Origin: Thiogranum longum | Lineage (GTDB): Bacteria; Pseudomonadota; Gammaproteobacteria; DSM-19610 | Length of the DNA: 64,000 bases | Assembly (NCBI RefSeq): GCF_004339085.1 | Contig: NZ_SMFX01000001.1 | Location: forward strand, 2,770,573-2,834,572 | Reading direction: 5' to 3' | Part shown: positions 1-64,000 of the stretch, piece after piece | Position numbering within the stretch: the first letter of the stretch is position 1 | Layout of the letters: each line of letters begins with the position of its first letter | The notes under the pieces: generated by a model | Seen by the model: only the letters and a program-made list of their open reading frames with translations | What the model was told of the DNA's origin: nothing | Databases searched by the model: none | Translations under genes and position numbers: made by a program

Positions 1-21
1 AAAGGCTGATTGCAGAATTCA

Positions 22-99
22 GCTTCCCTGCGCTGGTATTAACCGGTTCAGGTTCGAAGGGTGTTTCTCAGCCCCGTTGACACAGGAGCACCCCTAGCT
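22..99 (-). promoter_or_regulatory. TPP riboswitch (THI element)
   Basis: Read on the minus strand, this stretch has the conserved thiamine pyrophosphate aptamer blocks in order: a GGGGTGC-type P1/P2 start near 95, CTGAGA near 70, ACCCTTCGAACCTG near 50-63, and the closing block GCGCAGGGAAG near 22-31. The regulated gene lies off the left end of the window; thiC is the usual partner in this neighbourhood of Gammaproteobacteria, but that is inference because no coding sequence for it is present. Confidence 0.93.
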
Positions 100-187
100 G
101 CGCGAACAAAGTAGCTAAAGGGTGGAAGTATTGCAAGCGCACCCTCACGCCAGTACCCTTTGTGCGCCGACGGAGGAAATAACCCTG

Positions 188-850
188 ATGAATGCACTGA
201 ATCTGGAAGAAGCCCGCTTCAATATGATCGAACAGCAGATCCGTCCCTGGGATGTGCTTGATGATCAGGTACTTGAAACACTCGCCACTACACCGCGCGA
301 GAATTTCGTGCCGCAGCGTTATCACGCGCTGGCCTTCTCCGATATCAGCATACCGCTGGCGCACGACCAGGTGATGATGCCGCCCAAGCTGGAAGGCCGG
401 CTGCTTCAAAGCCTGCTGCTGAAACCCACCGACAGCGTGCTGGAGATCGGTACCGGCAGCGGTTACCTCACCGCCTGCCTGGCAAAGCTGGCCGGCAGCG
501 TGCATTCGGTCGACATTTTTGCCGACTTCATCGAACAAGCCGGTAGCAAACTCGAGCAGCACGGCATTAACCACGCCACGTTCGAGAACACCGATGCCGC
601 CAGCGGGCTGGATACACCACAGCGCTTTGATGCCATTGCCGTGACCGGTTCTTTACCGATACTGCATCACGGCTTTCACGAACTGCTGACCCCGGGTGGC
701 CGTCTGTTCGTCATTGTCGGCAAGCCGCCGATCATGCAGGCGCTGCTCATCACCCGCACCGGTGAGCAGGAATGGAACGAGGAAAGCCTGTTCGAGATTT
801 CCCTTCCGCCACTGATCAACGCCCCGCAACCCGAGGCGTTCAGGTTCTGA
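188..850 (+). CDS. pcm: Protein-L-isoaspartate O-methyltransferase
   Basis: A 220-residue SAM-dependent methyltransferase of the PCMT family, which methylates isoaspartyl residues in damaged proteins. Motif I (EIGTGSGYL) carries glycines at about residues 88, 90 and 92. The N-terminal block IEQQIRPWDVLD is typical of the form found beside tolC rather than the surE-linked Pcm. The ATG at 188 is preferred because a GGAGGA ribosome binding site lies about 12 bases upstream; an in-frame GTG at 122 would add 22 residues without family similarity. It is followed after 2 bases by the rhodanese gene, so the two are probably co-transcribed. Whether this version repairs isoaspartate or acts on another substrate cannot be told from sequence. 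Confidence 0.9.
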   Translation: MNALNLEEARFNMIEQQIRPWDVLDDQVLETLATTPRENFVPQRYHALAFSDISIPLAHDQVMMPPKLEGRLLQSLLLKPTDSVLEIGTGSGYLTACLAKLAGSVHSVDIFADFIEQAGSKLEQHGINHATFENTDAASGLDTPQRFDAIAVTGSLPILHHGFHELLTPGGRLFVIVGKPPIMQALLITRTGEQEWNEESLFEISLPPLINAPQPEAFRF

Positions 851-852
851 AC

Positions 853-1173
853 ATGCGCGAGTTCAGCGCCGGTGAACTGAGTGCCTATCTGTGCAATGCG
901 GACTGCAAACCGCTGCTACTCGACGTGCGTGAACCCTGGGAATTCGACAAGGTCAGCATCGAGGGCTCGACCCTGGTGCCCATGCGCCAGATCGGCGAAC
1001 ACATTCATATGTTAAACAGCGATGACGAAATTGTCGTCATCTGTCATCACGGTATCCGCAGTCGTGTGGTATGCCGTTTCCTGGAAAGTGAAGGTTTCAG
1101 CAATGTCATCAACCTGTCCGGCGGTATCGCTGCCTGGGCAAAAGATGTCGATTGCCAGATGCCTACCTACTGA
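853..1173 (+). CDS. Single-domain rhodanese-like sulfurtransferase
   Basis: A 106-residue rhodanese domain with the substrate loop CHHGIRS, placing the catalytic cysteine at residue 64, and the LLDVREPWEF block typical of the fold. It would carry a persulfide and transfer sulfur to thiophilic acceptors; the acceptor is unknown. It starts at ATG 853, two bases after the pcm stop, and the next gene begins within a few bases of its own stop, so pcm, this gene and tolC form a compact run. No signal peptide is visible, so it is cytoplasmic. A start at 772 would overlap pcm by 79 bases and is not needed by the domain. Confidence 0.9.
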   Translation: MREFSAGELSAYLCNADCKPLLLDVREPWEFDKVSIEGSTLVPMRQIGEHIHMLNSDDEIVVICHHGIRSRVVCRFLESEGFSNVINLSGGIAAWAKDVDCQMPTY

Positions 1174-1179
1174 GTGCCA

Positions 1180-2493
1180 ATGAAAATACTATTGCTATCT
1201 GTGTTTCTACTGCTGACAAGCCGTTTTGCCAGCGCCGCCGACTTGATAACTGTCTATGAGGTTGCCGCGCGCAATAACCCCACACTGTCGGCTGCCGCCG
1301 CAAGCCTGGATGCCAGCAGGGAAAGTCATCCACAGGCCTTCGCAGGGCTGTTGCCAAACCTGAACGCGGGCGCCTCAATGAGCCGTTCACGCTTCAAGAA
1401 CACTGACCCTTCGCAGGATGCCACTTACAGCACTGACAAACAGGCCAGCATCAACCTGGTCCAGCCGCTGTTTCGCTACGACCGCTGGATTGCACTGAAA
1501 CAGGCTGACAGCACCATCGCCGCTGCAGAAGCCGACTATGCTGCGGCACAGCAGACGTTGATGGTCGATGTGGCGGAACGCTACTTTGCCGTTCTCGACG
1601 CACAGGACAACCTGGAATTTGCCCAGGCGGAGAAAAGCGCCATAGGCCGCCAGCTGGATCAGGCAAAACAGCGCTTTGATGTGGGACTGATTGCCATTAC
1701 CGACGTCAAGGCCGCACAGGCGCGCTACGACATTGCCGTCAGCCAGGAAATTCGCGCTGTCAGCGAACTGGAAGGCAGCCGTGATGCCCTGCGCGAACTG
1801 ACCGGGGAATACTTCGACAAGCTTGACCTGCTGCGCGAGGACCTGAAACTGGTTCGCCCCGATCCCGATTCACCGGAACACTGGATCGCCCAGGCAAAAC
1901 AGCAGAACCTGCAGGTCCTGTCGGCAGAAGCTGCCAGTGAAGCCGCCAGACAGGAAATGCGTCGCCAGCGCGCCGGACATTTGCCGACACTCGACCTTAA
2001 CGCCAGTGCGAGCTACCAGGATGTTAACTTTGGTGGTATCGCACCCATCAAGCGGCAGGACAGCGAAATCGGCGTCCAACTCAACATACCACTCTACCAG
2101 GGTGGCTCGGTCAGCTCGCGCACCCGCCAGGCACGCAGCCAGTTCGAAGAAGCCACCCAGCGCCTGCAGGAAGCGGTACGCGCTGCCGAGCTGGCCACAC
2201 GTAATGCCTGGCGCGGCATCCGCACCGACATCGCCCAGGTGCGGGCACTGGGTGAATCACTGGAGTCCACCCGTGTCGCGGTCGAAGCGGAAGAGGCCGG
2301 TTTCGAAGTCGGAACCCGTACCATCGTCGATGTGCTGAACGCGCAGCGTGAACACTACCTGGCACGACTCAACTATGCGCGCGCACGTTCACAGTATGTG
2401 GTGGACCAGCTGCGCCTGAAACGCGCAACCGGTATCCTGGCACGTGACGACCTGGTCGAAGTCAATCGCACGCTCACGCCTGCTTCCGAGTGA
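1180..2493 (+). CDS. tolC: TolC-family outer membrane channel
   Basis: A 437-residue outer membrane efflux/type I secretion channel protein. The N-terminus MKILLLSVFLLLTSRFASA is a signal peptide cleaved before ADLITV. The body has the two internally repeated outer-membrane-efflux units: helical stretches rich in Ala/Gln/Arg and beta segments such as NLVQPLF and QLNIPLYQGG. The C-terminal block VGTRTIVDVLNAQREHYLARLNYARARSQYV is diagnostic of TolC. The ATG at 1180 is chosen over the GTG at 1174 because it begins the signal peptide. TolC trimers work with periplasmic adaptors and inner membrane pumps; none is encoded nearby. The tolC-waaA adjacency is common in Gammaproteobacteria. Confidence 0.94.
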   Translation: MKILLLSVFLLLTSRFASAADLITVYEVAARNNPTLSAAAASLDASRESHPQAFAGLLPNLNAGASMSRSRFKNTDPSQDATYSTDKQASINLVQPLFRYDRWIALKQADSTIAAAEADYAAAQQTLMVDVAERYFAVLDAQDNLEFAQAEKSAIGRQLDQAKQRFDVGLIAITDVKAAQARYDIAVSQEIRAVSELEGSRDALRELTGEYFDKLDLLREDLKLVRPDPDSPEHWIAQAKQQNLQVLSAEAASEAARQEMRRQRAGHLPTLDLNASASYQDVNFGGIAPIKRQDSEIGVQLNIPLYQGGSVSSRTRQARSQFEEATQRLQEAVRAAELATRNAWRGIRTDIAQVRALGESLESTRVAVEAEEAGFEVGTRTIVDVLNAQREHYLARLNYARARSQYVVDQLRLKRATGILARDDLVEVNRTLTPASE

Positions 2494-2532
2494 CAGACCA
2501 GGAAAAACTACACTTTATTTCCGCTGCATTGT

Positions 2533-2613
2533 CGTCATTGCGAGCGCAGCGCGGCAATCTGTTTGACCTGGCACCAGACTGACGGAGATTGCCACGCTGC
2601 GCTCGCAATGACG
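2533..2613. repeat. Palindromic intergenic repeat, copy 1
   Basis: Imperfect palindrome of about 81 bp with arms CGTCATTGCGAGCGCAGCG and its complement around a centre containing CTGGCACCAGACT. It lies between the convergent ends of tolC and waaA. The right arm has one change (CCACGC for CCGCGC). Six further copies occur in the window. Confidence 0.95.
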
Positions 2614-2633
2614 GCTTGGTGTAAAGCGACGAA

Positions 2634-3941
2634 TCAGTTTGTCGAGTCGGCGTCTGCCTCCAGCAAGGCCATCACTCGCGCCAGTGCGCCACGATTCCTG
2701 TCCAGCACCTGACGACCTGCCGTCAGTTGATGCTGGCGCAATTCACTGTCACCGAGCACTTTCTCCAGCTCACCGGCCAGCGCGCCTTTTCCCTCTATCC
2801 GGGTTACGGCACCGGCCATTTCCAGCTGCCGGTAAATATCCGCAAAGTTGCCGGTGTGGCTGCCGGTAATCACAGCGCAATTTGCCTGCAGCGCTTCCAG
2901 CGGGTTATGTCCGCCGTGCGCTACCAGGCTGCCACCTGTAAAGGCCACCGGCGCCAGTCCATAGAGATACGTCAACTCACCCAGTACATCCACCACCACG
3001 ACCTGGCTTGCATTCAGCGCCTGATCCGGTTCACAACCCGCCGCCTGTGCATCACCTTCCAGACCGGAGTACAACACCCCGGCCAGACCCGCGCGCTGGC
3101 AAAGGCCGGCCACTTCGGCAGCCCGAACGGGATGGCGCGGTACCAGCAACAGCACGCTTTCCGGGTAGCGCTCCAGTAACTGCTCATGCGCCACGAGCGC
3201 CATGCTTTCCTCTCCGGCGTGTGTACTGGCGGCAACCCAGACCGGTTCGCGCCCGTTAAAACGCTGGCGCAAACACGCCAGCCGCTGCTCATAGTCAGCC
3301 GGCAGATCGATTTCGTATTTCAGGTTTCCGGCCTGGATCACCTTTTGCGCGGCCATACCGATTTGTACAAACCGTTCGGCATCGGTTTCGCTCTGTGCCG
3401 CAACGCCTGTCACGCAGGCCAGTGTTTCCCTCACCAGCGAGGGCACGCGACGATAGCCCCGCAGTGAATGATCCGAAAGCCTGGCATTGACCAGGTAGAG
3501 CGGAATGTTACGCCGCTTCAAGGCACGAAAAAGATTTGGCCAGAGCTCGGTTTCCATAACGATGGCTTTTACCGGCCTGACGTGTGCCAGAAACCGCCGG
3601 ACCGCAAACGGCAAGTCCCAGGGCAGGTATGCATAGCTGACACGTTCGCCGAACAACCGCTTTGCCATTTCACGCCCGGTCGGGGTTGTGGTCGTTATCA
3701 GCAACGGCGTTTGTGGATCAGACTGCAGCAGAGCCTCTATGAGTGGTGCAGCGGCGCGCACCTCGCCCACTGACACGGCATGCAACCAGGTTACAGGCAC
3801 ATTCCCGGCTGGCTTGCTGATGTAGCCCAGACGTTCTTGCCAGTGTCGCCGGCTGCCCGGCCGAGAAAAACCACGCCAGCCTGCGCGCAAAAGAACCCAC
3901 GGCAAGGCAAGATATAAAAGAAAGGTATAAAGGCGCAGCAC
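2634..3941 (-). CDS. waaA: 3-deoxy-D-manno-octulosonic acid (Kdo) transferase
   Basis: A 435-residue GT30 glycosyltransferase that adds Kdo from CMP-Kdo to lipid A precursor at the inner membrane. An N-terminal membrane anchor (residues about 1-21) precedes the signature WLHAVSVGEV, where Glu60 matches the known catalytic base. The C-terminal domain has FTGGSLVAHGGHNPLEAL, the nucleotide-binding motif of the family. Length is normal. The start is a GTG at 3941. It is divergent from lpxL with 33 bases between, so the two lipid A genes probably share a promoter region. Confidence 0.97.
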   Translation of the reverse strand: MLRLYTFLLYLALPWVLLRAGWRGFSRPGSRRHWQERLGYISKPAGNVPVTWLHAVSVGEVRAAAPLIEALLQSDPQTPLLITTTTPTGREMAKRLFGERVSYAYLPWDLPFAVRRFLAHVRPVKAIVMETELWPNLFRALKRRNIPLYLVNARLSDHSLRGYRRVPSLVRETLACVTGVAAQSETDAERFVQIGMAAQKVIQAGNLKYEIDLPADYEQRLACLRQRFNGREPVWVAASTHAGEESMALVAHEQLLERYPESVLLLVPRHPVRAAEVAGLCQRAGLAGVLYSGLEGDAQAAGCEPDQALNASQVVVVDVLGELTYLYGLAPVAFTGGSLVAHGGHNPLEALQANCAVITGSHTGNFADIYRQLEMAGAVTRIEGKGALAGELEKVLGDSELRQHQLTAGRQVLDRNRGALARVMALLEADADSTN

Positions 3942-3974
3942 GCTGCGATCATAACAGCCGCCCGCTTTGTTACA

Positions 3975-4907
3975 ATGGCCGTCGTGCCAACACCACCATC
4001 AAGTTTCTCCCTTCGCTACCTTGCGCCACGTTTCTGGCCGACCTGGCTTATGTTCGGGTTACTGCGCCTCGTTATCCTCCTGCCCTATCGCTGGCAGATG
4101 CGTATTGGCCGCCTGATCGGCCGGCTGGCGCGACACCTGGCCCGGCAACGCCGGCACATCGCCGACGTCAACCTGGCATTATGTTTTCCGGAAAAAACGC
4201 CACTGCAACGCAACGCCCTGCTGAAGGCGCACTTTGAGTCACTGGGTTGCGGCATTGTAGAAACCGCGCTGTGCTGGTGGGGGCGTGAAAAACCACTGCG
4301 AGACATTACCCGCCTGGTTGGCCTGCAACACCTCGCAGCGGCGCGCGCACAAGGCCGGGGGGTTATCCTGCTCAGCGCGCATTTCACTACACTGGAACTG
4401 GGCGGGCGGCTGCTCGCCCTGCACACGCCGTTTCATGTGCTGTATCGTCAACACAAGAATCCCTTGTTTGAATCCGTGATGCGCACGTCACGCGAACGTC
4501 GTTTCGACAAAGCCATTGCCCGCGATGACATGCGCGGACTGCTGGCCAGCCTGAAAGCCGGCATGCCGGTCTGGTATGCACCCGACCAGAACCACGGTGG
4601 CAACCAGTCTGTATTTGCACCTTTTTTCGGCGTACAGGCCTCGACGCTCGCCACCTTGTCGCGTATTGCAGAAATCAGCGGTGCAGCGATTGTGCCTTTT
4701 TACCCGTCACGTCTGCCGGACGATAGCGGCTACCTGCTTACCCTGTGCCCGGCGCTGGAAGCTTTTCCATCCACTGACAACGTACAGGACGCCACGCGCC
4801 TGAATGCCCTGCTGGAAAGCGTTATACGTGAAATGCCTGAACAGTACCTGTGGGTGCACCGGCGCTTCAAAACACGGCCGGCAGGAGAATCCTATCCCTA
4901 TTCCTGA
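3975..4907 (+). CDS. lpxL: Lipid A biosynthesis (late) acyltransferase, LpxL/HtrB family
   Basis: A 310-residue member of the LpxL/LpxM family, which adds secondary acyl chains to Kdo2-lipid A. The HX4E catalytic motif is present as HFTTLE, His136 and Glu141. A hydrophobic anchor (about residues 18-38) precedes the catalytic domain, and PDQN plus FFGVQASTLATLSRIAE match family blocks. Its position opposite waaA fits lipid A-Kdo assembly. Whether it is the lauroyl (LpxL) or myristoyl (LpxM) type cannot be fixed by eye. Confidence 0.92.
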   Translation: MAVVPTPPSSFSLRYLAPRFWPTWLMFGLLRLVILLPYRWQMRIGRLIGRLARHLARQRRHIADVNLALCFPEKTPLQRNALLKAHFESLGCGIVETALCWWGREKPLRDITRLVGLQHLAAARAQGRGVILLSAHFTTLELGGRLLALHTPFHVLYRQHKNPLFESVMRTSRERRFDKAIARDDMRGLLASLKAGMPVWYAPDQNHGGNQSVFAPFFGVQASTLATLSRIAEISGAAIVPFYPSRLPDDSGYLLTLCPALEAFPSTDNVQDATRLNALLESVIREMPEQYLWVHRRFKTRPAGESYPYS

Positions 4908-4939
4908 CATATCCCGGCGCATAACAACAACCGACCCCT

Positions 4940-5021
4940 CGTCATTGCGAGCGCAGCGCGGCAATCTCCTTCAGACTGGCACCAGTCTCAAAAAGATTGC
5001 CGCGCTGCGCTCGCAATGACG
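4940..5021. repeat. Palindromic intergenic repeat, copy 2, with right-end duplications
   Basis: Full palindrome with both arms intact and the centre ACTGGCACCAGTCT. The right terminus is echoed twice just downstream: TTTGCAATGACGG recurs near 5033-5045 and 5054-5066, each after a TACTATA/GACTACA spacer, as if the end had been tandemly copied. It lies between the convergent lpxL and the ELM1-like gene. Confidence 0.93.
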
Positions 5022-5091
5022 AGGTACTATATTTGCAATGACGGGGGACTACATTTGCAATGACGGTGGAGTGAGGGAAAGACAGCGGGAA

Positions 5092-6129
5092 TCAGTTTAC
5101 CGACCATCCCAGCCTGCACACCAGGTCCTTTCCCAACTGACTATCAGGCAAGTGCTCCGGCCTATAACGACGCTCATCGAATAACTCTGGCCTCTCCACC
5201 AGTTCGGCAAGCGAAAGCCGGCACAAACGTCCGGCGTCAACATAGTTCAACAGCGCCTGTTCATAACGATTGTCCGGCAGGGCGTGTTCGGGACGAAGGC
5301 TGTACACGGGGCGCTGCGCAGACATGGCCTCGGTTAACATGGTCATGCTGTCTTCAGTGACAAACACCTGGTCTGATGCGCCAAGACAGGCCTGTGCCTG
5401 AAATTTTTCACCACTCTCACTCCAGCAGGCCCGCGCAAGACAGTCTGTATTGATATAACGTCTGAGCATTTGCTCCCCGACTGCACCGGTCCGTCGTGAT
5501 GTGGCAAGCAGCCAGCGAATTCCATGCCTGTCTGCCAGCCTATTCATGATGCGCGCGATGTACATCCAGTCGCGCTGTCGGTACCCGTAACCCGCCCCCT
5601 TGCCACCCAGCAACATCAGCCAGTAGCGCCGCCCGTCACCCGCCAGTTCCTTGCGCAGGCACTCACCCTGTTCGGCGACCGACTTCAGGTCAATCGTCGT
5701 TGGCAGCAGCGGGACAACAAGATTGTTGTTTGCCCCGGGGACAGGCTCGAGCGTCATCACCACACTGAACTGGCGAGCCTGCAAACGGCGCAGGGTGCCG
5801 GCAAAGATATTTTTTGCGCCGCTTCGCCTTGCCAGCCAGGCATTGGCGAAAGACGTCTTGCCGCCGGCAGAAACTATCAGATCGCATTGTCCTTCCGGCA
5901 AGCTGTTCATACGATAGAACAGTTTCAGCAGTCCGGGCGGGAGCGGGCCATGCGTGTGGTTCAACAGATAGCGTAATGCGTTCCGCGCCAGACCCATGCG
6001 CATTTTGAGCTCAACCACCTGTACGTCCAGCGGCATAACCTCGGCAAGCGCATGCACTATCCCCTGCGAGCGACTGTCATGGCCCGGCTGACCGTCGGAC
6101 AACAACCAGACGCGCTTGCGCTCAGACAC
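5092..6129 (-). CDS. ELM1/GtrOC1-family protein (mitochondrial fission ELM1-like), copy A
   Basis: About 345 residues of the ELM1-like family (formerly DUF1022). The start block VWLLSDGQPGHDSRSQG and the later blocks LLGGKGAGYGY, LLATSRRTG and VTEDSMTMLTEAM give a GT-B-like, glycosyltransferase-related architecture. Bacterial members sit in LPS and surface-glycan loci but have no settled biochemical role. The start is read as GTG at 6129, inside the stop of the upstream deacetylase gene, an overlap of 8 bases that suggests translational coupling. A longer reading from 6264 would run through the deacetylase gene and is rejected. A second, divergent paralogue lies at 8034-8942 in the same operon. 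Confidence 0.83.
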   Translation of the reverse strand: MSERKRVWLLSDGQPGHDSRSQGIVHALAEVMPLDVQVVELKMRMGLARNALRYLLNHTHGPLPPGLLKLFYRMNSLPEGQCDLIVSAGGKTSFANAWLARRSGAKNIFAGTLRRLQARQFSVVMTLEPVPGANNNLVVPLLPTTIDLKSVAEQGECLRKELAGDGRRYWLMLLGGKGAGYGYRQRDWMYIARIMNRLADRHGIRWLLATSRRTGAVGEQMLRRYINTDCLARACWSESGEKFQAQACLGASDQVFVTEDSMTMLTEAMSAQRPVYSLRPEHALPDNRYEQALLNYVDAGRLCRLSLAELVERPELFDERRYRPEHLPDSQLGKDLVCRLGWSVN

Positions 6130-6937
6130 CACGCCGGCCCGTTCGCATCCGCTGGCGAAAGGCCAGCATGCTATCCCGACCACTGATCTTGATTCGTGCC
6201 AGTTCCAGCGGCTCCCAGCTTGCCGGGTCATCGGCAGCCTCACGCACCGTGACCGCATTGTCATAGCCCGCCTCTTTTACCAACGCGACCTGCCCGGGTC
6301 GATATAAACCGAAGGGATAGGCAAAACTGCGCACCGGCACGGCAAAGCGCTGCTCCAGTTGATGCTTCGATTCTGTCAGCTCGCGCTGCAAGGCTGCATC
6401 GTCCAGATTGAGAAAGTTGGCGTGCGTCAGCGTGTGTGCGCCCAGCTCGAAATACCCCGAAGCAAGCAGCGCCTCGACCTGCTCGTCGCTTAACTTCGGA
6501 ACAGCTTTTAATTCATCCCCGTCGTGGTGCGCCTTACGCGACCTCGACCAGTCACGGTCATGCCGGTCGATGACCAGGTAGAGGGTTGCCTTGTAGCCAT
6601 AGCGTTGCAGTAACGGCAATGCCTGAGTGGCGTTGTCGGCATATCCATCATCGAACGTAATCGCAACAGCTTTGTCAGGCAGATCAGCGCCGCGATCCAC
6701 CAGCTCGCTTACGGTAAAACCTTGCCAGCCATTGTCCCTGAGCCAGCGCAGCTGCTGCTCGAACCTCGATGGCGAAACACGCAGACCGTTGAAGCGTGCC
6801 CCGGCCACCGGGTCGGTTATCATGTGGTACATCAGAATCCGCGGGTAATGTGTGTCTACCGTCGGGCGCCACCACGCATAACGCCAGGAGAACCAGGCCG
6901 CGATCAGAACCGGTATACTCCAAAGCGCAATGACCAC
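6122..6937 (-). CDS. Membrane-anchored polysaccharide deacetylase
   Basis: A 271-residue NodB-homology (CE4) protein with an N-terminal membrane anchor (about residues 3-22). Motif 1 is TFDDGYAD with Asp96/Asp97, the catalytic base and a metal ligand. Motif 2 is HTLTH, the metal-binding histidines. A later RSFAYPFG block is also typical. It should remove N- or O-acetyl groups from a glycan in the periplasm. It starts at GTG 6937, and the upstream GT4 stop TAG shares the G (TAGTG), so coupling is likely. Its setting between two ELM1-like genes and a glycosyltransferase near waaA/lpxL suggests a role in LPS core or a related surface glycan. Confidence 0.9.
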   Translation of the reverse strand: MVIALWSIPVLIAAWFSWRYAWWRPTVDTHYPRILMYHMITDPVAGARFNGLRVSPSRFEQQLRWLRDNGWQGFTVSELVDRGADLPDKAVAITFDDGYADNATQALPLLQRYGYKATLYLVIDRHDRDWSRSRKAHHDGDELKAVPKLSDEQVEALLASGYFELGAHTLTHANFLNLDDAALQRELTESKHQLEQRFAVPVRSFAYPFGLYRPGQVALVKEAGYDNAVTVREAADDPASWEPLELARIKISGRDSMLAFRQRMRTGRRGV

Positions 6938-8052
6938 TAAGGCGCGACCTCGCGGTATACCGCCAGCGTACTGTCCACCATATCCTGAACACTGGTGAAG
7001 GCTGCCGGGTCAACCTGTTGTGGCTGCTCCAGCAACTTTCGCGTGGTGGCAGTCAATGCCTTTACATCACCGGCGGGTACCCGTCCATACGGGTAGACGC
7101 GGGCCAGGGTTTCGCCGACGCCACCGTGGTCATAACCTGCCACCGGCACACCAAGACTCAGCGCCTCACACACGGTACGACCGAATGATTCCGGTTTACG
7201 CGACAGCGAGTACACCAGGTTCGACATCGACAACACATCGCGTAAATCCATCCGGTGACCGGTAAAAGTCACCCGCCCGTCCAGGCCGAGTTTTTTTACC
7301 GTGTGCTGCAACTCGTCAGCATAGGCCCTGTGACGCGGGTCTTCCCCGCCGACAATCAAACCATAAACCGGCAGACCGTCTTGTACGAGACTGGCCAGCA
7401 TGTGCAGGAAGTCGGCATGTCCTTTCAGCCGCGTGATACGTCCCGGCAACGTCAACACCTGGCGTTCCAGCAAGAAGGGATAATCCTGGTACCAGCGGTT
7501 GATCCATGAATCGCCCGGGCGAAATCCAAACGGGTAAACATCGGGATCGATCCCGCGCGCTATCACGCGAATGTGCGAAGCGTCTGTTTTCGGGTAGTTA
7601 TCGAGAATATAGCGACGTGCAGACTCCGACACAGCTATCACCCGCTCGCCCTTTGTCATGATGCGGCTGTAGCGTCCAATAGAATACAAACCGTGCACCG
7701 TGGTCACAAAACCTGGCCGCTGCTCCGGTGGCATACCACGCCAGGCCAGCCAGGCCAGCCAGGCCGGCAAACGTGAACGTGCATGCACAATGTCGATTTT
7801 TTCTTCCACCATCAAGCGGCGCAGGCGGGATACCAGCCGCAGACTCCACACCGACTTGTGACCGACCGGCAAGCGTATGTGTTCACTGCCCTGTCCGGTC
7901 AGACGGCTGACCAGCTGACCACCATCGGATACCACCATGGAACGATGACCTGCTTTCACCAGACCACGGGCGATTTCCAGCGTGCCACGTTCGACACCGC
8001 CGGATTCCAGCGCCGGTAACAATTGCAGAATTGTCAGTTTCCGTTCAGCCAT
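6937..8052 (-). CDS. GT4-family glycosyltransferase
   Basis: A 371-residue GT-B glycosyltransferase. The N-terminal acceptor domain starts ILQLLPALESGGVERGTLE, and the donor-binding domain contains PGRITRLKGH and the E-x7-E region KPESFGRTVCEALSLGVPV. The start at ATG 8052 is preferred; a start at 8067 only adds residues overlapping the upstream gene further. It overlaps the upstream ELM1-like gene by 19 bases and meets the deacetylase gene at a shared base. A 9-bp tandem repeat (about 7739-7766) encodes WLAWLAW. The likely role is addition of a sugar to the LPS core or another surface glycan; donor and acceptor are unknown. Confidence 0.9.
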   Translation of the reverse strand: MAERKLTILQLLPALESGGVERGTLEIARGLVKAGHRSMVVSDGGQLVSRLTGQGSEHIRLPVGHKSVWSLRLVSRLRRLMVEEKIDIVHARSRLPAWLAWLAWRGMPPEQRPGFVTTVHGLYSIGRYSRIMTKGERVIAVSESARRYILDNYPKTDASHIRVIARGIDPDVYPFGFRPGDSWINRWYQDYPFLLERQVLTLPGRITRLKGHADFLHMLASLVQDGLPVYGLIVGGEDPRHRAYADELQHTVKKLGLDGRVTFTGHRMDLRDVLSMSNLVYSLSRKPESFGRTVCEALSLGVPVAGYDHGGVGETLARVYPYGRVPAGDVKALTATTRKLLEQPQQVDPAAFTSVQDMVDSTLAVYREVAP

Positions 8053-8942
8053 TGTTCCACGATCCATTTTGCACTGCGTCCCGCCTCGTCGAGTGGCGGG
8101 GCGGCGGGAGGCGTTTGCCAGTCGCCGGGCGCAGCCACCCAGCCACGCGCCACCAGCCTGTCGACACCGGCTGTTATACGGTTACCGGCACGCCGCGTAA
8201 CGGACAGCAATCCGGTCGGCGCGCCGGCGGTGAGCGCTTCATAAATCATCGATACACTGTCTTCGCTCACTCGCACCTCGGCGGCAGTTGCCAATGCTTC
8301 TGCTACAGGGTTATGCGACTCGCCCGGCGACAATAACGTCAGCCCTGCTCTTTCTCCCAGCAAGGCCGTGAACGACCGGGGGGTACGACGTGACACCAGT
8401 ACGCGCCATTCCAGCTTTGGTCGCGCCACCAGCAGCGTATCGATCTGCGCCAGTACTTCACTGTCTTGCCAGCGGTAGTGCGGTGATGGGCCACCAATCA
8501 ATATCAAACCCTGATCAGGTGATCTGTTCTGCGAACGGATCTGCGTATTCAGCACACCACTTGTCACCTGCACATTGGTGGCTGCAACGGGTTGGTCGTG
8601 TTCGGGAATCAGGCACAGGTCAAACAGTGCGCCAGGTAAACCGGGGCGCATCAGCACCACTGCACGACCACCAAATGCACGGCGCGCCGCCAACAGGTGC
8701 CAGTGGGTCGCATGGCCGGCACCAATCAAAAGATCAGGCCGGGGCAATTCATAACCGGCATTGTAACGTCCCGTCAGCCAGGCACCCAACGCTGCTGCCC
8801 GCCGCTCGGCCTTCAGCTCATAAACATCGATCTCACAGCGCGCCTGTAATGCCTGTACCAGCCCTGCACTCTGTGCATCATGGCCTGGCTTGCCGTCACT
8901 GAACCGCCACAGGACGAACGGTTCGCTGGCACAGCGTTGCAC
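8034..8942 (-). CDS. ELM1/GtrOC1-family protein, copy B
   Basis: A 302-residue divergent paralogue of the protein at 5092-6129. It keeps the N-terminal WRFSDGKPGHDAQSAGL, the central LILIGGPSPHYRW and the C-terminal VSEDSVSMIYEALTAGAP blocks, the same order as copy A. The start is GTG 8942. It is first in the four-gene minus-strand operon (copy B, GT4, deacetylase, copy A), with all junctions overlapping. Two diverged copies flanking a deacetylase and a glycosyltransferase suggest separate but related steps on one glycan. No function is established for bacterial members. Confidence 0.82.
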   Translation of the reverse strand: MQRCASEPFVLWRFSDGKPGHDAQSAGLVQALQARCEIDVYELKAERRAAALGAWLTGRYNAGYELPRPDLLIGAGHATHWHLLAARRAFGGRAVVLMRPGLPGALFDLCLIPEHDQPVAATNVQVTSGVLNTQIRSQNRSPDQGLILIGGPSPHYRWQDSEVLAQIDTLLVARPKLEWRVLVSRRTPRSFTALLGERAGLTLLSPGESHNPVAEALATAAEVRVSEDSVSMIYEALTAGAPTGLLSVTRRAGNRITAGVDRLVARGWVAAPGDWQTPPAAPPLDEAGRSAKWIVEQWLNGN

Positions 8943-8968
8943 GGGATATTACGACCGTCAGCGGCCGC

Positions 8969-9190
8969 TCAGTCCTTGAGAATGTAGTCAGCGCCACAGT
9001 AAGGGCACTTTGCCCTGCCGGTGGCTTCGATGGGCAGGTATACGCGCGGGTGCGAGTTCCACAGGGTCATGCCATCCATGGGACAGTGCAACGGCAAATC
9101 ATCACGCGTGACCTCGTAGCAGTTCTCGGCATTGGCTTCTATATAGCGCTTGCTGCCTTCGGCATCCGCCGCGGTATTGGGACTGGGCAT
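8969..9190 (-). CDS. Zinc-finger CHCC domain protein
   Basis: A 73-residue protein with the CHCC zinc-finger domain related to mitochondrial NDUFS6. Candidate ligands are in LHCPMDG, SHPRVY and KCPYCGADY. It starts at ATG 9190 with a strong GGAGGA site upstream. In many Gammaproteobacteria a protein of this type sits beside ilvE or LPS genes; its function is not established. It is 15 bases downstream of ilvE on the same strand, so likely co-transcribed. Confidence 0.85.
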   Translation of the reverse strand: MPSPNTAADAEGSKRYIEANAENCYEVTRDDLPLHCPMDGMTLWNSHPRVYLPIEATGRAKCPYCGADYILKD

Positions 9191-9205
9191 ATTTTTATCC
9201 TCCGT

Positions 9206-10129
9206 TTATCCGACCAGCGACAGCCACTCGGGGTAATCCTCACGACGGCCGTGCACCTGGTCGAAATACAGGGTCTGCAGTGTTTCGGTAATCGGGCCGC
9301 GACCACCGTTACCGATGGTGCGGTTATCCACTTCACGGATTGGCGTCACTTCGGCGGCCGTACCGGTAAAGAAAGCCTCATCCGCCACATAGACCTCATC
9401 ACGTGTAATGCGTTTCTCGCGGATCTCCAACCCCTGCTCCTGAGCCAGCGTCATAATGGTTTCGCGGGTGATGCCTTCCAGCGCGGAAGTCAGGTCAGGG
9501 GTATACAACACGCCATTACGCACAATAAAGATATTCTCGCCACTACCTTCCGCCACATAGCCTTCGGCATCCAGCAGCATGGCCTCGTCGTAACCGCAGG
9601 TCAGCGCTTCCTGCAAGGCCAGCATGGAATTCATGTAATTACCGTTGGCCTTTGCCTTGCACATGGTGATGTTGACGTGATGGCGGGTATAGGACGAGGT
9701 GCGGATACGGATACCCTTTTCCAGGTTTTCCTTGCCGAGGTAAGAGCCCCACTCCCAGGCTGCGACAATCACGTGCACCTTCAGGTTGTCAGCGCGGATA
9801 CCCATACCCTCGGAACCGTAAAAACACATCGGCCGCAGGTAAGCAGAACTCAGACCGTTCTCACGCACCACATCAAGCTGCGCCTGGTTGATGGTGTCCT
9901 TGTCGAAAGGCATGGGCATCTGCAGGATATGCGCAGAACGGAACAGCCGGTCGGTATGGTCCCGCATGCGGAAAATTGCCGTGCCCTGCTCGGCATCGTA
10001 GGCGCGCACACCCTCGAACACACCCATGCCGTAGTGCAGGGTGTGGGTGAGCACATGCGTGGTCGCATCACGCCAGGGGCACATTTTTCCGTCATACCAG
10101 ATGACACCGTCACGATCGGCCATCGACAT
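9206..10129 (-). CDS. ilvE: Branched-chain amino acid aminotransferase
   Basis: A 307-residue fold-type IV PLP aminotransferase making or degrading Leu, Ile and Val. The PLP lysine is Lys160 in CKAKANGNYMNS, and the cofactor-binding EGSGENIF block and the FFTGTAAEVTPI segment are intact. Length matches IlvE. It starts at ATG 10129 with AAGGAGAA upstream. Its neighbours are the CHCC zinc-finger gene downstream and a palindromic repeat separating it from glnE upstream. Confidence 0.96.
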   Translation of the reverse strand: MSMADRDGVIWYDGKMCPWRDATTHVLTHTLHYGMGVFEGVRAYDAEQGTAIFRMRDHTDRLFRSAHILQMPMPFDKDTINQAQLDVVRENGLSSAYLRPMCFYGSEGMGIRADNLKVHVIVAAWEWGSYLGKENLEKGIRIRTSSYTRHHVNITMCKAKANGNYMNSMLALQEALTCGYDEAMLLDAEGYVAEGSGENIFIVRNGVLYTPDLTSALEGITRETIMTLAQEQGLEIREKRITRDEVYVADEAFFTGTAAEVTPIREVDNRTIGNGGRGPITETLQTLYFDQVHGRREDYPEWLSLVG

Positions 10130-10152
10130 CGAACTTCTCCTTCAAATATTTT

Positions 10153-10232
10153 CGTCATTGCGAGCGCAGCGCGGCAATCTCTTTGGCCTGGCGCCAGATT
10201 TCAGGAGATTGCCGCGCTGCGCTCGCAATGAC
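10153..10232. repeat. Palindromic intergenic repeat, copy 3
   Basis: An 80-bp palindrome with intact arms and the centre CTGGCGCCAGATT. It fills most of the gap between glnE (upstream) and ilvE on the minus strand, so it could act as a hairpin between the two transcripts. Confidence 0.95.
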
Positions 10233-10245
10233 AGGTTAATTACTG

Positions 10246-13149
10246 TCACTCTTCCATCAACTCGCGCCATAGTTTCACGATCTTGTTGCGCAACCGCTCC
10301 AGCCGATCATCCTCGATGACCGGCCGCGCCTCTGCCAGCGTCAGGCGGTGCAGGACGCTGCGGTATTGCTGGTAGGCCTCGATCAGGATCTGGGCATACG
10401 CAGACTTGAGCAGGCCTTCCCTCGCCAGCACCTTCAGCAGATTGATGGTGTCGGTGTGACCCAGCAGTGCCGGGTGGGCCTTGCTCCAGCGCAGGACGAG
10501 GTATTGCACCATAAATTCGATATCAACGATACCTCCCGGGTCCTGTTTGAGATGAAACCCCGAGCCCGCGGAGCCCAGTTCCTGGCGCATACGCTCACGC
10601 ATGTCGCGCACTTGCTCACACAGGTCGGGCTGATCCGCGCACGCCGCCAGCACTTTCTCACGCACCCTGCCGAAAGGTTTTTCCAGTGCACGGTCTCCCG
10701 CCACCAGCCGCGCCCGCACCAGCGCCTGGTGTTCCCAGGTCCAGGCCTCGTTGAGCTGGTAATCCTCGAATGCCTCGACACTGCTGACCAACATCCCCGA
10801 ATTCCCTGACGGGCGCAGGCGCATATCCACCTCATAGAGCACCCCCACCGAGGTGAACGTCTCCAGCATATGAATCATGCGCTGCCCAAGACGGGTGAAA
10901 AACACCGCATTATCGACCGGTTTCTGGCCATTGGTACGCTGCACACTACCACTACTGTCGTGCAGGAATACCAGGTCGAGGTCGGACCCATAGCCCAGTT
11001 CGATACCACCCAGCTTGCCATAACCAATCACGGCAAACGCTACAGGACGCTGTTTACCCCGCACCCTGCAGCGCGGCTCACCGTGACGACGCCGCATTTC
11101 TGCCCGCGCGATGGACAGTACCTTTTCCAGCACCACTTCGGCGATAGCCGTCAATTCATCGCTCACCACCATGACTTTTGCAGCACCGGCAATATCGGCG
11201 GCGGCGACACGCAGCACCATGGCGTGATGGAACTGGCGTAGACGGTCCATCTGCAGCTCGAGGTCCGAGTGCTCGATATCGCTGAAGCGGCGCTCCAGCT
11301 CGACCTCCAGTTCGTTGCGTGACAGCGGCGTATACAGGCTGCGCGGGTCGAGCAATTGATCCAGCAGCATAGGGAAACGGGCGATCTGGTCCGCGATCCA
11401 GGCACTGGCCGCGCACAGGCGCACCAGTTGCGATAACACCAGCGGGTGCTCCTGTAACAGCGCGAGATAGGTCGTACGCCCGGCAATATGCTCCAGCACA
11501 TTGACCAGCCGACCCAGCACACAGGCGGGTTCGGGCTGGCGCGCCACGGCACCCAACACCATCGGCACCAGGGCATCGAACCGCACGCGGCCCTGCACGC
11601 CGAGGTGGCGCGGTGCCGTGCCCTGGCGCAGCTGGTTGATGCGGCGCAACGCCTCCTCCGGATCGTCGTAGCCGGTTTCCTTCAGTAACTGCAACGCTTC
11701 GTCGCGGTTGCAGCGTTCCAGCCACAGGTTGCGCAGCGGATCATCCTCGTCGGGGGCTTCATGCTGTGGTGAATCGAAGACCCGCTCGAACTGTGTTTCA
11801 ACCCGGCGGCGATGCCCGTTCAGGGCGGCCACATAGCGTTTCCAGTCCGGGTAATCCATCGACAAGGCCAGTTGAGCGCGCTCAGTCTCGGATTCGGGCA
11901 GATGGTGAACCTGGCTGTCATGCAGGGCCTGCAAGTGGTTCTCGCTGCGGCGCAGGAAGTGGTAGGCCGATTCCAGCTGCGCAGCACTTGGCCCGGGTAA
12001 CAGCTTCAGGTCCACCAGCGCCGGCAGCACATCCAGCACACGACGCTGGCGCAGCCGTGGCTCGCGCCCGCCATGCACCAGCTGGAAGGCCTGTGCAATG
12101 AACTCAATCTCGCGAATACCACCCGGCCCCAGTTTGATGTTGTCCTGCTGGTCGCGACGCTCGACCTCGTTGCGGATCTGGCGCTTGAGGTCGCGCAATG
12201 CATCGAACGCCTGAAAATCCAGGTAACGCCTGAATACAAACGGCCGCAGTAATTCCATCAGTTCACGCTGGCTCTCGGCATCGCCGCTGACCGGGCGCGC
12301 CTTGATCATGGCATAGCGTTCCCACTCACGGCCCTGCGACTGGTAATACTCTTCCAGCGCCTCGTAACTGCACACCAGCGCACCGGCGCTGCCGTAAGGG
12401 CGCAGGCGCATATCGACGCGGAACACAAAACCATCGGCATCGTGATTGGACAGCGCCTGGATCAGCGACTGGCCCAGGCGGGTGAAGTACTGTTCCGGGC
12501 TGAGCGCACCGCGCTTGCGTGCCGGGCGCGCATCCGGGTAGGTGAATATCAAATCAATATCGGAGGAGAAGTTCAGTTCGTGTGCGCCCAGTTTGCCCAT
12601 CGCCAGCACCACCAGCGACACCGGCTGGCGGCCGTTTTCCCGCAACGGCGGCGGGGTTTCAGCGGCTTGCCAGTCGTTGAGCCGCTCCAGCGCACCCGCA
12701 ATACAGGCGTCGGCCAGGTCGGACAGATCGGCGAGCGTTTCCTGTAGCGGCGCCCAACCGGCCAGGTCACGCCAGGCGATGCGCAGCATCTCTCTCTGTC
12801 GGGTCTGGCGCAGAACCCGCCTCAGCGTTGGCTCATCCGGGCAGCCCTCCAGTTTCTCTCTCACCCGCGCCGACAGGACCCCGGGCCAGGAATCAGCCAA
12901 CAGGTCACCACTGTCGAGCAAATCCACGACCCGCTGCGGACGCCTGATACACAGGTCGGCCACAAATTCACTGATGGCAAATAAACGACATTGGCAGCGC
13001 TGCAGGGCCGGATCGCGCGTCTGGCGCGCATTTTCTGCCTCTGCAGCCGCGCTGTACCTCTCCCAGCGTTGCTTCGCCAGATCACGCAGGATTTCCGGCA
13101 AATCAGCCCAGGGGGCTGTCTGTGCAGGTTTTTTTATTTTTCGCGCCAC
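10246..13149 (-). CDS. glnE: Bifunctional glutamine synthetase adenylyltransferase/deadenylase
   Basis: A 967-residue GlnE that adenylylates and de-adenylylates glutamine synthetase under PII control. Both nucleotidyltransferase domains are present, each followed by a regulatory helical domain. The N-terminal (deadenylase) domain has GKLGAHELNFSSDIDLIF, and the C-terminal (adenylylase) domain has GKLGGIELGYGSDLDLVF, both with intact DxD metal ligands. Length is normal. The start is a GTG at 13149 with no strong ribosome site, so a small shift is possible. Confidence 0.97.
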   Translation of the reverse strand: MARKIKKPAQTAPWADLPEILRDLAKQRWERYSAAAEAENARQTRDPALQRCQCRLFAISEFVADLCIRRPQRVVDLLDSGDLLADSWPGVLSARVREKLEGCPDEPTLRRVLRQTRQREMLRIAWRDLAGWAPLQETLADLSDLADACIAGALERLNDWQAAETPPPLRENGRQPVSLVVLAMGKLGAHELNFSSDIDLIFTYPDARPARKRGALSPEQYFTRLGQSLIQALSNHDADGFVFRVDMRLRPYGSAGALVCSYEALEEYYQSQGREWERYAMIKARPVSGDAESQRELMELLRPFVFRRYLDFQAFDALRDLKRQIRNEVERRDQQDNIKLGPGGIREIEFIAQAFQLVHGGREPRLRQRRVLDVLPALVDLKLLPGPSAAQLESAYHFLRRSENHLQALHDSQVHHLPESETERAQLALSMDYPDWKRYVAALNGHRRRVETQFERVFDSPQHEAPDEDDPLRNLWLERCNRDEALQLLKETGYDDPEEALRRINQLRQGTAPRHLGVQGRVRFDALVPMVLGAVARQPEPACVLGRLVNVLEHIAGRTTYLALLQEHPLVLSQLVRLCAASAWIADQIARFPMLLDQLLDPRSLYTPLSRNELEVELERRFSDIEHSDLELQMDRLRQFHHAMVLRVAAADIAGAAKVMVVSDELTAIAEVVLEKVLSIARAEMRRRHGEPRCRVRGKQRPVAFAVIGYGKLGGIELGYGSDLDLVFLHDSSGSVQRTNGQKPVDNAVFFTRLGQRMIHMLETFTSVGVLYEVDMRLRPSGNSGMLVSSVEAFEDYQLNEAWTWEHQALVRARLVAGDRALEKPFGRVREKVLAACADQPDLCEQVRDMRERMRQELGSAGSGFHLKQDPGGIVDIEFMVQYLVLRWSKAHPALLGHTDTINLLKVLAREGLLKSAYAQILIEAYQQYRSVLHRLTLAEARPVIEDDRLERLRNKIVKLWRELMEE

Positions 13150-13263
13150 GATGCTAGAGTAACGCGATCGCCTCTCAAACGCAGCCAGAACGCGTATAAC
13201 GGCAGGGAATAATCGACATAACCTTGCGTCTTACATTATTACCAGACAACCCATGGTGGGCCC

Positions 13264-13812
13264 GTGATATCAAACTTATGCAAAAACCGCCAGTTCAAGC
13301 GAGAGCTGAGCGATTACCGGGAAAATTTATACCGTATCGCCTACTCATGGTGCCACAACCCGGCGCTGGCGGATGACCTGGTACAGGAAACCATGTCCAA
13401 GGCACTGAAGAACAGTGGCCAGCTACGTGACCCGAAAACATTGCGCGCCTGGCTGTACCGGATTCTGAGCAATTGCTGGCGGGACCATTTCCGCCGCAGT
13501 CGCGACACGGTGGATATCGATGACGTGATCCTGATCGAAAAGGACACGCCCGAGCTTTGTCACGATAGACAGATGATCATCAATAGCGTGCGACGTGCCA
13601 TCGAGCACCTGCCTATGGGGCAGCGCCAGGTGATCTCGCTGGTCGATCTCGAGGGTTGCACTTATATTGAAGTTGCCGGAATCCTTGATGTACCAATCGG
13701 TACCGTGATGAGCCGTTTATCACGCGCCCGCAAGGCGCTCAAGGCGAAATTACTGAATGATGAAATACGGCAGGACCCGGACAATGTCTGCCACATTGGG
13801 ACAGTGAAATGA
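13264..13812 (+). CDS. ECF-type RNA polymerase sigma factor
   Basis: A 182-residue sigma-70-family ECF factor. Region 2 includes ALADDLVQETMSKALKN and region 4 includes the helix-turn-helix GCTYIEVAGILDVPIGTV followed by MSRLSRARKAL. The start is a GTG at 13264, since no in-frame ATG precedes region 2. The stop overlaps the next start as ATGA, the usual coupling between an ECF factor and its anti-sigma factor. The regulon is unknown. Confidence 0.9.
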   Translation: MISNLCKNRQFKRELSDYRENLYRIAYSWCHNPALADDLVQETMSKALKNSGQLRDPKTLRAWLYRILSNCWRDHFRRSRDTVDIDDVILIEKDTPELCHDRQMIINSVRRAIEHLPMGQRQVISLVDLEGCTYIEVAGILDVPIGTVMSRLSRARKALKAKLLNDEIRQDPDNVCHIGTVK

Positions 13813-14567
13813 ACAGAAACGAAATTTCAGACGAAACACTCAACGCCTTTATTGATGGCGAACTGGATGCCGCTGGCAAAAACGAAGTCTTCGAGGCGCT
13901 CAATGCGGATCGCGAACTCAGCCAGCAGGCCTGTGAGCTGCGCCGGCTGGGTGAGCTGGTCAGGCACGCCTACGACCACCCACCGGAAATCGAGCAGTAC
14001 CGCAAAGCCACCACCCGCCGCATGAGCCGGTGGACCCAGGGACTGGCCGCCTCATTGCTGCTCGGACTGGGCGGCATGCTGGGCTGGGTCATTCACCAAC
14101 CGGCGGAAGATGCTGCGGACACGTCACTGCACGCCATGTACTGGGACGAACACAATGCGTTCCAGAATACCGATATCAACAAGGTGACTGCACAGCAGGG
14201 CAGCAAGCGCATTATCGTGCACCTGAACACCTCCAGCACCGACAAGTTCGGCAAGGCACTGACGACCGCCGAACATTTGCTGGAAACCTATGGTGATGAT
14301 GGCGCTGAAATCGAAATCGTGGCGAATGCCAGTGCGATCCGCATGCTGCGTGCAGGCTACTCACCCTACGCAGACCGCGTGCATGAACTGCAACAGCGCT
14401 ACATCAACCTGACTTTCCTGGCCTGCCAGGACGCCATCGATCATGCGCGTGAAATCGAAGGTGGCACGACCCAGGTGAAACTCCTGCCGGACGTCAATGT
14501 GACGCCATCGGCGCTGGAGCATATCCTCAACCGGCTAAGCGAAGGCTGGGTATACCTTAACGTCTGA
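13809..14567 (+). CDS. Membrane anti-sigma factor fused to a DsrE-like domain
   Basis: A 252-residue protein in three parts. Residues 1-70 resemble the cytoplasmic anti-sigma domain (LNAFIDGELD start), but lack the zinc HxxxCxxC motif. Residues about 76-97 form one transmembrane helix. Residues about 131-252 resemble DsrE/DsrF-like sulfur-relay domains: an IIVHLN strand, KFGKALTTAEHLL helix, EIEIVANASAIRML, then LACQDAI with Cys206 at the usual conserved position. The topology puts the DsrE-like part outside the cytoplasm. It is coupled to the ECF gene by ATGA overlap. It is likely a sensor that releases the sigma factor on a redox or sulfur signal; that role is inference. Confidence 0.8.
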   Translation: MNRNEISDETLNAFIDGELDAAGKNEVFEALNADRELSQQACELRRLGELVRHAYDHPPEIEQYRKATTRRMSRWTQGLAASLLLGLGGMLGWVIHQPAEDAADTSLHAMYWDEHNAFQNTDINKVTAQQGSKRIIVHLNTSSTDKFGKALTTAEHLLETYGDDGAEIEIVANASAIRMLRAGYSPYADRVHELQQRYINLTFLACQDAIDHAREIEGGTTQVKLLPDVNVTPSALEHILNRLSEGWVYLNV

Positions 14568-14598
14568 TTAACCCTTCAAAGAGTTAACGTACAGGCAT

Positions 14599-14630
14599 AA
14601 AAAAAGCCCGCCTTTCGGCGGGCTTTTTTG
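14599..14630. terminator. Bidirectional intrinsic terminator
   Basis: GC-rich stem AGCCCGCC-TTT-CGGCGGGCT flanked by an A-run on the left and a T-run on the right, so it has a U-tract in either direction. It sits between the convergent anti-sigma gene and groEL and can end both transcripts. Confidence 0.95.
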
Positions 14631-14650
14631 TTACTGCGGGATGGAGCGAC

Positions 14651-16300
<1,650 letters not shown>

Positions 16301-16329
16301 CTATTCAATTCTGTTCAGCTGCGGACGCA

Positions 16330-16620
16330 TCAGGACTCGATAACGGCCATGATGTCTTCTTCACGCATGACCAGCAGATCGTCGCCTTCAACCTTGACCT
16401 CGGTGCCGGAATACTTGCCAAACAACACCGTGTCGCCGACCTTGACGTCCATGGGAATGATTTCACCACTGTCGTTACGCTTGCCATTGCCGGCAGCGAT
16501 AACTTCGCCACGGCTGGGTTTTTCGGCTGCCGAGTCCGGGATTACAATACCGCCCGGGGAGGTACGTTCCTCTTCCATGCGTTTTACGATCACACGATCG
16601 TGAAGTGGACGAAGGTTCAT
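16330..16620 (-). CDS. groS: Co-chaperonin GroES (10 kDa)
   Basis: A 96-residue GroES. It begins [18 protein letters not shown], has the mobile loop [18 protein letters not shown] and ends with the [11 protein letters not shown] block. It starts at ATG 16620 with an AAGGAG site upstream. It is the first gene of the groESL operon. Confidence 0.99.
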
Positions 16621-16665
16621 CTGAGCTTTCTCCTTTCAATACCTTGGTAATATTTCGAGCGACTA

Positions 16666-16692
16666 TTAGCACTCGACCTGAGTGAGTGCTAA
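16666..16692. promoter_or_regulatory. CIRCE operator (HrcA binding site)
   Basis: Perfect inverted repeat TTAGCACTC-N9-GAGTGCTAA. It overlaps the start region just downstream of the groESL -10 box. This is the binding site of the heat-shock repressor HrcA, which is not encoded in the window. Confidence 0.97.
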
Positions 16693-16719
16693 TAATAGTC
16701 GGCAACGCTGAAGTGTCAA
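16692..16719 (-). promoter_or_regulatory. Housekeeping promoter of groESL
   Basis: On the minus strand, TTGACA (16714-16719) and TATTAT (16692-16697) are separated by 16 bases, a good sigma-70 promoter. The CIRCE arm begins at the -10 edge, so repression by steric block is expected. Confidence 0.85.
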
Positions 16720-16741
16720 GCAGAAATACGCCCGGGAGGCA

Positions 16742-17188
16742 TTAATCGTCTTCGCGGCGGTACTCGCCCTCGAGGGTGCGCGGCTCATGTTCATGCGGTT
16801 TACCGCCCCCTCGGGGCGGCTCAAACGGCACCGAGGTGCGACTGATGAATCCGCGAACCAGCGCCTTACGGACAGGCGGAACCAGCAGTAAAAACCCAAT
16901 GGAATCAGTTACAAAGCCCGGCGTCAGCAGCAGTGCACCGGCGAATACCAGCAGCACCCCTTCCATCATCTCGGTCGCGGGAAGCTGCCCCTGCGCCATA
17001 CTCAGGCGGGCACGCTGCAGGGTCATCCAGCCTTGAACGCGCAGCAACAAGGCGCCCAGCAACGCGGTGAACACCACCAGCCCAATGGTGGGAATGGCGC
17101 CGATGATGTTCCCGACCTTGATCAGGAAATAGATCTCCACCATGGGAACAAGCAGAAACAGCAGAAACAGGATGCCAACGGGGTTCAT
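16742..17188 (-). CDS. fxsA: FxsA family membrane protein
   Basis: An inner-membrane protein of about 148 residues, of the FxsA family (named for suppression of F exclusion of phage T7). It starts MNPVGILFLLFLLVPMVEIY, followed by LLLTPGFVTDSIGFLLL, the family signature, and a charged cytoplasmic tail. The ATG at 17188 matches the family N-terminus; a longer frame to 17287 adds unrelated residues partly from the repeat. It lies upstream of groES on the same strand, but the groESL promoter separates them. Confidence 0.9.
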   Translation of the reverse strand: MNPVGILFLLFLLVPMVEIYFLIKVGNIIGAIPTIGLVVFTALLGALLLRVQGWMTLQRARLSMAQGQLPATEMMEGVLLVFAGALLLTPGFVTDSIGFLLLVPPVRKALVRGFISRTSVPFEPPRGGGKPHEHEPRTLEGEYRREDD

Positions 17189-17261
17189 GCCGGCACCATA
17201 CCCGGCCATTGGAGCGGCGACAAGTAACCCGGCAACGGGTCGGGTTAACTGAAATATTCCT

Positions 17262-17362
17262 GTCATTGCGGGCGCAGATCTTGTCATTGCGGGCGTAGCG
17301 CGGCAATCTCCCTAAGTCTGGCACCTGCCCCAGGGAGATTGCCGCGCTTTGCTCGCAATGAC
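17262..17362. repeat. Palindromic intergenic repeat, copy 4, with extra left end
   Basis: A full copy spans 17283-17362. Its left arm reads GTCATTGCGGGCGTAGCG and its right arm has a CTTTGC change. A second partial left end, GTCATTGCGGGCGCAGA, precedes it at 17262-17278. It lies between the divergent fxsA and cutA genes and reaches within 10 bases of the cutA start. Confidence 0.92.
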
Positions 17363-17371
17363 GTGTTCGCC

Positions 17372-17704
17372 ATGACTTCGCCGGATGAAATCCAGCTGGT
17401 GTTCTGCACCGTGCCTGACGCCGACACGGGGCGTCGTATCGCCTCTGCGCTGGTGGAATACCAACTGGCGGCCTGCGTCAATCTGTTACCCGCTATTGAA
17501 TCGATCTACCGCTGGGAAGGTGAAGTAACGTCGAGTGCCGAAGTTTTGCTCATGATCAAGGCCCGTGCGGCCGACTATCCCTTGCTGGAAACGCGAATTC
17601 GGGCACTGCATCCCTACGAACTTCCTGAAATCATTGCAGTCCCATTAACTGCCGGCTTGCCGGCGTACCTGGACTGGGTACGAAACCCTGACGAGGCAAA
17701 ATGA
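17372..17704 (+). CDS. cutA: Divalent-cation tolerance protein CutA
   Basis: A 110-residue CutA1, a small trimeric cytoplasmic protein linked to copper tolerance. Family blocks: FCTVPDADTGRRIA, AACVNLLPAIESIYRWEGEV, and HPYELPEIIAVPL. The ATG at 17372 is chosen because upstream in-frame sequence derives from the palindromic repeat. It overlaps dsbD by ATGA; a cutA-dsbD pair is a common arrangement. Confidence 0.95.
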   Translation: MTSPDEIQLVFCTVPDADTGRRIASALVEYQLAACVNLLPAIESIYRWEGEVTSSAEVLLMIKARAADYPLLETRIRALHPYELPEIIAVPLTAGLPAYLDWVRNPDEAK

Positions 17705-19974
17705 AAAACTGGTTACCCCTGATGCTCGCCGGCTGGATGTCGGTCGCCCACGCCGGTCTCTTCGGTGACGACGAATTACTCCCTCCCGACGAGGCATTTG
17801 CCTTCAAGGCTTCGGTTGACGCCAACGGTCACATACAGGCTGACTGGAAAATCGCTGACGGATACTACCTCTATAAAGACAAGTTCAAATTCAGCGCCGG
17901 TGACGGGAAGGCGGTACTGGAGCCGGCAGACTTTCCCGCCGCCAAAATAAAGAAGGACCCGGTCTTCGGCACGGTCGAAACCTACCGCAAAAAGGTCCGC
18001 ATCGACATTCCCGTTACACGCCAGGCCGGCGCAGGCAATCAGCTGGATTTTACGGCCACCTACCAGGGCTGCGCGGATATGGGTGTCTGCTATCCACCAC
18101 AGACCCGAACAGTATCTCTGCTACTGCCCGACGCAGCGGCCGCCCAAACGTCCAGCACCGGTTCAGCGCTTGGCGCACTGAATGCACTCGGCACCGATCT
18201 CGGTTTTGATGACGAGAGTGCGCTACTGCCGCCAGACGAAGCATTCCGTGTCGACGTACTGGTCAAGGATGCAGACCACATAGCCGCCAGCTGGGTGATC
18301 GCGGAAGGCTATTACCTGTACCGGGACAAGTTCGAATTCGCACTTGAACCTGCAAAAGGCGTTTCACTCCTCCCCGTACAGATGCCCGAGGGCGAACTGA
18401 AACAGGACGAATTCTTCGGCGAAATACAGGTGTATCACGAAGTGGTGGATGTACCTCTGGCCCTGCGACGCGAAGCCGGTCCCGCCACACCGGTCACCCT
18501 GGTAGTGAAATACCAGGGTTGTGCAGAAGCGGGTGTCTGCTACCAGCCGATGAGTAAACATATCGAGCTGATGCTGCCACCTGCCGACGGCAGCAGTGCC
18601 GCCGCAACCGCGCCAGCTGACAACAAACCTGCCGGCAAGCCAGCAACCACCTCTCTCAGCGAGCAGGACGCCATTGCACGACGCCTGGCTGACGGCGACA
18701 TGATCGCAACGCTGCTGGCATTTTTTGGCTTCGGGCTGTTGCTGTCATTAACACCCTGCGTGTTCCCGATGATCCCCATACTGTCTTCGATCATAGTCGG
18801 CCAGGGTTCATCGATTACCGTTCGCAAGAGCTTCGTCCTGTCGCTGGTGTACGTGCTGGCCATGGCGGCCACCTATACCGTGGCGGGTGTGGTTGCAGGC
18901 CTGTTCGGCGAGAACCTGCAGGCCGCCTTCCAGAACACCTGGATACTGGTAGCTTTTGCGACTGTGTTTGTACTGCTGTCATTCTCCATGTTCGGTTTTT
19001 ATGAACTACAGATGCCGTCATTCATTCAGCACAAGCTTTCCAGCGTCAGCAACCGTCAGCAGGGCGGCAGCCTTGTTGGTGTCGCTATTATGGGTTTCCT
19101 GTCGGCACTTATTGTCGGCCCCTGCGTGGCTGCACCCCTGGCCGGCGCACTGATCTACATTGGCCAGACTGGCGACGCCGTACTTGGCGGGCTGGCATTG
19201 TTTACCCTCAGCATGGGCATGGGCGCACCGTTGATCGCCATCGGCATCGGCGCCGGTAAATTACTGCCCAAAGCCGGCGCCTGGATGGATCGGGTCAAGG
19301 CTGTATTCGGTGTACTGATGCTGGCCGTCGCGATCTGGCTGCTGGAGCGCATACTGCCGCCGTCACTGACGCTGGCCTTGTGGTCCGCGTTATTGATTGT
19401 TTCCGCGGTTTACCTGCACGCTGCGGATGGTCTCCCGGTTGAAGCCACCGGCTGGTCACGCCTGTGGAAAGGTGTTGGTCTCCTGTCACTGGCCTATGGC
19501 GTACTGTTACTGGTCGGCGCCGCCAGCGGCGGTAGTGATCCACTGCGCCCGCTGGCGGGTATCGGCAGTGGTGGCGGCAACCAGGCTATTGCCGTACAGG
19601 CCCACGAGATTTCCTTCAAACAAATTCACTCGCTCGCGGACCTGCAGCGTGAACTCGATGCGGCGGCACGCGCCGGCAAACCGGTCATGGTCGACTTCTA
19701 TGCCGACTGGTGTGTCAGTTGCAAGGAAATGGAAAAATACACCTTCGGCAATGCCCGTGTGCAGCAGGCGCTGGAAAGCTTTGTTTTGCTGCAGGCGGAC
19801 GTGACCGAGAACAACGACGACGACAAGGCACTGCTGAAACGCTTCGGACTGTTCGGGCCACCGGGCATTCTGTTCTTTGATGCGAAAGGACAGGAAAGGA
19901 AAGACTTGAGCGTGGTGGGCTTCAAGAAACCGGATGAATTTCTTGAGGTCATCAGGAAAGTTCAAAAACCCTGA
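17701..19974 (+). CDS. dsbD: Thiol:disulfide interchange protein DsbD with two N-terminal domains
   Basis: A 757-residue inner membrane reductase that moves electrons from cytoplasmic thioredoxin to periplasmic partners. After a signal peptide (about 1-18) there are two tandem nDsbD domains: residues about 25-142 with Cys124/Cys130 in YQGCADMGVCY, and about 175-292 with Cys274/Cys280 in YQGCAEAGVCY. The membrane domain carries TPCVFPMIP (Cys353) and GPCVAAPLAG (Cys475). The C-terminal thioredoxin-like domain has CVSC (Cys670, Cys673). All redox cysteines are present, so it should be active. The usual protein has one N-terminal domain and about 570-600 residues. It likely serves cytochrome c maturation and periplasmic disulfide repair. 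Confidence 0.95.
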   Translation: MKNWLPLMLAGWMSVAHAGLFGDDELLPPDEAFAFKASVDANGHIQADWKIADGYYLYKDKFKFSAGDGKAVLEPADFPAAKIKKDPVFGTVETYRKKVRIDIPVTRQAGAGNQLDFTATYQGCADMGVCYPPQTRTVSLLLPDAAAAQTSSTGSALGALNALGTDLGFDDESALLPPDEAFRVDVLVKDADHIAASWVIAEGYYLYRDKFEFALEPAKGVSLLPVQMPEGELKQDEFFGEIQVYHEVVDVPLALRREAGPATPVTLVVKYQGCAEAGVCYQPMSKHIELMLPPADGSSAAATAPADNKPAGKPATTSLSEQDAIARRLADGDMIATLLAFFGFGLLLSLTPCVFPMIPILSSIIVGQGSSITVRKSFVLSLVYVLAMAATYTVAGVVAGLFGENLQAAFQNTWILVAFATVFVLLSFSMFGFYELQMPSFIQHKLSSVSNRQQGGSLVGVAIMGFLSALIVGPCVAAPLAGALIYIGQTGDAVLGGLALFTLSMGMGAPLIAIGIGAGKLLPKAGAWMDRVKAVFGVLMLAVAIWLLERILPPSLTLALWSALLIVSAVYLHAADGLPVEATGWSRLWKGVGLLSLAYGVLLLVGAASGGSDPLRPLAGIGSGGGNQAIAVQAHEISFKQIHSLADLQRELDAAARAGKPVMVDFYADWCVSCKEMEKYTFGNARVQQALESFVLLQADVTENNDDDKALLKRFGLFGPPGILFFDAKGQERKDLSVVGFKKPDEFLEVIRKVQKP

Positions 19975-19987
19975 CAGCCATAAACCC

Positions 19988-20069
19988 CGTCATTGCGAGC
20001 GCAGCGCGGCAATCTTTTTGAATCTGACACCAGACTGTGGGAGATTGCCGCGCTGCGCTCGCAATGACG
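19988..20069. repeat. Palindromic intergenic repeat, copy 5
   Basis: Full palindrome with perfect arms around the centre CTGACACCAGACT. It fills the gap between the convergent dsbD and prsR and may serve as a terminator-like hairpin for both, although it has no T-run. Confidence 0.95.
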
Positions 20070-20081
20070 GTATGGAGGGGA

Positions 20082-21437
20082 TTACTTGAGGTTGTATTTT
20101 TTGATCAGGTCGTACATGGTCGGGCGGCTGACACCGAGTAGCTCGGACGCCTGGGAGATCTTGCCGCCCACGTGACCCATGGCGCGCACGATAGCCTGAC
20201 GCTCTGCCTGTTCACGAATCTCGCGCAGATTGAAGGTGCGTGTATCATCGACACCGGCCCCGCCCAGTTCCAGGTCGGACACTGAAATCTGTTTGTGCTC
20301 GGCCATGATGACGGCACGCTTGACGCGATTTTCCAGCTCACGCACATTGCCCGGCCAGGGATACGCTTCGATTGCGGCCAGCGAGTCCTTGCTGAGGCGG
20401 TGCTGCTGCTTGCCCATCTGTTTACTGAATTTCTCCAGGAACACGCGCGCCAGTAACAGCGTATCGCCTTCCCGTTCGCGCAATGCCGGGATACGGACGG
20501 TGATTTCACTGATACGGTAGTACAGATCCTCACGAAAGCTGCTTTCCCGCGCCAGTTGCGGCAGGTCCTTGTGGGTCGCGCAGATCACACGCACATCGAC
20601 CGGGATTTCCTGCCGGCCACCGACACGTTCGATAATCCGTTCCTGCAGAAAGCGCAACAACTTGGCCTGCAACGGCATCGGCATATCGCCAATCTCATCA
20701 AGAAACAGCGTGCCGCCGTTTGCAGTCTCAATCTTGCCGGGCGTTGTCTTCACCGCACCGGTAAAGGCACCTTTCTCATAACCGAACAACTCGCTTTCCA
20801 GCAGGTTCTCGGGTATTGCCGCACAATTGATCGCTATAAAGCGTTCATCGGCACGGCCACTGAGCGTGTGAATGGAGCGTGCAATCAACTCCTTGCCGGT
20901 GCCGGATTCACCGAGCACCAATACCGTCGCATCGGCCGGCGCGACCTTCTCCACGGTCCGGCACATCTTGAGCATCTGCGGGCTACCGGTGATAACGCCT
21001 TCCAGGGGTGATTCACCACCCGTCACATGCAGGCGCTGATTTTCATCCTCGATTTCGCGCAAGCGGTAGGCGCGATTGACGATAAAGCCAAGCAGGTCGG
21101 CGTCGATGGGTTTATAAAAAAAATCGTAGGCCCCCATGCTCACGGCCTGGAGTGCATGCTGACGGTCGTTATTGCCCGTCACGACAATGATCTTGGTATG
21201 AGGTGAATGGGCGAGGATATCTTCCAGCGCATGGAAGCCTTCACGGGTGCCTTCCGCATCGGGCGGCAAGCCAAGATCCAGCGTTACGACAGGGGGATGG
21301 TGTTTTTCAATTTCGGCGAGAGCGGATTCGCGATCTCCCGCGATAATGACGTCGTAACCTTCGAAACACCATTTGAGCTGCGTCTGTAATCCCGGGTCGT
21401 CTTCAATAACCAGCAATTTCCTTGAGTCGGTGGTCAT
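20082..21437 (-). CDS. prsR: Sigma-54-dependent response regulator PrsR
   Basis: A 451-residue NtrC-type regulator. The receiver domain (about 1-125) has the phospho-acceptor Asp54. The AAA+ domain has Walker A GESGTGKE, the sigma-54 contact loop GAFTGA and GTLFLDEIGDM. The C-terminal Fis-type helix-turn-helix reads ISQASELLGVSRPTMYDLI. It matches the exosortase-associated regulator PrsR by overall sequence and by its partner prsK, which it overlaps by 35 bases. It should activate sigma-54 promoters of exopolysaccharide and sorted-protein genes; no convincing -24/-12 promoter was recognised by eye in the window. Confidence 0.9.
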   Translation of the reverse strand: MTTDSRKLLVIEDDPGLQTQLKWCFEGYDVIIAGDRESALAEIEKHHPPVVTLDLGLPPDAEGTREGFHALEDILAHSPHTKIIVVTGNNDRQHALQAVSMGAYDFFYKPIDADLLGFIVNRAYRLREIEDENQRLHVTGGESPLEGVITGSPQMLKMCRTVEKVAPADATVLVLGESGTGKELIARSIHTLSGRADERFIAINCAAIPENLLESELFGYEKGAFTGAVKTTPGKIETANGGTLFLDEIGDMPMPLQAKLLRFLQERIIERVGGRQEIPVDVRVICATHKDLPQLARESSFREDLYYRISEITVRIPALREREGDTLLLARVFLEKFSKQMGKQQHRLSKDSLAAIEAYPWPGNVRELENRVKRAVIMAEHKQISVSDLELGGAGVDDTRTFNLREIREQAERQAIVRAMGHVGGKISQASELLGVSRPTMYDLIKKYNLK

Positions 21438-23550
21438 CTGCCCTTCCGCTATTGCTATTGTCGGACGACTTTACACTATTTTTTAGCTCTTCGCTAATCG
21501 GTATTCGCAACCTGAAGGTCGTCCCCTCGTTGACGCGACTCAATACCTCAACCTCTCCGGCGAGACTGCGTATAAATTCACGGGTCTCGTAAACTCCTAT
21601 TCCCATTCCGGATTTTCCCTTGGTAGTATCAAACGGCTTGAACAGACGATCGCGAATAAAGGTCTCATCCATACCCTCCCCGGTATCCTGCACTTCGATC
21701 ACCGCATAATCGTTTTGTTTGAATAGTCTGACAATCACCATTCCGTCATCCGGTGTCGCATCCTGGGCATTTCGCACCACATGACCGATCACGGCACCGA
21801 ACCGGTCCTGGTCGGACTGGATCTGCAGCCCCGTGGCCTGACAATCGAGTTTGGGCAACGGCTTGCCCGCCGACATCATTTTAACCACACCGCCCAACGT
21901 CTCGCAGACATCGACCAGGGCAAGGTTTTCCTGGGGGTCCCGGGCTGCCCGTAGCTGGGTCAACAGGCGGTTCATCTTGTCTACCGAGTTTTCGACCGTC
22001 TGGATGGCATCTTCCATAAACTGTGGATTGTTCTTGTGTCGCGCCGCATTGGACACCACCAGTGACAGTTGTGCGATCAGATTCTTGAGATCGTGCATCA
22101 CATAGGCCGACAGGCGGCTGCAGGCCTCGAACTGACGCGCCTGTGACAAGGCCTGCGCCGCGTCCAGCTGTGCAAGATGCGCGGCCGACTGCCGGCCCAT
22201 AATCCGGAGCAGATCGTAATCCTCCCAGTTCATGGAGTGCGTCATCTGGGGACGGGCAAGCACAATGAAGCCGGATAACCTGTCATGAAATATCAGCGGC
22301 ACAATCAGCCAGGCATCCTCGACCCTGTCCAGCCACGCCGGCAACTGCAGGTCCTTGTAGGTATGCGGTGACAGGCGGTATTCCTCACAGTTGATGATCC
22401 ACTCCTGGTCACGCATGTAATGGACCAGTGTACTGTCTCCCCCCACCATCATGTCATTGTTGTCGACCGACATCTGCCAGTTGGCTACCGGGCGGTATTG
22501 TCCCGCCTCACGGTAGAGCCACAGGGCGCCACCGGGGCATTCGTGCACCTCGGCAAGTGCCTTGATGGTTCGCTCGCGGAGTTTTTCATCCGGCTCGGAT
22601 GATGTCAGTGTGTAGATAAAGCGCAGCCACTCTTCACGGTATTCAAACTTGTAGTGGAAGAAATGTTTGTTAATGAAGACCCGGAGCCTGGCGCGCAGCT
22701 GCCCGGAAAACAGCAATACCATAAGCATAAGGACAGCGCCGAACAGGAAAATAACCTGGGCCACTGTGCCCCAGGTCCCGCCATACTGCTGGATGAAGTA
22801 ACCGCCAACGCCCATCGCCAGCAGGTACAGGCCGGAACCCAGTAGTGCGGCGGTATGGAACACAACACGGCGTGAAACAAAAATATCCAGTGACCATTGC
22901 GGATCACGGACTGCGGCCACGCCGATGACGGGAACCACGATGGCATTGATAAAACCACGCGCCTCCCAGAGCAGCGGGTCAACACCGCCAAACAGCAAGG
23001 CGTGCGAGTAGAGGTAAAAGTCGTAGGCGAAGATAGCGCCGAGACCAATGCAAAGATATTTCACCGAGCGGCGGGATTCTGGCCTTGCGTTACGGATAAG
23101 CTGCTCGACAAGCGCGAGCCCCACAACGGCCATAACGAGGAACCCGGCAGGCAAAAGATCGATGCCGGCAAAAACAGTGGATGCACTACCGGACACACCA
23201 CGGTACATGACCAGTGTTGTAAGCAGCAGGGTGAAGCCGGAAAGCATGCTGACCGTGCGCCGGAAATAAGCGGAGGACTCTTTGACATCCGTATATGCCG
23301 CACTGAGCACACGCACAACAAAGACAAGCAGAAACAGATCTCGCAAGGGTTCGAGCAGATAAGACAGGATTGCCGGCTTGTCGCCGTGGGTCGTTACTGC
23401 TGTCGCTCCCATCCACAAGGCGCTGACCCACGAGGCCAGCATCAGCGCAGTCTTGTGCGGCCGGTTACGTTGGCCGGTCATCAGCACCAGCGCCGTGACC
23501 AGGAAAACCACGGCACCGACTGCGTAACTGATTACCCCGATGTTATCCAT
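21403..23550 (-). CDS. prsK: Exosortase-system sensor histidine kinase PrsK
   Basis: About 715 residues. The N-terminal third is a multi-helix membrane region (start MDNIGVISYAVGAVVFLVTAL). A GAF-like sensor domain follows, then the phospho-acceptor block VMHDLKNLIAQLSLVV, and a HATPase domain ending GKSGMGIGVYETREFIRSL. The ATG at 23550 matches the usual PrsK N-terminus better than a start at 23604. It forms a two-component pair with prsR, which its 3' end overlaps. The signal is unknown. Confidence 0.9.
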   Translation of the reverse strand: MDNIGVISYAVGAVVFLVTALVLMTGQRNRPHKTALMLASWVSALWMGATAVTTHGDKPAILSYLLEPLRDLFLLVFVVRVLSAAYTDVKESSAYFRRTVSMLSGFTLLLTTLVMYRGVSGSASTVFAGIDLLPAGFLVMAVVGLALVEQLIRNARPESRRSVKYLCIGLGAIFAYDFYLYSHALLFGGVDPLLWEARGFINAIVVPVIGVAAVRDPQWSLDIFVSRRVVFHTAALLGSGLYLLAMGVGGYFIQQYGGTWGTVAQVIFLFGAVLMLMVLLFSGQLRARLRVFINKHFFHYKFEYREEWLRFIYTLTSSEPDEKLRERTIKALAEVHECPGGALWLYREAGQYRPVANWQMSVDNNDMMVGGDSTLVHYMRDQEWIINCEEYRLSPHTYKDLQLPAWLDRVEDAWLIVPLIFHDRLSGFIVLARPQMTHSMNWEDYDLLRIMGRQSAAHLAQLDAAQALSQARQFEACSRLSAYVMHDLKNLIAQLSLVVSNAARHKNNPQFMEDAIQTVENSVDKMNRLLTQLRAARDPQENLALVDVCETLGGVVKMMSAGKPLPKLDCQATGLQIQSDQDRFGAVIGHVVRNAQDATPDDGMVIVRLFKQNDYAVIEVQDTGEGMDETFIRDRLFKPFDTTKGKSGMGIGVYETREFIRSLAGEVEVLSRVNEGTTFRLRIPISEELKNSVKSSDNSNSGRADDHRLKEIAGY

Positions 23551-23740
23551 CCAGTGATCGTCCGAGTGTTGTTGTGGCGCGCTGGTGATAGCCTGCGGCG
23601 CCACGCGGAAACAGGCTGCTGACTATAACGCTACGCAGGAATGTCGGCCAGTCTGACAGATCGGAGCAGAAGTGAAAATCCACGCCGATCTATCCGTGTT
23701 GCGGCATGACTATGATTTTCGGCAGATTTTTTCAGGACTT

Positions 23741-23786
23741 TAGCCTCATCGCCCATTCTGAAGAACGAGCGATGAGGCTATTTTTT
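23741..23786 (+). terminator. Intrinsic terminator-like hairpin oriented toward prsT
   Basis: A 12-bp stem TAGCCTCATCGC / GCGATGAGGCTA with a 16-base loop is followed on the plus strand by TTTTTT, whose last bases overlap the prsT stop codon. On the minus strand the A-run precedes the stem and no T-run follows. It is therefore best oriented to stop plus-strand transcription entering prsT from behind. It may also shape the prsT 3' end. Confidence 0.7.
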
Positions 23787-26424
23787 ACAATGTCTTGAGC
23801 GTGGCACGGGCCTCATCGATGCCCTGGTACTCGTAATCGCCACTTGTCGCCTTCTCAAGATGCTCGCGCGCGGCGTCCTTGTTGCCCTGTTTGTAGTACG
23901 CCATACCAAGGTGGTACTGGAAGACAGGGACCTGGGGCGCCTTCTCAACTACGGTCTTGAGAATCGCGACAGCCTTGTTGTAGTCACCTTTACGGTAGTA
24001 GACCCAGCCGGCGGTATCGAGGAAAGCGGGCTGGTTGGTTTTTTCCAGCGTAGCGGCCAATTCAACTGCTTTGGCCAGGCTTGCTTCGTCGCTGCGGTGG
24101 TCGGCGAGTAGGGCGGCGAGGTTGTTGGTGCTTACAGCGTTGCCTGGCTGTTTTTCGAGTACCTTTTTGTAAGCAGCGATGGCGGCATCGTAGTCTTGCT
24201 GTTTCTCACGCACTCCGGCCAGGCCGATCAACAAGCCGGGATCGTCAGGTAACTGTTTCAGTCCGTCTTCATATGCCTGTGCCGCACCAGCAAGATCTCC
24301 TTTTGCCATACGCGCCTGCGCCAGCTGTTGGTAGACGGTGGAACTGTTTGGGTTAATTTCAAGTTGCTTCCTGAAAGCTGTTTCAGCACCAGCGAAATCC
24401 TTCCTGGCCATATAGACCATGCCAAGTAAATCATTCGCTGATTTGTGCTCAGGGCTTTCTTGCAAAATAGTCTGCAGGTGTTGTTTGGCCTGCTCTATCT
24501 GCCCCTGTTTCACCTGAAGGGTTACCAGCGCAGTGAGCACGTCAACTGAGTCGGGTGCTTTTTCAGATGCCGTTTCATACTGGCTGATTGCAGCACTCAT
24601 ATCGCCCTGCTCAGCTAGTAACCGACCCTTGCGGTAATAGCCCTCCGCATAGTCTGGACGAATCTTTATGAGCTGGTCAACCACATTGATTGCCTCCGCG
24701 TAACGTTTCTGCGCAGCCAGTATGTCGGACTTTGCCATTAGCGCCGCAACACTTTTCGGGTTTTTCGCCAGCACTTTGTCCAAAATATCTATAGCAGTCT
24801 CAAAATCTTTCTGAGCAAACCGCAGGCGTGCTTCTCGCACATAACCATCTTCACTTTCAGGCGCACCTTCTTGCATCAGTTTAGTGACTTCTTCCATACC
24901 GTCCGAGTCACCCTTACGTGACAGTAAACCGAACTTGGCCTTCAACGCCGGCTGGTTATATTTATCAACTTTAAGTATGACATCCAGCTGTTCAAGAGCA
25001 CTATCAATGTCGCCATTCTGGGCAAGCAGCTGAGCCATGGACAGGCGTAACTCTGGGCTTTTCGGATTACTCTCCACACCCCGGCGTAAAGTATCCAGGG
25101 CCAGCTCCCTTTCCTTGTTTGCCAGATGCGCAGCCGCAAGCTGCAGTAGCAGCTTCGCATTGTTTGGCTGGTCCTTCAGGACGGAACGGAAACTGTTGAT
25201 GGCACCAGTGTAGTCCTTGTTGCTAGCTGCAAGCTTGCCTTTTAACAGTAAGGCATCATTGTCACGAGGGTTTTTATCCAGCACTTCTTTCAACAAGGTA
25301 GATACTCGTTTATCGTTGGTATTGTCGCCTGCAAGAATCTGCGCCAGCACGACGCGCGCCCTCACGCCGGCAGGCTCAAGACCCTGACTATCGATCAGGG
25401 CCTGTAATACCCGTTTGGCCTCGTCTTTTTGCTCATTAGTCAAATAAAGCTTTACCAAAGACAACTGCAATTCTGTCATGTGAGGATGTTGCTGAACAAA
25501 CTGCTTGAGTTTTTCGATGGCCGCCTCTTTACTCCTGCGCGACGACAGAAACTCTGTCAGCAACAGGTAGCGCTGGACGTCTTCCGGGTCGGCTGCAATT
25601 GCCTTAGCCAGAACCTGCTCAGCCTTGTCGTTCTGCTCGATCCGACTCAGAAATGAAGCCAGAGTAACACGGTAATTCAATTCGTCGGGATTCTCATCTA
25701 CGATCTGGCGCAGTACTTCTTCTGCCTTGTCATTCCGTTTTTGGTTTATATAATGTGCGGCCAGTCGCTGCTGCAAAACCACGGGTTCTGTGCTGGCTTT
25801 GATTGCATTGACCAGAACAACCTCTGCATCATCCGCCCGCTTCGCCTGGTCATAAAGACCGGACAGAAGTATCGCCGCTTGCTGCAGACCCGGCTCGCGC
25901 TGAATGACCTTTTCCAGCTGCGATATCGCCTTTTCTTTCTCTCCGTCATTGAGCCACAGTGTTGCCTCCAGCGTCAGCAGCTCGGGATTTTCTGGCTCTC
26001 TTGCACGGATTTCCTTGATTTGCTCCTGGACCAGGCCCAACGCATTGGCGGCACCCGTCTCGTCCTTTCTCCCTTTCAGAACAGATGCCTGCGCAAGGTA
26101 GAAGTTTGCCAGACGAATCCGTGCCTCAACCAGCTCAGGGTCAAGCTCCAGGGCCTTCTTGTATGCACTAAAAGATTTTGGCCAGTTTTTCTGCTTTTCT
26201 TCGACCTGTCCCAGGAACAAATAACCCTTGGCGTCCTTGGGGTCGATCTGCAAGACATTCTTGAACTCTATTTTTGCCTTGTCGTAATTTTTCTCTGCCA
26301 GATACGCTTTGCCTCGCTCAAGGTACTTGGCCTTGCGCTCTTCCTTACCACCACAGGCAGACAGTACGCCCACCGTCAGGGCAACAATTAGCAGCTTCTG
26401 TAACAGGCTGTTGAATACCTTCAT
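23785..26424 (-). CDS. prsT: Exosortase-system TPR lipoprotein PrsT
   Basis: An 879-residue lipoprotein. The signal peptide ends in LSAC with lipid-modified Cys24. The rest is a long array of tetratricopeptide repeats (for example AKYLERGKAYLAEKNYDKAKIEFKNVL) and matches the PrsT protein of exosortase/exopolysaccharide loci, with normal length. It starts at ATG 26424 with CTGGAGA upstream. It is separated from prsK by about 235 bases carrying a hairpin. It is probably a periplasmic scaffold for polymer or protein export. Confidence 0.92.
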   Translation of the reverse strand: MKVFNSLLQKLLIVALTVGVLSACGGKEERKAKYLERGKAYLAEKNYDKAKIEFKNVLQIDPKDAKGYLFLGQVEEKQKNWPKSFSAYKKALELDPELVEARIRLANFYLAQASVLKGRKDETGAANALGLVQEQIKEIRAREPENPELLTLEATLWLNDGEKEKAISQLEKVIQREPGLQQAAILLSGLYDQAKRADDAEVVLVNAIKASTEPVVLQQRLAAHYINQKRNDKAEEVLRQIVDENPDELNYRVTLASFLSRIEQNDKAEQVLAKAIAADPEDVQRYLLLTEFLSSRRSKEAAIEKLKQFVQQHPHMTELQLSLVKLYLTNEQKDEAKRVLQALIDSQGLEPAGVRARVVLAQILAGDNTNDKRVSTLLKEVLDKNPRDNDALLLKGKLAASNKDYTGAINSFRSVLKDQPNNAKLLLQLAAAHLANKERELALDTLRRGVESNPKSPELRLSMAQLLAQNGDIDSALEQLDVILKVDKYNQPALKAKFGLLSRKGDSDGMEEVTKLMQEGAPESEDGYVREARLRFAQKDFETAIDILDKVLAKNPKSVAALMAKSDILAAQKRYAEAINVVDQLIKIRPDYAEGYYRKGRLLAEQGDMSAAISQYETASEKAPDSVDVLTALVTLQVKQGQIEQAKQHLQTILQESPEHKSANDLLGMVYMARKDFAGAETAFRKQLEINPNSSTVYQQLAQARMAKGDLAGAAQAYEDGLKQLPDDPGLLIGLAGVREKQQDYDAAIAAYKKVLEKQPGNAVSTNNLAALLADHRSDEASLAKAVELAATLEKTNQPAFLDTAGWVYYRKGDYNKAVAILKTVVEKAPQVPVFQYHLGMAYYKQGNKDAAREHLEKATSGDYEYQGIDEARATLKTL

Positions 26425-26478
26425 GCTTTATCTCCAGATCTTATTATGGAATATTTAATTTCAAGGGAATACTTGATT

Positions 26479-26559
26479 CGTCATTGCGAGCGGAGCGCGG
26501 CAATCTTTTTAGGTCTGGCACCAGACTGTAAGAGATTGCCGCGCTGCGCTCGCAATGAC
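26479..26559. repeat. Palindromic intergenic repeat, copy 6
   Basis: Full palindrome; the left arm has GCGGAGCG in place of GCGCAGCG, and the centre is CTGGCACCAGACT. It lies between fcl and prsT. It is the last copy before the polysaccharide island; the next is at 61.3 kb. Confidence 0.94.
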
Positions 26560-26572
26560 AAGTGCGTAAAAA

Positions 26573-27520
26573 TCACCCCACCCCTCTCAACTCCGCCTGA
26601 TTATCCAGGAACCATTGATAGGTCTGCGCCACCCCGTCGCGCAACCCTGTTTTGGCATGCCACCCAAGCCCGGTTATCTTGCTCACATCCACCAGCTTGC
26701 GTGGCGTTCCGTCAGGTTTTGACGCATCGTACACAATCTCCCCCTCAAAACCCACGACATCGCGAACAATGCCGGCAAGCTCAGCGATACTCAGATCCTC
26801 ACCGACGCCAATATTTATAATCTCTTCATCATCGTAATTTTCCATGAGAAAGAGACAAGCGTCAGCCAAATCATCAACATGCAGAAACTCACGCAAGGGT
26901 TTCCCGGTGCCCCACAGCGTGACGGAGGCATCCCCATTCTCTTTGGCCACATGGAACTTCCGGATCAATGCCGGAAGAACGTGGGAATTCTTGAGATCAA
27001 AATTATCACCCGGCCCATAGAGGTTGGTTGGCATGGCCGCAATAAAACTGCAACCGTATTGCCGCCGGTAAGCCTGGCAAAGCTTTATGCCTGCGATTTT
27101 AGCGACGGCATACCACTCATTCGTCGGCTCCAGCGGCCCTGTCAACAGGTACTCTTCTTTTAACGGCTGCGGCGCCATTCGGGGATAGATACAGGTACTA
27201 CCCAGGGCCAGGAGTTTTTTCGTGTTGTGGCGGTGAGCTGCTTCAACAATGTTCACCTCCATCATGAGGTTGTCATAGATGAAGTCTGCCGGGTAGGTGT
27301 CGTTAGCCAGAATGCCGCCAACCTTTGCTGCAGCCAGGATCACGTAATCCGGTTTCTTCTCAGCGAAGAACGCCCTCACTGCAGCCTGCTCACGAAGATC
27401 CAGTTCTTTGCTGGTACGCAACAGTAGATTGTCATACCCATCGGCCTGCAGGCGCCGCACGATTGCCGAACCCACCAGGCCGCGGTGGCCTGCCACATAT
27501 ATCTTGTCGCCCTTATCCAT
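26573..27520 (-). CDS. fcl: GDP-L-fucose synthase
   Basis: A 315-residue SDR enzyme (epimerase/reductase) that converts GDP-4-keto-6-deoxymannose to GDP-L-fucose. It has the NAD(P) motif GHRGLVGSAIVRRL and the YAVAKIAGIKLC catalytic Tyr/Lys pair. It starts at ATG 27520, with an alternative GTG six bases upstream. It follows gmd by 9 bases and uses the Gmd product, so the pair supplies fucose to the polymer. Confidence 0.96.
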   Translation of the reverse strand: MDKGDKIYVAGHRGLVGSAIVRRLQADGYDNLLLRTSKELDLREQAAVRAFFAEKKPDYVILAAAKVGGILANDTYPADFIYDNLMMEVNIVEAAHRHNTKKLLALGSTCIYPRMAPQPLKEEYLLTGPLEPTNEWYAVAKIAGIKLCQAYRRQYGCSFIAAMPTNLYGPGDNFDLKNSHVLPALIRKFHVAKENGDASVTLWGTGKPLREFLHVDDLADACLFLMENYDDEEIINIGVGEDLSIAELAGIVRDVVGFEGEIVYDASKPDGTPRKLVDVSKITGLGWHAKTGLRDGVAQTYQWFLDNQAELRGVG

Positions 27521-27529
27521 CAGCACTGT

Positions 27530-28633
27530 CTATTCGTTGTACTCAAACGTTTCGAAGCCTTCACGGCGACACAGCTCATCACGCTCGGCAATCCTGAGAT
27601 CACCCCGCACCATCTCGGCTACCATCTCGTCCAGGGTAATCTCTGGCACCCAGCCCAGTTTTTCTTTTGCCTTGGTGGAATCACCCAGCAGAGTTTCGAC
27701 CTCGGTCGGCCTGAAGTAACGCGGATCAACTTCTACAAGCAACGCACCGGTCTCGGCATCATAGCCTTTCTCGTCTTTACCCTGTCCTTCCCACCGAACG
27801 GAGATACCGACTTCCTTGAAAGCGGCATTGACGAAGTCACGTACGGAATACTGAACGCCGGTGGAAATACAATAGTCATCAGGCTCATCCTGCCGCAGCA
27901 TCAACCACTGCATCTTGACGTAATCCCGGGCATGGCCCCAGTCACGTTTTGAATCCAGGTTGCCGAGATACAACTTGTCCTGGAGCTTGAGCTTGATGCG
28001 TGCAACAGCACGCGTAATCTTGCGGGTTACAAAGGTTTCACCACGCAGGGGTGACTCATGGTTAAACAGAATACCGTTACAGGCATAGATCCCATACGCC
28101 TCACGATAGTTGACGCAGATCCAGTAGGAATACATCTTGGCCACGGCGTAAGGACTACGCGGATAAAAAGGTGTAGTTTCCTTCTGGGGAATTTCCTGCA
28201 CCTTGCCAAACAGTTCACTGGTCGAGGCCTGATAGAACTTTGTCTTTTTCTCAAGACCCAGGATCCTGATAGCCTCCAGCAGACGCAACGTACCCAATGC
28301 ATCACAGTTGGCCGTGTACTCCGGTGTTTCAAACGATACTGCCACATGACTTTGGGCCGCAAGGTTATACAGCTCATCCGGCTGGACTTCCTGGATTATT
28401 CTGATCAGGTTGGTGGAATCGGTCAGGTCGCCATAGTGAAGTATAAATTTGCGGTCCGACTCATGCGGATCCCGGTACAGGTGATCAATGCGGTCTGTAT
28501 TAAAGGAAGAGGCGCGACGCTTGATTCCGTGGACTTCGTAGCCCTTTTTAAGGAGAAATTCTGCGAGATACGCGCCATCCTGACCTGTGATACCGGTAAT
28601 GAGCGCCACTTTATTTTTTTCTTTCCTGGCCAA
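27530..28633 (-). CDS. gmd: GDP-mannose 4,6-dehydratase
   Basis: A 367-residue SDR dehydratase, the first step to GDP-fucose and related deoxysugars. It has [21 protein letters not shown]-type nucleotide binding, the STSELFG catalytic segment and [10 protein letters not shown]. The best start is TTG at 28633, preceded by AAGAGGT at a good distance; no in-frame ATG precedes the GITGQDG motif. Operon order on the minus strand is exosortase, WecA-like, gmd, fcl. Confidence 0.96.
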
Positions 28634-28660
28634 AACACTTACCTCTTGCGAATCCGGATT

Positions 28661-30271
28661 TTACAGTAACTTCAATGACAGCACTGTTAAAACAAGCACC
28701 ATACCCAGCGTAAAGCAGTTCCAGGTCTTTCGCATGTTTCGCATAATCAGCTCTGCCGCGTAGAACAGCACCACAATACCGAGCACTACCGGCACCAGCG
28801 TTGCTTCAATCATACCCTGCTGATACAGCACACCCGTACCACCTGCCAGTGCAATAACCAACAGATCCGTCGGAGTTGTTTGAAATGCCTGATCTTTTGT
28901 CGATCGGATAACAAACAACATAAGCGCCAACAGTACAATAAGTAAGCCGATACTCACAACCGGCGACAACAACGCGGTAGCCTCCGGGTCGCGCAGTCCG
29001 AGATAGAGGGCAAAAGCGATACCCGGAAAAACCAGCAGACGCAATGAGATAAACCGCAAATGCGGCGCCCATGCCAGCCTGACAAGCAATATAATCAGTA
29101 GTGCCAACGAGCCAAGGCCGATGTCAGTCGGCACATCCGGTATCAGAAGTGTACCGACCAACAGGTAGGCTGGTACCCCGCAGCCTACAGCCCGAAGCGC
29201 CCAATCCCGGAGCTTGCTACTGCGGTCCAGTCGGGAGATATTCCGGGTGAGCCGCTCCCAACCGGCTTCCGGCTTCTTGGCCTGTAATAACAACAGCCCA
29301 CCGAGCAACACGCCCGTTAGCCCGAGGTACGCCAGAAACACCACCACATCCGACTGATAGCGGAGCAGGAATGCTGCCAGCAAAAATATCAGCTGGGAAA
29401 TATAGATTACGCTGACCGCTTCGTAGTGGGCCATACCCAGAGCAAGCAGACGATGGTGCATGTGGTTTTTGTCAGCGGCGAAAGGTGAGCGCCCTTCGCT
29501 GATCCTTTTGGACATTACAAATAGCGTATCGACAATAGGCAGGCCCACCAGGAATAGTGGAAGCAGGGGATTCAGCGCTGTGTTGACCTGCTGGGTGAGG
29601 ATGATCGATAACACACCGATCGTGAATCCCAGAAACTGGCTACCGGTATCCCCCATGAATATGCGAGCAGGGTAAGTGTTGTAGCGCAGGAAACCAAAAA
29701 TGGTTCCTGCCACAATAAAACATATCAAGACAATTTCCTGACCACCCCCCAGCTGCGCCAATAGTGCAATGGCGCCAAGTGAAAGCAATCCCACACCTGC
29801 GGCCAGACCATCAAGGCCGTCAGAAAGGTTTACCGCGTTAGTCACACCTATAAGAAATATGATTGTAACGGGAACAGACAAATACATCGGCACCGGATCC
29901 ATACCGGCAAAGGGGAAAATTGCAATATTCAGATTTCCGCCGAATACCACTACGCTGACCGCAAGAAACTGGCCCAGGAATTTCAGTTTGTAATTGATTT
30001 CCTTACTGTCATCCCAGGCGCCGAAGACCAGCAGAATAAGTAGTGCATACAGAAAAGATACGATGGTTTGGCTATGCGGTAGCCATAACAGAATCGGGAT
30101 ACAGGCACCGACCACCATTGCCATACCACCGATACGTGGAATTACGCCAGTGTGCACCTTTCTTTCATTCGGAGTATCAACGACAGAAAGCCGCACCGCC
30201 ATACGCATCAGTGGCGGTATCAGCATCATGGTCAATACCAGCGAAATTAAAAACCCAGAAAACAACAACAT
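28661..30271 (-). CDS. WecA-like undecaprenyl-phosphate sugar-phosphate transferase, extended
   Basis: About 536 residues, a multi-spanning polyprenyl-phosphate HexNAc-1-phosphate transferase of the MraY/WecA/TagO family, which would start the lipid-linked repeat unit. Motifs in order: AWDDSKEINYKLKFLGQ (acidic pair), NAVNLSDGLDGLAAG, RIFMGDTGSQFLG and DKNHMHHRL (histidine motif). WecA is normally about 350 residues; here a further 190 or so form extra membrane helices of unknown function. The ATG at 30271 begins the first helix and has a reasonable upstream site; a start at 30325 is possible. Confidence 0.88.
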   Translation of the reverse strand: MLLFSGFLISLVLTMMLIPPLMRMAVRLSVVDTPNERKVHTGVIPRIGGMAMVVGACIPILLWLPHSQTIVSFLYALLILLVFGAWDDSKEINYKLKFLGQFLAVSVVVFGGNLNIAIFPFAGMDPVPMYLSVPVTIIFLIGVTNAVNLSDGLDGLAAGVGLLSLGAIALLAQLGGGQEIVLICFIVAGTIFGFLRYNTYPARIFMGDTGSQFLGFTIGVLSIILTQQVNTALNPLLPLFLVGLPIVDTLFVMSKRISEGRSPFAADKNHMHHRLLALGMAHYEAVSVIYISQLIFLLAAFLLRYQSDVVVFLAYLGLTGVLLGGLLLLQAKKPEAGWERLTRNISRLDRSSKLRDWALRAVGCGVPAYLLVGTLLIPDVPTDIGLGSLALLIILLVRLAWAPHLRFISLRLLVFPGIAFALYLGLRDPEATALLSPVVSIGLLIVLLALMLFVIRSTKDQAFQTTPTDLLVIALAGGTGVLYQQGMIEATLVPVVLGIVVLFYAAELIMRNMRKTWNCFTLGMVLVLTVLSLKLL

Positions 30272-30370
30272 AAGAATTTCCAGCCTACCGATACCACAAG
30301 TCGAAATTTCATACAGGCGGATCATTCAGAACCGCTACACGCGACCTGTCAGGCTTGCACTTCCACCCCA

Positions 30371-31951
30371 CTAATCAGGTATGTACTCTTTCAACACAGG
30401 CACCAACTCTCTGGCAAAAGCTTCCAGCCGCTTGTCACCTTCTTCAATTTTCTCGCCTGGAGGGATAAAAGTAGTCAACCGAACCAAGGCACCATCACTA
30501 CGATTTCTAACGAGTGAATCCCAGAAAACATACCATTTCACTAGGTACTCACTACTAATATATCTGCCACGCTGCTGGAACCAGTAATAAACTAACTGCC
30601 GGTACTCACCATTCTGGATAATAACCCGGTTGACCTGAATGCTCCCTACCGGCTGGACATTGCTGATAACCTTCTGTTTCAAGTCGACAATATTCCAGCC
30701 ACCACCGGGAAGACATGCCCGGGGCGAATGCGGCATATTTCCTGTTATCTGCGACGCGTAATAACTTGCAAACAATCCGACTCTATCCTGTTCAGAGTTT
30801 ACATACTGAGTCTGTACGTAATCATCAAAACGGAGTGCATCTATATATATCTGTTCGAGCGGGTTAAGCTTTCCCCGCCATTCACCCAGATGTGACGGGA
30901 ACTCGGCAAATAACTTGCGTGCAGGAATCTCCTCGACCTTATCAGGCATCAAAACCGATAACGACGCAATAAATGCAAGAATGACTGCGCTAGCCATCAA
31001 AGGGTATGAAAGCTTGCGCTTAACAAATGGAATACCCTCTTCCGGAGGGCTTGGGAATTCGAGACCGAATGCCTCCCTCAGCGTCTTGCGCTCAGACCCT
31101 ATCTTGGTAAGTATCCACATTTCTGCGACCAGCACGAGTAGACAGGACATAAATACCACCCAGCCCTCGAAGTCGTGCAGAAAGCCTTCGGCCATCTCAA
31201 TACCCCAGTACTCTACTGTGACACCGATAAGACCAATCCTGAAACTGTTCATCAGGACCGTGATAGGGAAGCTCGAGATAAAAATCAGAAGCCTCTTCCA
31301 GAGTGCGCCCTGGAAGAAATAGGCTGCAATGAATCCCAGCGTGACCAGCGGAAACAGGTAACGTAGCCCGCTGCATGCTTCGACAACCTGCAACTTGTAC
31401 GAACCCAGGTCAATGACATTACCTTCCAGGTAAACGCTGATCCCGAACAGCCGGATGAACCATACCCCGATTTCGGAAGAAACCAGCTGCAACTTGTTAG
31501 ACAGCCCAACGTAGATAAAGCCCGGCAGCGGTATCATGAAGAACAGGATCAGAAGCGGGACAAACACCACCTTGAAGGCCTGCCACCCCAAATAACCAAG
31601 TGCCAGGCCGAATAACGTAACCAGCATCCCATAATTAACGAGAACAGCCAGCGCGCTCTGCCTGCCAAGAAACATCAGCACGACACCTGCCAATACCACC
31701 CAGAATCCGGTCCATGACCCCTCAAATGGCATTTGCCGCAATCTGTCTACCCTTTGCCAGATCAGAAAGGCACTAATAAATGGGATCATTACCGCGTGGC
31801 TGTATTCCTCCTTGTTAAACCACATATACAGCAGGTAATCGAACTGCTCTCTGAATGCAAGTAACAAGAAAACAATTGCTACGCCAAGCAAGAACAAGTT
31901 CTTCCAAGGATCAACCCAATATACCTTACTGCCTACAATGCTTACTGACAT
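30371..31951 (-). CDS. Exosortase fused to EpsI domain, XrtD-like
   Basis: A 526-residue protein. Residues 1-285 form a polytopic exosortase with the catalytic triad: Cys193 in VVEACSGLRYLF, Arg238 in MNSFRIG and His259 in GFLHDFEGW. Residues about 310-526 are an EpsI (DUF3485) domain containing SPRACLPGGGW. Exosortases cleave C-terminal sorting signals at the inner membrane. The PLVTLGFIAAYFF and AEGFLHDFEGW blocks look more like XrtD (VPLPA-CTERM type) than XrtA; the subtype call is from memory of family features. No sorted substrate was found in the window. It is first in the minus-strand operon with the WecA-like gene, gmd and fcl. Confidence 0.88.
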   Translation of the reverse strand: MSVSIVGSKVYWVDPWKNLFLLGVAIVFLLLAFREQFDYLLYMWFNKEEYSHAVMIPFISAFLIWQRVDRLRQMPFEGSWTGFWVVLAGVVLMFLGRQSALAVLVNYGMLVTLFGLALGYLGWQAFKVVFVPLLILFFMIPLPGFIYVGLSNKLQLVSSEIGVWFIRLFGISVYLEGNVIDLGSYKLQVVEACSGLRYLFPLVTLGFIAAYFFQGALWKRLLIFISSFPITVLMNSFRIGLIGVTVEYWGIEMAEGFLHDFEGWVVFMSCLLVLVAEMWILTKIGSERKTLREAFGLEFPSPPEEGIPFVKRKLSYPLMASAVILAFIASLSVLMPDKVEEIPARKLFAEFPSHLGEWRGKLNPLEQIYIDALRFDDYVQTQYVNSEQDRVGLFASYYASQITGNMPHSPRACLPGGGWNIVDLKQKVISNVQPVGSIQVNRVIIQNGEYRQLVYYWFQQRGRYISSEYLVKWYVFWDSLVRNRSDGALVRLTTFIPPGEKIEEGDKRLEAFARELVPVLKEYIPD

Positions 31952-32345
31952 AACGAATACTCTATGTCCTTATCCCTAGAATCTAAAACCAGCCACGTTT
32001 CACCCGATTAGCTAGGCAGTATTGTTTATTAACATGGTTTTGATAATTACGAACCTGCTTGATGCAGCCTAGCAAAAACGAAAGTATTATATTATTAATA
32101 TAAAATCACAATAAGCCTTTAAGGATCTTTAAGGATTTTTTATGTTTAGTACTTGATTACTCGTGAGGATACCTGCGTAGGATAATGTTTCTCATGCCTA
32201 GGCCGAAATAACCCGGTGATATAATTTTTTGTGATATCACAGCGTTTAGATTTCTGTAACAGAGCAAAGGAAGTACCACGTTGAAAATATATGTATTTTT
32301 TCTTTTATATCAATACATTATAAGATACTCTCTGCAGACCATGCC
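31952..32345. other. Divergent AT-rich intergenic region
   Basis: 394 bases without a supportable gene, between the exosortase (minus) and the first sulfotransferase (plus). It holds AT-rich stretches suitable for promoters, a direct repeat TTTAAGGATC/TTTAAGGATT near 32117-32138, and a perfect palindrome GTGATATCAC at 32231-32240 preceded by a half copy GTGATAT at 32216-32222. These could be operator sites. No sigma-54 -24/-12 element was recognised. Confidence 0.6.
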
Positions 32346-33116
32346 ATGATACGAAGAATCTATAATGCTTATCTCTGGCATCGCAGTGAGTATTTTACGC
32401 TTTCTTTCCCCAAAAGCGGTAAAACTTGGATAAAAAACACTCTTGCAGACTACTATTCCCATTATTACGCTACTCATGGCCAAATTACATTCTCGCCACT
32501 CGTCAGAATAGGGAAAAAGAGACAGGTTCCCAGAATAATCTTTACCCACGCCATGCCGCGCTCGGCAAGCTTCAAGCAAACCAGGGAGATGATGGAGAAC
32601 CTTGCAAAAAAGTCTGTTATCCTTCACGTTCGCGATCCAAGAAATGTAGCCTTAACCTATTATTTTCAGGTTATAAAACGGGCAAACATAGCTGAGGCAG
32701 CAGAACTCAGTTTTCCTGAATTTCTCAGGCACCCTGTTATGGGTATAGATCGCATCATTCGCTTCATGAATGCCGGGTATGGATTACGTCACACATATAA
32801 AAAGTTTATGTTGACTCGGTACGAGGATTATCTGGCAAATACCCAACCTGAAATTGAACGTACTCTCAACTTTCTGGATACGCCGATTGACAGCAAAATC
32901 CTGGCCGGCTCGCTGAAGAATATTAGCGACACTACAAGACTGATAGAAAACGAACAGCTCCCAGGATTAGGGCCTCAATTAAACTCCTATACAGAAGATT
33001 CTGCCGTAGAGCAGAAGTGGGACCTTCCTAGCTACATGAACTATATCGGCAATAGTGACATAAAGTATCTCGATAAGTGCATGAAGCAGCTTAATCCGGA
33101 TTTTGGTTATAGTTAA
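32346..33116 (+). CDS. Sulfotransferase domain protein (1 of 5)
   Basis: A 256-residue PAPS-dependent sulfotransferase. The 5'-phosphosulfate loop is SFPKSGKTWIK (residues 20-30), close to the canonical PKSGTTW. The 3'-phosphate motif is HVRDPRNVALTYY. It probably moves sulfate from PAPS to a sugar hydroxyl in the cytoplasm before export. It is the first gene after the divergent promoter region, in clearly AT-richer DNA than the flanks. Acceptor unknown. Confidence 0.88.
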   Translation: MIRRIYNAYLWHRSEYFTLSFPKSGKTWIKNTLADYYSHYYATHGQITFSPLVRIGKKRQVPRIIFTHAMPRSASFKQTREMMENLAKKSVILHVRDPRNVALTYYFQVIKRANIAEAAELSFPEFLRHPVMGIDRIIRFMNAGYGLRHTYKKFMLTRYEDYLANTQPEIERTLNFLDTPIDSKILAGSLKNISDTTRLIENEQLPGLGPQLNSYTEDSAVEQKWDLPSYMNYIGNSDIKYLDKCMKQLNPDFGYS

Positions 33117-33167
33117 ACTCGAACTGTAAAAGATTTTCCAAACAGGCATTCAAGGTTAAATTTTACA

Positions 33168-33926
33168 ATGGAAAAATTCGTTATACTTTCCGATCGCCGC
33201 TCAGGCACAACACTACTTATTGATGCCCTGACCAGCCACCCAGATGTATCTTGCGTAAAACGGGCTTTTGGGCAAGAAAGGCGCATCAAAAATCCTACCC
33301 CCGACCACCATAGTGGCACGTTCTTTCTTTACCGCACAGCAAATCTGACAAGACGTCTTCAGTTTCATTTTCAGCGCGTGGATCTGATCAGGGGGTTCCT
33401 GAATGATGAGATTTTTGCTTCACCCCCTGACAAGAGCGTTAAAGGATTTCGACTAATCTATGCACAGGCAGAGCAATACCCGGAACTTGTAAAGCTGCTT
33501 CAGTCAGAACAACTTAAAGTGATACATCTCGTACGCGAAAATATCTTAAAAACCTATATTTCAACTATTACTGCACCTCTACACAAGATGCATCATCCTC
33601 GCACCGGGGACACAATAAAGATTGTAACGATCCGCCTCGACCCTGCTGAAACATTGGCGCAACTGGAGAAACGGGCTGGTCAGATTCAGCGCATGCGAAA
33701 TATATTTTCCAGCGCACCATACCTTGAAGTTAGCTACGAAAATTTTTCAGCCGACAGGGAGAAGGAATCAGAGCGTATACTTCCTTTTCTCGGGCTACAC
33801 AATGAGTCGCCACTACACTCTGACCTGGTAAAGATTAATCCTGACTCACTAAGAGATATCATCGAAAACTATTCAGAGATAGAAGACGCATTGAAGAATA
33901 CTGCATTCGAACATTTACTATCGTAA
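33168..33926 (+). CDS. Sulfotransferase, Stf0/NodH-like (2 of 5)
   Basis: A 252-residue sulfotransferase with the PAPS loop LSDRRSGTTLL near the N-terminus and the 3'-phosphate block IHLVRENILKTYIST. It starts at ATG 33168. It is a clear paralogue of the protein at 34632-35357: the same start (KF-IILS--RSG), GF-L-Y-QA block and C-terminal LVK-NP---I--NY signature. The pattern is that of sulfotransferases acting on carbohydrate or glycolipid acceptors. Confidence 0.86.
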   Translation: MEKFVILSDRRSGTTLLIDALTSHPDVSCVKRAFGQERRIKNPTPDHHSGTFFLYRTANLTRRLQFHFQRVDLIRGFLNDEIFASPPDKSVKGFRLIYAQAEQYPELVKLLQSEQLKVIHLVRENILKTYISTITAPLHKMHHPRTGDTIKIVTIRLDPAETLAQLEKRAGQIQRMRNIFSSAPYLEVSYENFSADREKESERILPFLGLHNESPLHSDLVKINPDSLRDIIENYSEIEDALKNTAFEHLLS

Positions 33927-33970
33927 ACCAATTTAGCCACACTAATAACCTGATTTATGGTCAACAAACC

Positions 33971-34654
33971 ATGGGACTTGGATTTGGAACAAAACTTCGG
34001 TATGTCAAAGACGCCATCTGCAGAGGTGCCAGGATAGGCAATTACTGGCACTGGGTCGACGCAAAAGACGCTCCCGAAAATATCGATATTGCCTCACTGG
34101 TATACCCCCTGCGCTACGATATTGTCATACGTAAGGAATTCTTCTGTCTTTATAGAGAATTCAGATCAGAGTATCACTCTGACTTCAATACATTCTTCAT
34201 CCGTGCGAAGGAACATATCTACTTCCAATGGTTTACCACGGTACTTGTTCACCGATTTCGCCCCGATCTCGTTTCTGCGCCAGGCGCACTGGAACACGCT
34301 TTCAAAGACCGCATAAAGCGATCTGCTATTTTATTCGACACGATAGAGCAGAACGACTTTGACACCCGTCATCCAATATTACCTTGCACTGGCGAAACCA
34401 TTCTTCCAACTGATAGCGGGCTCACAACAGGGGCAAAATACTATATGGGTGATGGTTGCCACCGGTTGGCATACCTTATGTCCATGGGATACGATAGCTT
34501 GCCAGGAAGATATGCCAGAATAAAGTGCTACAGGAAGTTTAAGCCGCTCGATAACACCAGCCTGATAAGCCCACATATAGAAGTAGACTGGAAAAGGTCA
34601 GGCCTCAATATACCTACAACGAATCAGACAAATGAAAAAGTTTATTATCCTTAG
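33971..34654 (+). CDS. Uncharacterised protein with ParB-like GDGxHR motif
   Basis: 227 residues, not recognised as a known family with certainty. No signal peptide or membrane helix is visible. The only striking motif is YYMGDGCHRLAYLMSMG at residues 158-173, resembling the G-x-H-R core of ParB/sulfiredoxin-fold proteins, followed by IKCYRKFKPLDNTSLI. It lies between two paralogous sulfotransferases and overlaps the second by 23 bases, so it probably works on the same glycan or donor. A phosphotransfer or nucleotide-binding role is possible for that fold, but this is inference. Confidence 0.7.
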   Translation: MGLGFGTKLRYVKDAICRGARIGNYWHWVDAKDAPENIDIASLVYPLRYDIVIRKEFFCLYREFRSEYHSDFNTFFIRAKEHIYFQWFTTVLVHRFRPDLVSAPGALEHAFKDRIKRSAILFDTIEQNDFDTRHPILPCTGETILPTDSGLTTGAKYYMGDGCHRLAYLMSMGYDSLPGRYARIKCYRKFKPLDNTSLISPHIEVDWKRSGLNIPTTNQTNEKVYYP

Positions 34655-35357
34655 CACACAGCGATCCGGCTCTGCATTTCTCGCCACATCCCTGGCCAGT
34701 CATCCGCTGATCACATGTCACAGAGAGATCTTCCTGCAAAAAAACCGGAACTGTGACTCATACCAGATGTATCGCAGCTCTTCTCTGGGAAGAAGAGTTA
34801 CAGATATATTTAACAGGGGGTCGCTTGTCGACAAATACCTGCAGGGAATCTTCTCAGCAGACAGTCATGTATCTGCCGCGGGTTTCAAGCTAATGTACAG
34901 CCAGGCCAAACGCTTTCCTGAAGTAACAAACTGGCTACTTGAAAATAACGTCCACATTATCCACCTGATAAGAAAAAACTACTTGCGCACGATTCTTTCT
35001 GCGTGCATTGCTCAGGCTCGCGGTATACATCACAGCAGCAAGACTCTTGAAAAAACAAAAGTTATAATTCACCCAGAGATGGCAATGCGTGAGATGAAAA
35101 AGATAAGCGATAATATCAATAGCTACTGCTCGCTTTTTAGAAATAATCCGTACATTGAAATCTCCTATGAATCATTTGTATCAGACAGGGATGCACAGGC
35201 GAAGCTTATTTTAGAGTTCCTCGCTATCAATAATTTTTCACGATTAACATCAGAGCTTGTAAAGAACAATCCCTACCCGATAAGTGAATTAATACAGAAC
35301 TATGAAGAAGTTTCAGATGCACTGCGGGGTACACAGTTTGATTCATTTCTTGACTAA
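34632..35357 (+). CDS. Sulfotransferase, Stf0/NodH-like (3 of 5)
   Basis: 241 residues with PAPS loop LSTQRSGSAFL and 3'-phosphate block IHLIRKNYLRTILS. It is paralogous over its full length to the protein at 33168-33926, suggesting an old local duplication with separation by the unknown gene. It starts at ATG 34632, overlapping the preceding gene. The two paralogues could sulfate different positions of one repeat unit. Confidence 0.85.
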   Translation: MKKFIILSTQRSGSAFLATSLASHPLITCHREIFLQKNRNCDSYQMYRSSSLGRRVTDIFNRGSLVDKYLQGIFSADSHVSAAGFKLMYSQAKRFPEVTNWLLENNVHIIHLIRKNYLRTILSACIAQARGIHHSSKTLEKTKVIIHPEMAMREMKKISDNINSYCSLFRNNPYIEISYESFVSDRDAQAKLILEFLAINNFSRLTSELVKNNPYPISELIQNYEEVSDALRGTQFDSFLD

Positions 35358-35500
35358 GCAATCACACACAAGCTGTATTTAGTATGTAATTTTAACCACT
35401 TATCACACATCCTGTGCAAAATGGCTCTATAGCAGTGGTTTGTAATAGAATATAAATCTCTCTTGTTAAAATTTGATCAGTTTATTTCGGGAAGTTAACT

Positions 35501-36364
35501 ATGGGCAACCAGTTTAGTTTCGCAGAGAAATGTTTCTCTCTATGTTGCAATAGAAATACTCAGGGATGGAATGCAGCTGCGAGCAATAACATTCCACAGC
35601 AAGAAACACAAACCAATAAAATGAAGGAATGGGAAAGCTACTGGGAGAGATTTGACTTACTAATACCCAATTTCAGAGATAAAATCGTTGTTGATTACGG
35701 ATGTGGTTTCGGTTACGACAGTTTGTATGCACTTGAGAATGGTGCCAAGCATGTATATTGCCTCGAAATATCAGAGAACCGGCTTACGTCATCGCAAAAG
35801 CTACATAGTTCACATGGATACGAAAATGCGACTTATATCGACAATACTGACATCAAAGATCTAATAAATAAAATTCCCGCACAGTCAGTCGATATTATTT
35901 TTTCACGTGATGTGATGGAACATGTCCCATCACCTATAGACGTTCTACATTCAATGTACTCAATCACCAACCCTGGCGGTGAAATATATATAGGGTTCTC
36001 TCCATTCTACAAAAGCCCATATGGACCGCACTTTGGAAGTAAGTGTAAGATACCGTGGATACATCTAATATTTTCAGAAAGCACCATACTTAGCGTCTTT
36101 AAAAATCTTTATGGCCTGTCAGGCTCAGTAGAAACTTACCAGGATATCGAAGGTTCTGGTGTTAACAAGCTCTCCTATTTTGAATACAAGTCAATGATTG
36201 ATAGCATTCCCTGGGAAACGGAAATTCAGCAGATAAACCGCTTCCCGAACAAGCCAATACTGATGTCAACATTAGAAATTTTTGTGAGTCTCATACCCTT
36301 TAAATCATTAAAGGAAATATTTATCGTCAACTCATATATAAAGTTCAAGATCCCGGAAACATAA
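35501..36364 (+). CDS. SAM-dependent methyltransferase
   Basis: A 287-residue class I methyltransferase. Motif I is VVDYGCGFGYDSLYAL, followed by the acidic motif II (CLEISE) and FSRDVMEHVPSPIDVLHSM, as in Methyltransf_11/31 families. In this setting it probably O-methylates a sugar or modifies a polymer end, which can also act as a chain terminator. It starts at ATG 35501, 143 bases after the sulfotransferase; that gap is AT-rich with no clear feature. Confidence 0.85.
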   Translation: MGNQFSFAEKCFSLCCNRNTQGWNAAASNNIPQQETQTNKMKEWESYWERFDLLIPNFRDKIVVDYGCGFGYDSLYALENGAKHVYCLEISENRLTSSQKLHSSHGYENATYIDNTDIKDLINKIPAQSVDIIFSRDVMEHVPSPIDVLHSMYSITNPGGEIYIGFSPFYKSPYGPHFGSKCKIPWIHLIFSESTILSVFKNLYGLSGSVETYQDIEGSGVNKLSYFEYKSMIDSIPWETEIQQINRFPNKPILMSTLEIFVSLIPFKSLKEIFIVNSYIKFKIPET

Positions 36365-36535
36365 TCTTCTTTACGCATCGATAAGAAAATCACTTATTTC
36401 TGAAAGACGACTTAGTTGATAATAATCTGTAGTGTATGGGGAGTCTGAATTACAAATGTGCGCGAAGCATGCCTCTCTATACTGATAATATTACATTATC
36501 AGTCAAAATATATTTTCAAATTCAGGAACAGAACA

Positions 36536-37909
36536 ATGACACAAAAAGATATTCAAGTCGGTATTGACCCAGGAAACCAAGGCGACGGAGATACTCTACG
36601 AGATGCTTTTATCAAAGCCCAGTCCAACTTTGATGAGCTTTACAAGGTCATTCCGGTTTCTGACACTACGCTTCCTCACGACGACCCAAGCGTAGAAGGC
36701 TCAATTGCAAAAGGGCTCCAGGATGCCGGAGCTGCTGGCGGCGGAACTGTTCTTGTAGCACCGGGAGAATACCAGTGCATAAGCAACACATTAACCATAC
36801 CCTTAAATGTAATTCTCAAAGGCTCAGGACGCCGGGCAACAACAATCAAATGTTTGCACCCAAATGATGGCATAGCCATGACTAATTCCTATTCAGGAAT
36901 CGAATCCCTAAAACTTGCCATGCCAAACTACAGTAATACTAACGGTGATGGCATTAAAGTAACCGAGAGTGCAATTCACCTGAGAGACTTATTGATCTCG
37001 GGGGGAGATATCACAACTTGGGCAATAAACCTGGATGGTGTAAATCTGGCCCGTATCGAGAATGTATTACTAGGCTTTCTGGGAAGCACACTCAAACCGG
37101 ACACGTTAACCGGAAATGGCATAATCTTCCAAAACACAAGGCAAACCGAGTTACCATTTAATTATGGCGACTCAAAACTATCAAGCATTGATATATTCCT
37201 TTTCTCCAATAACACAACAGGCATCAAACTGCTTGGTCCAGACGATACCGATCTTGTAATAAATAATATTCTCATGAGCAAGGTTGAGATTCATGGAGGC
37301 GCAGTAATCAAAGCTGGCACAACCGGCATTCACTTGAGAAATGCTCGCAGGAACACACTTCTTGGGTTTGACCTGGAAGGTCTTGAAACAGGAATAATTG
37401 AAGAGCACGGCGGCACAGGCTTTAATGTACCAACAAATAATAATTATTTTGGCGCGTATGTTTTAGGTGTCACTAATAGCTATATTGAAGCAGGCGAAGT
37501 CCGGGACCGCACATTTATTGGTTGTGATGGTGTTACACCAGCGACTATCGGCGACGCTGAAGCTGTGTTTCCCAGGTCTCTGTGGATTAATAACGGAACA
37601 CTTCAAATTGGGCAGAAGGGCGGGAGATTTCAGCTGGATGATGGCGGAAGTCTAAATGGCCTCCAGCTAGACGTCAGCAGTCAGACACCAACAATACGGC
37701 CTACCAGTACAGATACAGCCGCAAAGATTAGCATGGGACTACAGGACACTACAGGTGTTGAATGTATTCCTGGAATTATCTTGCCACCACAAAACAGGGT
37801 CGCGCCAAACCCAGTCGAAGGAATGCTGATTTATTACAATGCATCCGTAGTTGGTCCACAGCCTGGTTTATACCAATATCGTGCAGGCTCATGGGTGTTC
37901 ATAGCGTAA
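36536..37909 (+). CDS. Tail-spike-like right-handed beta-helix protein
   Basis: A 457-residue protein starting at ATG 36536 after an AGGAA site. Residues 1-45 contain a GDGDTLRDAFIKAQSNFDELY block typical of head-binding or oligomerisation parts of phage tail proteins. Residues about 60-330 look like a pectate-lyase-type parallel beta-helix (GGTVLVAPGEYQ, short Ile/Leu/Asn-rich rungs, NGIIFQN). The C-terminus (GMLIYYNASVVGPQPGLYQYRAGSWVFIA) resembles tail-fibre tips. No signal peptide is seen. It is out of place among biosynthetic genes; it could be a polysaccharide lyase or hydrolase acting on the cluster product, or a phage remnant. Confidence 0.75.
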   Translation: MTQKDIQVGIDPGNQGDGDTLRDAFIKAQSNFDELYKVIPVSDTTLPHDDPSVEGSIAKGLQDAGAAGGGTVLVAPGEYQCISNTLTIPLNVILKGSGRRATTIKCLHPNDGIAMTNSYSGIESLKLAMPNYSNTNGDGIKVTESAIHLRDLLISGGDITTWAINLDGVNLARIENVLLGFLGSTLKPDTLTGNGIIFQNTRQTELPFNYGDSKLSSIDIFLFSNNTTGIKLLGPDDTDLVINNILMSKVEIHGGAVIKAGTTGIHLRNARRNTLLGFDLEGLETGIIEEHGGTGFNVPTNNNYFGAYVLGVTNSYIEAGEVRDRTFIGCDGVTPATIGDAEAVFPRSLWINNGTLQIGQKGGRFQLDDGGSLNGLQLDVSSQTPTIRPTSTDTAAKISMGLQDTTGVECIPGIILPPQNRVAPNPVEGMLIYYNASVVGPQPGLYQYRAGSWVFIA

Positions 37910-37914
37910 AATAT

Positions 37915-39036
37915 CTATCTTTGATACTGCAGTATCTTCACAGGATACCTAAGCCTTGATGTAGGCACCTCTATAAGCTTATACGAGATATGTGCCAACC
38001 CTACTGTCAGCATCAACATCAGCCAACCTCGCACTGTTGAGCCAACCTCGACTGGCAATCTCATCACCATCGATATAGCCATAGGATGAATCAGGTAAAT
38101 ACTGAAACTGACAAAGCCGAGATACCTTAGGACATTATTCTCAAATATGTTTCTCATAAGGCCTGCGCCGTTGATACAGCAAAACAGAACCAGAGCCCAG
38201 ACGACCCCATGCACAATAAACTGCCCATGCAGCATGTGAAACTGCCTTTCTCCATAATGGAGCATTGAAGCAACCGAAGGTATCAGTAAAACCAAAAATA
38301 TAATGCCAAGAATACCGCTTGTTTCGAGTACGAGCGGCATATACTTGATTTTTGACAGCGCGCACTTCTGCCAGCTGTAATGTATTAATGCTAGAACTGA
38401 GCCAGTAAGGAATACCGGTATATATGGCCATAGCCTGGAATCATTACTTTCAACCTCACTTTGTGGCCAGGCAAGTAAAAACATACTCACCAATGCTACG
38501 GTAAACAGAATCGATGGAAATAACTTCTTTTTGAATGCAATTATGTAAATAAATGCAGTAACTGGCAGGATAAAGTAATACCTGAACTCAACCATGATGC
38601 TCCAGGTAACGCCTTTACCCTGCTGCAACAGAATATGTGCCAGATACTCCTGTAAGCTCAGCGCAAAAGGGATACCAATGTCAATTTTACCTGGCCATTG
38701 CCGAATTAACCACGTGGACACCAAGCCTGCCGTGAGATACACCACATACAATGGAAATATTCTAAGGAACCTGCGATATAAATAATTAAGCAAGCTATCC
38801 TTACTGAAAGCAGACTCACTTTTTATAAGAAATGCATGGGTTAGAAGGAATGAGCTTAAAACGAAAAACAGCATGACACCGCTTTTCCCAGTTCTCGCCA
38901 TATCAAGGAATGGAATCAGAAAATACCCACCATTACTCGTATGGCTCAAAAATACTAGCATTACTGCCAAGCCCCGAAGTCCATCCAGTGCGTCCATCTG
39001 AAACTTTTTTTCGGATATATTCCTACCCTTTATCAT
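37915..39036 (-). CDS. Acyltransferase 3 (OafA/YrhL-type) membrane protein
   Basis: A 373-residue membrane O-acyltransferase with about ten helices. The N-terminal block MDALDGLRGLAVMLVFLSH carries the conserved His and Arg used in acetyl transfer, and the FFVLSSFLLTHAF segment is typical. It probably O-acetylates a sugar of the exported polymer from the periplasmic side. It begins a minus-strand block converging on the beta-helix gene, whose stop lies 6 bases away. Confidence 0.92.
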   Translation of the reverse strand: MIKGRNISEKKFQMDALDGLRGLAVMLVFLSHTSNGGYFLIPFLDMARTGKSGVMLFFVLSSFLLTHAFLIKSESAFSKDSLLNYLYRRFLRIFPLYVVYLTAGLVSTWLIRQWPGKIDIGIPFALSLQEYLAHILLQQGKGVTWSIMVEFRYYFILPVTAFIYIIAFKKKLFPSILFTVALVSMFLLAWPQSEVESNDSRLWPYIPVFLTGSVLALIHYSWQKCALSKIKYMPLVLETSGILGIIFLVLLIPSVASMLHYGERQFHMLHGQFIVHGVVWALVLFCCINGAGLMRNIFENNVLRYLGFVSFSIYLIHPMAISMVMRLPVEVGSTVRGWLMLMLTVGLAHISYKLIEVPTSRLRYPVKILQYQR

Positions 39037-39115
39037 TCATCTAGTACCAATAGTATAATTAGAACTCACTAAGTGTATTACATGGTATTGATCTCCAAGT
39101 ACTAAAATCCTTCAC

Positions 39116-40012
39116 TCAGCAGATCACTCCGATTCGCTCCATCAGTTTTCTGATTTCTCCATTAAGCACTGAAGCATCACATCTGTCTTTCCAATCATCT
39201 GCCACGCCAGAATCAATTTTCTTGTGTTTATGTATTTTCTCATCTCCAAGCCCCCACTCAAAATCATCTGTTACTGATTTGACTGGATCCAGCATACTGG
39301 GTTGTATATCTATCTGGAGCTTATTGCATAAGTCTTTCACAACAACCTCTGGATTACGCACCAGATCCTCAAAATGCACGACATGCTTTCTATCATCGCT
39401 TACTCCTGACAGATGCTTCTCAAAACAAGTATGCACTTCCTTCCAATATTCCAGCTGGGTGCGAGTTGTTATACCGAGTAGAGTCTGCACCTTGTATTTA
39501 AGAGCAAGGAAATAATATTTTAATAATGACAGCTCATTTCTGCGTTGTTTCATCTGCACTTTCTGACGATCAGTTCTCGATGCCATCACGCCCAGGGGAT
39601 GCCTGATCAACCAAATATAGAACGGCTTGATTTCCTCCAGCCTCTTTATATCATCACCCATTCGACCATAGCTGGGGCTTTTATCAACCAGTAATTTACC
39701 ACGATTCTCATGCCCGACTATTTCTCTATAAATATCAACAGTCTGCATTCCGCAAAATCTTGACTCTATAGAGCCTGTATCACTTTTCTCTCCCAGTTTT
39801 TCCATCAAAACGCACAGACTGCGTAACGCCATTGGATAGCTGTTTCTCCACTCCTCAAATGTTTTGTAGCGCAATAGATGTAATTCTGGTGGGGCGATAA
39901 TGCGTGAATGCGCACCAAGTATAACGCTGAGCAGCGTCGAGCCGGATCGTGCAGCACTGAGAACTATTATCCAACGTGAAGAAGTTCTTCCCATGTCTCT
40001 ATGATTAGTCAT
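39116..40012 (-). CDS. Sulfotransferase (4 of 5)
   Basis: A 298-residue sulfotransferase with PAPS loop VLSAARSGSTLL (residues 17-28) and 3'-phosphate block WLIRHPLGVMASR. The LLVDKSPSYGR segment is also typical. Its start overlaps the upstream hexapeptide transferase gene by 8 bases. It resembles the Sulfotransfer_3 group more than the pair at 33-35 kb, so it is not a recent copy of them. Confidence 0.88.
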   Translation of the reverse strand: MTNHRDMGRTSSRWIIVLSAARSGSTLLSVILGAHSRIIAPPELHLLRYKTFEEWRNSYPMALRSLCVLMEKLGEKSDTGSIESRFCGMQTVDIYREIVGHENRGKLLVDKSPSYGRMGDDIKRLEEIKPFYIWLIRHPLGVMASRTDRQKVQMKQRRNELSLLKYYFLALKYKVQTLLGITTRTQLEYWKEVHTCFEKHLSGVSDDRKHVVHFEDLVRNPEVVVKDLCNKLQIDIQPSMLDPVKSVTDDFEWGLGDEKIHKHKKIDSGVADDWKDRCDASVLNGEIRKLMERIGVIC

Positions 40013-40592
40013 CAGATGATTCGGAAGTTATCTCTTTTCCACGGAAATGTATAAAATCGTCACTGCCCCGATCACTGATTGTTGTTGCTGGTATGCCAGC
40101 AACAACTGCTTGGTCTGCAACATCCCTATTAACAACTGCGTTTGCTCCAATTACAACATTATCGCCTATCTCGACCGGGCCAAGTATTTTTGCTCCCGCG
40201 CCAAAATAAACACGATCGCCTATGCTTGGGAACCTACCCCCTTTACCACTGCCACCTATTGTCACCCCCTGGTGCATTGAAGCATGCTCGCCAATCCGGA
40301 TATGGTGGCCTATAATGATGTTACCCAAATGTGCAATATAAAATCCTTTTCCTATTTCTGCATACTCAGATATATCGATTGTAGTCAAAACTTCCATCAA
40401 TCGCTTTAGCGGGAAGTAGATTATGTATAGGGGTATCTTCAGCCATTTGTATTTTAACCTGACCACCCAAGCTCCAAAACGATACACAATAATTGGCCAG
40501 CTACAGGGGTATACAAAGGGTACTAACACCACAGCCCATTTTGGCCAACCTTTTCTAAAGGCATATGCATCAAGATCATCTAAAAGCCTCAT
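40005..40592 (-). CDS. Serine acetyltransferase-like hexapeptide acyltransferase
   Basis: A 195-residue left-handed beta-helix acyltransferase. The IGKGFYIAHLGNIIIGHHIRIGEH run of hexapeptide repeats and the HQGVTIGGSGKGG loop are like CysE-type enzymes. In a glycan locus it is more likely a sugar O- or N-acetyltransferase than a cysteine-synthesis enzyme. It precedes and overlaps the sulfotransferase gene at 39116. Confidence 0.85.
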   Translation of the reverse strand: MRLLDDLDAYAFRKGWPKWAVVLVPFVYPCSWPIIVYRFGAWVVRLKYKWLKIPLYIIYFPLKRLMEVLTTIDISEYAEIGKGFYIAHLGNIIIGHHIRIGEHASMHQGVTIGGSGKGGRFPSIGDRVYFGAGAKILGPVEIGDNVVIGANAVVNRDVADQAVVAGIPATTISDRGSDDFIHFRGKEITSESSDD

Positions 40593-40658
40593 TAGTAACT
40601 AACCCACCTTGTTATTTCACTTTAAATAGCCTGTAATGCAAGGACTATATATTATCAA

Positions 40659-41789
40659 TCAGGCTGATTCTGATGGCAGCATTTCTCTGTATACATCTTC
40701 CAGTTTCTTACAGACATCTTTGTTGTTAAATTCTTTTTCCACAAGTGCCCTACCATTCACTCCCATACTTCTGCTTTTTACCCTGTCACTGGACAGCGTA
40801 TACATAGCTTCTGTAAGTGCCTCCTGGTCTCCAACCTTAACCAGGAGGCCAGTGCCCCCATCACTCACCGTATCCGGGACCCCGCCTACACTCGTCGAAA
40901 CTACCGGCAAGCCTGCTTTCATTGCTTCCAATATAGTTATAGGGTGAAGCTCCCAGCTGGAGCTCAGAATAAAACAATCGCTATTAACAAGAAGCTCAGG
41001 GATATCTCTTCTTACTCCAAGAAACTTAACCTTGCCCTGAAGGCCCAATGCCTTAACTTGTTCTTCCACCTTTCCACGTAATGGCCCGTCTCCTACAAGG
41101 AGCAGTCGAGCATCAGGAACACGTTCTATCAACTCACAAAATGATCTGATCAACAACGCATGATCTTTCTGAGGATAAAATCGCCCAACGCTTATGAAAT
41201 TATATTTATCCTTCTCTTCTGTTTTATTCAAGGATGCGTCATTGAAGCTAATCCCGTTTGGTATCAGTACAATCTTTTTCTTTGTTATATGGATACGCTC
41301 CAGGAATTGATACTGGAACCTGCATATTGCAATCGCCTTGTCACAGTATCGATATAGCATGGAAATAACATTCCATACCTTATACATGTGCGACTTTCCT
41401 GGTAGTATTCGCGATGGAACAATACCAAATCCATGGAAGTGCATAAGCAAAGGAATACCAAGGTCTTTCTTGGCCAAAAGCCCTACCAAGTTTGCAAGAT
41501 CAAGATGACAGTGAAGAAGATCTGGTGGCATTTCGCGAATTAGTCTTATTATTTCCTTTTTATTTAGCAGCGACCTTAAACTCAGTGGTTTCCGGGAGAG
41601 TTTAAGAAGTGTCACACCTGTAGCAATGTACTCTGGCTCAAGCACTCCGCCTTCACCACCAAAGGCAACGACATGCTCAAACTCCTGATGATCGAATTCT
41701 CGCAACAATGCCAGGAGGTTTGTTTCTGCGCCTCCTGCACCAAGCGAGGTCAGCACATGCATAATTCGTGGCCTTGCCTGCATACTCAC
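40659..41789 (-). CDS. GT4-family glycosyltransferase
   Basis: A 376-residue GT-B enzyme. It starts IMHVLTSLGAGGAETNLLAL and has the donor site SVGRFYPQKDHALLI and the E-x7-E block WELHPITILEAMKAGLPVVS. The GTG at 41789 overlaps the upstream stop (GTGA), with an ATG at 41783 as alternative. It probably adds one sugar of the repeat unit; donor unknown. Confidence 0.92.
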   Translation of the reverse strand: MSMQARPRIMHVLTSLGAGGAETNLLALLREFDHQEFEHVVAFGGEGGVLEPEYIATGVTLLKLSRKPLSLRSLLNKKEIIRLIREMPPDLLHCHLDLANLVGLLAKKDLGIPLLMHFHGFGIVPSRILPGKSHMYKVWNVISMLYRYCDKAIAICRFQYQFLERIHITKKKIVLIPNGISFNDASLNKTEEKDKYNFISVGRFYPQKDHALLIRSFCELIERVPDARLLLVGDGPLRGKVEEQVKALGLQGKVKFLGVRRDIPELLVNSDCFILSSSWELHPITILEAMKAGLPVVSTSVGGVPDTVSDGGTGLLVKVGDQEALTEAMYTLSSDRVKSRSMGVNGRALVEKEFNNKDVCKKLEDVYREMLPSESA

Positions 41790-42904
41790 TTTAAAAGTCC
41801 AGCCATAAGCGAGAGGTACTTTTCACCTAGCACGTCTATCCGGTGATGACTTGAATAATATTCAGAGCAATTTTCACTCATTCTCGTATATAGCGCGTTA
41901 TCGTTATCCAGGCAAGCCAGATTCCTGACCATTTCTTTAAAGTCACATGCGACCATACCAAGATCATTACTCCTGATCAGGCCATCAGGATCAAAATACG
42001 ACGCTACAGGAACTCCTTTTTGCCATGCCTGAAGAAATGTATTCGGGAATCCTTCTTTAGGATCGGATGTGTTAACAAACATTTTCGCTTCATCAAAATA
42101 AACACCAACCTGACTAAATGGTACAAACCCCTTGAACGTTACGTTAGACATTTTTTTTGCCTTGGCACGAATACGTTCAAATAACGCCTGCTCACCTGAT
42201 GCAGCGCCTCCAACTATCACGAATTCCTGGCCTGGCAATTGTTCAGCCAAATCAAGGAATATGTCCGGACGCTTCCAGCTTCGCATGGTACTGACCCACA
42301 GGTTATATCTACCTCTCACATTGCAATTACCGGATTTTTCTATTACCTCACTCCACCATGCATTTGGAATAACTGTAGCGTCCATTCCGTAGTTATCTTT
42401 CAGCAACTGCCGTTGAGTATGAGTTTGCGCAACTATGAGATCTGCGCGCCTCAATCCGTAGTTATATAAGTATTTGTCCCTTCTGCTGTTTATTATAAGT
42501 CCTCCCGGGTCGAAATCCGTATCCGAACCAGAAGCAAATATATATTTTTTTCCATACTTCCTGCAAAACAATGCAAGCAGGCCAGTACTCATGGAAGCGC
42601 AACGCTGGTAGTAGACATCAGCATCCGCCTTCCTTAGTGCATTCCATATACTGATCCAGCGTGGATAGACAAATCGGACGAAAGGGACACCATCCTGTAA
42701 ATGAAACGTTTTCAATACACGAATTCCATGTAACTCCTGCTCATCCTCTTGCCCACAATCCAGAGTCACCATTGAGACTCTGTTGCCTTTAGATGCCAGA
42801 TATTTGGCTAACATTACCATTTGTACTTCGGCCCCACCTACTCTGGCTTCTTGAGTGCCTGCAAGTATTGGGTATCCTGTTAGCGCGAGAAAGCAAATGT
42901 TCAT
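41786..42904 (-). CDS. GT4-family glycosyltransferase
   Basis: A 372-residue GT-B enzyme beginning MNICFLALTGYP, with GGAEVQMVMLAKYLASKGN and the donor-domain block SDPKEGFPNTFLQAWQKGVPVA. ATG 42904 is preferred; a longer frame to 42964 would run into the wzy-like gene. It is 7 bases downstream of that gene and coupled to the next by GTGA overlap. Confidence 0.9.
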   Translation of the reverse strand: MNICFLALTGYPILAGTQEARVGGAEVQMVMLAKYLASKGNRVSMVTLDCGQEDEQELHGIRVLKTFHLQDGVPFVRFVYPRWISIWNALRKADADVYYQRCASMSTGLLALFCRKYGKKYIFASGSDTDFDPGGLIINSRRDKYLYNYGLRRADLIVAQTHTQRQLLKDNYGMDATVIPNAWWSEVIEKSGNCNVRGRYNLWVSTMRSWKRPDIFLDLAEQLPGQEFVIVGGAASGEQALFERIRAKAKKMSNVTFKGFVPFSQVGVYFDEAKMFVNTSDPKEGFPNTFLQAWQKGVPVASYFDPDGLIRSNDLGMVACDFKEMVRNLACLDNDNALYTRMSENCSEYYSSHHRIDVLGEKYLSLMAGLLK

Positions 42905-42911
42905 ACCAGCC

Positions 42912-44132
42912 TCACAACATAAAACCGAAGCCCAAAAGTATCCAGTAAGGCAAAACGAAATCAAAGCTATGCGTCAGCCCATCCAACAATATCGTGATAA
43001 GCATCGCAGCAATACCTGTATTGTATATAACAATACCCTCGGTGTTTTTTTTGGATGGCTTTAATCTTTTGAAAACACCACGTAGGCCGACCCACATCAA
43101 TGTCATAAATGCAATAAAACCTACTGCACCTGATTCCACAAGGACCTGAAAATATGTATTATGCGATTGAAGGTGTAGAGACTTATCCTTCCAACCTACG
43201 CCTCGCCCAAGTACGGGGCTTTCAGCCCACGTTTCAAAGCTGGATATAATCAGAGGTATCCTGGCTTGGGCAGAGATGTCCTCGTCCATATCCGTAAAAC
43301 GCCCTGCGACCTCTTCGCCAAGCCCGATAAATGAGGCAACACCCACCAGGATAGCTCCTGTTAACGTTATGCCAAGAACTGCCCGCATTGACATGCCCCT
43401 GAGCTTATACTGGATAAACAGGAATCCAACCAACCAGCCAGCCAAAGCACCCCTGGAAAGGCTGCTCAACAGACCGAGAAACAGTAAGCTTCCCGCAATA
43501 AACCATATGATTTTTCCAAACCGGGTCATGGCCTGATAAAACAGTACCTGAGCAGCGATGACCGATATGGCAAAATAGATCCCCATCATTGTTGAATGAC
43601 GCATTAAGCCGACGGCTCTACCCCCTTCATTAAAGAGACTCCCGTAGGAACCAAATATATTTAACCCCATCCACCCACTCATGACAGCCCCCATATTGAT
43701 GAGCCCCCATAAAGCTACGCTCAACATAAAGTATCTATATGTGCTCTCTTTTACGGGCGCCAATGATACAAGCATCGCTAATAACAGCATGCCCACGTCG
43801 CCACGATAATTTGCGAAAGGAATCCCGTTCAAGGTTCCTGATATATATACAATGAACATGTACAGCAGAATAAGCGACCAATAAAAAAACGGGAGTCTTT
43901 GTCTTTCTCTTATCCTTATTGCCACAAGTATTGCCACAAGAACAGGTGTAAGAAACGCCCTAAACAGACCAATCTGACCAATCCCTGTTATTTGCAAAAA
44001 TGCGCCCATCGAGGCAAACAAAAAGAATATGAAACCTGGTAATATTTCGGCCCTGTAGGAGGCATAGCCAATCATCAAGACGATAATAAGAATGAATACC
44101 GGGAATATTGGGTTCTGAAGATGCTCAAGCAT
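42912..44132 (-). CDS. O-antigen ligase/polymerase family (Wzy-like) membrane protein
   Basis: A 406-residue polytopic membrane protein of the Wzy_C family. The signature region RARIPLIISSFETWAESPVLGRGVGWKDK is followed by HNTYFQVLVESGAVGF, the conserved His motif in the large periplasmic loop. Placed with a flippase and glycosyltransferases, a polymerase role is more likely than ligase, but the two cannot be separated by eye. Confidence 0.88.
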   Translation of the reverse strand: MLEHLQNPIFPVFILIIVLMIGYASYRAEILPGFIFFLFASMGAFLQITGIGQIGLFRAFLTPVLVAILVAIRIRERQRLPFFYWSLILLYMFIVYISGTLNGIPFANYRGDVGMLLLAMLVSLAPVKESTYRYFMLSVALWGLINMGAVMSGWMGLNIFGSYGSLFNEGGRAVGLMRHSTMMGIYFAISVIAAQVLFYQAMTRFGKIIWFIAGSLLFLGLLSSLSRGALAGWLVGFLFIQYKLRGMSMRAVLGITLTGAILVGVASFIGLGEEVAGRFTDMDEDISAQARIPLIISSFETWAESPVLGRGVGWKDKSLHLQSHNTYFQVLVESGAVGFIAFMTLMWVGLRGVFKRLKPSKKNTEGIVIYNTGIAAMLITILLDGLTHSFDFVLPYWILLGFGFML

Positions 44133-44203
44133 TAATACGTCCTCTTAGCTGGTTTATGATGACCAGCCAAACCAGAAGTTCTTTCAAATATTACGGGCAT
44201 ACA

Positions 44204-45511
44204 CTACTCGGCACCAAGCAACTCTCTATCACGGTCATCCGATCTTGTTATCAATAACGAAATAGCGAACAGCACCATATTAGCCAAAGTAGCTGCACTT
44301 GAATACATGACCAATGAAAGTTCAGGCTCTGCATTTATGAGATATGCAACGAGGAAAACTCCCAAGCCAAGAACGCCCGTATAAAATTGTATTTTCAATA
44401 GCAGGGGCTGCCTCTTTAAAACAATAAAATTTGTTGTTGAAGGAGAAACGATAAAAACAGAAAAAAGCCATGGAACCAGTATTGATGCATATTTTCCGGA
44501 GGCTGCCCAACTCTTGCCCAACAACCAGCCAAATAGAGGCTCGCCAAAAAATGCTAGGGTCAGATATGGCACCAGACCCAGAAGGAACAGTCCCAGCGTA
44601 GCCTTAATTAATACACCGCTTATTGCATGCCCCATATTCCTGAGCTTGGCAATTCTCTGCACATATATTCTTCTCAGCGAACTACTGATTATCTCTATTG
44701 GTATTCTTGCTATTCTATTCGCCATTGCATATAACCCGACAACAGCCGGCATAAAAATAACGCCCAGAACAATCACGGGCATTTTTTGTATGAACTCTCT
44801 CAAAAATCCTGTTGGGACAGAATATACCGGAAAGTCACGATACTGATTCGCGATGTGCAGAAGCCCCTTATCTGAAGCTTTTGACACCTTGCGCATCTCA
44901 CACAAATTTACCCCGCTCAACAACATTGCGCCTTTTGCAATAAATCCGAATATTGCCCCAAACAGCAGCCCCCCTATACTCGACCCATAGACAAAGCCTA
45001 TCGCAATTCTGGGCAACCCGGTCATCAAACTAGCCATTATCTCTGATTTTCCAATAACCGGATATATTGTTTCTCTCGCACACCATGCTGATATAACCTT
45101 ATTAAATCCTATGAGCAGCACAATAAGAGGAATAGAATATATCCACACACCAATTTGCGATATGATCCCGGACTCGACACCCAGGAAGTCAACTGCAATT
45201 GAAACCACCAGCAACAAAGTACTAATCGCAAACACTGACCATAATGACAGAACTGTCAATCGCACAGCATCACTGCCACTCCTTGGTAAAACGATAGCTT
45301 GGTCATACCTAAGTGTACCGACATTACCAAACAACAACCCGAGCGAGAGAACAATAGCCATCACACCAAAGTCATCTGGCGTAAACAGGCGCGTTACAAC
45401 CGGAACAAGCGCCAGACCGATTATTTTTGCCAGGGTTGTTGACCCAATCAGCCCTATCGCATCCTTGAAAAACCCCCTGTACCTCTGGATCAGCAAATAA
45501 ACCCTATTCAC
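44204..45511 (-). CDS. Polysaccharide flippase (Wzx/RfbX-like)
   Basis: A 435-residue MATE/MOP-type membrane transporter with about twelve helices. The N-terminal IGSTTLAKIIGLALVPVVTRLFTPDDFGVMAI block is typical of lipid-linked oligosaccharide flippases. The start is a GTG at 45511, overlapping the DUF4091 gene stop by 8 bases. With the Wzy-like gene downstream it defines a Wzx/Wzy-type pathway. Confidence 0.9.
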   Translation of the reverse strand: MNRVYLLIQRYRGFFKDAIGLIGSTTLAKIIGLALVPVVTRLFTPDDFGVMAIVLSLGLLFGNVGTLRYDQAIVLPRSGSDAVRLTVLSLWSVFAISTLLLVVSIAVDFLGVESGIISQIGVWIYSIPLIVLLIGFNKVISAWCARETIYPVIGKSEIMASLMTGLPRIAIGFVYGSSIGGLLFGAIFGFIAKGAMLLSGVNLCEMRKVSKASDKGLLHIANQYRDFPVYSVPTGFLREFIQKMPVIVLGVIFMPAVVGLYAMANRIARIPIEIISSSLRRIYVQRIAKLRNMGHAISGVLIKATLGLFLLGLVPYLTLAFFGEPLFGWLLGKSWAASGKYASILVPWLFSVFIVSPSTTNFIVLKRQPLLLKIQFYTGVLGLGVFLVAYLINAEPELSLVMYSSAATLANMVLFAISLLITRSDDRDRELLGAE

Positions 45512-47264
45512 GATATGAAAACTCTACTTCAAGCTGATCCAGTAATAGCCCGATCCTTTTCCTCACATCCTCCAATCTCATCGGATCCCGGGTATAGACC
45601 TTACGACTACGTATTTCTCCTTTTACTGTTATCTCCAATTCTTCTAATTTTTTACGCAGCATATCTCTTTGGACAGAACCTTCTACTTCATCTGCCAGAA
45701 GGCGAATCTTCCAGGACTCCATTAGTTTCAGATATTCATAGTCCTCTAGCCCATCCCTGAATACTTCCCATCGCATAGATGGGACTAAAATCTCCTTATC
45801 ACCATCCCTGCGTGGATAAACGACCCATGCATCTCCTGGCGGGTACTTTCCATACTGAACTCTATGCCAAGGGCTTTCTCCAGACGGGCCATACCAGAAG
45901 TTATATGCATAATGAAGGTAACCTGACACGCCCATACGCCAATTCAACCATGGAATTATTCGCATTTTAATCAAGGGATAATCGATGAACCTGTTAGGCA
46001 TTCTCCCTCTGGGCTTGAATCCAGCGGTATACCACCACCGCCCCCACTTCTTTCCAATACCGTTCCTTTCCTTGCTGAGCGGTGCAACCATATTGGTAAC
46101 AGGTATATCCATCATACCTTTACGATCTGATGCTGATAAATGTGTAGCATCTATTATGGGTACATCCGGCATTTCCTCACGCACTATTTCAGCAATCTCA
46201 CGGTATATTCTTACCTGACTACCTCTCATCTCGTCACCGACATGCTGCATATAGTGGCCCTGCAGTTTGAGCTTGCGATTTTCTTCATTAATCGCATTCA
46301 AGATACTTCTGAGGTAGCGCTTATCTTCATAAGTCAAATCATCCCCAGCTAGAATTTTTATTTTTTCACCTGAAGCCACATCATAAATGTTATGTGCTTT
46401 TGCGTGAGCCAGTGGATAACCCTCGAAATTCTCTATACCTTGCTTTCTGAATATTTCTATCCATCTTTCATAGTCGGTAAAGTCGAATCTGTACTTACCC
46501 ATTTCATCCTTTGTTGTTTTAATCAAACTAAGGTAGACGAATGAAATATCAACTCTATGCTTTGACTGATCCTGCGCTATCGCTTCGACCACTTGCCAGA
46601 ATTTCCTGCTGCCCTTCTTAGTATTGTATCGTTTCACTATTTGCGGAACGTGTGTCCACATACTCACATGTAAACCAGGTTTTTTCGGCAGCGCGAACGA
46701 CCAGACATGAAGCCGCACAGGAATCTTGTAGGCACTGGTCCCGACCGTTAACGAAGCCTCCCCTCTATATGTACCCCCACGAGTACCATCCGGGATATAG
46801 CAACTGACCCAGACCGAATTCACAACTTTTCTGGAATTTTCAGTAAAAAGTGGGAGCGGATCCGGATACCAGCCGGGAGCCTTACCATCCAACTCATTTG
46901 CCGGAGTCCGGCTTGTATTTCTCTCAACATATACATACTCAGGTGCACGAGCTAGACAGTTACCTGCCTTGTAGATACTATCACCACCTATATGCTTGAG
47001 GTCGCCGAAATCTATCGATGTAATTCCAGCATTATTTGAGTCTGTTAACAGTAGCTGTACGCTTTCATACTCATTACGTGCCGCCCAAATCTCTATCAGG
47101 GGTTTACCGCTCCCCGCAGCAACCGATCCCATAAACAATCTGGTCATCGAACTAGCCACTTCCAGGCGGATCTCTGCAGAAACTGTACCAACATGTGCTG
47201 ACATTGCACTCAGTGTAGTTAACACCAGTACAAATAAATTTACCAGTATACCTTGATAACACAA
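45504..47264 (-). CDS. Secreted DUF4091/GH123-like protein
   Basis: About 586 residues. The N-terminus has a signal peptide (ILVNLFVLVLTTLSAMSA region). The C-terminal half has WRMGVSGYLHYAYNFW, GKYPPGDAWVVYP and MRWEVFRDGLEDYEYL, blocks shared by DUF4091 and GH123-type hydrolase-like proteins. It probably acts on a glycan in the periplasm or outside, perhaps trimming the polymer. The start is a TTG at 47264, because the signal peptide needs residues upstream of the first ATG (47204). It is coupled to the flippase gene downstream. Confidence 0.85.
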   Translation of the reverse strand: MCYQGILVNLFVLVLTTLSAMSAHVGTVSAEIRLEVASSMTRLFMGSVAAGSGKPLIEIWAARNEYESVQLLLTDSNNAGITSIDFGDLKHIGGDSIYKAGNCLARAPEYVYVERNTSRTPANELDGKAPGWYPDPLPLFTENSRKVVNSVWVSCYIPDGTRGGTYRGEASLTVGTSAYKIPVRLHVWSFALPKKPGLHVSMWTHVPQIVKRYNTKKGSRKFWQVVEAIAQDQSKHRVDISFVYLSLIKTTKDEMGKYRFDFTDYERWIEIFRKQGIENFEGYPLAHAKAHNIYDVASGEKIKILAGDDLTYEDKRYLRSILNAINEENRKLKLQGHYMQHVGDEMRGSQVRIYREIAEIVREEMPDVPIIDATHLSASDRKGMMDIPVTNMVAPLSKERNGIGKKWGRWWYTAGFKPRGRMPNRFIDYPLIKMRIIPWLNWRMGVSGYLHYAYNFWYGPSGESPWHRVQYGKYPPGDAWVVYPRRDGDKEILVPSMRWEVFRDGLEDYEYLKLMESWKIRLLADEVEGSVQRDMLRKKLEELEITVKGEIRSRKVYTRDPMRLEDVRKRIGLLLDQLEVEFSYRE

Positions 47265-47278
47265 AACACAACTACTCG

Positions 47279-48070
47279 TTAACTCAAGAGACCATGCTTT
47301 AGGAAGTACTTGGCCATACTAGTCAGATGGTAACGAACATGCGGCGAACTAAAACGTTTCAGCCCACCTTTCAGACTATCATGTTGAGCATCATGACATA
47401 CAGTAGTTACTGGCGCATAAACGACTCTCCACCCGCCATTCAGGAATCTCTTGCACCAATCAACATCCTCCATATACAGAAAGAATCGTTCGTCCATTTT
47501 ACCTACGTCATCTATAGCAGCTTTTCTGACCAGAATTGCTCCTCCTGACAGCCACTCAACATCACGGCAACTATCATGAGAAAAATCTTCCATCAGATAT
47601 CTTCTCTTTTCTTTCTTGGCACCAGGTAATTTCCGCAGAGCTGTCCTGACAAAAAACAACGTCCACGGCCGGGGAAACCGGCGGCAAGATGGCTGGATAC
47701 TACCATCACCGTAAATAACACGAGGACCAATTGCCGCTATATCGCCTTCATCATTCATCATACCAAGAAGGCCAGACATATTACTGTCGAGCAAGCGGCA
47801 GTCAGGGTTAAATACAAATACATATGGAGCCTTGCATTCACGCAGCGCCCTGTTAACACCGCCTGCATAACCTCTATTCCTGTCATTCGAAATCAGGCGT
47901 ATAGATTCGAACTTGGTTCTGTATTCGTGCAGTACGCTCTCCTCGTATTCGGAGTTACTAATTACAATGCACTCCCATTCAAGGTCTGCTAAATATTCTC
48001 TCAGGGTTGGCAGGCATCCGTCGATCTGGTCCATGCAATGGTATTCAACGATGACGATGGATAAATCCAT
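47279..48070 (-). CDS. GT2-family glycosyltransferase (rhamnosyltransferase-like)
   Basis: A 263-residue GT-A enzyme of the WbbL type. It begins MDLSIVIVEYHC and has the DRNRGYAGGVNRAL block, the DxD-like FVFNPDCRL and the catalytic region FLYMEDVDWCKRF. WbbL-type enzymes often use dTDP-rhamnose, which rfbABCD in this window can provide; that donor is inferred. Confidence 0.9.
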   Translation of the reverse strand: MDLSIVIVEYHCMDQIDGCLPTLREYLADLEWECIVISNSEYEESVLHEYRTKFESIRLISNDRNRGYAGGVNRALRECKAPYVFVFNPDCRLLDSNMSGLLGMMNDEGDIAAIGPRVIYGDGSIQPSCRRFPRPWTLFFVRTALRKLPGAKKEKRRYLMEDFSHDSCRDVEWLSGGAILVRKAAIDDVGKMDERFFLYMEDVDWCKRFLNGGWRVVYAPVTTVCHDAQHDSLKGGLKRFSSPHVRYHLTSMAKYFLKHGLLS

Positions 48071-48074
48071 ACAA

Positions 48075-48560
48075 TTAACCCCGCCCTGTCACTTTCAATG
48101 CCGAACAGACAGCTTCACGTACAATCTCAGGAATTCGTGACGCCATAGCATCTGGAACAACAAAATCAGACGCTCCATTGATAGCATGATCAAGCATCTC
48201 CACCTCGTACAGGGCAATAACCTTACCCTCCTGTGCGAGCGCATCTACCAGCTCGGCCTGATCATCCTGGCATTCACCGAATTCCCGCATCCTTGGAACT
48301 GCTATCGTTGGTTTTTTGGCCGCAAGGCTGTCGCGTATACTGCCAAATCCACCCTGTGTAACCACAATCCTCGCCTCACTGATCCACTGCTCTATCTGCC
48401 GGTGCGGCACAAAGTCGTGACATTTGATATTATCTGTATTACAGCCAGTATGTCCGGCCTGCACAACGACCTCTTCATCATGCTCTCCTGCCCATTTATC
48501 GACTGCATACAGCAATCGTAAAAAAGGGTACGGATTGGTGCCGAGCATGACCAGAATCAC
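48075..48560 (-). CDS. Alg13/PssE-like glycosyltransferase subunit
   Basis: 161 residues, the donor-binding half of a split GT28-type enzyme (Alg13/PssE/EpsF-like). It starts VILVMLGTNPYPFLRLL and contains VVTQGGFGSIRDSLAAKKPTIAVPR. The GTG at 48560 overlaps the stop of the partner gene (GTGA), a better start than 48614, which would overlap it by 58 bases. It should pair with the Alg14-like protein upstream. Confidence 0.87.
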   Translation of the reverse strand: MILVMLGTNPYPFLRLLYAVDKWAGEHDEEVVVQAGHTGCNTDNIKCHDFVPHRQIEQWISEARIVVTQGGFGSIRDSLAAKKPTIAVPRMREFGECQDDQAELVDALAQEGKVIALYEVEMLDHAINGASDFVVPDAMASRIPEIVREAVCSALKVTGRG

Positions 48561-49000
48561 AGTAACGGCCCGCCATAAACCGCCCCGGGGTAATGCTTGA
48601 GAAGCGACTTCCATTGCACAATAAACAGGTCCGCAAACCGGTAAACGATTTTCCCGGTTCTCGACGGTGTCATGATACGAGCGCCGGTTTCAATATATAT
48701 CAGCTTGCTACCACCAAGTTTTGCCAGCAGACATGTCATAAGGGCAATACCTGCACCATTGCTGATAACTACAGGAGGGCGCTTTTCGAGAAATATTTTT
48801 AATGACTGCCAGAAGTTTTTAAGGTACAGCAAAACGCTGACATGTGGGTCAACGACATAGCATACCTCCTCTCCCTGCAGAGTAGATCTCACATGCGGCT
48901 CATCAAATGTGATGAAATAACGCTCGACATCCAGCCCACTGGTTGCAACGAGCATCTCTGCCAGATGACCACCTGATGAACATACAATACAAATACTCAT
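48557..49000 (-). CDS. Alg14/PssD-like glycosyltransferase subunit
   Basis: 147 residues with the Alg14 start ICIVCSSGGHLAEML and the membrane-associated VVISNGAGIALMTCLLAKL and IYIETGARI blocks. It anchors the Alg13-like subunit to the membrane and forms the acceptor half of the enzyme. It overlaps neighbours on both sides by 4 bases. Confidence 0.88.
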   Translation of the reverse strand: MSICIVCSSGGHLAEMLVATSGLDVERYFITFDEPHVRSTLQGEEVCYVVDPHVSVLLYLKNFWQSLKIFLEKRPPVVISNGAGIALMTCLLAKLGGSKLIYIETGARIMTPSRTGKIVYRFADLFIVQWKSLLKHYPGAVYGGPLL

Positions 49001-49698
49001 GAGATAGTTTCACCCAGAATATTGGCCCTGAATGTTTTCCTGAACTCTCCAAACGGTACTGTCCTGGCATAATTCCTTTCAATAATCCCCTCCGGGTCTA
49101 CAAAAATAACGGGAACCTCATCAGCATTCATTTTCCGCAGTGTTTCTTCAAGACTGAATGCATAGAGGTCCAGCGGAAACCAGTGGATGAGTGCCCTGAA
49201 ACGTTCGAGAAAACAGTAATGAGCAGCCTGGAATCTTTGCAGAATATTGTCTTTCAGCACAAAACGTATATCGATATCCGATGTTTCCCTATAGCAGCCT
49301 TTAGAGAGGCTTCCGTAGGAAGCTGCAGCCGCCAGATATGGCCGGCCCTGTATTCTTCGCTCCAGACCCTCAATATACTGAATGAAGCGGTGTGGATCAT
49401 TCTTTCCGATATCGATGTGCATTAACAGTGCAACCGGCTGGCAATTAATGATCCAGTTTGTGGTGTGCGCAAGCAACAGCGCAACAATCACATCACCAAT
49501 ACCGGGGTCCTGAAAAAAGATAAAAATAAACAATACAGTCAACACCAGATCCAGTAACAACTTGTAGATTATCTCAATCGGATTCATATAAAGCATACCC
49601 TGGAGCACCCAGTTGGACAGCACACGCCCTGGTTTCGATTGAAATAACCGCACCAGTAACGGGTTACTTACAAAATCAGGCAGTTTTTTTCTTTTCAT
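48997..49698 (-). CDS. Membrane-anchored nucleotidyltransferase-fold protein
   Basis: 233 residues. Residues about 42-62 and 68-92 look like membrane helices. The C-terminal half has ASYGSLSKGCYRETSDIDIRFV, a GS...DxD nucleotidyltransferase-fold signature with Gly129-Ser130 and Asp141/Asp143. It lies between the Alg14-like gene and a thymidylate-kinase-like gene with ATGA overlaps at both ends, so the four are tightly coupled. Substrate unknown; possibly transfer of a phospho-group or nucleotide to a lipid-linked glycan (inference). Confidence 0.72.
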   Translation of the reverse strand: MKRKKLPDFVSNPLLVRLFQSKPGRVLSNWVLQGMLYMNPIEIIYKLLLDLVLTVLFIFIFFQDPGIGDVIVALLLAHTTNWIINCQPVALLMHIDIGKNDPHRFIQYIEGLERRIQGRPYLAAAASYGSLSKGCYRETSDIDIRFVLKDNILQRFQAAHYCFLERFRALIHWFPLDLYAFSLEETLRKMNADEVPVIFVDPEGIIERNYARTVPFGEFRKTFRANILGETIS

Positions 49699-50345
49699 TT
49701 CCCTACACCAACCTTTTCTGCAACAGTGTTCAGCAATTCTTCCAGCCCAAGATCATTTCTCACTTCAGATAATCCGAATTTCTCCGGCAAATTCTCGTAT
49801 AGGCGAAAGCGGGTACTAAAATTCCTGTCTACCCTGGACTCCGGCCTGGCTCCCAGCACCTTTTTTTCCTGTCGCAAAATCGGTAAAACAAGACTCCCTT
49901 CCGGCAAAAGACGAAGGAAGGCCTTTCCTATGTGGGTCTTTTCAAGATTTTCGATACCCGTATCAATCATAAGGTCGATAAGGATATCGTAAATGTACCG
50001 GTCCAGGAGTATGACCTTCCTGGCATTTCCGGCCCCTTTACCCAGGTAGAGATACCTGACGCGTAATGCGTCCAGGTACTGAAGGTAAACAAATAGCCAT
50101 GCTATAACCCTGGACCTGTAGAACTCGTGATATCCAACCCTGATTCCGTTCACATACTCGTAGCGTGTCAATCCCGTCAGCCGGCAAAATGCGAGTAAGG
50201 GTTTCGTGAACACGTGATTAAAGCGCAGCCAGCGGACATCCACATCGTAGCCCTGCTCTCCAAGCTTTTCGGCCAGCCACTCCACTACTGTAGTCTTGCC
50301 TGAACCGTCAATACCGCTTACGTTAATGATTCGGGGAACATTCAT
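49695..50345 (-). CDS. Thymidylate-kinase-like P-loop kinase
   Basis: 216 residues with Walker A GIDGSGKTT (residues 11-19), a DRYIYDILID segment like the DR(Y/H) motif of dTMP kinases, and a charged C-terminal region. It is unlikely to be the housekeeping dTMP kinase given its position inside a glycan operon and its sequence differences. It overlaps the upstream glycosyltransferase by 23 bases and the nucleotidyltransferase gene by 4. It may phosphorylate a sugar or lipid carrier. Confidence 0.75.
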   Translation of the reverse strand: MNVPRIINVSGIDGSGKTTVVEWLAEKLGEQGYDVDVRWLRFNHVFTKPLLAFCRLTGLTRYEYVNGIRVGYHEFYRSRVIAWLFVYLQYLDALRVRYLYLGKGAGNARKVILLDRYIYDILIDLMIDTGIENLEKTHIGKAFLRLLPEGSLVLPILRQEKKVLGARPESRVDRNFSTRFRLYENLPEKFGLSEVRNDLGLEELLNTVAEKVGVGK

Positions 50346-51549
50346 CAGAAACTTGATTCTCCAGCCTTTCCACCATCCGGTAGACTTCGTCCCAGTCGGG
50401 ATAATCCTTCATAAATTTACGGGCAGATCTGGACAAATCCTGGTAATCAACAGTTTTGTCCACAATACTTTTCATTGCCTCCGCAAGCTGCAGATCATCC
50501 ATGGATTCGACTACCAGGCCCCGGCCCTCCACAAGTTCAGGTATACCATCAACCCGTGTGCCAATAACGGGCTTTTCACGTGCCAATGCTTCCAGAATAG
50601 CTATCGGGACGTCTGATGGAACGACAACGAAAGGAAGCACTACCACATCACATGCTTCAATATGCGCCCAGACCTGCTCACGGTCGAGCCACCCGCCTAT
50701 AATTTTGACCCTTCCCTCTAAACCAAGACTTCTGAATTTTTCCCTGTAGTTATTTACCGTTGTTTTGTCCGCACCGCGTGCTAGCACCACAAGGCAGGCA
50801 TCCGTTCTATTTGCTGCAATACGCGAAAAGGCCTTTATCAGAACATCTATACCACGTATTTTCCGTACCGCACCCATGTAGGAAAAAACAAGCGCACTCC
50901 CCCCGAAACCATACTGCTTACGCACCTCGTTTATATTCTCCCCAGGTACAGACTTCCTGTCTTCCGGGTCAATTCCGACGGGTACGACATCAATTCTTTC
51001 TTTCTCAAGGCCCGACTCAACCAGTATTTTTCTGTTGGATTGGCTCTGAACGATCACCCTTCTTATATATGGCTGCATCAGCAGTCTGACAAACATAAAG
51101 CGGGGAATCCCTCGCTGCTGAATCAACGCTTTTAACTCGATCCACGGCACACCGCTCAGTCCCGCCCTGACCAACAATGCCCATGGATACAATGGGCAGG
51201 TAATCAAGGCTGTTATTCGGCACCCAAGTTTTTTCCATGCACGGTAATAAATGATTGATCTGGGCGTTACACTCCACCACACCCGATCTGCCCCAAGACT
51301 ATTAATATAGCGAACCAGTGAGCTCATGCGCCTGACTGACAGAAGCCTGGTACTGACCACTGTAAGGTTTTCTGACCAGGCCTCTTCGTATTCAGCGCCA
51401 GATGCATCTGTAATCAAGATAACTCTTCCATTATTACTCATGCGCACTGCCAGCTCATAAAGGTACCGCCAAGGCTGAAGCCTGATTGTTTCCCTGCTTA
51501 TTCCATGCGCCACAAACACGATGACCGGGAGAGGCATGTCATTTTTCAT
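50323..51549 (-). CDS. GT4-family glycosyltransferase
   Basis: A 408-residue GT-B enzyme with donor-domain blocks FSYMGAVRKIRGIDVLI and the E-x7-E region PSDVPIAILEALAREKPVIG. Its start overlaps the upstream glycosyltransferase gene by 11 bases. It is one of four GT4 genes in the island (40659, 41786, 50323, 51539). Confidence 0.9.
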   Translation of the reverse strand: MKNDMPLPVIVFVAHGISRETIRLQPWRYLYELAVRMSNNGRVILITDASGAEYEEAWSENLTVVSTRLLSVRRMSSLVRYINSLGADRVWWSVTPRSIIYYRAWKKLGCRITALITCPLYPWALLVRAGLSGVPWIELKALIQQRGIPRFMFVRLLMQPYIRRVIVQSQSNRKILVESGLEKERIDVVPVGIDPEDRKSVPGENINEVRKQYGFGGSALVFSYMGAVRKIRGIDVLIKAFSRIAANRTDACLVVLARGADKTTVNNYREKFRSLGLEGRVKIIGGWLDREQVWAHIEACDVVVLPFVVVPSDVPIAILEALAREKPVIGTRVDGIPELVEGRGLVVESMDDLQLAEAMKSIVDKTVDYQDLSRSARKFMKDYPDWDEVYRMVERLENQVSDECSPNH

Positions 51550-52684
51550 TTGCGATCAGGTCCAGGCCTTCTTCAAACCGATCTACATTTTTCTCTGAAT
51601 AGTTCTGCTCGACATACTCCCTGTTTCTTTTACCCAGGTCTTTTCTCAACTCCGGATTTTCTATCAGTTTCCTTAGCGCCGAAGCCAGCTGCCCGGAAGA
51701 CCGCTCATCAACAATAATCTGGTCTACAATTTCATCGATTGCCCCGCATCGTGTTGCCACCACAGGGAGCCCGCAAGCCATGCCCTCCATAAGCACAACG
51801 GGTATACCCTCTGCGCCCTCCCTTTGAGTCGTAATGGATGGCACGCAAAGTATATCGACACTCTGGTACAGGAAACGCAGTTCTTCCTGATTCATTTTGC
51901 TGAATATTGTCACCCGGTCAGAAACGCGAAGCTCCTCTGCCAGGTGCTGAAGATCCATGTCACCAAACCCGACAAAACAGAAATGCGCATCCACATCCTG
52001 TAATTTTCCAATCGCTTCGAGCAGGTACTGAAACCCCTTCCGCTCTGTAAATCGCCCGACTGAAAGAATATTTACCCTGCTTACAGGCCTGTAGAGCGAC
52101 ACATCGACAAACAGTCGATTCAGATGTATCCGGCTCTCATCCACGCCATAATCATTTTTAAGCAGGTCATACCATTTTCGGGAAATAGGAAAGACACCAT
52201 CACAATAACGGACAGCCTTTCTGAACAACGATGGGTTTGGGTTCGTGTAGAACTCTGCAGCATGTATTGTTACGGAAAGGGGAAGATTTGTCAGTTTCTT
52301 GCAGAAGTAGCCGACAAACAGCTTGTGATCGCCATGATGACAGTGGATCTGCGCAATATTATTACGCTTCATCACGGGCGCATAATCGAGTGCAAATACC
52401 AGGTCTACCAGAGCACGGTCTCTGGCAGCTTCGACAAGCAACCCCGGGTGCAGCAATGCCCGTAACGCGATAATCGGGGATCTGATAAGCAATTCAAGGG
52501 GCGTCAGGGTTCTGAATGACCAGTCTTCTTTAGGTCCAAATACATCACCCTTTCGGTATTTTGTGGCAAAAAGGAACAACTTTCGTCCTTTGTTAAACAA
52601 CGCATCAATTTCCCGATAAACAAATGTTTCAAGGCCCGCCCCCATCGGAACTATATATGCGATTGTTTTTTTATTCTCTGCCAT
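51539..52684 (-). CDS. GT4-family glycosyltransferase (colanic-acid type)
   Basis: A 381-residue GT-B enzyme. It starts IAYIVPMGAGLETFVYREI, as in WcaL/EpsD-like enzymes, has IHCHHGDHKLFVGYF, donor block LSVGRFTERKGFQYLL and E-x7-E region AEGIPVVLMEGMACGLPVV. It follows the sulfotransferase at 52699 by 14 bases. Confidence 0.92.
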   Translation of the reverse strand: MAENKKTIAYIVPMGAGLETFVYREIDALFNKGRKLFLFATKYRKGDVFGPKEDWSFRTLTPLELLIRSPIIALRALLHPGLLVEAARDRALVDLVFALDYAPVMKRNNIAQIHCHHGDHKLFVGYFCKKLTNLPLSVTIHAAEFYTNPNPSLFRKAVRYCDGVFPISRKWYDLLKNDYGVDESRIHLNRLFVDVSLYRPVSRVNILSVGRFTERKGFQYLLEAIGKLQDVDAHFCFVGFGDMDLQHLAEELRVSDRVTIFSKMNQEELRFLYQSVDILCVPSITTQREGAEGIPVVLMEGMACGLPVVATRCGAIDEIVDQIIVDERSSGQLASALRKLIENPELRKDLGKRNREYVEQNYSEKNVDRFEEGLDLIANEK

Positions 52685-52698
52685 GATCTATCAACCGG

Positions 52699-53655
52699 TC
52701 AGGGTTTACGTGGTTTATCGTATGTGAAATATTCCAGTGAAGTTTTGGCTATATCTGAAATATCTTCTATCTGCCGCCTTGTCAGCCTTTCGATCTGGTT
52801 CCGGTTTACATCAGCCTTGAAATGGTCCATGAATTTCTCTATCGGGTACCAGATGAGCCCTTCCTGGTCCTGTTCATATGTGTAGGTATGCCCGCCATCT
52901 TTCCCGACTGTCTTTTTATTTTCGAGTCTCACCTTCCTGATCTGCCCGACATCCAGCCCGGCATAGCCGAAAATCTGTTCAAACACATCTCTCGGCGACT
53001 CCAACAGATCCTCGAACCTGAAAATGTGATAATTGGGTATTTTTTTCGAGTCGGCAATAATGCGCTGACACCCTCTTTCATAATCCTGTGCTATTTTCGC
53101 AAGTGACACGCCACGCCGGATATGTCCTTCGCACATCGCATAACCATTCCTGACCAGGGCGATAAAGGTTGCATCGGGATACATTCGTGCGAGGTCGTTT
53201 GACAAACAAACAAGGCCGCCAAGATTTTTACTCAATAAACGTGACCGGGCAATCTCCTCATCGGTATACCTGACCCCTTCCGACTTGTAACAATTCTGTG
53301 TTGGTCCTCGCGCCTTGAGTTTCTCATCAAACAGCACTTTATCAATGCACTGCATTGCGCGCTTTGAAAGGGCTTTACGGTCCTCCCATAAATCCAGCGA
53401 GAACACATCCTGTCTTTGTGCCGCAAGCACCGGCAAGTAATTCCAGAGTTTTGATAAAACGACTGACGCCGGTTCCTTGAACCTTCGCGGAAACCCCTTG
53501 CCTTTGAAGACCTCCTGTATTTCTCCACGTGGCGAGCAGACTTCCGGATGTGAACGCAGCAGGTTCAGTACGATATTCGTACCGCCGTGCTGAAATCCCA
53601 GAATAAAAATCGGCCTCTTGTTTAACACGCGTGTTTTCCAGCCATTCCAGCGCAA
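52699..53655 (-). CDS. Sulfotransferase (5 of 5)
   Basis: A 318-residue sulfotransferase with a less usual PAPS loop, LGFQHGGTNIVLNLL (residues 19-33), in place of the PRSGTT form, and 3'-phosphate block FIALVRNGYAMCEG. The HGGT loop occurs in some Sulfotransfer_3 proteins, so it may be active. The start is uncertain: TTG 53655 or GTG 53628, both just before the KRPIFILG strand. It is first in the long minus-strand operon running to 37915. Confidence 0.82.
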   Translation of the reverse strand: MRWNGWKTRVLNKRPIFILGFQHGGTNIVLNLLRSHPEVCSPRGEIQEVFKGKGFPRRFKEPASVVLSKLWNYLPVLAAQRQDVFSLDLWEDRKALSKRAMQCIDKVLFDEKLKARGPTQNCYKSEGVRYTDEEIARSRLLSKNLGGLVCLSNDLARMYPDATFIALVRNGYAMCEGHIRRGVSLAKIAQDYERGCQRIIADSKKIPNYHIFRFEDLLESPRDVFEQIFGYAGLDVGQIRKVRLENKKTVGKDGGHTYTYEQDQEGLIWYPIEKFMDHFKADVNRNQIERLTRRQIEDISDIAKTSLEYFTYDKPRKP

Positions 53656-54001
53656 TCATCACCATTTCCGGAGTGACACATTGCACACAATTGTTTGTTA
53701 TTTACATCAACAATCCGCGGATGTCGGTAGTTTTTACACAATTTAACACATCAAATCGCACTTTGGCACTCCGGCCACCCTTCACCCATCTTAAAATTAT
53801 GAGAAAAATCTGTAGTTTCATGTAACTACCATCATAACCGTCAAAATAATAGCCGCAAATTCTTACAGTTATAATGCCAAGCAGAACCTTTGCCGTGACA
53901 ATTTTTACTGTATAATGCGCCGATATTACAAATACAAGTATAAGAATCTGTAAGCGTACAAACTCCCGGATGAAGTGCGCCTGCACAAAGGCATCAGTCG
54001 G
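53656..54001. other. Intergenic region with candidate plus-strand promoter
   Basis: About 345 AT-rich bases between the divergent sulfotransferase and the Tat-lipoprotein gene. A TATAAT box at 53911-53916, with TTGCCG at 53890-53895 (15-base spacer), could drive the plus-strand gene. Minus-strand ORFs here lack family features and are not called. Confidence 0.5.
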
Positions 54002-54469
54002 ATGATCAAGGATTTTGGCCGCCGCGCCTTCATTAAAAAAACGCTTACCTTGTTATCAGGGCTGTCGATGTACGGCTGTGGAGGTGGCTCCGGTTCTTCG
54101 GGGACAACCCCGGCTCCGTCTCCAACACCTGCGCCCACTCCTCCGGCTTTTCTCGTACATCCTTCAGACCAGACTGCCGTCAAGGGAGACATTGCAACAT
54201 TCGAGACACTCGCTTCCGGTGCAGAGCCGCTTTTCTATCAATGGCAGCGAAATGGCCTGGATATTCCGGGTGCAACAGGTCTTACTTACACCACATCACC
54301 CACAGCACTCGGTGATGATGCAGTCTTTAGCGTAATCGCCACTAACAGCGCAGGCAGCGTAACCAGCCTTGATGCCCAACTGACTGTTCTTCCACCAAAG
54401 ATTACTGCTGATTCAACAAGTGTAACAGTTGATTCAACCTTGCTGACCGTCGACAACAGCCTGATATAG
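54002..54469 (+). CDS. Tat-signal lipoprotein with Ig-like domain, probably truncated
   Basis: 155 residues. The N-terminus has a twin-arginine motif GRRAFIKKTLTLLSG followed by a lipobox-like MYGC, so it is probably exported by Tat and lipidated. A Gly/Ser/Pro/Thr linker precedes one Ig-like domain (HPSDQTAVKGDIATFE to LDAQLTVL). It then ends abruptly in DSTLLTVDNSLI. Related proteins usually carry a catalytic or anchor domain after such Ig repeats, so this may be a 3'-truncated remnant. It converges with rfbB, 18 bases away. The ATG at 54002 is preferred to GTG 53975. Confidence 0.72.
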   Translation: MIKDFGRRAFIKKTLTLLSGLSMYGCGGGSGSSGTTPAPSPTPAPTPPAFLVHPSDQTAVKGDIATFETLASGAEPLFYQWQRNGLDIPGATGLTYTTSPTALGDDAVFSVIATNSAGSVTSLDAQLTVLPPKITADSTSVTVDSTLLTVDNSLI

Positions 54470-54487
54470 CCGGTATCAACAACATGA

Positions 54488-55534
54488 TCAACGGTACTGC
54501 CTGTTGTAATAATCACGATATGCCCCATCACGCACTCGCGCCCACCATTCCTTGTTGTCCAGATACCACAGGATGGTTTCCTCAATACCCTTCTCGAACG
54601 TATAAAGAGGCTCCCAATCAAGTTCGCGCTTCATTTTACCGGCATCTATGGCATAACGCCGGTCATGTCCGAGGCGATCCTTTATATATGTAATAAGATT
54701 GCTCTTCGGCGCATTACCAGGCCTTAACTCATCAAGATGCTCACACACAAGCTTGACGATATCGATATTCGCCCATTCATTACAGCCGCCTATATTATAG
54801 GTTTCTCCCAAACAACCTTTATCAAGCACCACATCGATACCCCGGCAATGATCTTCCACATGCAACCAGTCACGAATATTCATGCCATCACCATAGATTG
54901 GCAGGGGTTTGCCTTCGAGAGCATTGATAATTACCAGCGGGATCAGCTTTTCCGGAAACTGGTAGGGGCCATAGTTATTTGAGCAATTGGTTGTCAGCAC
55001 CGGCAGGTCATAGGTGTGGTAATAAGCGCGCGCAAGGTGGTCTGATGCCGCCTTTGATGCGGAGTAGGGACTATTCGGTGCAAAAGGCGTTTGTTCTGTA
55101 AATGCCGGATCCTCGGGACCAAGCGAGCCATATACCTCATCAGTTGAAACATGCAGGAAGCGGCATCCTGTTTTATCTTTGTCCCAGAACTTTCGAGCCG
55201 CCTCCAAAAGCGTGAATGTTCCATGGATATTTGTTTTTATAAATACCTCGGGACCGAGGATCGATCGATCCACATGTGATTCCGCTGCAAAATTAACAAC
55301 TGTATCAATTTTTTCATCTTCAAAAACTTTTTCAATACAGTCAACATCACAGACATTTCCGTGAATAAAACGATAATTGGGGTTCGACTCAATATCCTTA
55401 AGACTTTCAAGGTTACCCGCATAGGTCAGCGCATCTAGATTAACCACCCGATCACCCGGATGATTCGCCAACCAGTAACGAACAAAGTTGGAGCCTATGA
55501 ACCCTGCACCACCGGTAATTAACACATTTCTCAT
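54488..55534 (-). CDS. rfbB: dTDP-glucose 4,6-dehydratase
   Basis: A 348-residue SDR enzyme, second step of dTDP-rhamnose synthesis. Motifs: [14 protein letters not shown] for [13 protein letters not shown] catalytic segment and [11 protein letters not shown] with the Tyr/Lys pair. It is last in the rfbA-C-D-B operon. Confidence 0.98.
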
Positions 55535-55561
55535 TCTTATCGACCTTTTACGACAGCAACG

Positions 55562-56434
55562 TCACGCCTGCGAGCCACTCTGCTGCTTCAGCATCCTGTA
55601 CAGACTTTCCCGCCAGTGAGGAATTTGATAATCCAGCATACCTCGTATTTTCACCTTACTCATTACAGAATAAGCCGGCCGCTTCGCCGGCAACGGGAAA
55701 TCTTCAGTCGGAATCGGGCGAATAGTTTCCGCCACGACAGGAAAACCCGCACGTTTTGCGCCAGCGACTATTTCCATTGCAAAGTCATACCATGAAGCAA
55801 CACCTTCATTACTGAACTGGTAAGTCCCCGTTGCTTCATTTTTAATTAACACTCGCATGGCTTTGACAATATCACTGGTCCATGAGGGTGCACCGATCTG
55901 GTCATCGACCACTCTCAGCTCTTCCCGTTCCGCAGCCAGGCGTAAAATGGTTTTGACAAAATTATGGCCGTGCGCACCGTAGACCCAGGCTGTCCTGAGA
56001 ATCAGCGCCTCGGGCAGCACTTCGCGTATGGCCTGCTCTCCTTCCAGTTTGGACTGGCCGTAAACACCGAGCGGGTTGGTTGCATCACTTTCTTTATAGG
56101 GCCGCGATTGCTCGCCACCGAAAATGAAATCGGTGGATACATGCAAAAGGTGACCACCACTACGTTTCACACCTTCTGCCACAGCACGAGCAGCATCGCG
56201 ATTAACGGTAAAGGCGAGCTCCCGTTCTTCCTCGGCTTTATCAACCTGCGTATAAGCGGCGCAATTAATCACCCAGTCAGCCGAATAGTCAGCTATCGCC
56301 TCTGCCACCTGTGCAGGCTGTGAAAAATCCAGCTCATCCCGGCCGATTGAAATAAAGGCCTCGCCATCTGCCTGCAGCGCCAACACCGCTTCCCTGCCAA
56401 GCTGGCCTTTAGCACCCGTTACCAGGATCGTCAC
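55562..56434 (-). CDS. rfbD: dTDP-4-dehydrorhamnose reductase
   Basis: A 290-residue reductase making dTDP-L-rhamnose. Motifs: GAKGQLGREAV and YGQSKLEGEQAI. The GTG start overlaps the rfbC stop by 4 bases (GTGA), indicating coupling. Confidence 0.97.
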   Translation of the reverse strand: MTILVTGAKGQLGREAVLALQADGEAFISIGRDELDFSQPAQVAEAIADYSADWVINCAAYTQVDKAEEERELAFTVNRDAARAVAEGVKRSGGHLLHVSTDFIFGGEQSRPYKESDATNPLGVYGQSKLEGEQAIREVLPEALILRTAWVYGAHGHNFVKTILRLAAEREELRVVDDQIGAPSWTSDIVKAMRVLIKNEATGTYQFSNEGVASWYDFAMEIVAGAKRAGFPVVAETIRPIPTEDFPLPAKRPAYSVMSKVKIRGMLDYQIPHWRESLYRMLKQQSGSQA

Positions 56435-56991
56435 AACGCATCCTCGTAAACCGGCAACTTGCGACCCATATCACTGAGCAGCCGATTATTGGCATCCTTG
56501 TCAGAAATCCTGAAATCACGTCCCGGCCAGTCTATGCCGATTGCAGAGTCGTCCCAGCGAATACCATGCTCAAATTCAGGCGCATAATAATCTGTACACT
56601 TGTATAAAAAGTCTGCGGTCTCACTCAACACACAAAATCCATGCGCAAATCCTGGCGGAACATAAAGCTGGTGCTGGTTTTTCTCACTCAGCTCTGCACC
56701 GACCCACCGACCGAAGGTCGGCGAATCCTGCCGAATATCAACCGCCACATCAAACACTGATCCAGTCGCTACACGCACCAGCTTGCCCTGCGGCTGCTGG
56801 AGCTGGTAGTGCAGGCCACGCAGCACTCCCTGACTTGATCGGGAGTGGTTATCCTGAACAAAGTCCACATCCAGACCAGCCTCCGCATACTTTCTTCTAT
56901 GCCAGCTCTCCATAAAGAATCCGCGACTGTCCCCAAATACGTCTGGCTCGATCAACAGCACCTCGGGGATCTCCATTGGGCTGATCTTCAT
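56431..56991 (-). CDS. rfbC: dTDP-4-dehydrorhamnose 3,5-epimerase
   Basis: A 186-residue cupin epimerase with [19 protein letters not shown] and the [14 protein letters not shown]-like block (here [16 protein letters not shown]). ATG 56991 overlaps the rfbA stop as ATGA; a TTG at 56997 is the only longer start. Confidence 0.97.
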
Positions 56992-57869
56992 GCGCAATGC
57001 CCATCTTCTTCAAGAATGTCCAGCAGATAACGTCCGTAACCATTCTTCGCCAGCGGTTGCGCCAGCTTCTCCAACTCGTCAGAAGATATATAACCCATCC
57101 GGTAAGCAATCTCTTCCACGCAACAGACCTTCAGCCCCTGCCGCTGCTCAACTGTTTCTATAAAATTCGCGGCCTGCAATAGTGACTCATGTGTCCCGGT
57201 ATCAAGCCAGGCTGTACCACGACCCAGCTTTTCAACCTGCAGACTCCCGTCCTGCAGGTAGCGGGAATTAATATCCGTGATTTCCAGCTCACCGCGCGGA
57301 GAAGGCTTGAGGTTGGCAGCAATATCCACTACGCGATTATCGTAGAAATATAACCCCGTCACTGCATAATGAGAACGTGGCTTTTCCGGTTTTTCTTCTA
57401 TCGATAAAGCCTGGCCACTTTCATCAAACTCAACCACGCCATAGCGTTCCGGATCACGCACACGGTAAGCAAACACTGTAGCGCCTGATTCACGCTCTGC
57501 CGCACGGCGCAAATTGGTGCCCATACCGTGACCGTAAAAAATGTTATCGCCAAGCACCAGGCAGCAGGATGAAGTACCAATAAACTCTTTGCCAATGGTG
57601 AAGGCCTGCGCCAGCCCTTCCGGCTTTGGTTGCACAGCGTACTGGATATCCAGACCAAACTGGTTTCCGTCACCCAGCAGTCTCTGGAATGCCTCACTGT
57701 CTTCCGGCGTGGTAATGATCAGCGCTTCCCGAATACCCGCCAACATCAAGGTTGACAGTGGGTAGTAGATCATCGGCTTGTCGTACACCGGCATCAGTTG
57801 TTTACTGACCGAACGCGTCAGGGGATACAAGCGCGTCCCGGAACCGCCGGCCAGGATAATACCTTTCAT
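56988..57869 (-). CDS. rfbA: Glucose-1-phosphate thymidylyltransferase
   Basis: A 293-residue nucleotidyltransferase, first step of the dTDP-rhamnose pathway. It has the [11 protein letters not shown] signature, KPMIYYPLS and VLGDNIFYG. It is first in the rfbA-C-D-B set and 23 bases downstream of the sulfate-activation gene, so these may share a transcript. Confidence 0.98.
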
Positions 57870-57892
57870 ATTATTTATACTCAGCAGGATTA

Positions 57893-59647
57893 TTAACCAT
57901 CAGATTGCACACCCTGCGTATCCAGGTAACCTTCTCTTAATAAATAGAGATAGATATCCTGTGCGGCTTCCATAGGCGTCAAACCTTCGGTATTGACACG
58001 CAGTTCGGGCTGCTCCGGTATTTCGTAGGGATCGCTGATTCCTGTGAACTCAGGAATTTCACCACGTCGCGCCTTGGCATACAGTCCTTTGCGGTCACGC
58101 GCCTCGCAAGCTTCCAGTGAGGTTGCCACATGGATTTCAATAAAGTCACCATGCGGTTCGATCATCTCCCGGACAGAACGGCGCATTTGCGTATAAGGTG
58201 CAATCGGCGCACAAATTGCAATGCCACGATTCTTGGTGATTTCACTGGCCACGTAACCTATCCGGTTGACGTTCAGGTAACGGTGTTCCTTCGAGAAGCC
58301 CAGCTCGCTGGAAAGATGCTGACGTACAACATCACCATCCAGCAGTGTGACCGGTCGCTCGCCAGCCTCCAGCATCTTGGCATAAATGATTTTTGCCAGC
58401 GTGGATTTTCCTGACCCGGACAGACCGGTAAAGAACAGGGTAAAACCCTGCTTGCTGCGAGGCGGGTAAGCCTTGCGCAACTCGCGCACCACCTCAGGAT
58501 AGCTGAACCAGGACGGTATCTCCTCGCCCTTGCTGAGGTCGGCCTTTAGCTGCGCATCGGTATAATCAGTGGCTTCCAGTCCTTCGCGCTCGATGACTGA
58601 CGCAGGCAGAAAACGATCTTTTGACGGAACATAGCGCATCGCTTCCACGGGAACAATTTCGATATCAAGTTCTTTACTGAATTTATTGACAAGTTCACGT
58701 GACTGCTCAGGTTGGTAGAATGGCTGGTCCTTGCCATCTGCATCTGCCGGCGGATAGGCGTGCCTTGGCCCGATAATCATGTGAGAACAGCCATAGTTCT
58801 GACTGACGATTGCATGCCACAAGGCTTCACGCGGCCCCGCCATTCGCATGGCCAGTGGCAACAGTGACAACATCGCCAGGTTTTGCGGGAAGTGCTGCCG
58901 AATTGCCTGGTAACAGCGCACACGGGCGTAATAGTGCAAATCACCTGGCTTGGTTATACCTACGGTGGGGTGGAGCAGGATGTGCCCCTGTATATCCTTT
59001 GCCGCCTGCAAGGTAATATCCCGCTGCAGCCGGTGCATCGGCTTCGAAGTCTGGAAAGATACAACGCGGCGCCAGCCTTTCTTCCTGAACAAGGCGCGCA
59101 GTTCCTGCGGCGTATCCCAGAAGCTCTCGAAATCGTGGTGTACGGGTGACTGGATACCTTCGATCTGCCCACTTATATATACGGGCTTTACAACTTCGTT
59201 CAGGTATCGCACTCCCGGATGTGCATCCGAAGTGGTGCCATAAACCTTTTCCGCTTCACGCTTCTTGTCCGGCTGCCAGATATCCTCAACGGTCAACACT
59301 GCGGGCATAAAACCCTCGCCATCACGCAGTGCGATTTTTGTTCCTTTTTCCAGCTTGCCTGCAAAGGCCTGGTCGACATCAAGCACAATCGGTACCGGCC
59401 AGACTGTGCCATCCGCCAGCCGCACACGATCAAGGACTGATTCGTAATCGGCCTGGTTCATGAACCCGGCCAGTGGGGAGAACGCACCGTTCATCAGTAA
59501 TTCGAGGTCGCAGACCTGTCGCTGACTAAGGGTAAGTGACAGATATTGCTGAGATTCTGTCTTGAGGGCTTCCGCCTTTTCCGGGTCGACCAATAGATTG
59601 ACTAACTGGCCGCCGTGCGGTTGTACAAAAAACTCTTTCGTTGCCAT
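57893..59647 (-). CDS. Bifunctional ATP sulfurylase/APS kinase (Sat-CysC fusion)
   Basis: 584 residues. The N-terminal part (about 1-395) is an ATP sulfurylase. The C-terminal part (about 400-584) is an APS kinase with Walker [10 protein letters not shown] (408-416), [11 protein letters not shown] and [17 protein letters not shown]. Together they would make PAPS, the sulfate donor for the five sulfotransferases upstream. The sulfurylase motifs are unusual: [10 protein letters not shown] at 199-208 in place of QxRNPxHxxH (second His is Gln208), and GPRHAY at 293-298 in place of GRDHAG. The kinase half looks normal. The sulfurylase half may be a divergent active subclass or weakened, in which case APS must come from elsewhere. 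Confidence 0.92.
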
Positions 59648-59817
59648 TTGTTAAAATTCCACGATCCAAGTTGCCAGTGCGGGTTTGTCGAAATTATTAT
59701 GCAGTCCAGTTAAACGGCCGGATGTCGGAATTTTTTACATCCACGACCTGGTACCCCCGGACAGTGGAGTTTAGGTGTTCATCATTACAGGGTAAACCCC
59801 CGTCGCGGTAACGCTGG

Positions 59818-61278
59818 CTACCGCCACCCCGCCAATCTGCCCATACACTCCCGATTCAACGCCTGCACCCGCTGCTGGCTTGCCGCTTCGTTATAACAGC
59901 GCAATTCGGGCGCATTGCCGGATGGCCGCAGGTGGACGATCTCACCATTCTCGAAGGTAATCCTCAGGCCATCGGTCTGGTCTGTCTGCTGCACGGCGGC
60001 GTCGCACAGATCGCCGAACATCGCTTCAATCGCCTTATCAGAGGCTGCCAGTTGTTCGATTTTCTGTCTCGATAATTCGGTGGGGAAGGCTTTCAGCCGG
60101 TCACTGGCGGTAAAGCGCGGCGGCAAGGCCGCCACCTGCTGGCTGACCGGCAGGCCCTGCTGGTGTGCACTGGCCAGGATCGCCAGCATTGGCAGCACCG
60201 CATCGCGCGTCGGCAACGCCTTCAGCGTTTTGCCGTTCAGGGCAATATCAGAGGCCAGCAGAAAGCCGCCATTGGCTTCATAGCCGGCCACGCGGGTAGC
60301 CCCTGCGGCAAGCGCCTGGTTCATCTGCTCGATCACATAGGGCGAGCCGATTCTTGTCCGGAACACTTCGTCGAACCCGCCGCAGGCTTCCACCACGCTG
60401 TTGCTGCTGACCGGCGTCACCAGCGTCTGAATACCGAGAAAGCGGGCACAAAGCACACCAACGACATCGCCACGCAGCCACTCGCCCTGTTCATCAGAAA
60501 TCAGCGGGCGGTCTGCATCGCCATCGGTCGAGATGACGGCATCAAAGCCCTGCTCTGCCGCCCATTGCCGACCCAACGCGATGTCTTCTTCGCGGATCGC
60601 TTCGGTATCGACAGGGATAAAAATGTCCGAACGTGCCAGCGGCATAACCTCGGCACCCAGCGCTTGCAGAATTGTCACCAGCAGGTCGCGGGCCACGCCG
60701 GAGTGCTGGTACACACCGACACGCATACCGGCAAGCGCGTCCGGGCCGAAGAAATCTTCATAACGCGCCAGGTAAGCGCGCTCCGCTGCCGGATCGGCAG
60801 GCGGCAGAGCTTTCTCATCGATCACCGGGAAAGGTTCGGGCAATGTCACCGTCTGTTCCCGGATCATGGCCTCGTCACGCTTGAGAATTTCACCTTCTGG
60901 CCGGTTGAACTTGATGCCGTTGCGGTCATCCGGAATATGGCTGCCAGTCACCATAATAGACGCGTTATTGTGTTGTATGGCGTGAAATGCCACCGCCGGC
61001 GACGGTAGCCTGCCGGTGTAAACCGCATTAAAACCCGCATCCTCCACGGCCTTTGCCACCGCCACAAGAATGCGTGGCGTACTGGGCCGCAGGTCGCCTG
61101 CCAGCAGGATATCGCTACCCTGTTTCAGCGTGCCGTCTGTCTCCATGGCCTGAATGAAGGCGCGCGTGTAGGCATAGCAGACCTCTGGCGTCATGGCCTC
61201 GACAGTGCCGCGCGCACCACTGGTGCCAAAGGCAACACCGCTGCGGTCCATCAGTTCGCTGATTACTACGGCTTTCAC
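59818..61278 (-). CDS. Phosphomannomutase/phosphoglucomutase family
   Basis: A 486-residue alpha-D-phosphohexomutase. The phosphoserine loop is MVTGSHIPDDRNG, the metal loop STDGDADRP, the sugar-binding loop GYEANGGF and the phosphate-binding loop RPSGNAPELRCY. It could supply mannose-1-phosphate for GDP-mannose (feeding gmd/fcl) or glucose-1-phosphate for rfbA. The substrate is not fixed by sequence. A 170-base gap to the Sat-CysC gene shows no clear feature. Confidence 0.9.
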   Translation of the reverse strand: MKAVVISELMDRSGVAFGTSGARGTVEAMTPEVCYAYTRAFIQAMETDGTLKQGSDILLAGDLRPSTPRILVAVAKAVEDAGFNAVYTGRLPSPAVAFHAIQHNNASIMVTGSHIPDDRNGIKFNRPEGEILKRDEAMIREQTVTLPEPFPVIDEKALPPADPAAERAYLARYEDFFGPDALAGMRVGVYQHSGVARDLLVTILQALGAEVMPLARSDIFIPVDTEAIREEDIALGRQWAAEQGFDAVISTDGDADRPLISDEQGEWLRGDVVGVLCARFLGIQTLVTPVSSNSVVEACGGFDEVFRTRIGSPYVIEQMNQALAAGATRVAGYEANGGFLLASDIALNGKTLKALPTRDAVLPMLAILASAHQQGLPVSQQVAALPPRFTASDRLKAFPTELSRQKIEQLAASDKAIEAMFGDLCDAAVQQTDQTDGLRITFENGEIVHLRPSGNAPELRCYNEAASQQRVQALNRECMGRLAGWR

Positions 61279-61302
61279 ACCCCTGGGCCTCTGAAGTGAT
61301 CA

Positions 61303-61436
61303 GTCATTGCGATGCCTTGACCCGCAAGGGTAAGGTACCCGTAATGAAGCCCGGAGGGATTCTATGGGCGCAGCGCGGCAATCTGTTTGACATGGTGCCA
61401 GACTGTCGGAGATTGCTTCGCTGCGCTCGCAATGAC
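61303..61436. repeat. Palindromic repeat, copy 7, interrupted
   Basis: The left end GTCATTGCGA (61303-61312) is separated from the rest of the element (GCGCAGCGCGGCAATCTG onward, from about 61367) by about 54 unrelated bases. The right half and the TGGTGCCAGACT centre are intact, with a CTTCGC change in the right arm. It appears to be a copy split by an insertion. It lies between the phosphohexomutase gene and the FTR1 gene stop. Confidence 0.85.
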
Positions 61437-61466
61437 GTGGGGTGGTGGGGTGGGGGGTGGGGGACA

Positions 61467-63362
61467 TCACGTTGCAGGCTTCCGCCTGGACGGCAGGCCG
61501 TACCAGAGGAACAGCGCCAGCAATAACAATCCCAGTTGCAATGCGAGTCCTTGCAGGTTCGGGTAGATACCCAGTAAATCAAAGCGCGGGAAGTTGACCG
61601 GAGTGACCGGAATGTAGCCGGCCTCCTGCAAGGCGGCCACACCCTTGCCGGCAAAGATCACGGCCAGTACAAACATCAGGATACCGGTGACGCTGAAGAA
61701 CTGGCGCAGCGGCAACCGCATGCTGTAACGCATCACCAGCCAGGCAAGCACCACCAGCACGCCGATGGCCGTACCAAAACCACCAAGCGCCATACTCCGG
61801 CCCGCTTCATCGGTCTGCGCCCACAGTGCCTGGTAGAACAGGATGGTTTCGAAAACTTCGCGGTACACGGTAATAAAGGACAGGCCGGACAGACCCCATA
61901 GCGCACCGGCGCCGAGTGCCTTGCGCACATTGTGCTCGATAAACTGTCGCCATTGCGCGGCGTTGGTTTTGTCGTGCAACCAGAAACCGACATAGAACAG
62001 CACCGCTGTCGCCGTCAGCGCCGCCACCCCCTCGGTAATTTCACGACTGGCGCCACTGATTTCGATGAGTGAAACCGAGGCCCACCAGGTCAGGAAACCG
62101 ACCACCAGTGCGCCGATCCAGCCAAAGTGCAGGTAACGCATGTTATTTTTGTGTTCTGTCTTGACCAGGAAGGCGGCCAGCGCTGCAACCACCAGCAAGG
62201 CTTCCAGTCCCTCACGCAGCAGGATAAAGAAGGCGCTGGCAAAGGCCGCCGTACCGGACAGGCTGCGGCCGCTCAGACGCTGGGATGCAACGTCGAGTTT
62301 ACCCTTGATCTCGATGACTGAACGCTCAAGTTGGTCGGCCGGCACACCCTCGCGAATCTGGTTGCGCAGCGCGGTCATGGCATGCTCGATGTCCAGCCTG
62401 AGCTCGCTGTCGACGGCATTGAGCCCTCGCTCGACCAGCTCGAAACCTTCCAGGTAGGCCTCCACCGCCATGCGGTAGGCCTTGTCGCGATCGCCGGCCT
62501 TGTAGGCTGTCACCACATCGTCGAGCCGGTGCAGTGAAAACTCCAGTGGCGAACGATTGGAAAACAGTGCTTCCGGGTTGGCCCGCAGGTAACCCATCAT
62601 CTCGCTACCGGCAGGCCCGAATTCACGCTCGGCTTCGGCCGGCGTCAGCACGGTAAGCTTGCGAATATCCTGCAGGGGCGCCAGCTTCGGGTCAGAAAAA
62701 TTGGCTACCGTGCCACTCCGCTGCTCATCGCTGATGGCGAGCTGACCCACATAAAAGGCCAGCGACCAGCGGTCATCGGCGGACATTTCATGGAAGGGCG
62801 TCATGGCGGTGTCCGGCACACCCTGGGTAATGGTGTTGTAGAGACCATAGAGGTTGCGCTGGGCGTAACGTTTGCGATCGGTAAAGTCGATAGGGGGTGG
62901 CTGCATACCGGCAGCCATGGGACCATCTCCCGCACCTGTCGCCCCGTGGCAACTGGCACAGCGCTCGCTGTAAAGCTGCGCGCCACGCACCAGGTCCGGC
63001 GTCTTGCGTGGCACAACCGTCACCTTGTAACCCTCGATAATGGCCTTGCGCATTTCACCGGTCAGGCTGCGTATCTCTGCCGGGTCCGCCTTCGCCAACA
63101 CGCGTTCGGCGAGCCGGGCGCCCTGCCCGGCCAGCTTGTCCCGCGTCGATCCCTCGGGTAAATCGGCTATCTGCCGGACGATTCCCTGGGAAAAATCCTG
63201 CATCTCCTCGAATTCACCGGGATGGGTCACCTTGCCACCACTGACAGCCTCTCCGTAATCGACACCTACATAGTCAATAAGCTGGAGAAGTTGCTGGATA
63301 TCACCCGCCCGGGACAGGGAAGAAAAAACCAGAAGTGACAGAACAAGAACAACGCGTTTCAT
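61467..63362 (-). CDS. Cytochrome c-FTR1 fused iron permease
   Basis: About 631 residues. A signal peptide (MKRVVLVLSLLVFSSLSRA) precedes a periplasmic region with a c-type heme site CASCH (Cys135, Cys138, His139) and LYNTITQGVPDTAMTPF. The C-terminal third is an FTR1-type permease with the iron-binding glutamates in LREGLEALLVV and YREVFETILFY. The heme domain probably handles iron redox for uptake, in place of a separate oxidase. An upstream Fur-box-like site suggests iron control. The ATG at 63362 starts the signal peptide; another ATG at 63371 is possible. Confidence 0.92.
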   Translation of the reverse strand: MKRVVLVLSLLVFSSLSRAGDIQQLLQLIDYVGVDYGEAVSGGKVTHPGEFEEMQDFSQGIVRQIADLPEGSTRDKLAGQGARLAERVLAKADPAEIRSLTGEMRKAIIEGYKVTVVPRKTPDLVRGAQLYSERCASCHGATGAGDGPMAAGMQPPPIDFTDRKRYAQRNLYGLYNTITQGVPDTAMTPFHEMSADDRWSLAFYVGQLAISDEQRSGTVANFSDPKLAPLQDIRKLTVLTPAEAEREFGPAGSEMMGYLRANPEALFSNRSPLEFSLHRLDDVVTAYKAGDRDKAYRMAVEAYLEGFELVERGLNAVDSELRLDIEHAMTALRNQIREGVPADQLERSVIEIKGKLDVASQRLSGRSLSGTAAFASAFFILLREGLEALLVVAALAAFLVKTEHKNNMRYLHFGWIGALVVGFLTWWASVSLIEISGASREITEGVAALTATAVLFYVGFWLHDKTNAAQWRQFIEHNVRKALGAGALWGLSGLSFITVYREVFETILFYQALWAQTDEAGRSMALGGFGTAIGVLVVLAWLVMRYSMRLPLRQFFSVTGILMFVLAVIFAGKGVAALQEAGYIPVTPVNFPRFDLLGIYPNLQGLALQLGLLLLALFLWYGLPSRRKPAT

Positions 63363-63395
63363 AAGCAACATTAACTATGCGGGGAAATGAGGCCT

Positions 63396-63418
63396 CAAAT
63401 TATAATGATTCGCATTTA
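63396..63418 (-). promoter_or_regulatory. Fur-box-like operator upstream of the FTR1 gene
   Basis: On the minus strand the sequence AAATGCGAATCATTATAATT has a near-perfect right half (ATCATTAT) of the Fur consensus and a weaker left half. It lies about 25 bases upstream of the iron permease start. Confidence 0.72.
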
Positions 63419-63428
63419 GATTGCAAAC

Positions 63429-63449
63429 AGCCCTGAAATTTTCAGGGCT
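63429..63449. terminator. Hairpin between aldehyde dehydrogenase and FTR1 genes
   Basis: Near-perfect palindrome AGCCCTGAAA-TTTTCAGGGCT, 16 bases after the aldehyde dehydrogenase stop and just before the Fur-box-like site. It has no long T-run, so termination strength is uncertain. Confidence 0.6.
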
Positions 63450-63465
63450 ATTACAGGGACCCTCA

Positions 63466-64000
63466 CTAATCGAGCTTGTTGACCCATACGGCATGGACGT
63501 TCACAAATTCCCGGATACCGTGGATGGACAGCTCGCGTCCGTAGCCGGAATTTCGGATGCCGCCGAACGGCATGCGCGGGTCCGACCTGGACATATCGTT
63601 GACAAAAGCAGCCCCGGACTGGATACCGTCCTCCGCAATCCGCTCGCCACGCGCCAGGTCCTCGGTCCAGACCGCACCCGCCAGGCCAAAGTCGGTGCAA
63701 TTGGCTACTTTTATGGCCTCCGCCTCGTCTTTCACCCGAATCAGCGTTGCCACCGGGCCGAACAGTTCTTCGGACCATGCCGCCATGCCTTCTTCAACGC
63801 CGGCCAGTACCGTCGCCGGGTAGTAAGCGCCCGGGCCATCGGGAATTTCGCCACCGGTGAGCAGTTTTGCGCCACCCTGCAAGGTGCGCTGGACCTGGTC
63901 GTGCAAGCCATCGCGTAAGTCCATACGCGCCTGGGGGCCGATATAGACGCCCTCTTCGGCCGGATCGCCCATTTTGAGGTTTTTCACCGCCTCGACAAAC
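63466..64000 (-). CDS. Aldehyde dehydrogenase (succinate-semialdehyde type), C-terminal part
   Basis: The last 178 or so residues of an NAD(P)-dependent aldehyde dehydrogenase; the N-terminus lies beyond the right edge, since the frame stays open to 64000. Visible blocks: EELFGPVATLIRVKDEAEAI, the FGLAGAVWTEDL segment, and the end MPFGGIRNSGYGRELSIHGIREF. The catalytic Cys lies outside the window. It resembles succinate-semialdehyde dehydrogenases, but the substrate is uncertain. Confidence 0.9.
   Translation of the reverse strand, partial: FVEAVKNLKMGDPAEEGVYIGPQARMDLRDGLHDQVQRTLQGGAKLLTGGEIPDGPGAYYPATVLAGVEEGMAAWSEELFGPVATLIRVKDEAEAIKVANCTDFGLAGAVWTEDLARGERIAEDGIQSGAAFVNDMSRSDPRMPFGGIRNSGYGRELSIHGIREFVNVHAVWVNKLD

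Follow-up and report, generated by a model that had tools for sequence, protein, structure and literature searches.

Sulfated capsules with PAPS genes in their cluster are already known. The paper on Vibrio sp. KMM 8419 (PMC11641403) calls PAPS and sulfotransferase genes together a hallmark of sulfated polysaccharide synthesis, and sulfated capsule structures have been determined for this strain and for Cobetia marina KMM 1449 (PMC11766843). A sulfated product has also been shown for synechan of Synechocystis 6803 (PMC8205485), and a sulfated glycosaminoglycan-like exopolymer has been detected in Pontiella (PMC7356697). The authors of the 2021 synechan paper wrote that, beyond their own organism, they knew of neither a bacterial EPS cluster with sulfotransferase genes nor a bacterium with a sulfated polysaccharide, a statement to which the Pontiella report of 2020 and the marine capsules of 2024-2025 run contrary. 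Given these published exopolymers and capsules, those of Vibrio and Cobetia with PAPS genes in the cluster, the original prediction that a sulfated polymer would be rare among described bacterial capsules is not supported. For the two-domain APS kinase of Thiobacillus denitrificans, a bacterium described as a chemolithoautotroph, ATP-sulfurylase activity is absent according to the title of the report (Gay et al., 2009).

The window, by which we mean the whole 64,000-nt stretch analysed, covers positions 2,770,573-2,834,572 of Thiogranum longum contig NZ_SMFX01000001.1 in a genome of 2.92 Mb. The features of the locus are as follows, with positions counted within the window.

20082-21437, minus strand: PrsR, sigma-54 response regulator of the exosortase/EPS system (TIGR02915, 713 bits, cut-off 502.6)
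21403-23604, minus strand: PrsK histidine kinase (TIGR02916, 772 bits, cut-off 300)
23785-26424, minus strand: PrsT TPR lipoprotein (TIGR02917, 381 bits, cut-off 312)
26573-27526, minus strand: epimerase (PF01370, 237 bits) that we take, from pathway knowledge, to be GDP-fucose synthase (Fcl)-like
27530-28633, minus strand: GDP-mannose 4,6-dehydratase, Gmd (PF16363, 531 bits)
28661-30325, minus strand: WecA-like initiating sugar-phosphate transferase (PF00953; TIGR02380 at 160 bits, below the cut-off of 326)
30371-31951, minus strand: exosortase of type XrtD, VPLPA-CTERM-specific, with C-terminal EpsI domain (TIGR04152, 590 bits, cut-off 400)
32346-33116, plus strand: sulfotransferase 1, Sulfotransfer_1/SULT-like (PF00685, 40.5 bits, cut-off 22; loop FPKSGKTW)
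33168-33926, plus strand: sulfotransferase 2 (PF13469, 44.1 bits, cut-off 27; loop DRRSGTTL)
33971-34654, plus strand: protein of 227 aa with a GDGCHR motif, flanked by two sulfotransferase genes
34632-35357, plus strand: sulfotransferase 3 (PF13469, 41.3 bits, cut-off 27; loop TQRSGSAF)
35501-36364, plus strand: SAM-dependent methyltransferase (PF13847, 54.9 bits)
37915-39036, minus strand: membrane O-acyltransferase (PF01757, 89 bits)
39116-40012, minus strand: sulfotransferase 4 (PF13469, 74.6 bits, cut-off 27; loop AARSGSTL)
40005-40592, minus strand: hexapeptide acetyltransferase, CysE/EpsC-like (Pfam match, below NCBIfam cut-offs)
40659-42964, minus strand: two GT4 glycosyltransferases (Pfam)
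42912-44132, minus strand: Wzy_C/O-antigen-ligase-like polymerase (PF04932, 54.4 bits)
44204-45511, minus strand: Wzx-type flippase (PF13440, 50.8 bits)
45504-47264, minus strand: GH123-like protein (PF13320, 156 bits)
47279-52684, minus strand: GT2, PssE/PssD-like pair, nucleotidyltransferase-like, kinase-like and two GT4 genes (profile matches)
52699-53655, minus strand: sulfotransferase 5, diverged PAPS pocket (PF13469, 53.3 bits, cut-off 27)
54488-57869, minus strand: RmlB, RmlD, RmlC and RmlA, dTDP-rhamnose pathway (profile matches)
57893-59647, minus strand: two-domain APS kinase with degenerate ATP-sulfurylase domain, 'Sat-CysC' (NCBIfam PRK05537, 834.8 bits, cut-off 669)

Gene calls and profile matches showed a low-GC Wzx/Wzy cassette flanked by PrsR-PrsK-PrsT-Fcl-Gmd-WecA-XrtD on one side and by RmlBDCA-'Sat-CysC' on the other; GC content is 57-61% at 1-20000, 48-56% at 20000-32000, 41-49% at 32000-56000 and about 60% at 60000-64000. 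The flippase, polymerase and initiating transferase of a Wzx/Wzy-dependent polysaccharide system all lie in the locus, and the cassette holds five GT4/GT2 genes plus the PssE/PssD-like pair, with portions of the 47279-52684 block also present in four other genomes (G009, G018, G016 and G212). The cluster of Wzx/Wzy-type genes with glycosyltransferases, and the fucose (Gmd/Fcl) and rhamnose (RmlBDCA) donor pathways, were thus as originally predicted; the exosortase that had been placed in 32346-59647 is real, but it lies just outside that interval, as do the fucose genes. Five VPLPA-CTERM target proteins scored over the cut-off in the genome, and a simple -24/-12 scan for sigma-54 sites that might connect PrsR with their genes, allowing at most one mismatch, found none within 400 bases of their starts. 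A coupling to exosortase substrates is part of the proposed picture. The 227-aa protein had no match in Pfam or NCBIfam and no convincing one in a PDB comparison.

All five predicted sulfotransferase-fold genes were found at their expected starts and over a Pfam sulfotransferase cut-off. We take the loops listed above to be the 5'-phosphosulfate loop, and a serine further downstream to mark the 3'-phosphate site. On this reading PAPS loops are recognisable in sulfotransferases 1 to 4, but sulfotransferase 5 lacks the standard pocket residues: its loop reads FQHGGTNI, with HGGTN replacing RSGT(T/S), and the downstream VRNGYAMCEG is without the expected serine, so that its activity is doubtful. 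Sulfotransferase 1 matched SULT structures weakly (E 0.003), sulfotransferase 2 matched a solved NodH-like protein at chance level only (E 0.045), and sulfotransferase 4, at 31 bits far below the NoeE cut-off of 500, had the CurM sulfotransferase (PDB 4gbm, E 2e-25) as its nearest solved relative. These relationships bear on whether the enzymes modify some other acceptor (a lipid, LPS core, secreted protein or small molecule) and leave the exopolysaccharide sulfate-free. The affinity of sulfotransferase 4 to the polyketide sulfotransferases CurM/Ols, the weak likeness of sulfotransferase 1 to small-molecule SULTs and the sulfotransferase genes at other loci of the same genome would fit such a role; yet both in this locus and at the XrtD loci of other families the genes are surrounded by those for Wzx, Wzy and glycosyltransferases, and the sulfotransferase set changes with the cassette, as would be expected of substrate-specific decoration enzymes, and we regard the alternative as improbable. 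The secreted sugar polymer of this sulfur-oxidising bacterium is very probably decorated with sulfate.

The PAPS-forming gene that accompanies this sulfotransferase-bearing polysaccharide cluster has an intact APS kinase domain, and it had been described as a PAPS-forming Sat-CysC fusion. That wording needs correction. The protein matches PRK05537 (bifunctional sulfate adenylyltransferase/APS kinase) over its full length, and its kinase P-loop GLSGSGKST is intact, as in all fusions aligned, but its Sat half lacks the ATP-sulfurylase catalytic motifs QTRNPxHxxH and GRDH: another ten-residue stretch stands in place of QTRNPMHRAH and GPRH in place of GRDH, whereas both motifs are present in the yeast-type and Penicillium enzymes of known structure and in 20/20 canonical fusions. 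A separate Sat of the same genome, encoded about 40 kb from the fusion, reads QTRNPMHRSH and GRDH and is canonical. The domain make-up, a Sat-like domain with lost motifs joined to an intact APS kinase, is that of the T. denitrificans enzyme; the two closest solved kinase domains are 3CR8 (T. denitrificans) and 23VK (Entamoeba), both from proteins whose Sat-like domains are described as catalytically inactive. In the kinase-domain tree, one clade (support 100/98) holds 25 of the 26 motif-less fusions, and 3CR8 branches as sister to a group made up of these 25 and three canonical fusions (support 83/90).

The fusion could nevertheless be a normal bifunctional PAPS synthase, in which the altered Sat site still turns sulfate and ATP into APS and an external supply of APS is not required. 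The full-length PRK05537 match, the retained first motif histidine with much of the Sat fold, and the position next to sugar-donor genes, like a self-contained module, speak for it. Against it, substitutions that vary from one variant fusion to another affect the arginine, asparagine and second histidine of the motif as well as the GRD triplet (the second histidine is kept in 8/26), the Sat half has diverged faster (0.43/0.53/0.68 in the motif-less class versus 0.63/0.66/0.73 at equal kinase identity), and the nearest solved kinase domain belongs to the protein reported by title to lack the activity. We consider a working synthase rather unlikely. Motif loss predicts, and does not prove, inactivity in a domain that keeps much of its fold; the Sat half is probably inactive and 'Sat-CysC' probably not a complete PAPS synthase, in which case the separate canonical Sat, or else the oxidation of sulfite, must provide the APS.

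The genome has no convincing APS kinase besides that of the window; the single other match (49 positions, E 2e-4) exceeds the family cut-off by one bit and resembles the unspecific P-loop hits found in most genomes surveyed. Since other loci of the genome also hold sulfotransferase genes, this kinase must serve those loci too, and the claim that the system has "its own" sulfate-donor enzyme is not borne out in that form. No PAPS/APS reductase (PF01507) was matched at E 1e-3 in the genome, while 14/14 control genomes were positive, and none of 20 genomes of the same family had a match over the cut-off; assimilation therefore does not account for PAPS. Together with the sulfotransferases and with the recurrence of the gene set described below, the lone kinase and the lack of a reductase match favour dedicated sulfation. 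That the fusion works in ordinary assimilatory sulfate reduction and lies in the locus by chance is highly improbable: many Gammaproteobacteria do have Sat-CysC fusions without an XrtD match, and of 20 canonical fusions examined none was at an XrtD locus, but the lack of a reductase match over the cut-off in the family, the lost Sat motif and the recurrence of the XrtD-to-fusion architecture all argue otherwise.

The gene set proposed for a search in related genomes, an XrtD locus with Sat-CysC and sulfotransferases, was found again in other families. XrtD (65 of 369 genomes) and Sat-CysC (44) occur together in 17 (p 3e-4, a value that, like those below, overstates independence, since the variant fusions form one clade and the link to exosortase loci may stem from one event), and in 10 of these 17 they share contig and strand and are no more than 30 kb apart. 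All 13 full-length fusions observed at XrtD loci are of the motif-less kind and fall in one well-supported clade. Among Gammaproteobacteria, sulfotransferases lie upstream of XrtD in 8/11 loci with a fusion on the contig versus 1/20 in fusion-free genomes (20 sampled of 27; p 1.7e-4), the single exception having a stand-alone APS kinase; when loci are instead divided by whether the stretch holds an APS kinase of any kind, the contrast is 9/12 versus 0/19 (p 1e-5), and counted by family it weakens to 4/6 versus 1/15 (p 0.011), with families f82 and f137 on both sides. Nine of 10 sulfotransferase genes at XrtD loci outside the family of T. longum exceeded a Pfam cut-off. Several observations tell against a sulfation locus. 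No sulfotransferases were found at three fusion-carrying loci (the G018 sister locus, G100 and G112), nor in the seven genomes whose fusion and XrtD lie on separate contigs (fusion canonical in two, variant in three, unread in two), and the XrtD locus L145 has a stand-alone APS kinase and no sulfotransferase. Nine of 12 named XrtD loci with sulfotransferases had no fusion in the stretch examined; in G003, G005 and G174 it sits further off. Some genomes of the family combine many sulfotransferase matches with no convincing APS kinase (G014, 17 matches, 86% complete; G002, 5 matches, 99% complete).

Our preferred reading, which we hold to be probable, is that the locus makes a sulfated Wzx/Wzy exopolysaccharide with PAPS from an APS-kinase-only two-domain protein and APS from a separate enzyme. 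The polymer, framed by XrtD exosortase/PrsKRT, would contain fucose and/or rhamnose, and as many as four or five PAPS-dependent sulfotransferases would add sulfate to its repeat unit in the cytoplasm. The protein at 57893-59647 would act as APS kinase only, its N-terminal domain probably being a structural remnant, with APS supplied by the canonical Sat or by sulfite oxidation via APS. Because no PAPS/APS reductase was found, PAPS would be committed to sulfation, at this locus and at the other sulfotransferase loci. More tentatively, the dead-Sat clade may have arisen at exosortase EPS loci to tap the cell's APS, in sulfur oxidisers possibly straight from sulfite, so that polymer sulfur would come from the energy pathway and not from freshly activated sulfate, with the T. 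denitrificans enzyme a biochemically studied member or a parallel.

That enzyme shares the Sat-like/CysC domain order, with QTRNPxHxxH altered to QARQPMHRAQ, but 3CR8 falls outside the XrtD-locus clade (modest support) with three canonical fusions intervening, so its motif loss may be independent. In the marine Vibrio and Cobetia clusters (PMC11641403, PMC11766843), PAPS and dTDP-rhamnose genes likewise stand together with those for sulfotransferases and glycosyltransferases; their sulfurylases are of the CysD/CysN(C) type and export is by an ABC system, where Thiogranum has Wzx/Wzy, XrtD/PrsKRT and the degenerate-Sat kinase, and the term exosortase is absent from the main texts. The synechan (xss) cluster (PMC8205485) is also of Wzx/Wzy type, with eight glycosyltransferases and two sulfotransferases, but is cyanobacterial with different regulators, and its main text does not use "PAPS". 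In Pontiella (PMC7356697), a PF13469 sulfotransferase is encoded within a putative EPS cluster rich in glycosyltransferases; the genus belongs to the Kiritimatiellae, and exosortase, PEP-CTERM and PAPS do not occur as terms in the main text. The PEP-CTERM/EpsH exosortase loci of Haft 2006 (PMC1569441) share PrsR, PrsK, PrsT, an exosortase with EpsI and polysaccharide genes, but "sulfotransferase" is absent from the main text, whereas the Thiogranum locus is of XrtD type with dedicated sulfation genes. To these systems the present analysis adds a group of candidate sulfated-EPS loci that recurs, framed by an exosortase, across several families of Gammaproteobacteria and bears a simple genomic signature. 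It also suggests what the APS kinase with an inactive sulfurylase domain, an unusual enzyme type, may be for, and proposes a connection, open to testing, between the oxidation of sulfur and the sulfation of surface polymers.

The locus lies in the window, positions 2770573-2834572 of contig C1 of genome G000, the single-contig, 2,916,906-base genome of Thiogranum longum, whose genus is placed in the Ectothiorhodospiraceae (NCBI taxonomy) and which is presumably a sulfur oxidiser. The locus is a frame around a variable interior, arranged as follows (window positions):

20082-31951: left frame, with the regulator PrsR, the kinase PrsK, the TPR lipoprotein PrsT, Fcl, Gmd, a WecA-like protein and the VPLPA-CTERM-type exosortase XrtD
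32346-53655: interior, with Wzx, Wzy, glycosyltransferases, acyl- and acetyltransferases, a GH123-like protein and five sulfotransferase-family genes (1, 32346-33116; 2, 33168-33926; 3, 34632-35357; 4, 39116-40012; 5, 52699-53655)
54488-59647: right frame, with RmlB, RmlD, RmlC, RmlA and Sat-CysC (57893-59647), a fusion of an ATP-sulfurylase half and an APS kinase half

The GC content of the interior is 41-49%, against 57-61% at the window ends. In three other genomes (G003, G005 and G018), XrtD and Sat-CysC likewise share a contig at a distance of 18-19 kb, with differing interiors; G003, whose contig starts at WecA, has its right-frame genes in a different order. Three sulfotransferase genes lie in the interior of G003 and one or more in that of G005, and the sulfotransferase profile found none in that of G018. 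Five VPLPA-CTERM proteins are encoded in the T. longum genome, and a simple -24/-12 scan for sigma-54 sites showed none with one mismatch or fewer in the 400 bases next to their gene starts. In the fetched stretch L044, two TPR proteins of 573-575 aa (5741-10365), of which one has a sulfotransferase domain, come after a VPLPA-CTERM protein (4648-5649). Two further window genes encode a 483-aa protein without family match (36458-37909) and an Ig-like protein whose start resembles that of a lipoprotein (53975-54469). Their homologues adjoin one another beside RmlB in another genome (G016:C35), which suggests that the two are linked, as secreted partners of the cassette. A 227-aa protein without family match (33971-34654) overlaps sulfotransferase 3 and carries a GDGCHR motif, which we take to be similar to ParB/sulfiredoxin-like DGxHR loops.

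All five genes that the original prediction had called sulfotransferases scored above a Pfam cut-off, and PAPS loops can be recognised in four of them. In sulfotransferases 1-4 a K/RSG(T/S/K) loop is present and, further along, an arginine that precedes a serine or threonine; sulfotransferase 5 has HGGTN at the loop and lacks the later serine. For sulfotransferase 4 the structures of the CurM (E 2e-25) and Ols (E 4e-23) sulfotransferases gave alignments, a PDB search with sulfotransferases 2 and 5 gave weak matches alone (E 0.045 and 0.066), and sulfotransferase 1 matched PF00685 only. Structure prediction without an alignment reached a pLDDT of 36 for sulfotransferase 5 and 33 for the 227-aa protein, too low to use. 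PF13469 had 12 matches in the genome, in 11 distinct frames, four of which are in the window. Elsewhere in the genome (L045:2892-8414; G000:C1, about 2134.9-2140.4 kb), a protein of about 1840 aa that matches PF13469 is flanked by apparent flagellin, FliD, FlgL and FlgK genes, identified by eye; a flagellin-linked sulfation or glycosylation is possible. PF13469 frames of 1521-2488 aa are present in six genomes of the same genus, and sulfotransferase frames of about 530-850 aa occur in arrays in several relatives.

By profile search, the genome has one convincing APS kinase, the window fusion; the other match covers 49 positions at E 2e-4, one bit above the cut-off. A second, separate ATP sulfurylase, with canonical motifs, is encoded at 2869966-2871117, about 40 kb from the fusion and near a RuBisCO large-subunit gene. 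In the stretch L047 (5910-12001) this canonical ATP sulfurylase adjoins divergent genes for a molybdopterin oxidoreductase and an iron-sulfur protein, with a reading frame that matches no family; the set resembles a SoeABC sulfite oxidase, the family matches themselves being only general. Over 54 kb near the chromosome end, the N-termini of ORFs of at least 150 aa were read by eye. An assimilatory role of Sat-CysC was rejected because PAPS/APS reductase (PF01507) had no match in the genome at E 1e-3, with 14 of 14 control genomes positive, and was above cut-off in none of 20 genomes of the family. Ten of these 20 hold a convincing APS kinase (one a contig-end piece, one a broken frame); PF13469 matches numbered 12, 9, 10, 2, 14, 22, 20, 5, 4 and 4 in these ten, and 7, 5, 4, 3, 3, 8, 1, 3, 17 and 3 in the ten without. 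More matches accompany an APS kinase as a trend with exceptions, many of the family genomes being incomplete.

In one draw of 369 Gammaproteobacteria (thresholds E 1e-100 for Sat-CysC and E 1e-60 for XrtD), Sat-CysC was found in 65 genomes, XrtD in 44 and both in 17 (p 3e-4), and in 10 of the 17 the two lay less than 30 kb apart on the same contig and strand. Sulfotransferases were sought in up to 20 kb upstream of XrtD. The same-contig group of 11 loci takes in the window and G005, both from outside the draw; XrtD loci with the fusion on another contig formed a separate group, and stretches were fetched from 20 of the 27 genomes with XrtD and no full fusion match and from 20 of the 48 with the fusion and no XrtD match. 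XrtD, Sat-CysC and sulfotransferases recurred together: sulfotransferases (18 genes) were present at 8 of the 11 same-contig loci, against 1 of 20 XrtD loci in genomes without a fusion match. They were found at 0/7 loci with fusion and XrtD on different contigs, several of those stretches being short, and within about 10 kb on each side of the fusion in 3/20 genomes without an XrtD match. In the sole XrtD-only positive, G366, the stretch also holds a stand-alone APS kinase. With the window left out the contrast was 7/10 versus 1/20 (p 4e-4), and by family 4/6 versus 1/15 (Fisher test, p 0.011). When ten sulfotransferases from other families were checked with Pfam (eight beside fusions, two of G366), nine were above cut-off; those counted without Pfam confirmation are G140 13529-14581, a second G005 gene (2e-4) and one below the Pfam cut-off. 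One true case, in G254, scored weakly with the sulfotransferase profile (6e-4 at first versus 8.6e-9 with Pfam), and broadening the profile left the positive loci unchanged. From 10 of the 20 XrtD-only stretches, 113 proteins (200-480 aa) were scanned with Pfam; of the 127 families matched, the 25 most frequent (four or more members each) included no sulfotransferase family, so that one matching up to four of the 113 could be missed. Among 80 named XrtD loci, the profile placed sulfotransferases in 12, four of them contigs of G003, G005, G174 and G366; three of the 12 (L100, L104 and L109) have Sat-CysC near XrtD, once cut by the contig end, and L145 has a stand-alone APS kinase and no sulfotransferase. 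Sulfotransferases were thus present in 3/4 named loci with an APS kinase near XrtD versus 9/76 of the rest (p 0.01).

The original prediction had also described the fusion as PAPS-forming, which stands for the kinase half, whose P-loop is intact; the Sat half lacks the canonical motifs. Compared with solved yeast-type and Penicillium ATP sulfurylases, it has altered residues in place of QTRNPMHRAH and GPRH in place of GRDH. Removal of exact duplicates from 75 fusion ORFs left 48 rows, or 47 without a second copy of the window protein; 20 of these retain the motifs QTRNPxHxxH and GRDH (canonical) and 27, the window included, have lost them (variant). All 13 full-length fusions at XrtD loci are variants (window, G003, G005, G018, G140, G254, G350, G100, G112, G155, G174, L100 and L104); the Sat part of the L109 contig-end fragment, outside this count, reads GSTKPMHRVHRD. 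Of the other variants, one lies next to PrsRKT and two lie next to a PrsT-like TPR protein, and XrtD/Prs markers were found beside none of the 15 canonical fusions with fetched neighbourhoods; the canonical fusions of G229 and G384 have XrtD on another contig. This marker count (16-1-15) was compiled by hand, ignores relatedness, includes two PrsT-like TPR proteins that may be unspecific, and omits nine variants whose contigs are short or split (G284, G333, G212, G007, G009, G016, G019, G101 and G106) as well as variant G245 and five canonical fusions whose neighbourhoods were not fetched. G212 has two Sat-CysC copies, both near contig starts (C4:741-2483 and C48:108-1844), which are 90 and 88% identical to the window protein. 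In a kinase-domain tree (n=46, variant G106 having been removed by the gap filter), 25 of 26 variants fall in one clade with support 100/98. At equal kinase identity the Sat half of variants is more diverged than that of canonical fusions, and the kinase P-loop is intact in all fusions. Judged by its sequence, the Sat half of the window fusion looks dead.

The solved kinase domains nearest to that of the window are 3CR8 and 23VK. The title of a structure paper on the Thiobacillus denitrificans APS kinase reportedly states that ATP-sulfurylase activity is absent. A 2026 paper (PMC13213808) identifies 3CR8 as the APS kinase of T. denitrificans and 23VK as that of Entamoeba histolytica. The Entamoeba Sat-like domain is described as lacking ATP-sulfurylase activity for reasons other than the QTRNPxHxxH motif, and the 2026 paper proposes that the dead domain stabilises a hexamer or raises kinase activity. 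By analogy, it is plausible that the Sat half of the window fusion serves the same role. Adding 3CR8 to the tree placed it immediately outside the variant clade, separated from it by three canonical fusions, at modest support, and the motif losses in 3CR8 and in the variant clade may therefore be independent. The T. denitrificans two-domain kinase is, we assume, Tbd_0210, a tag that a literature search did not confirm. PrsT, PrsR and PrsK of this organism are Tbd_0195-0198 in Table 1 of an earlier paper (PMC1569441). If the assumed kinase tag is right, the kinase gene lies close to these genes, and the enzyme that was studied biochemically may itself have an exosortase-system region nearby.

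Repeat units would most likely be built on a lipid carrier, starting from the WecA-like step, and be decorated with sulfate, acetyl and acyl groups; Wzx would then flip them and Wzy polymerise them before export. The sulfotransferases would draw their PAPS from the kinase half of 57893-59647, with APS coming from the canonical Sat or, in a presumed sulfur oxidiser, perhaps from sulfite oxidation. The presence of PrsK/PrsR and XrtD suggests, by inference, co-regulation with VPLPA-CTERM surface proteins.

The product had been called rare among described bacterial capsules, which published cases do not support as worded. The sulfated capsules of Vibrio KMM 8419 (PMC11641403) and Cobetia KMM 1449 (PMC11766843) have been characterised, and their clusters contain PAPS genes and sulfotransferases; synechan of Synechocystis (PMC8205485) is a sulfated Wzx/Wzy exopolysaccharide; and Pontiella (PMC7356697) makes sulfated exopolymers, with a putative cluster that includes a sulfotransferase. 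When the literature was searched for exosortase together with sulfotransferase and exopolysaccharide, the synechan paper alone came up, and its main text gives no hit for exosortase. Neither exosortase with APS-kinase terms nor sulfur-oxidizing with sulfation terms occurred together among the matches listed (15 of 251 and 4 of 5). We therefore regard the locus as a variation on known sulfated-polymer clusters.
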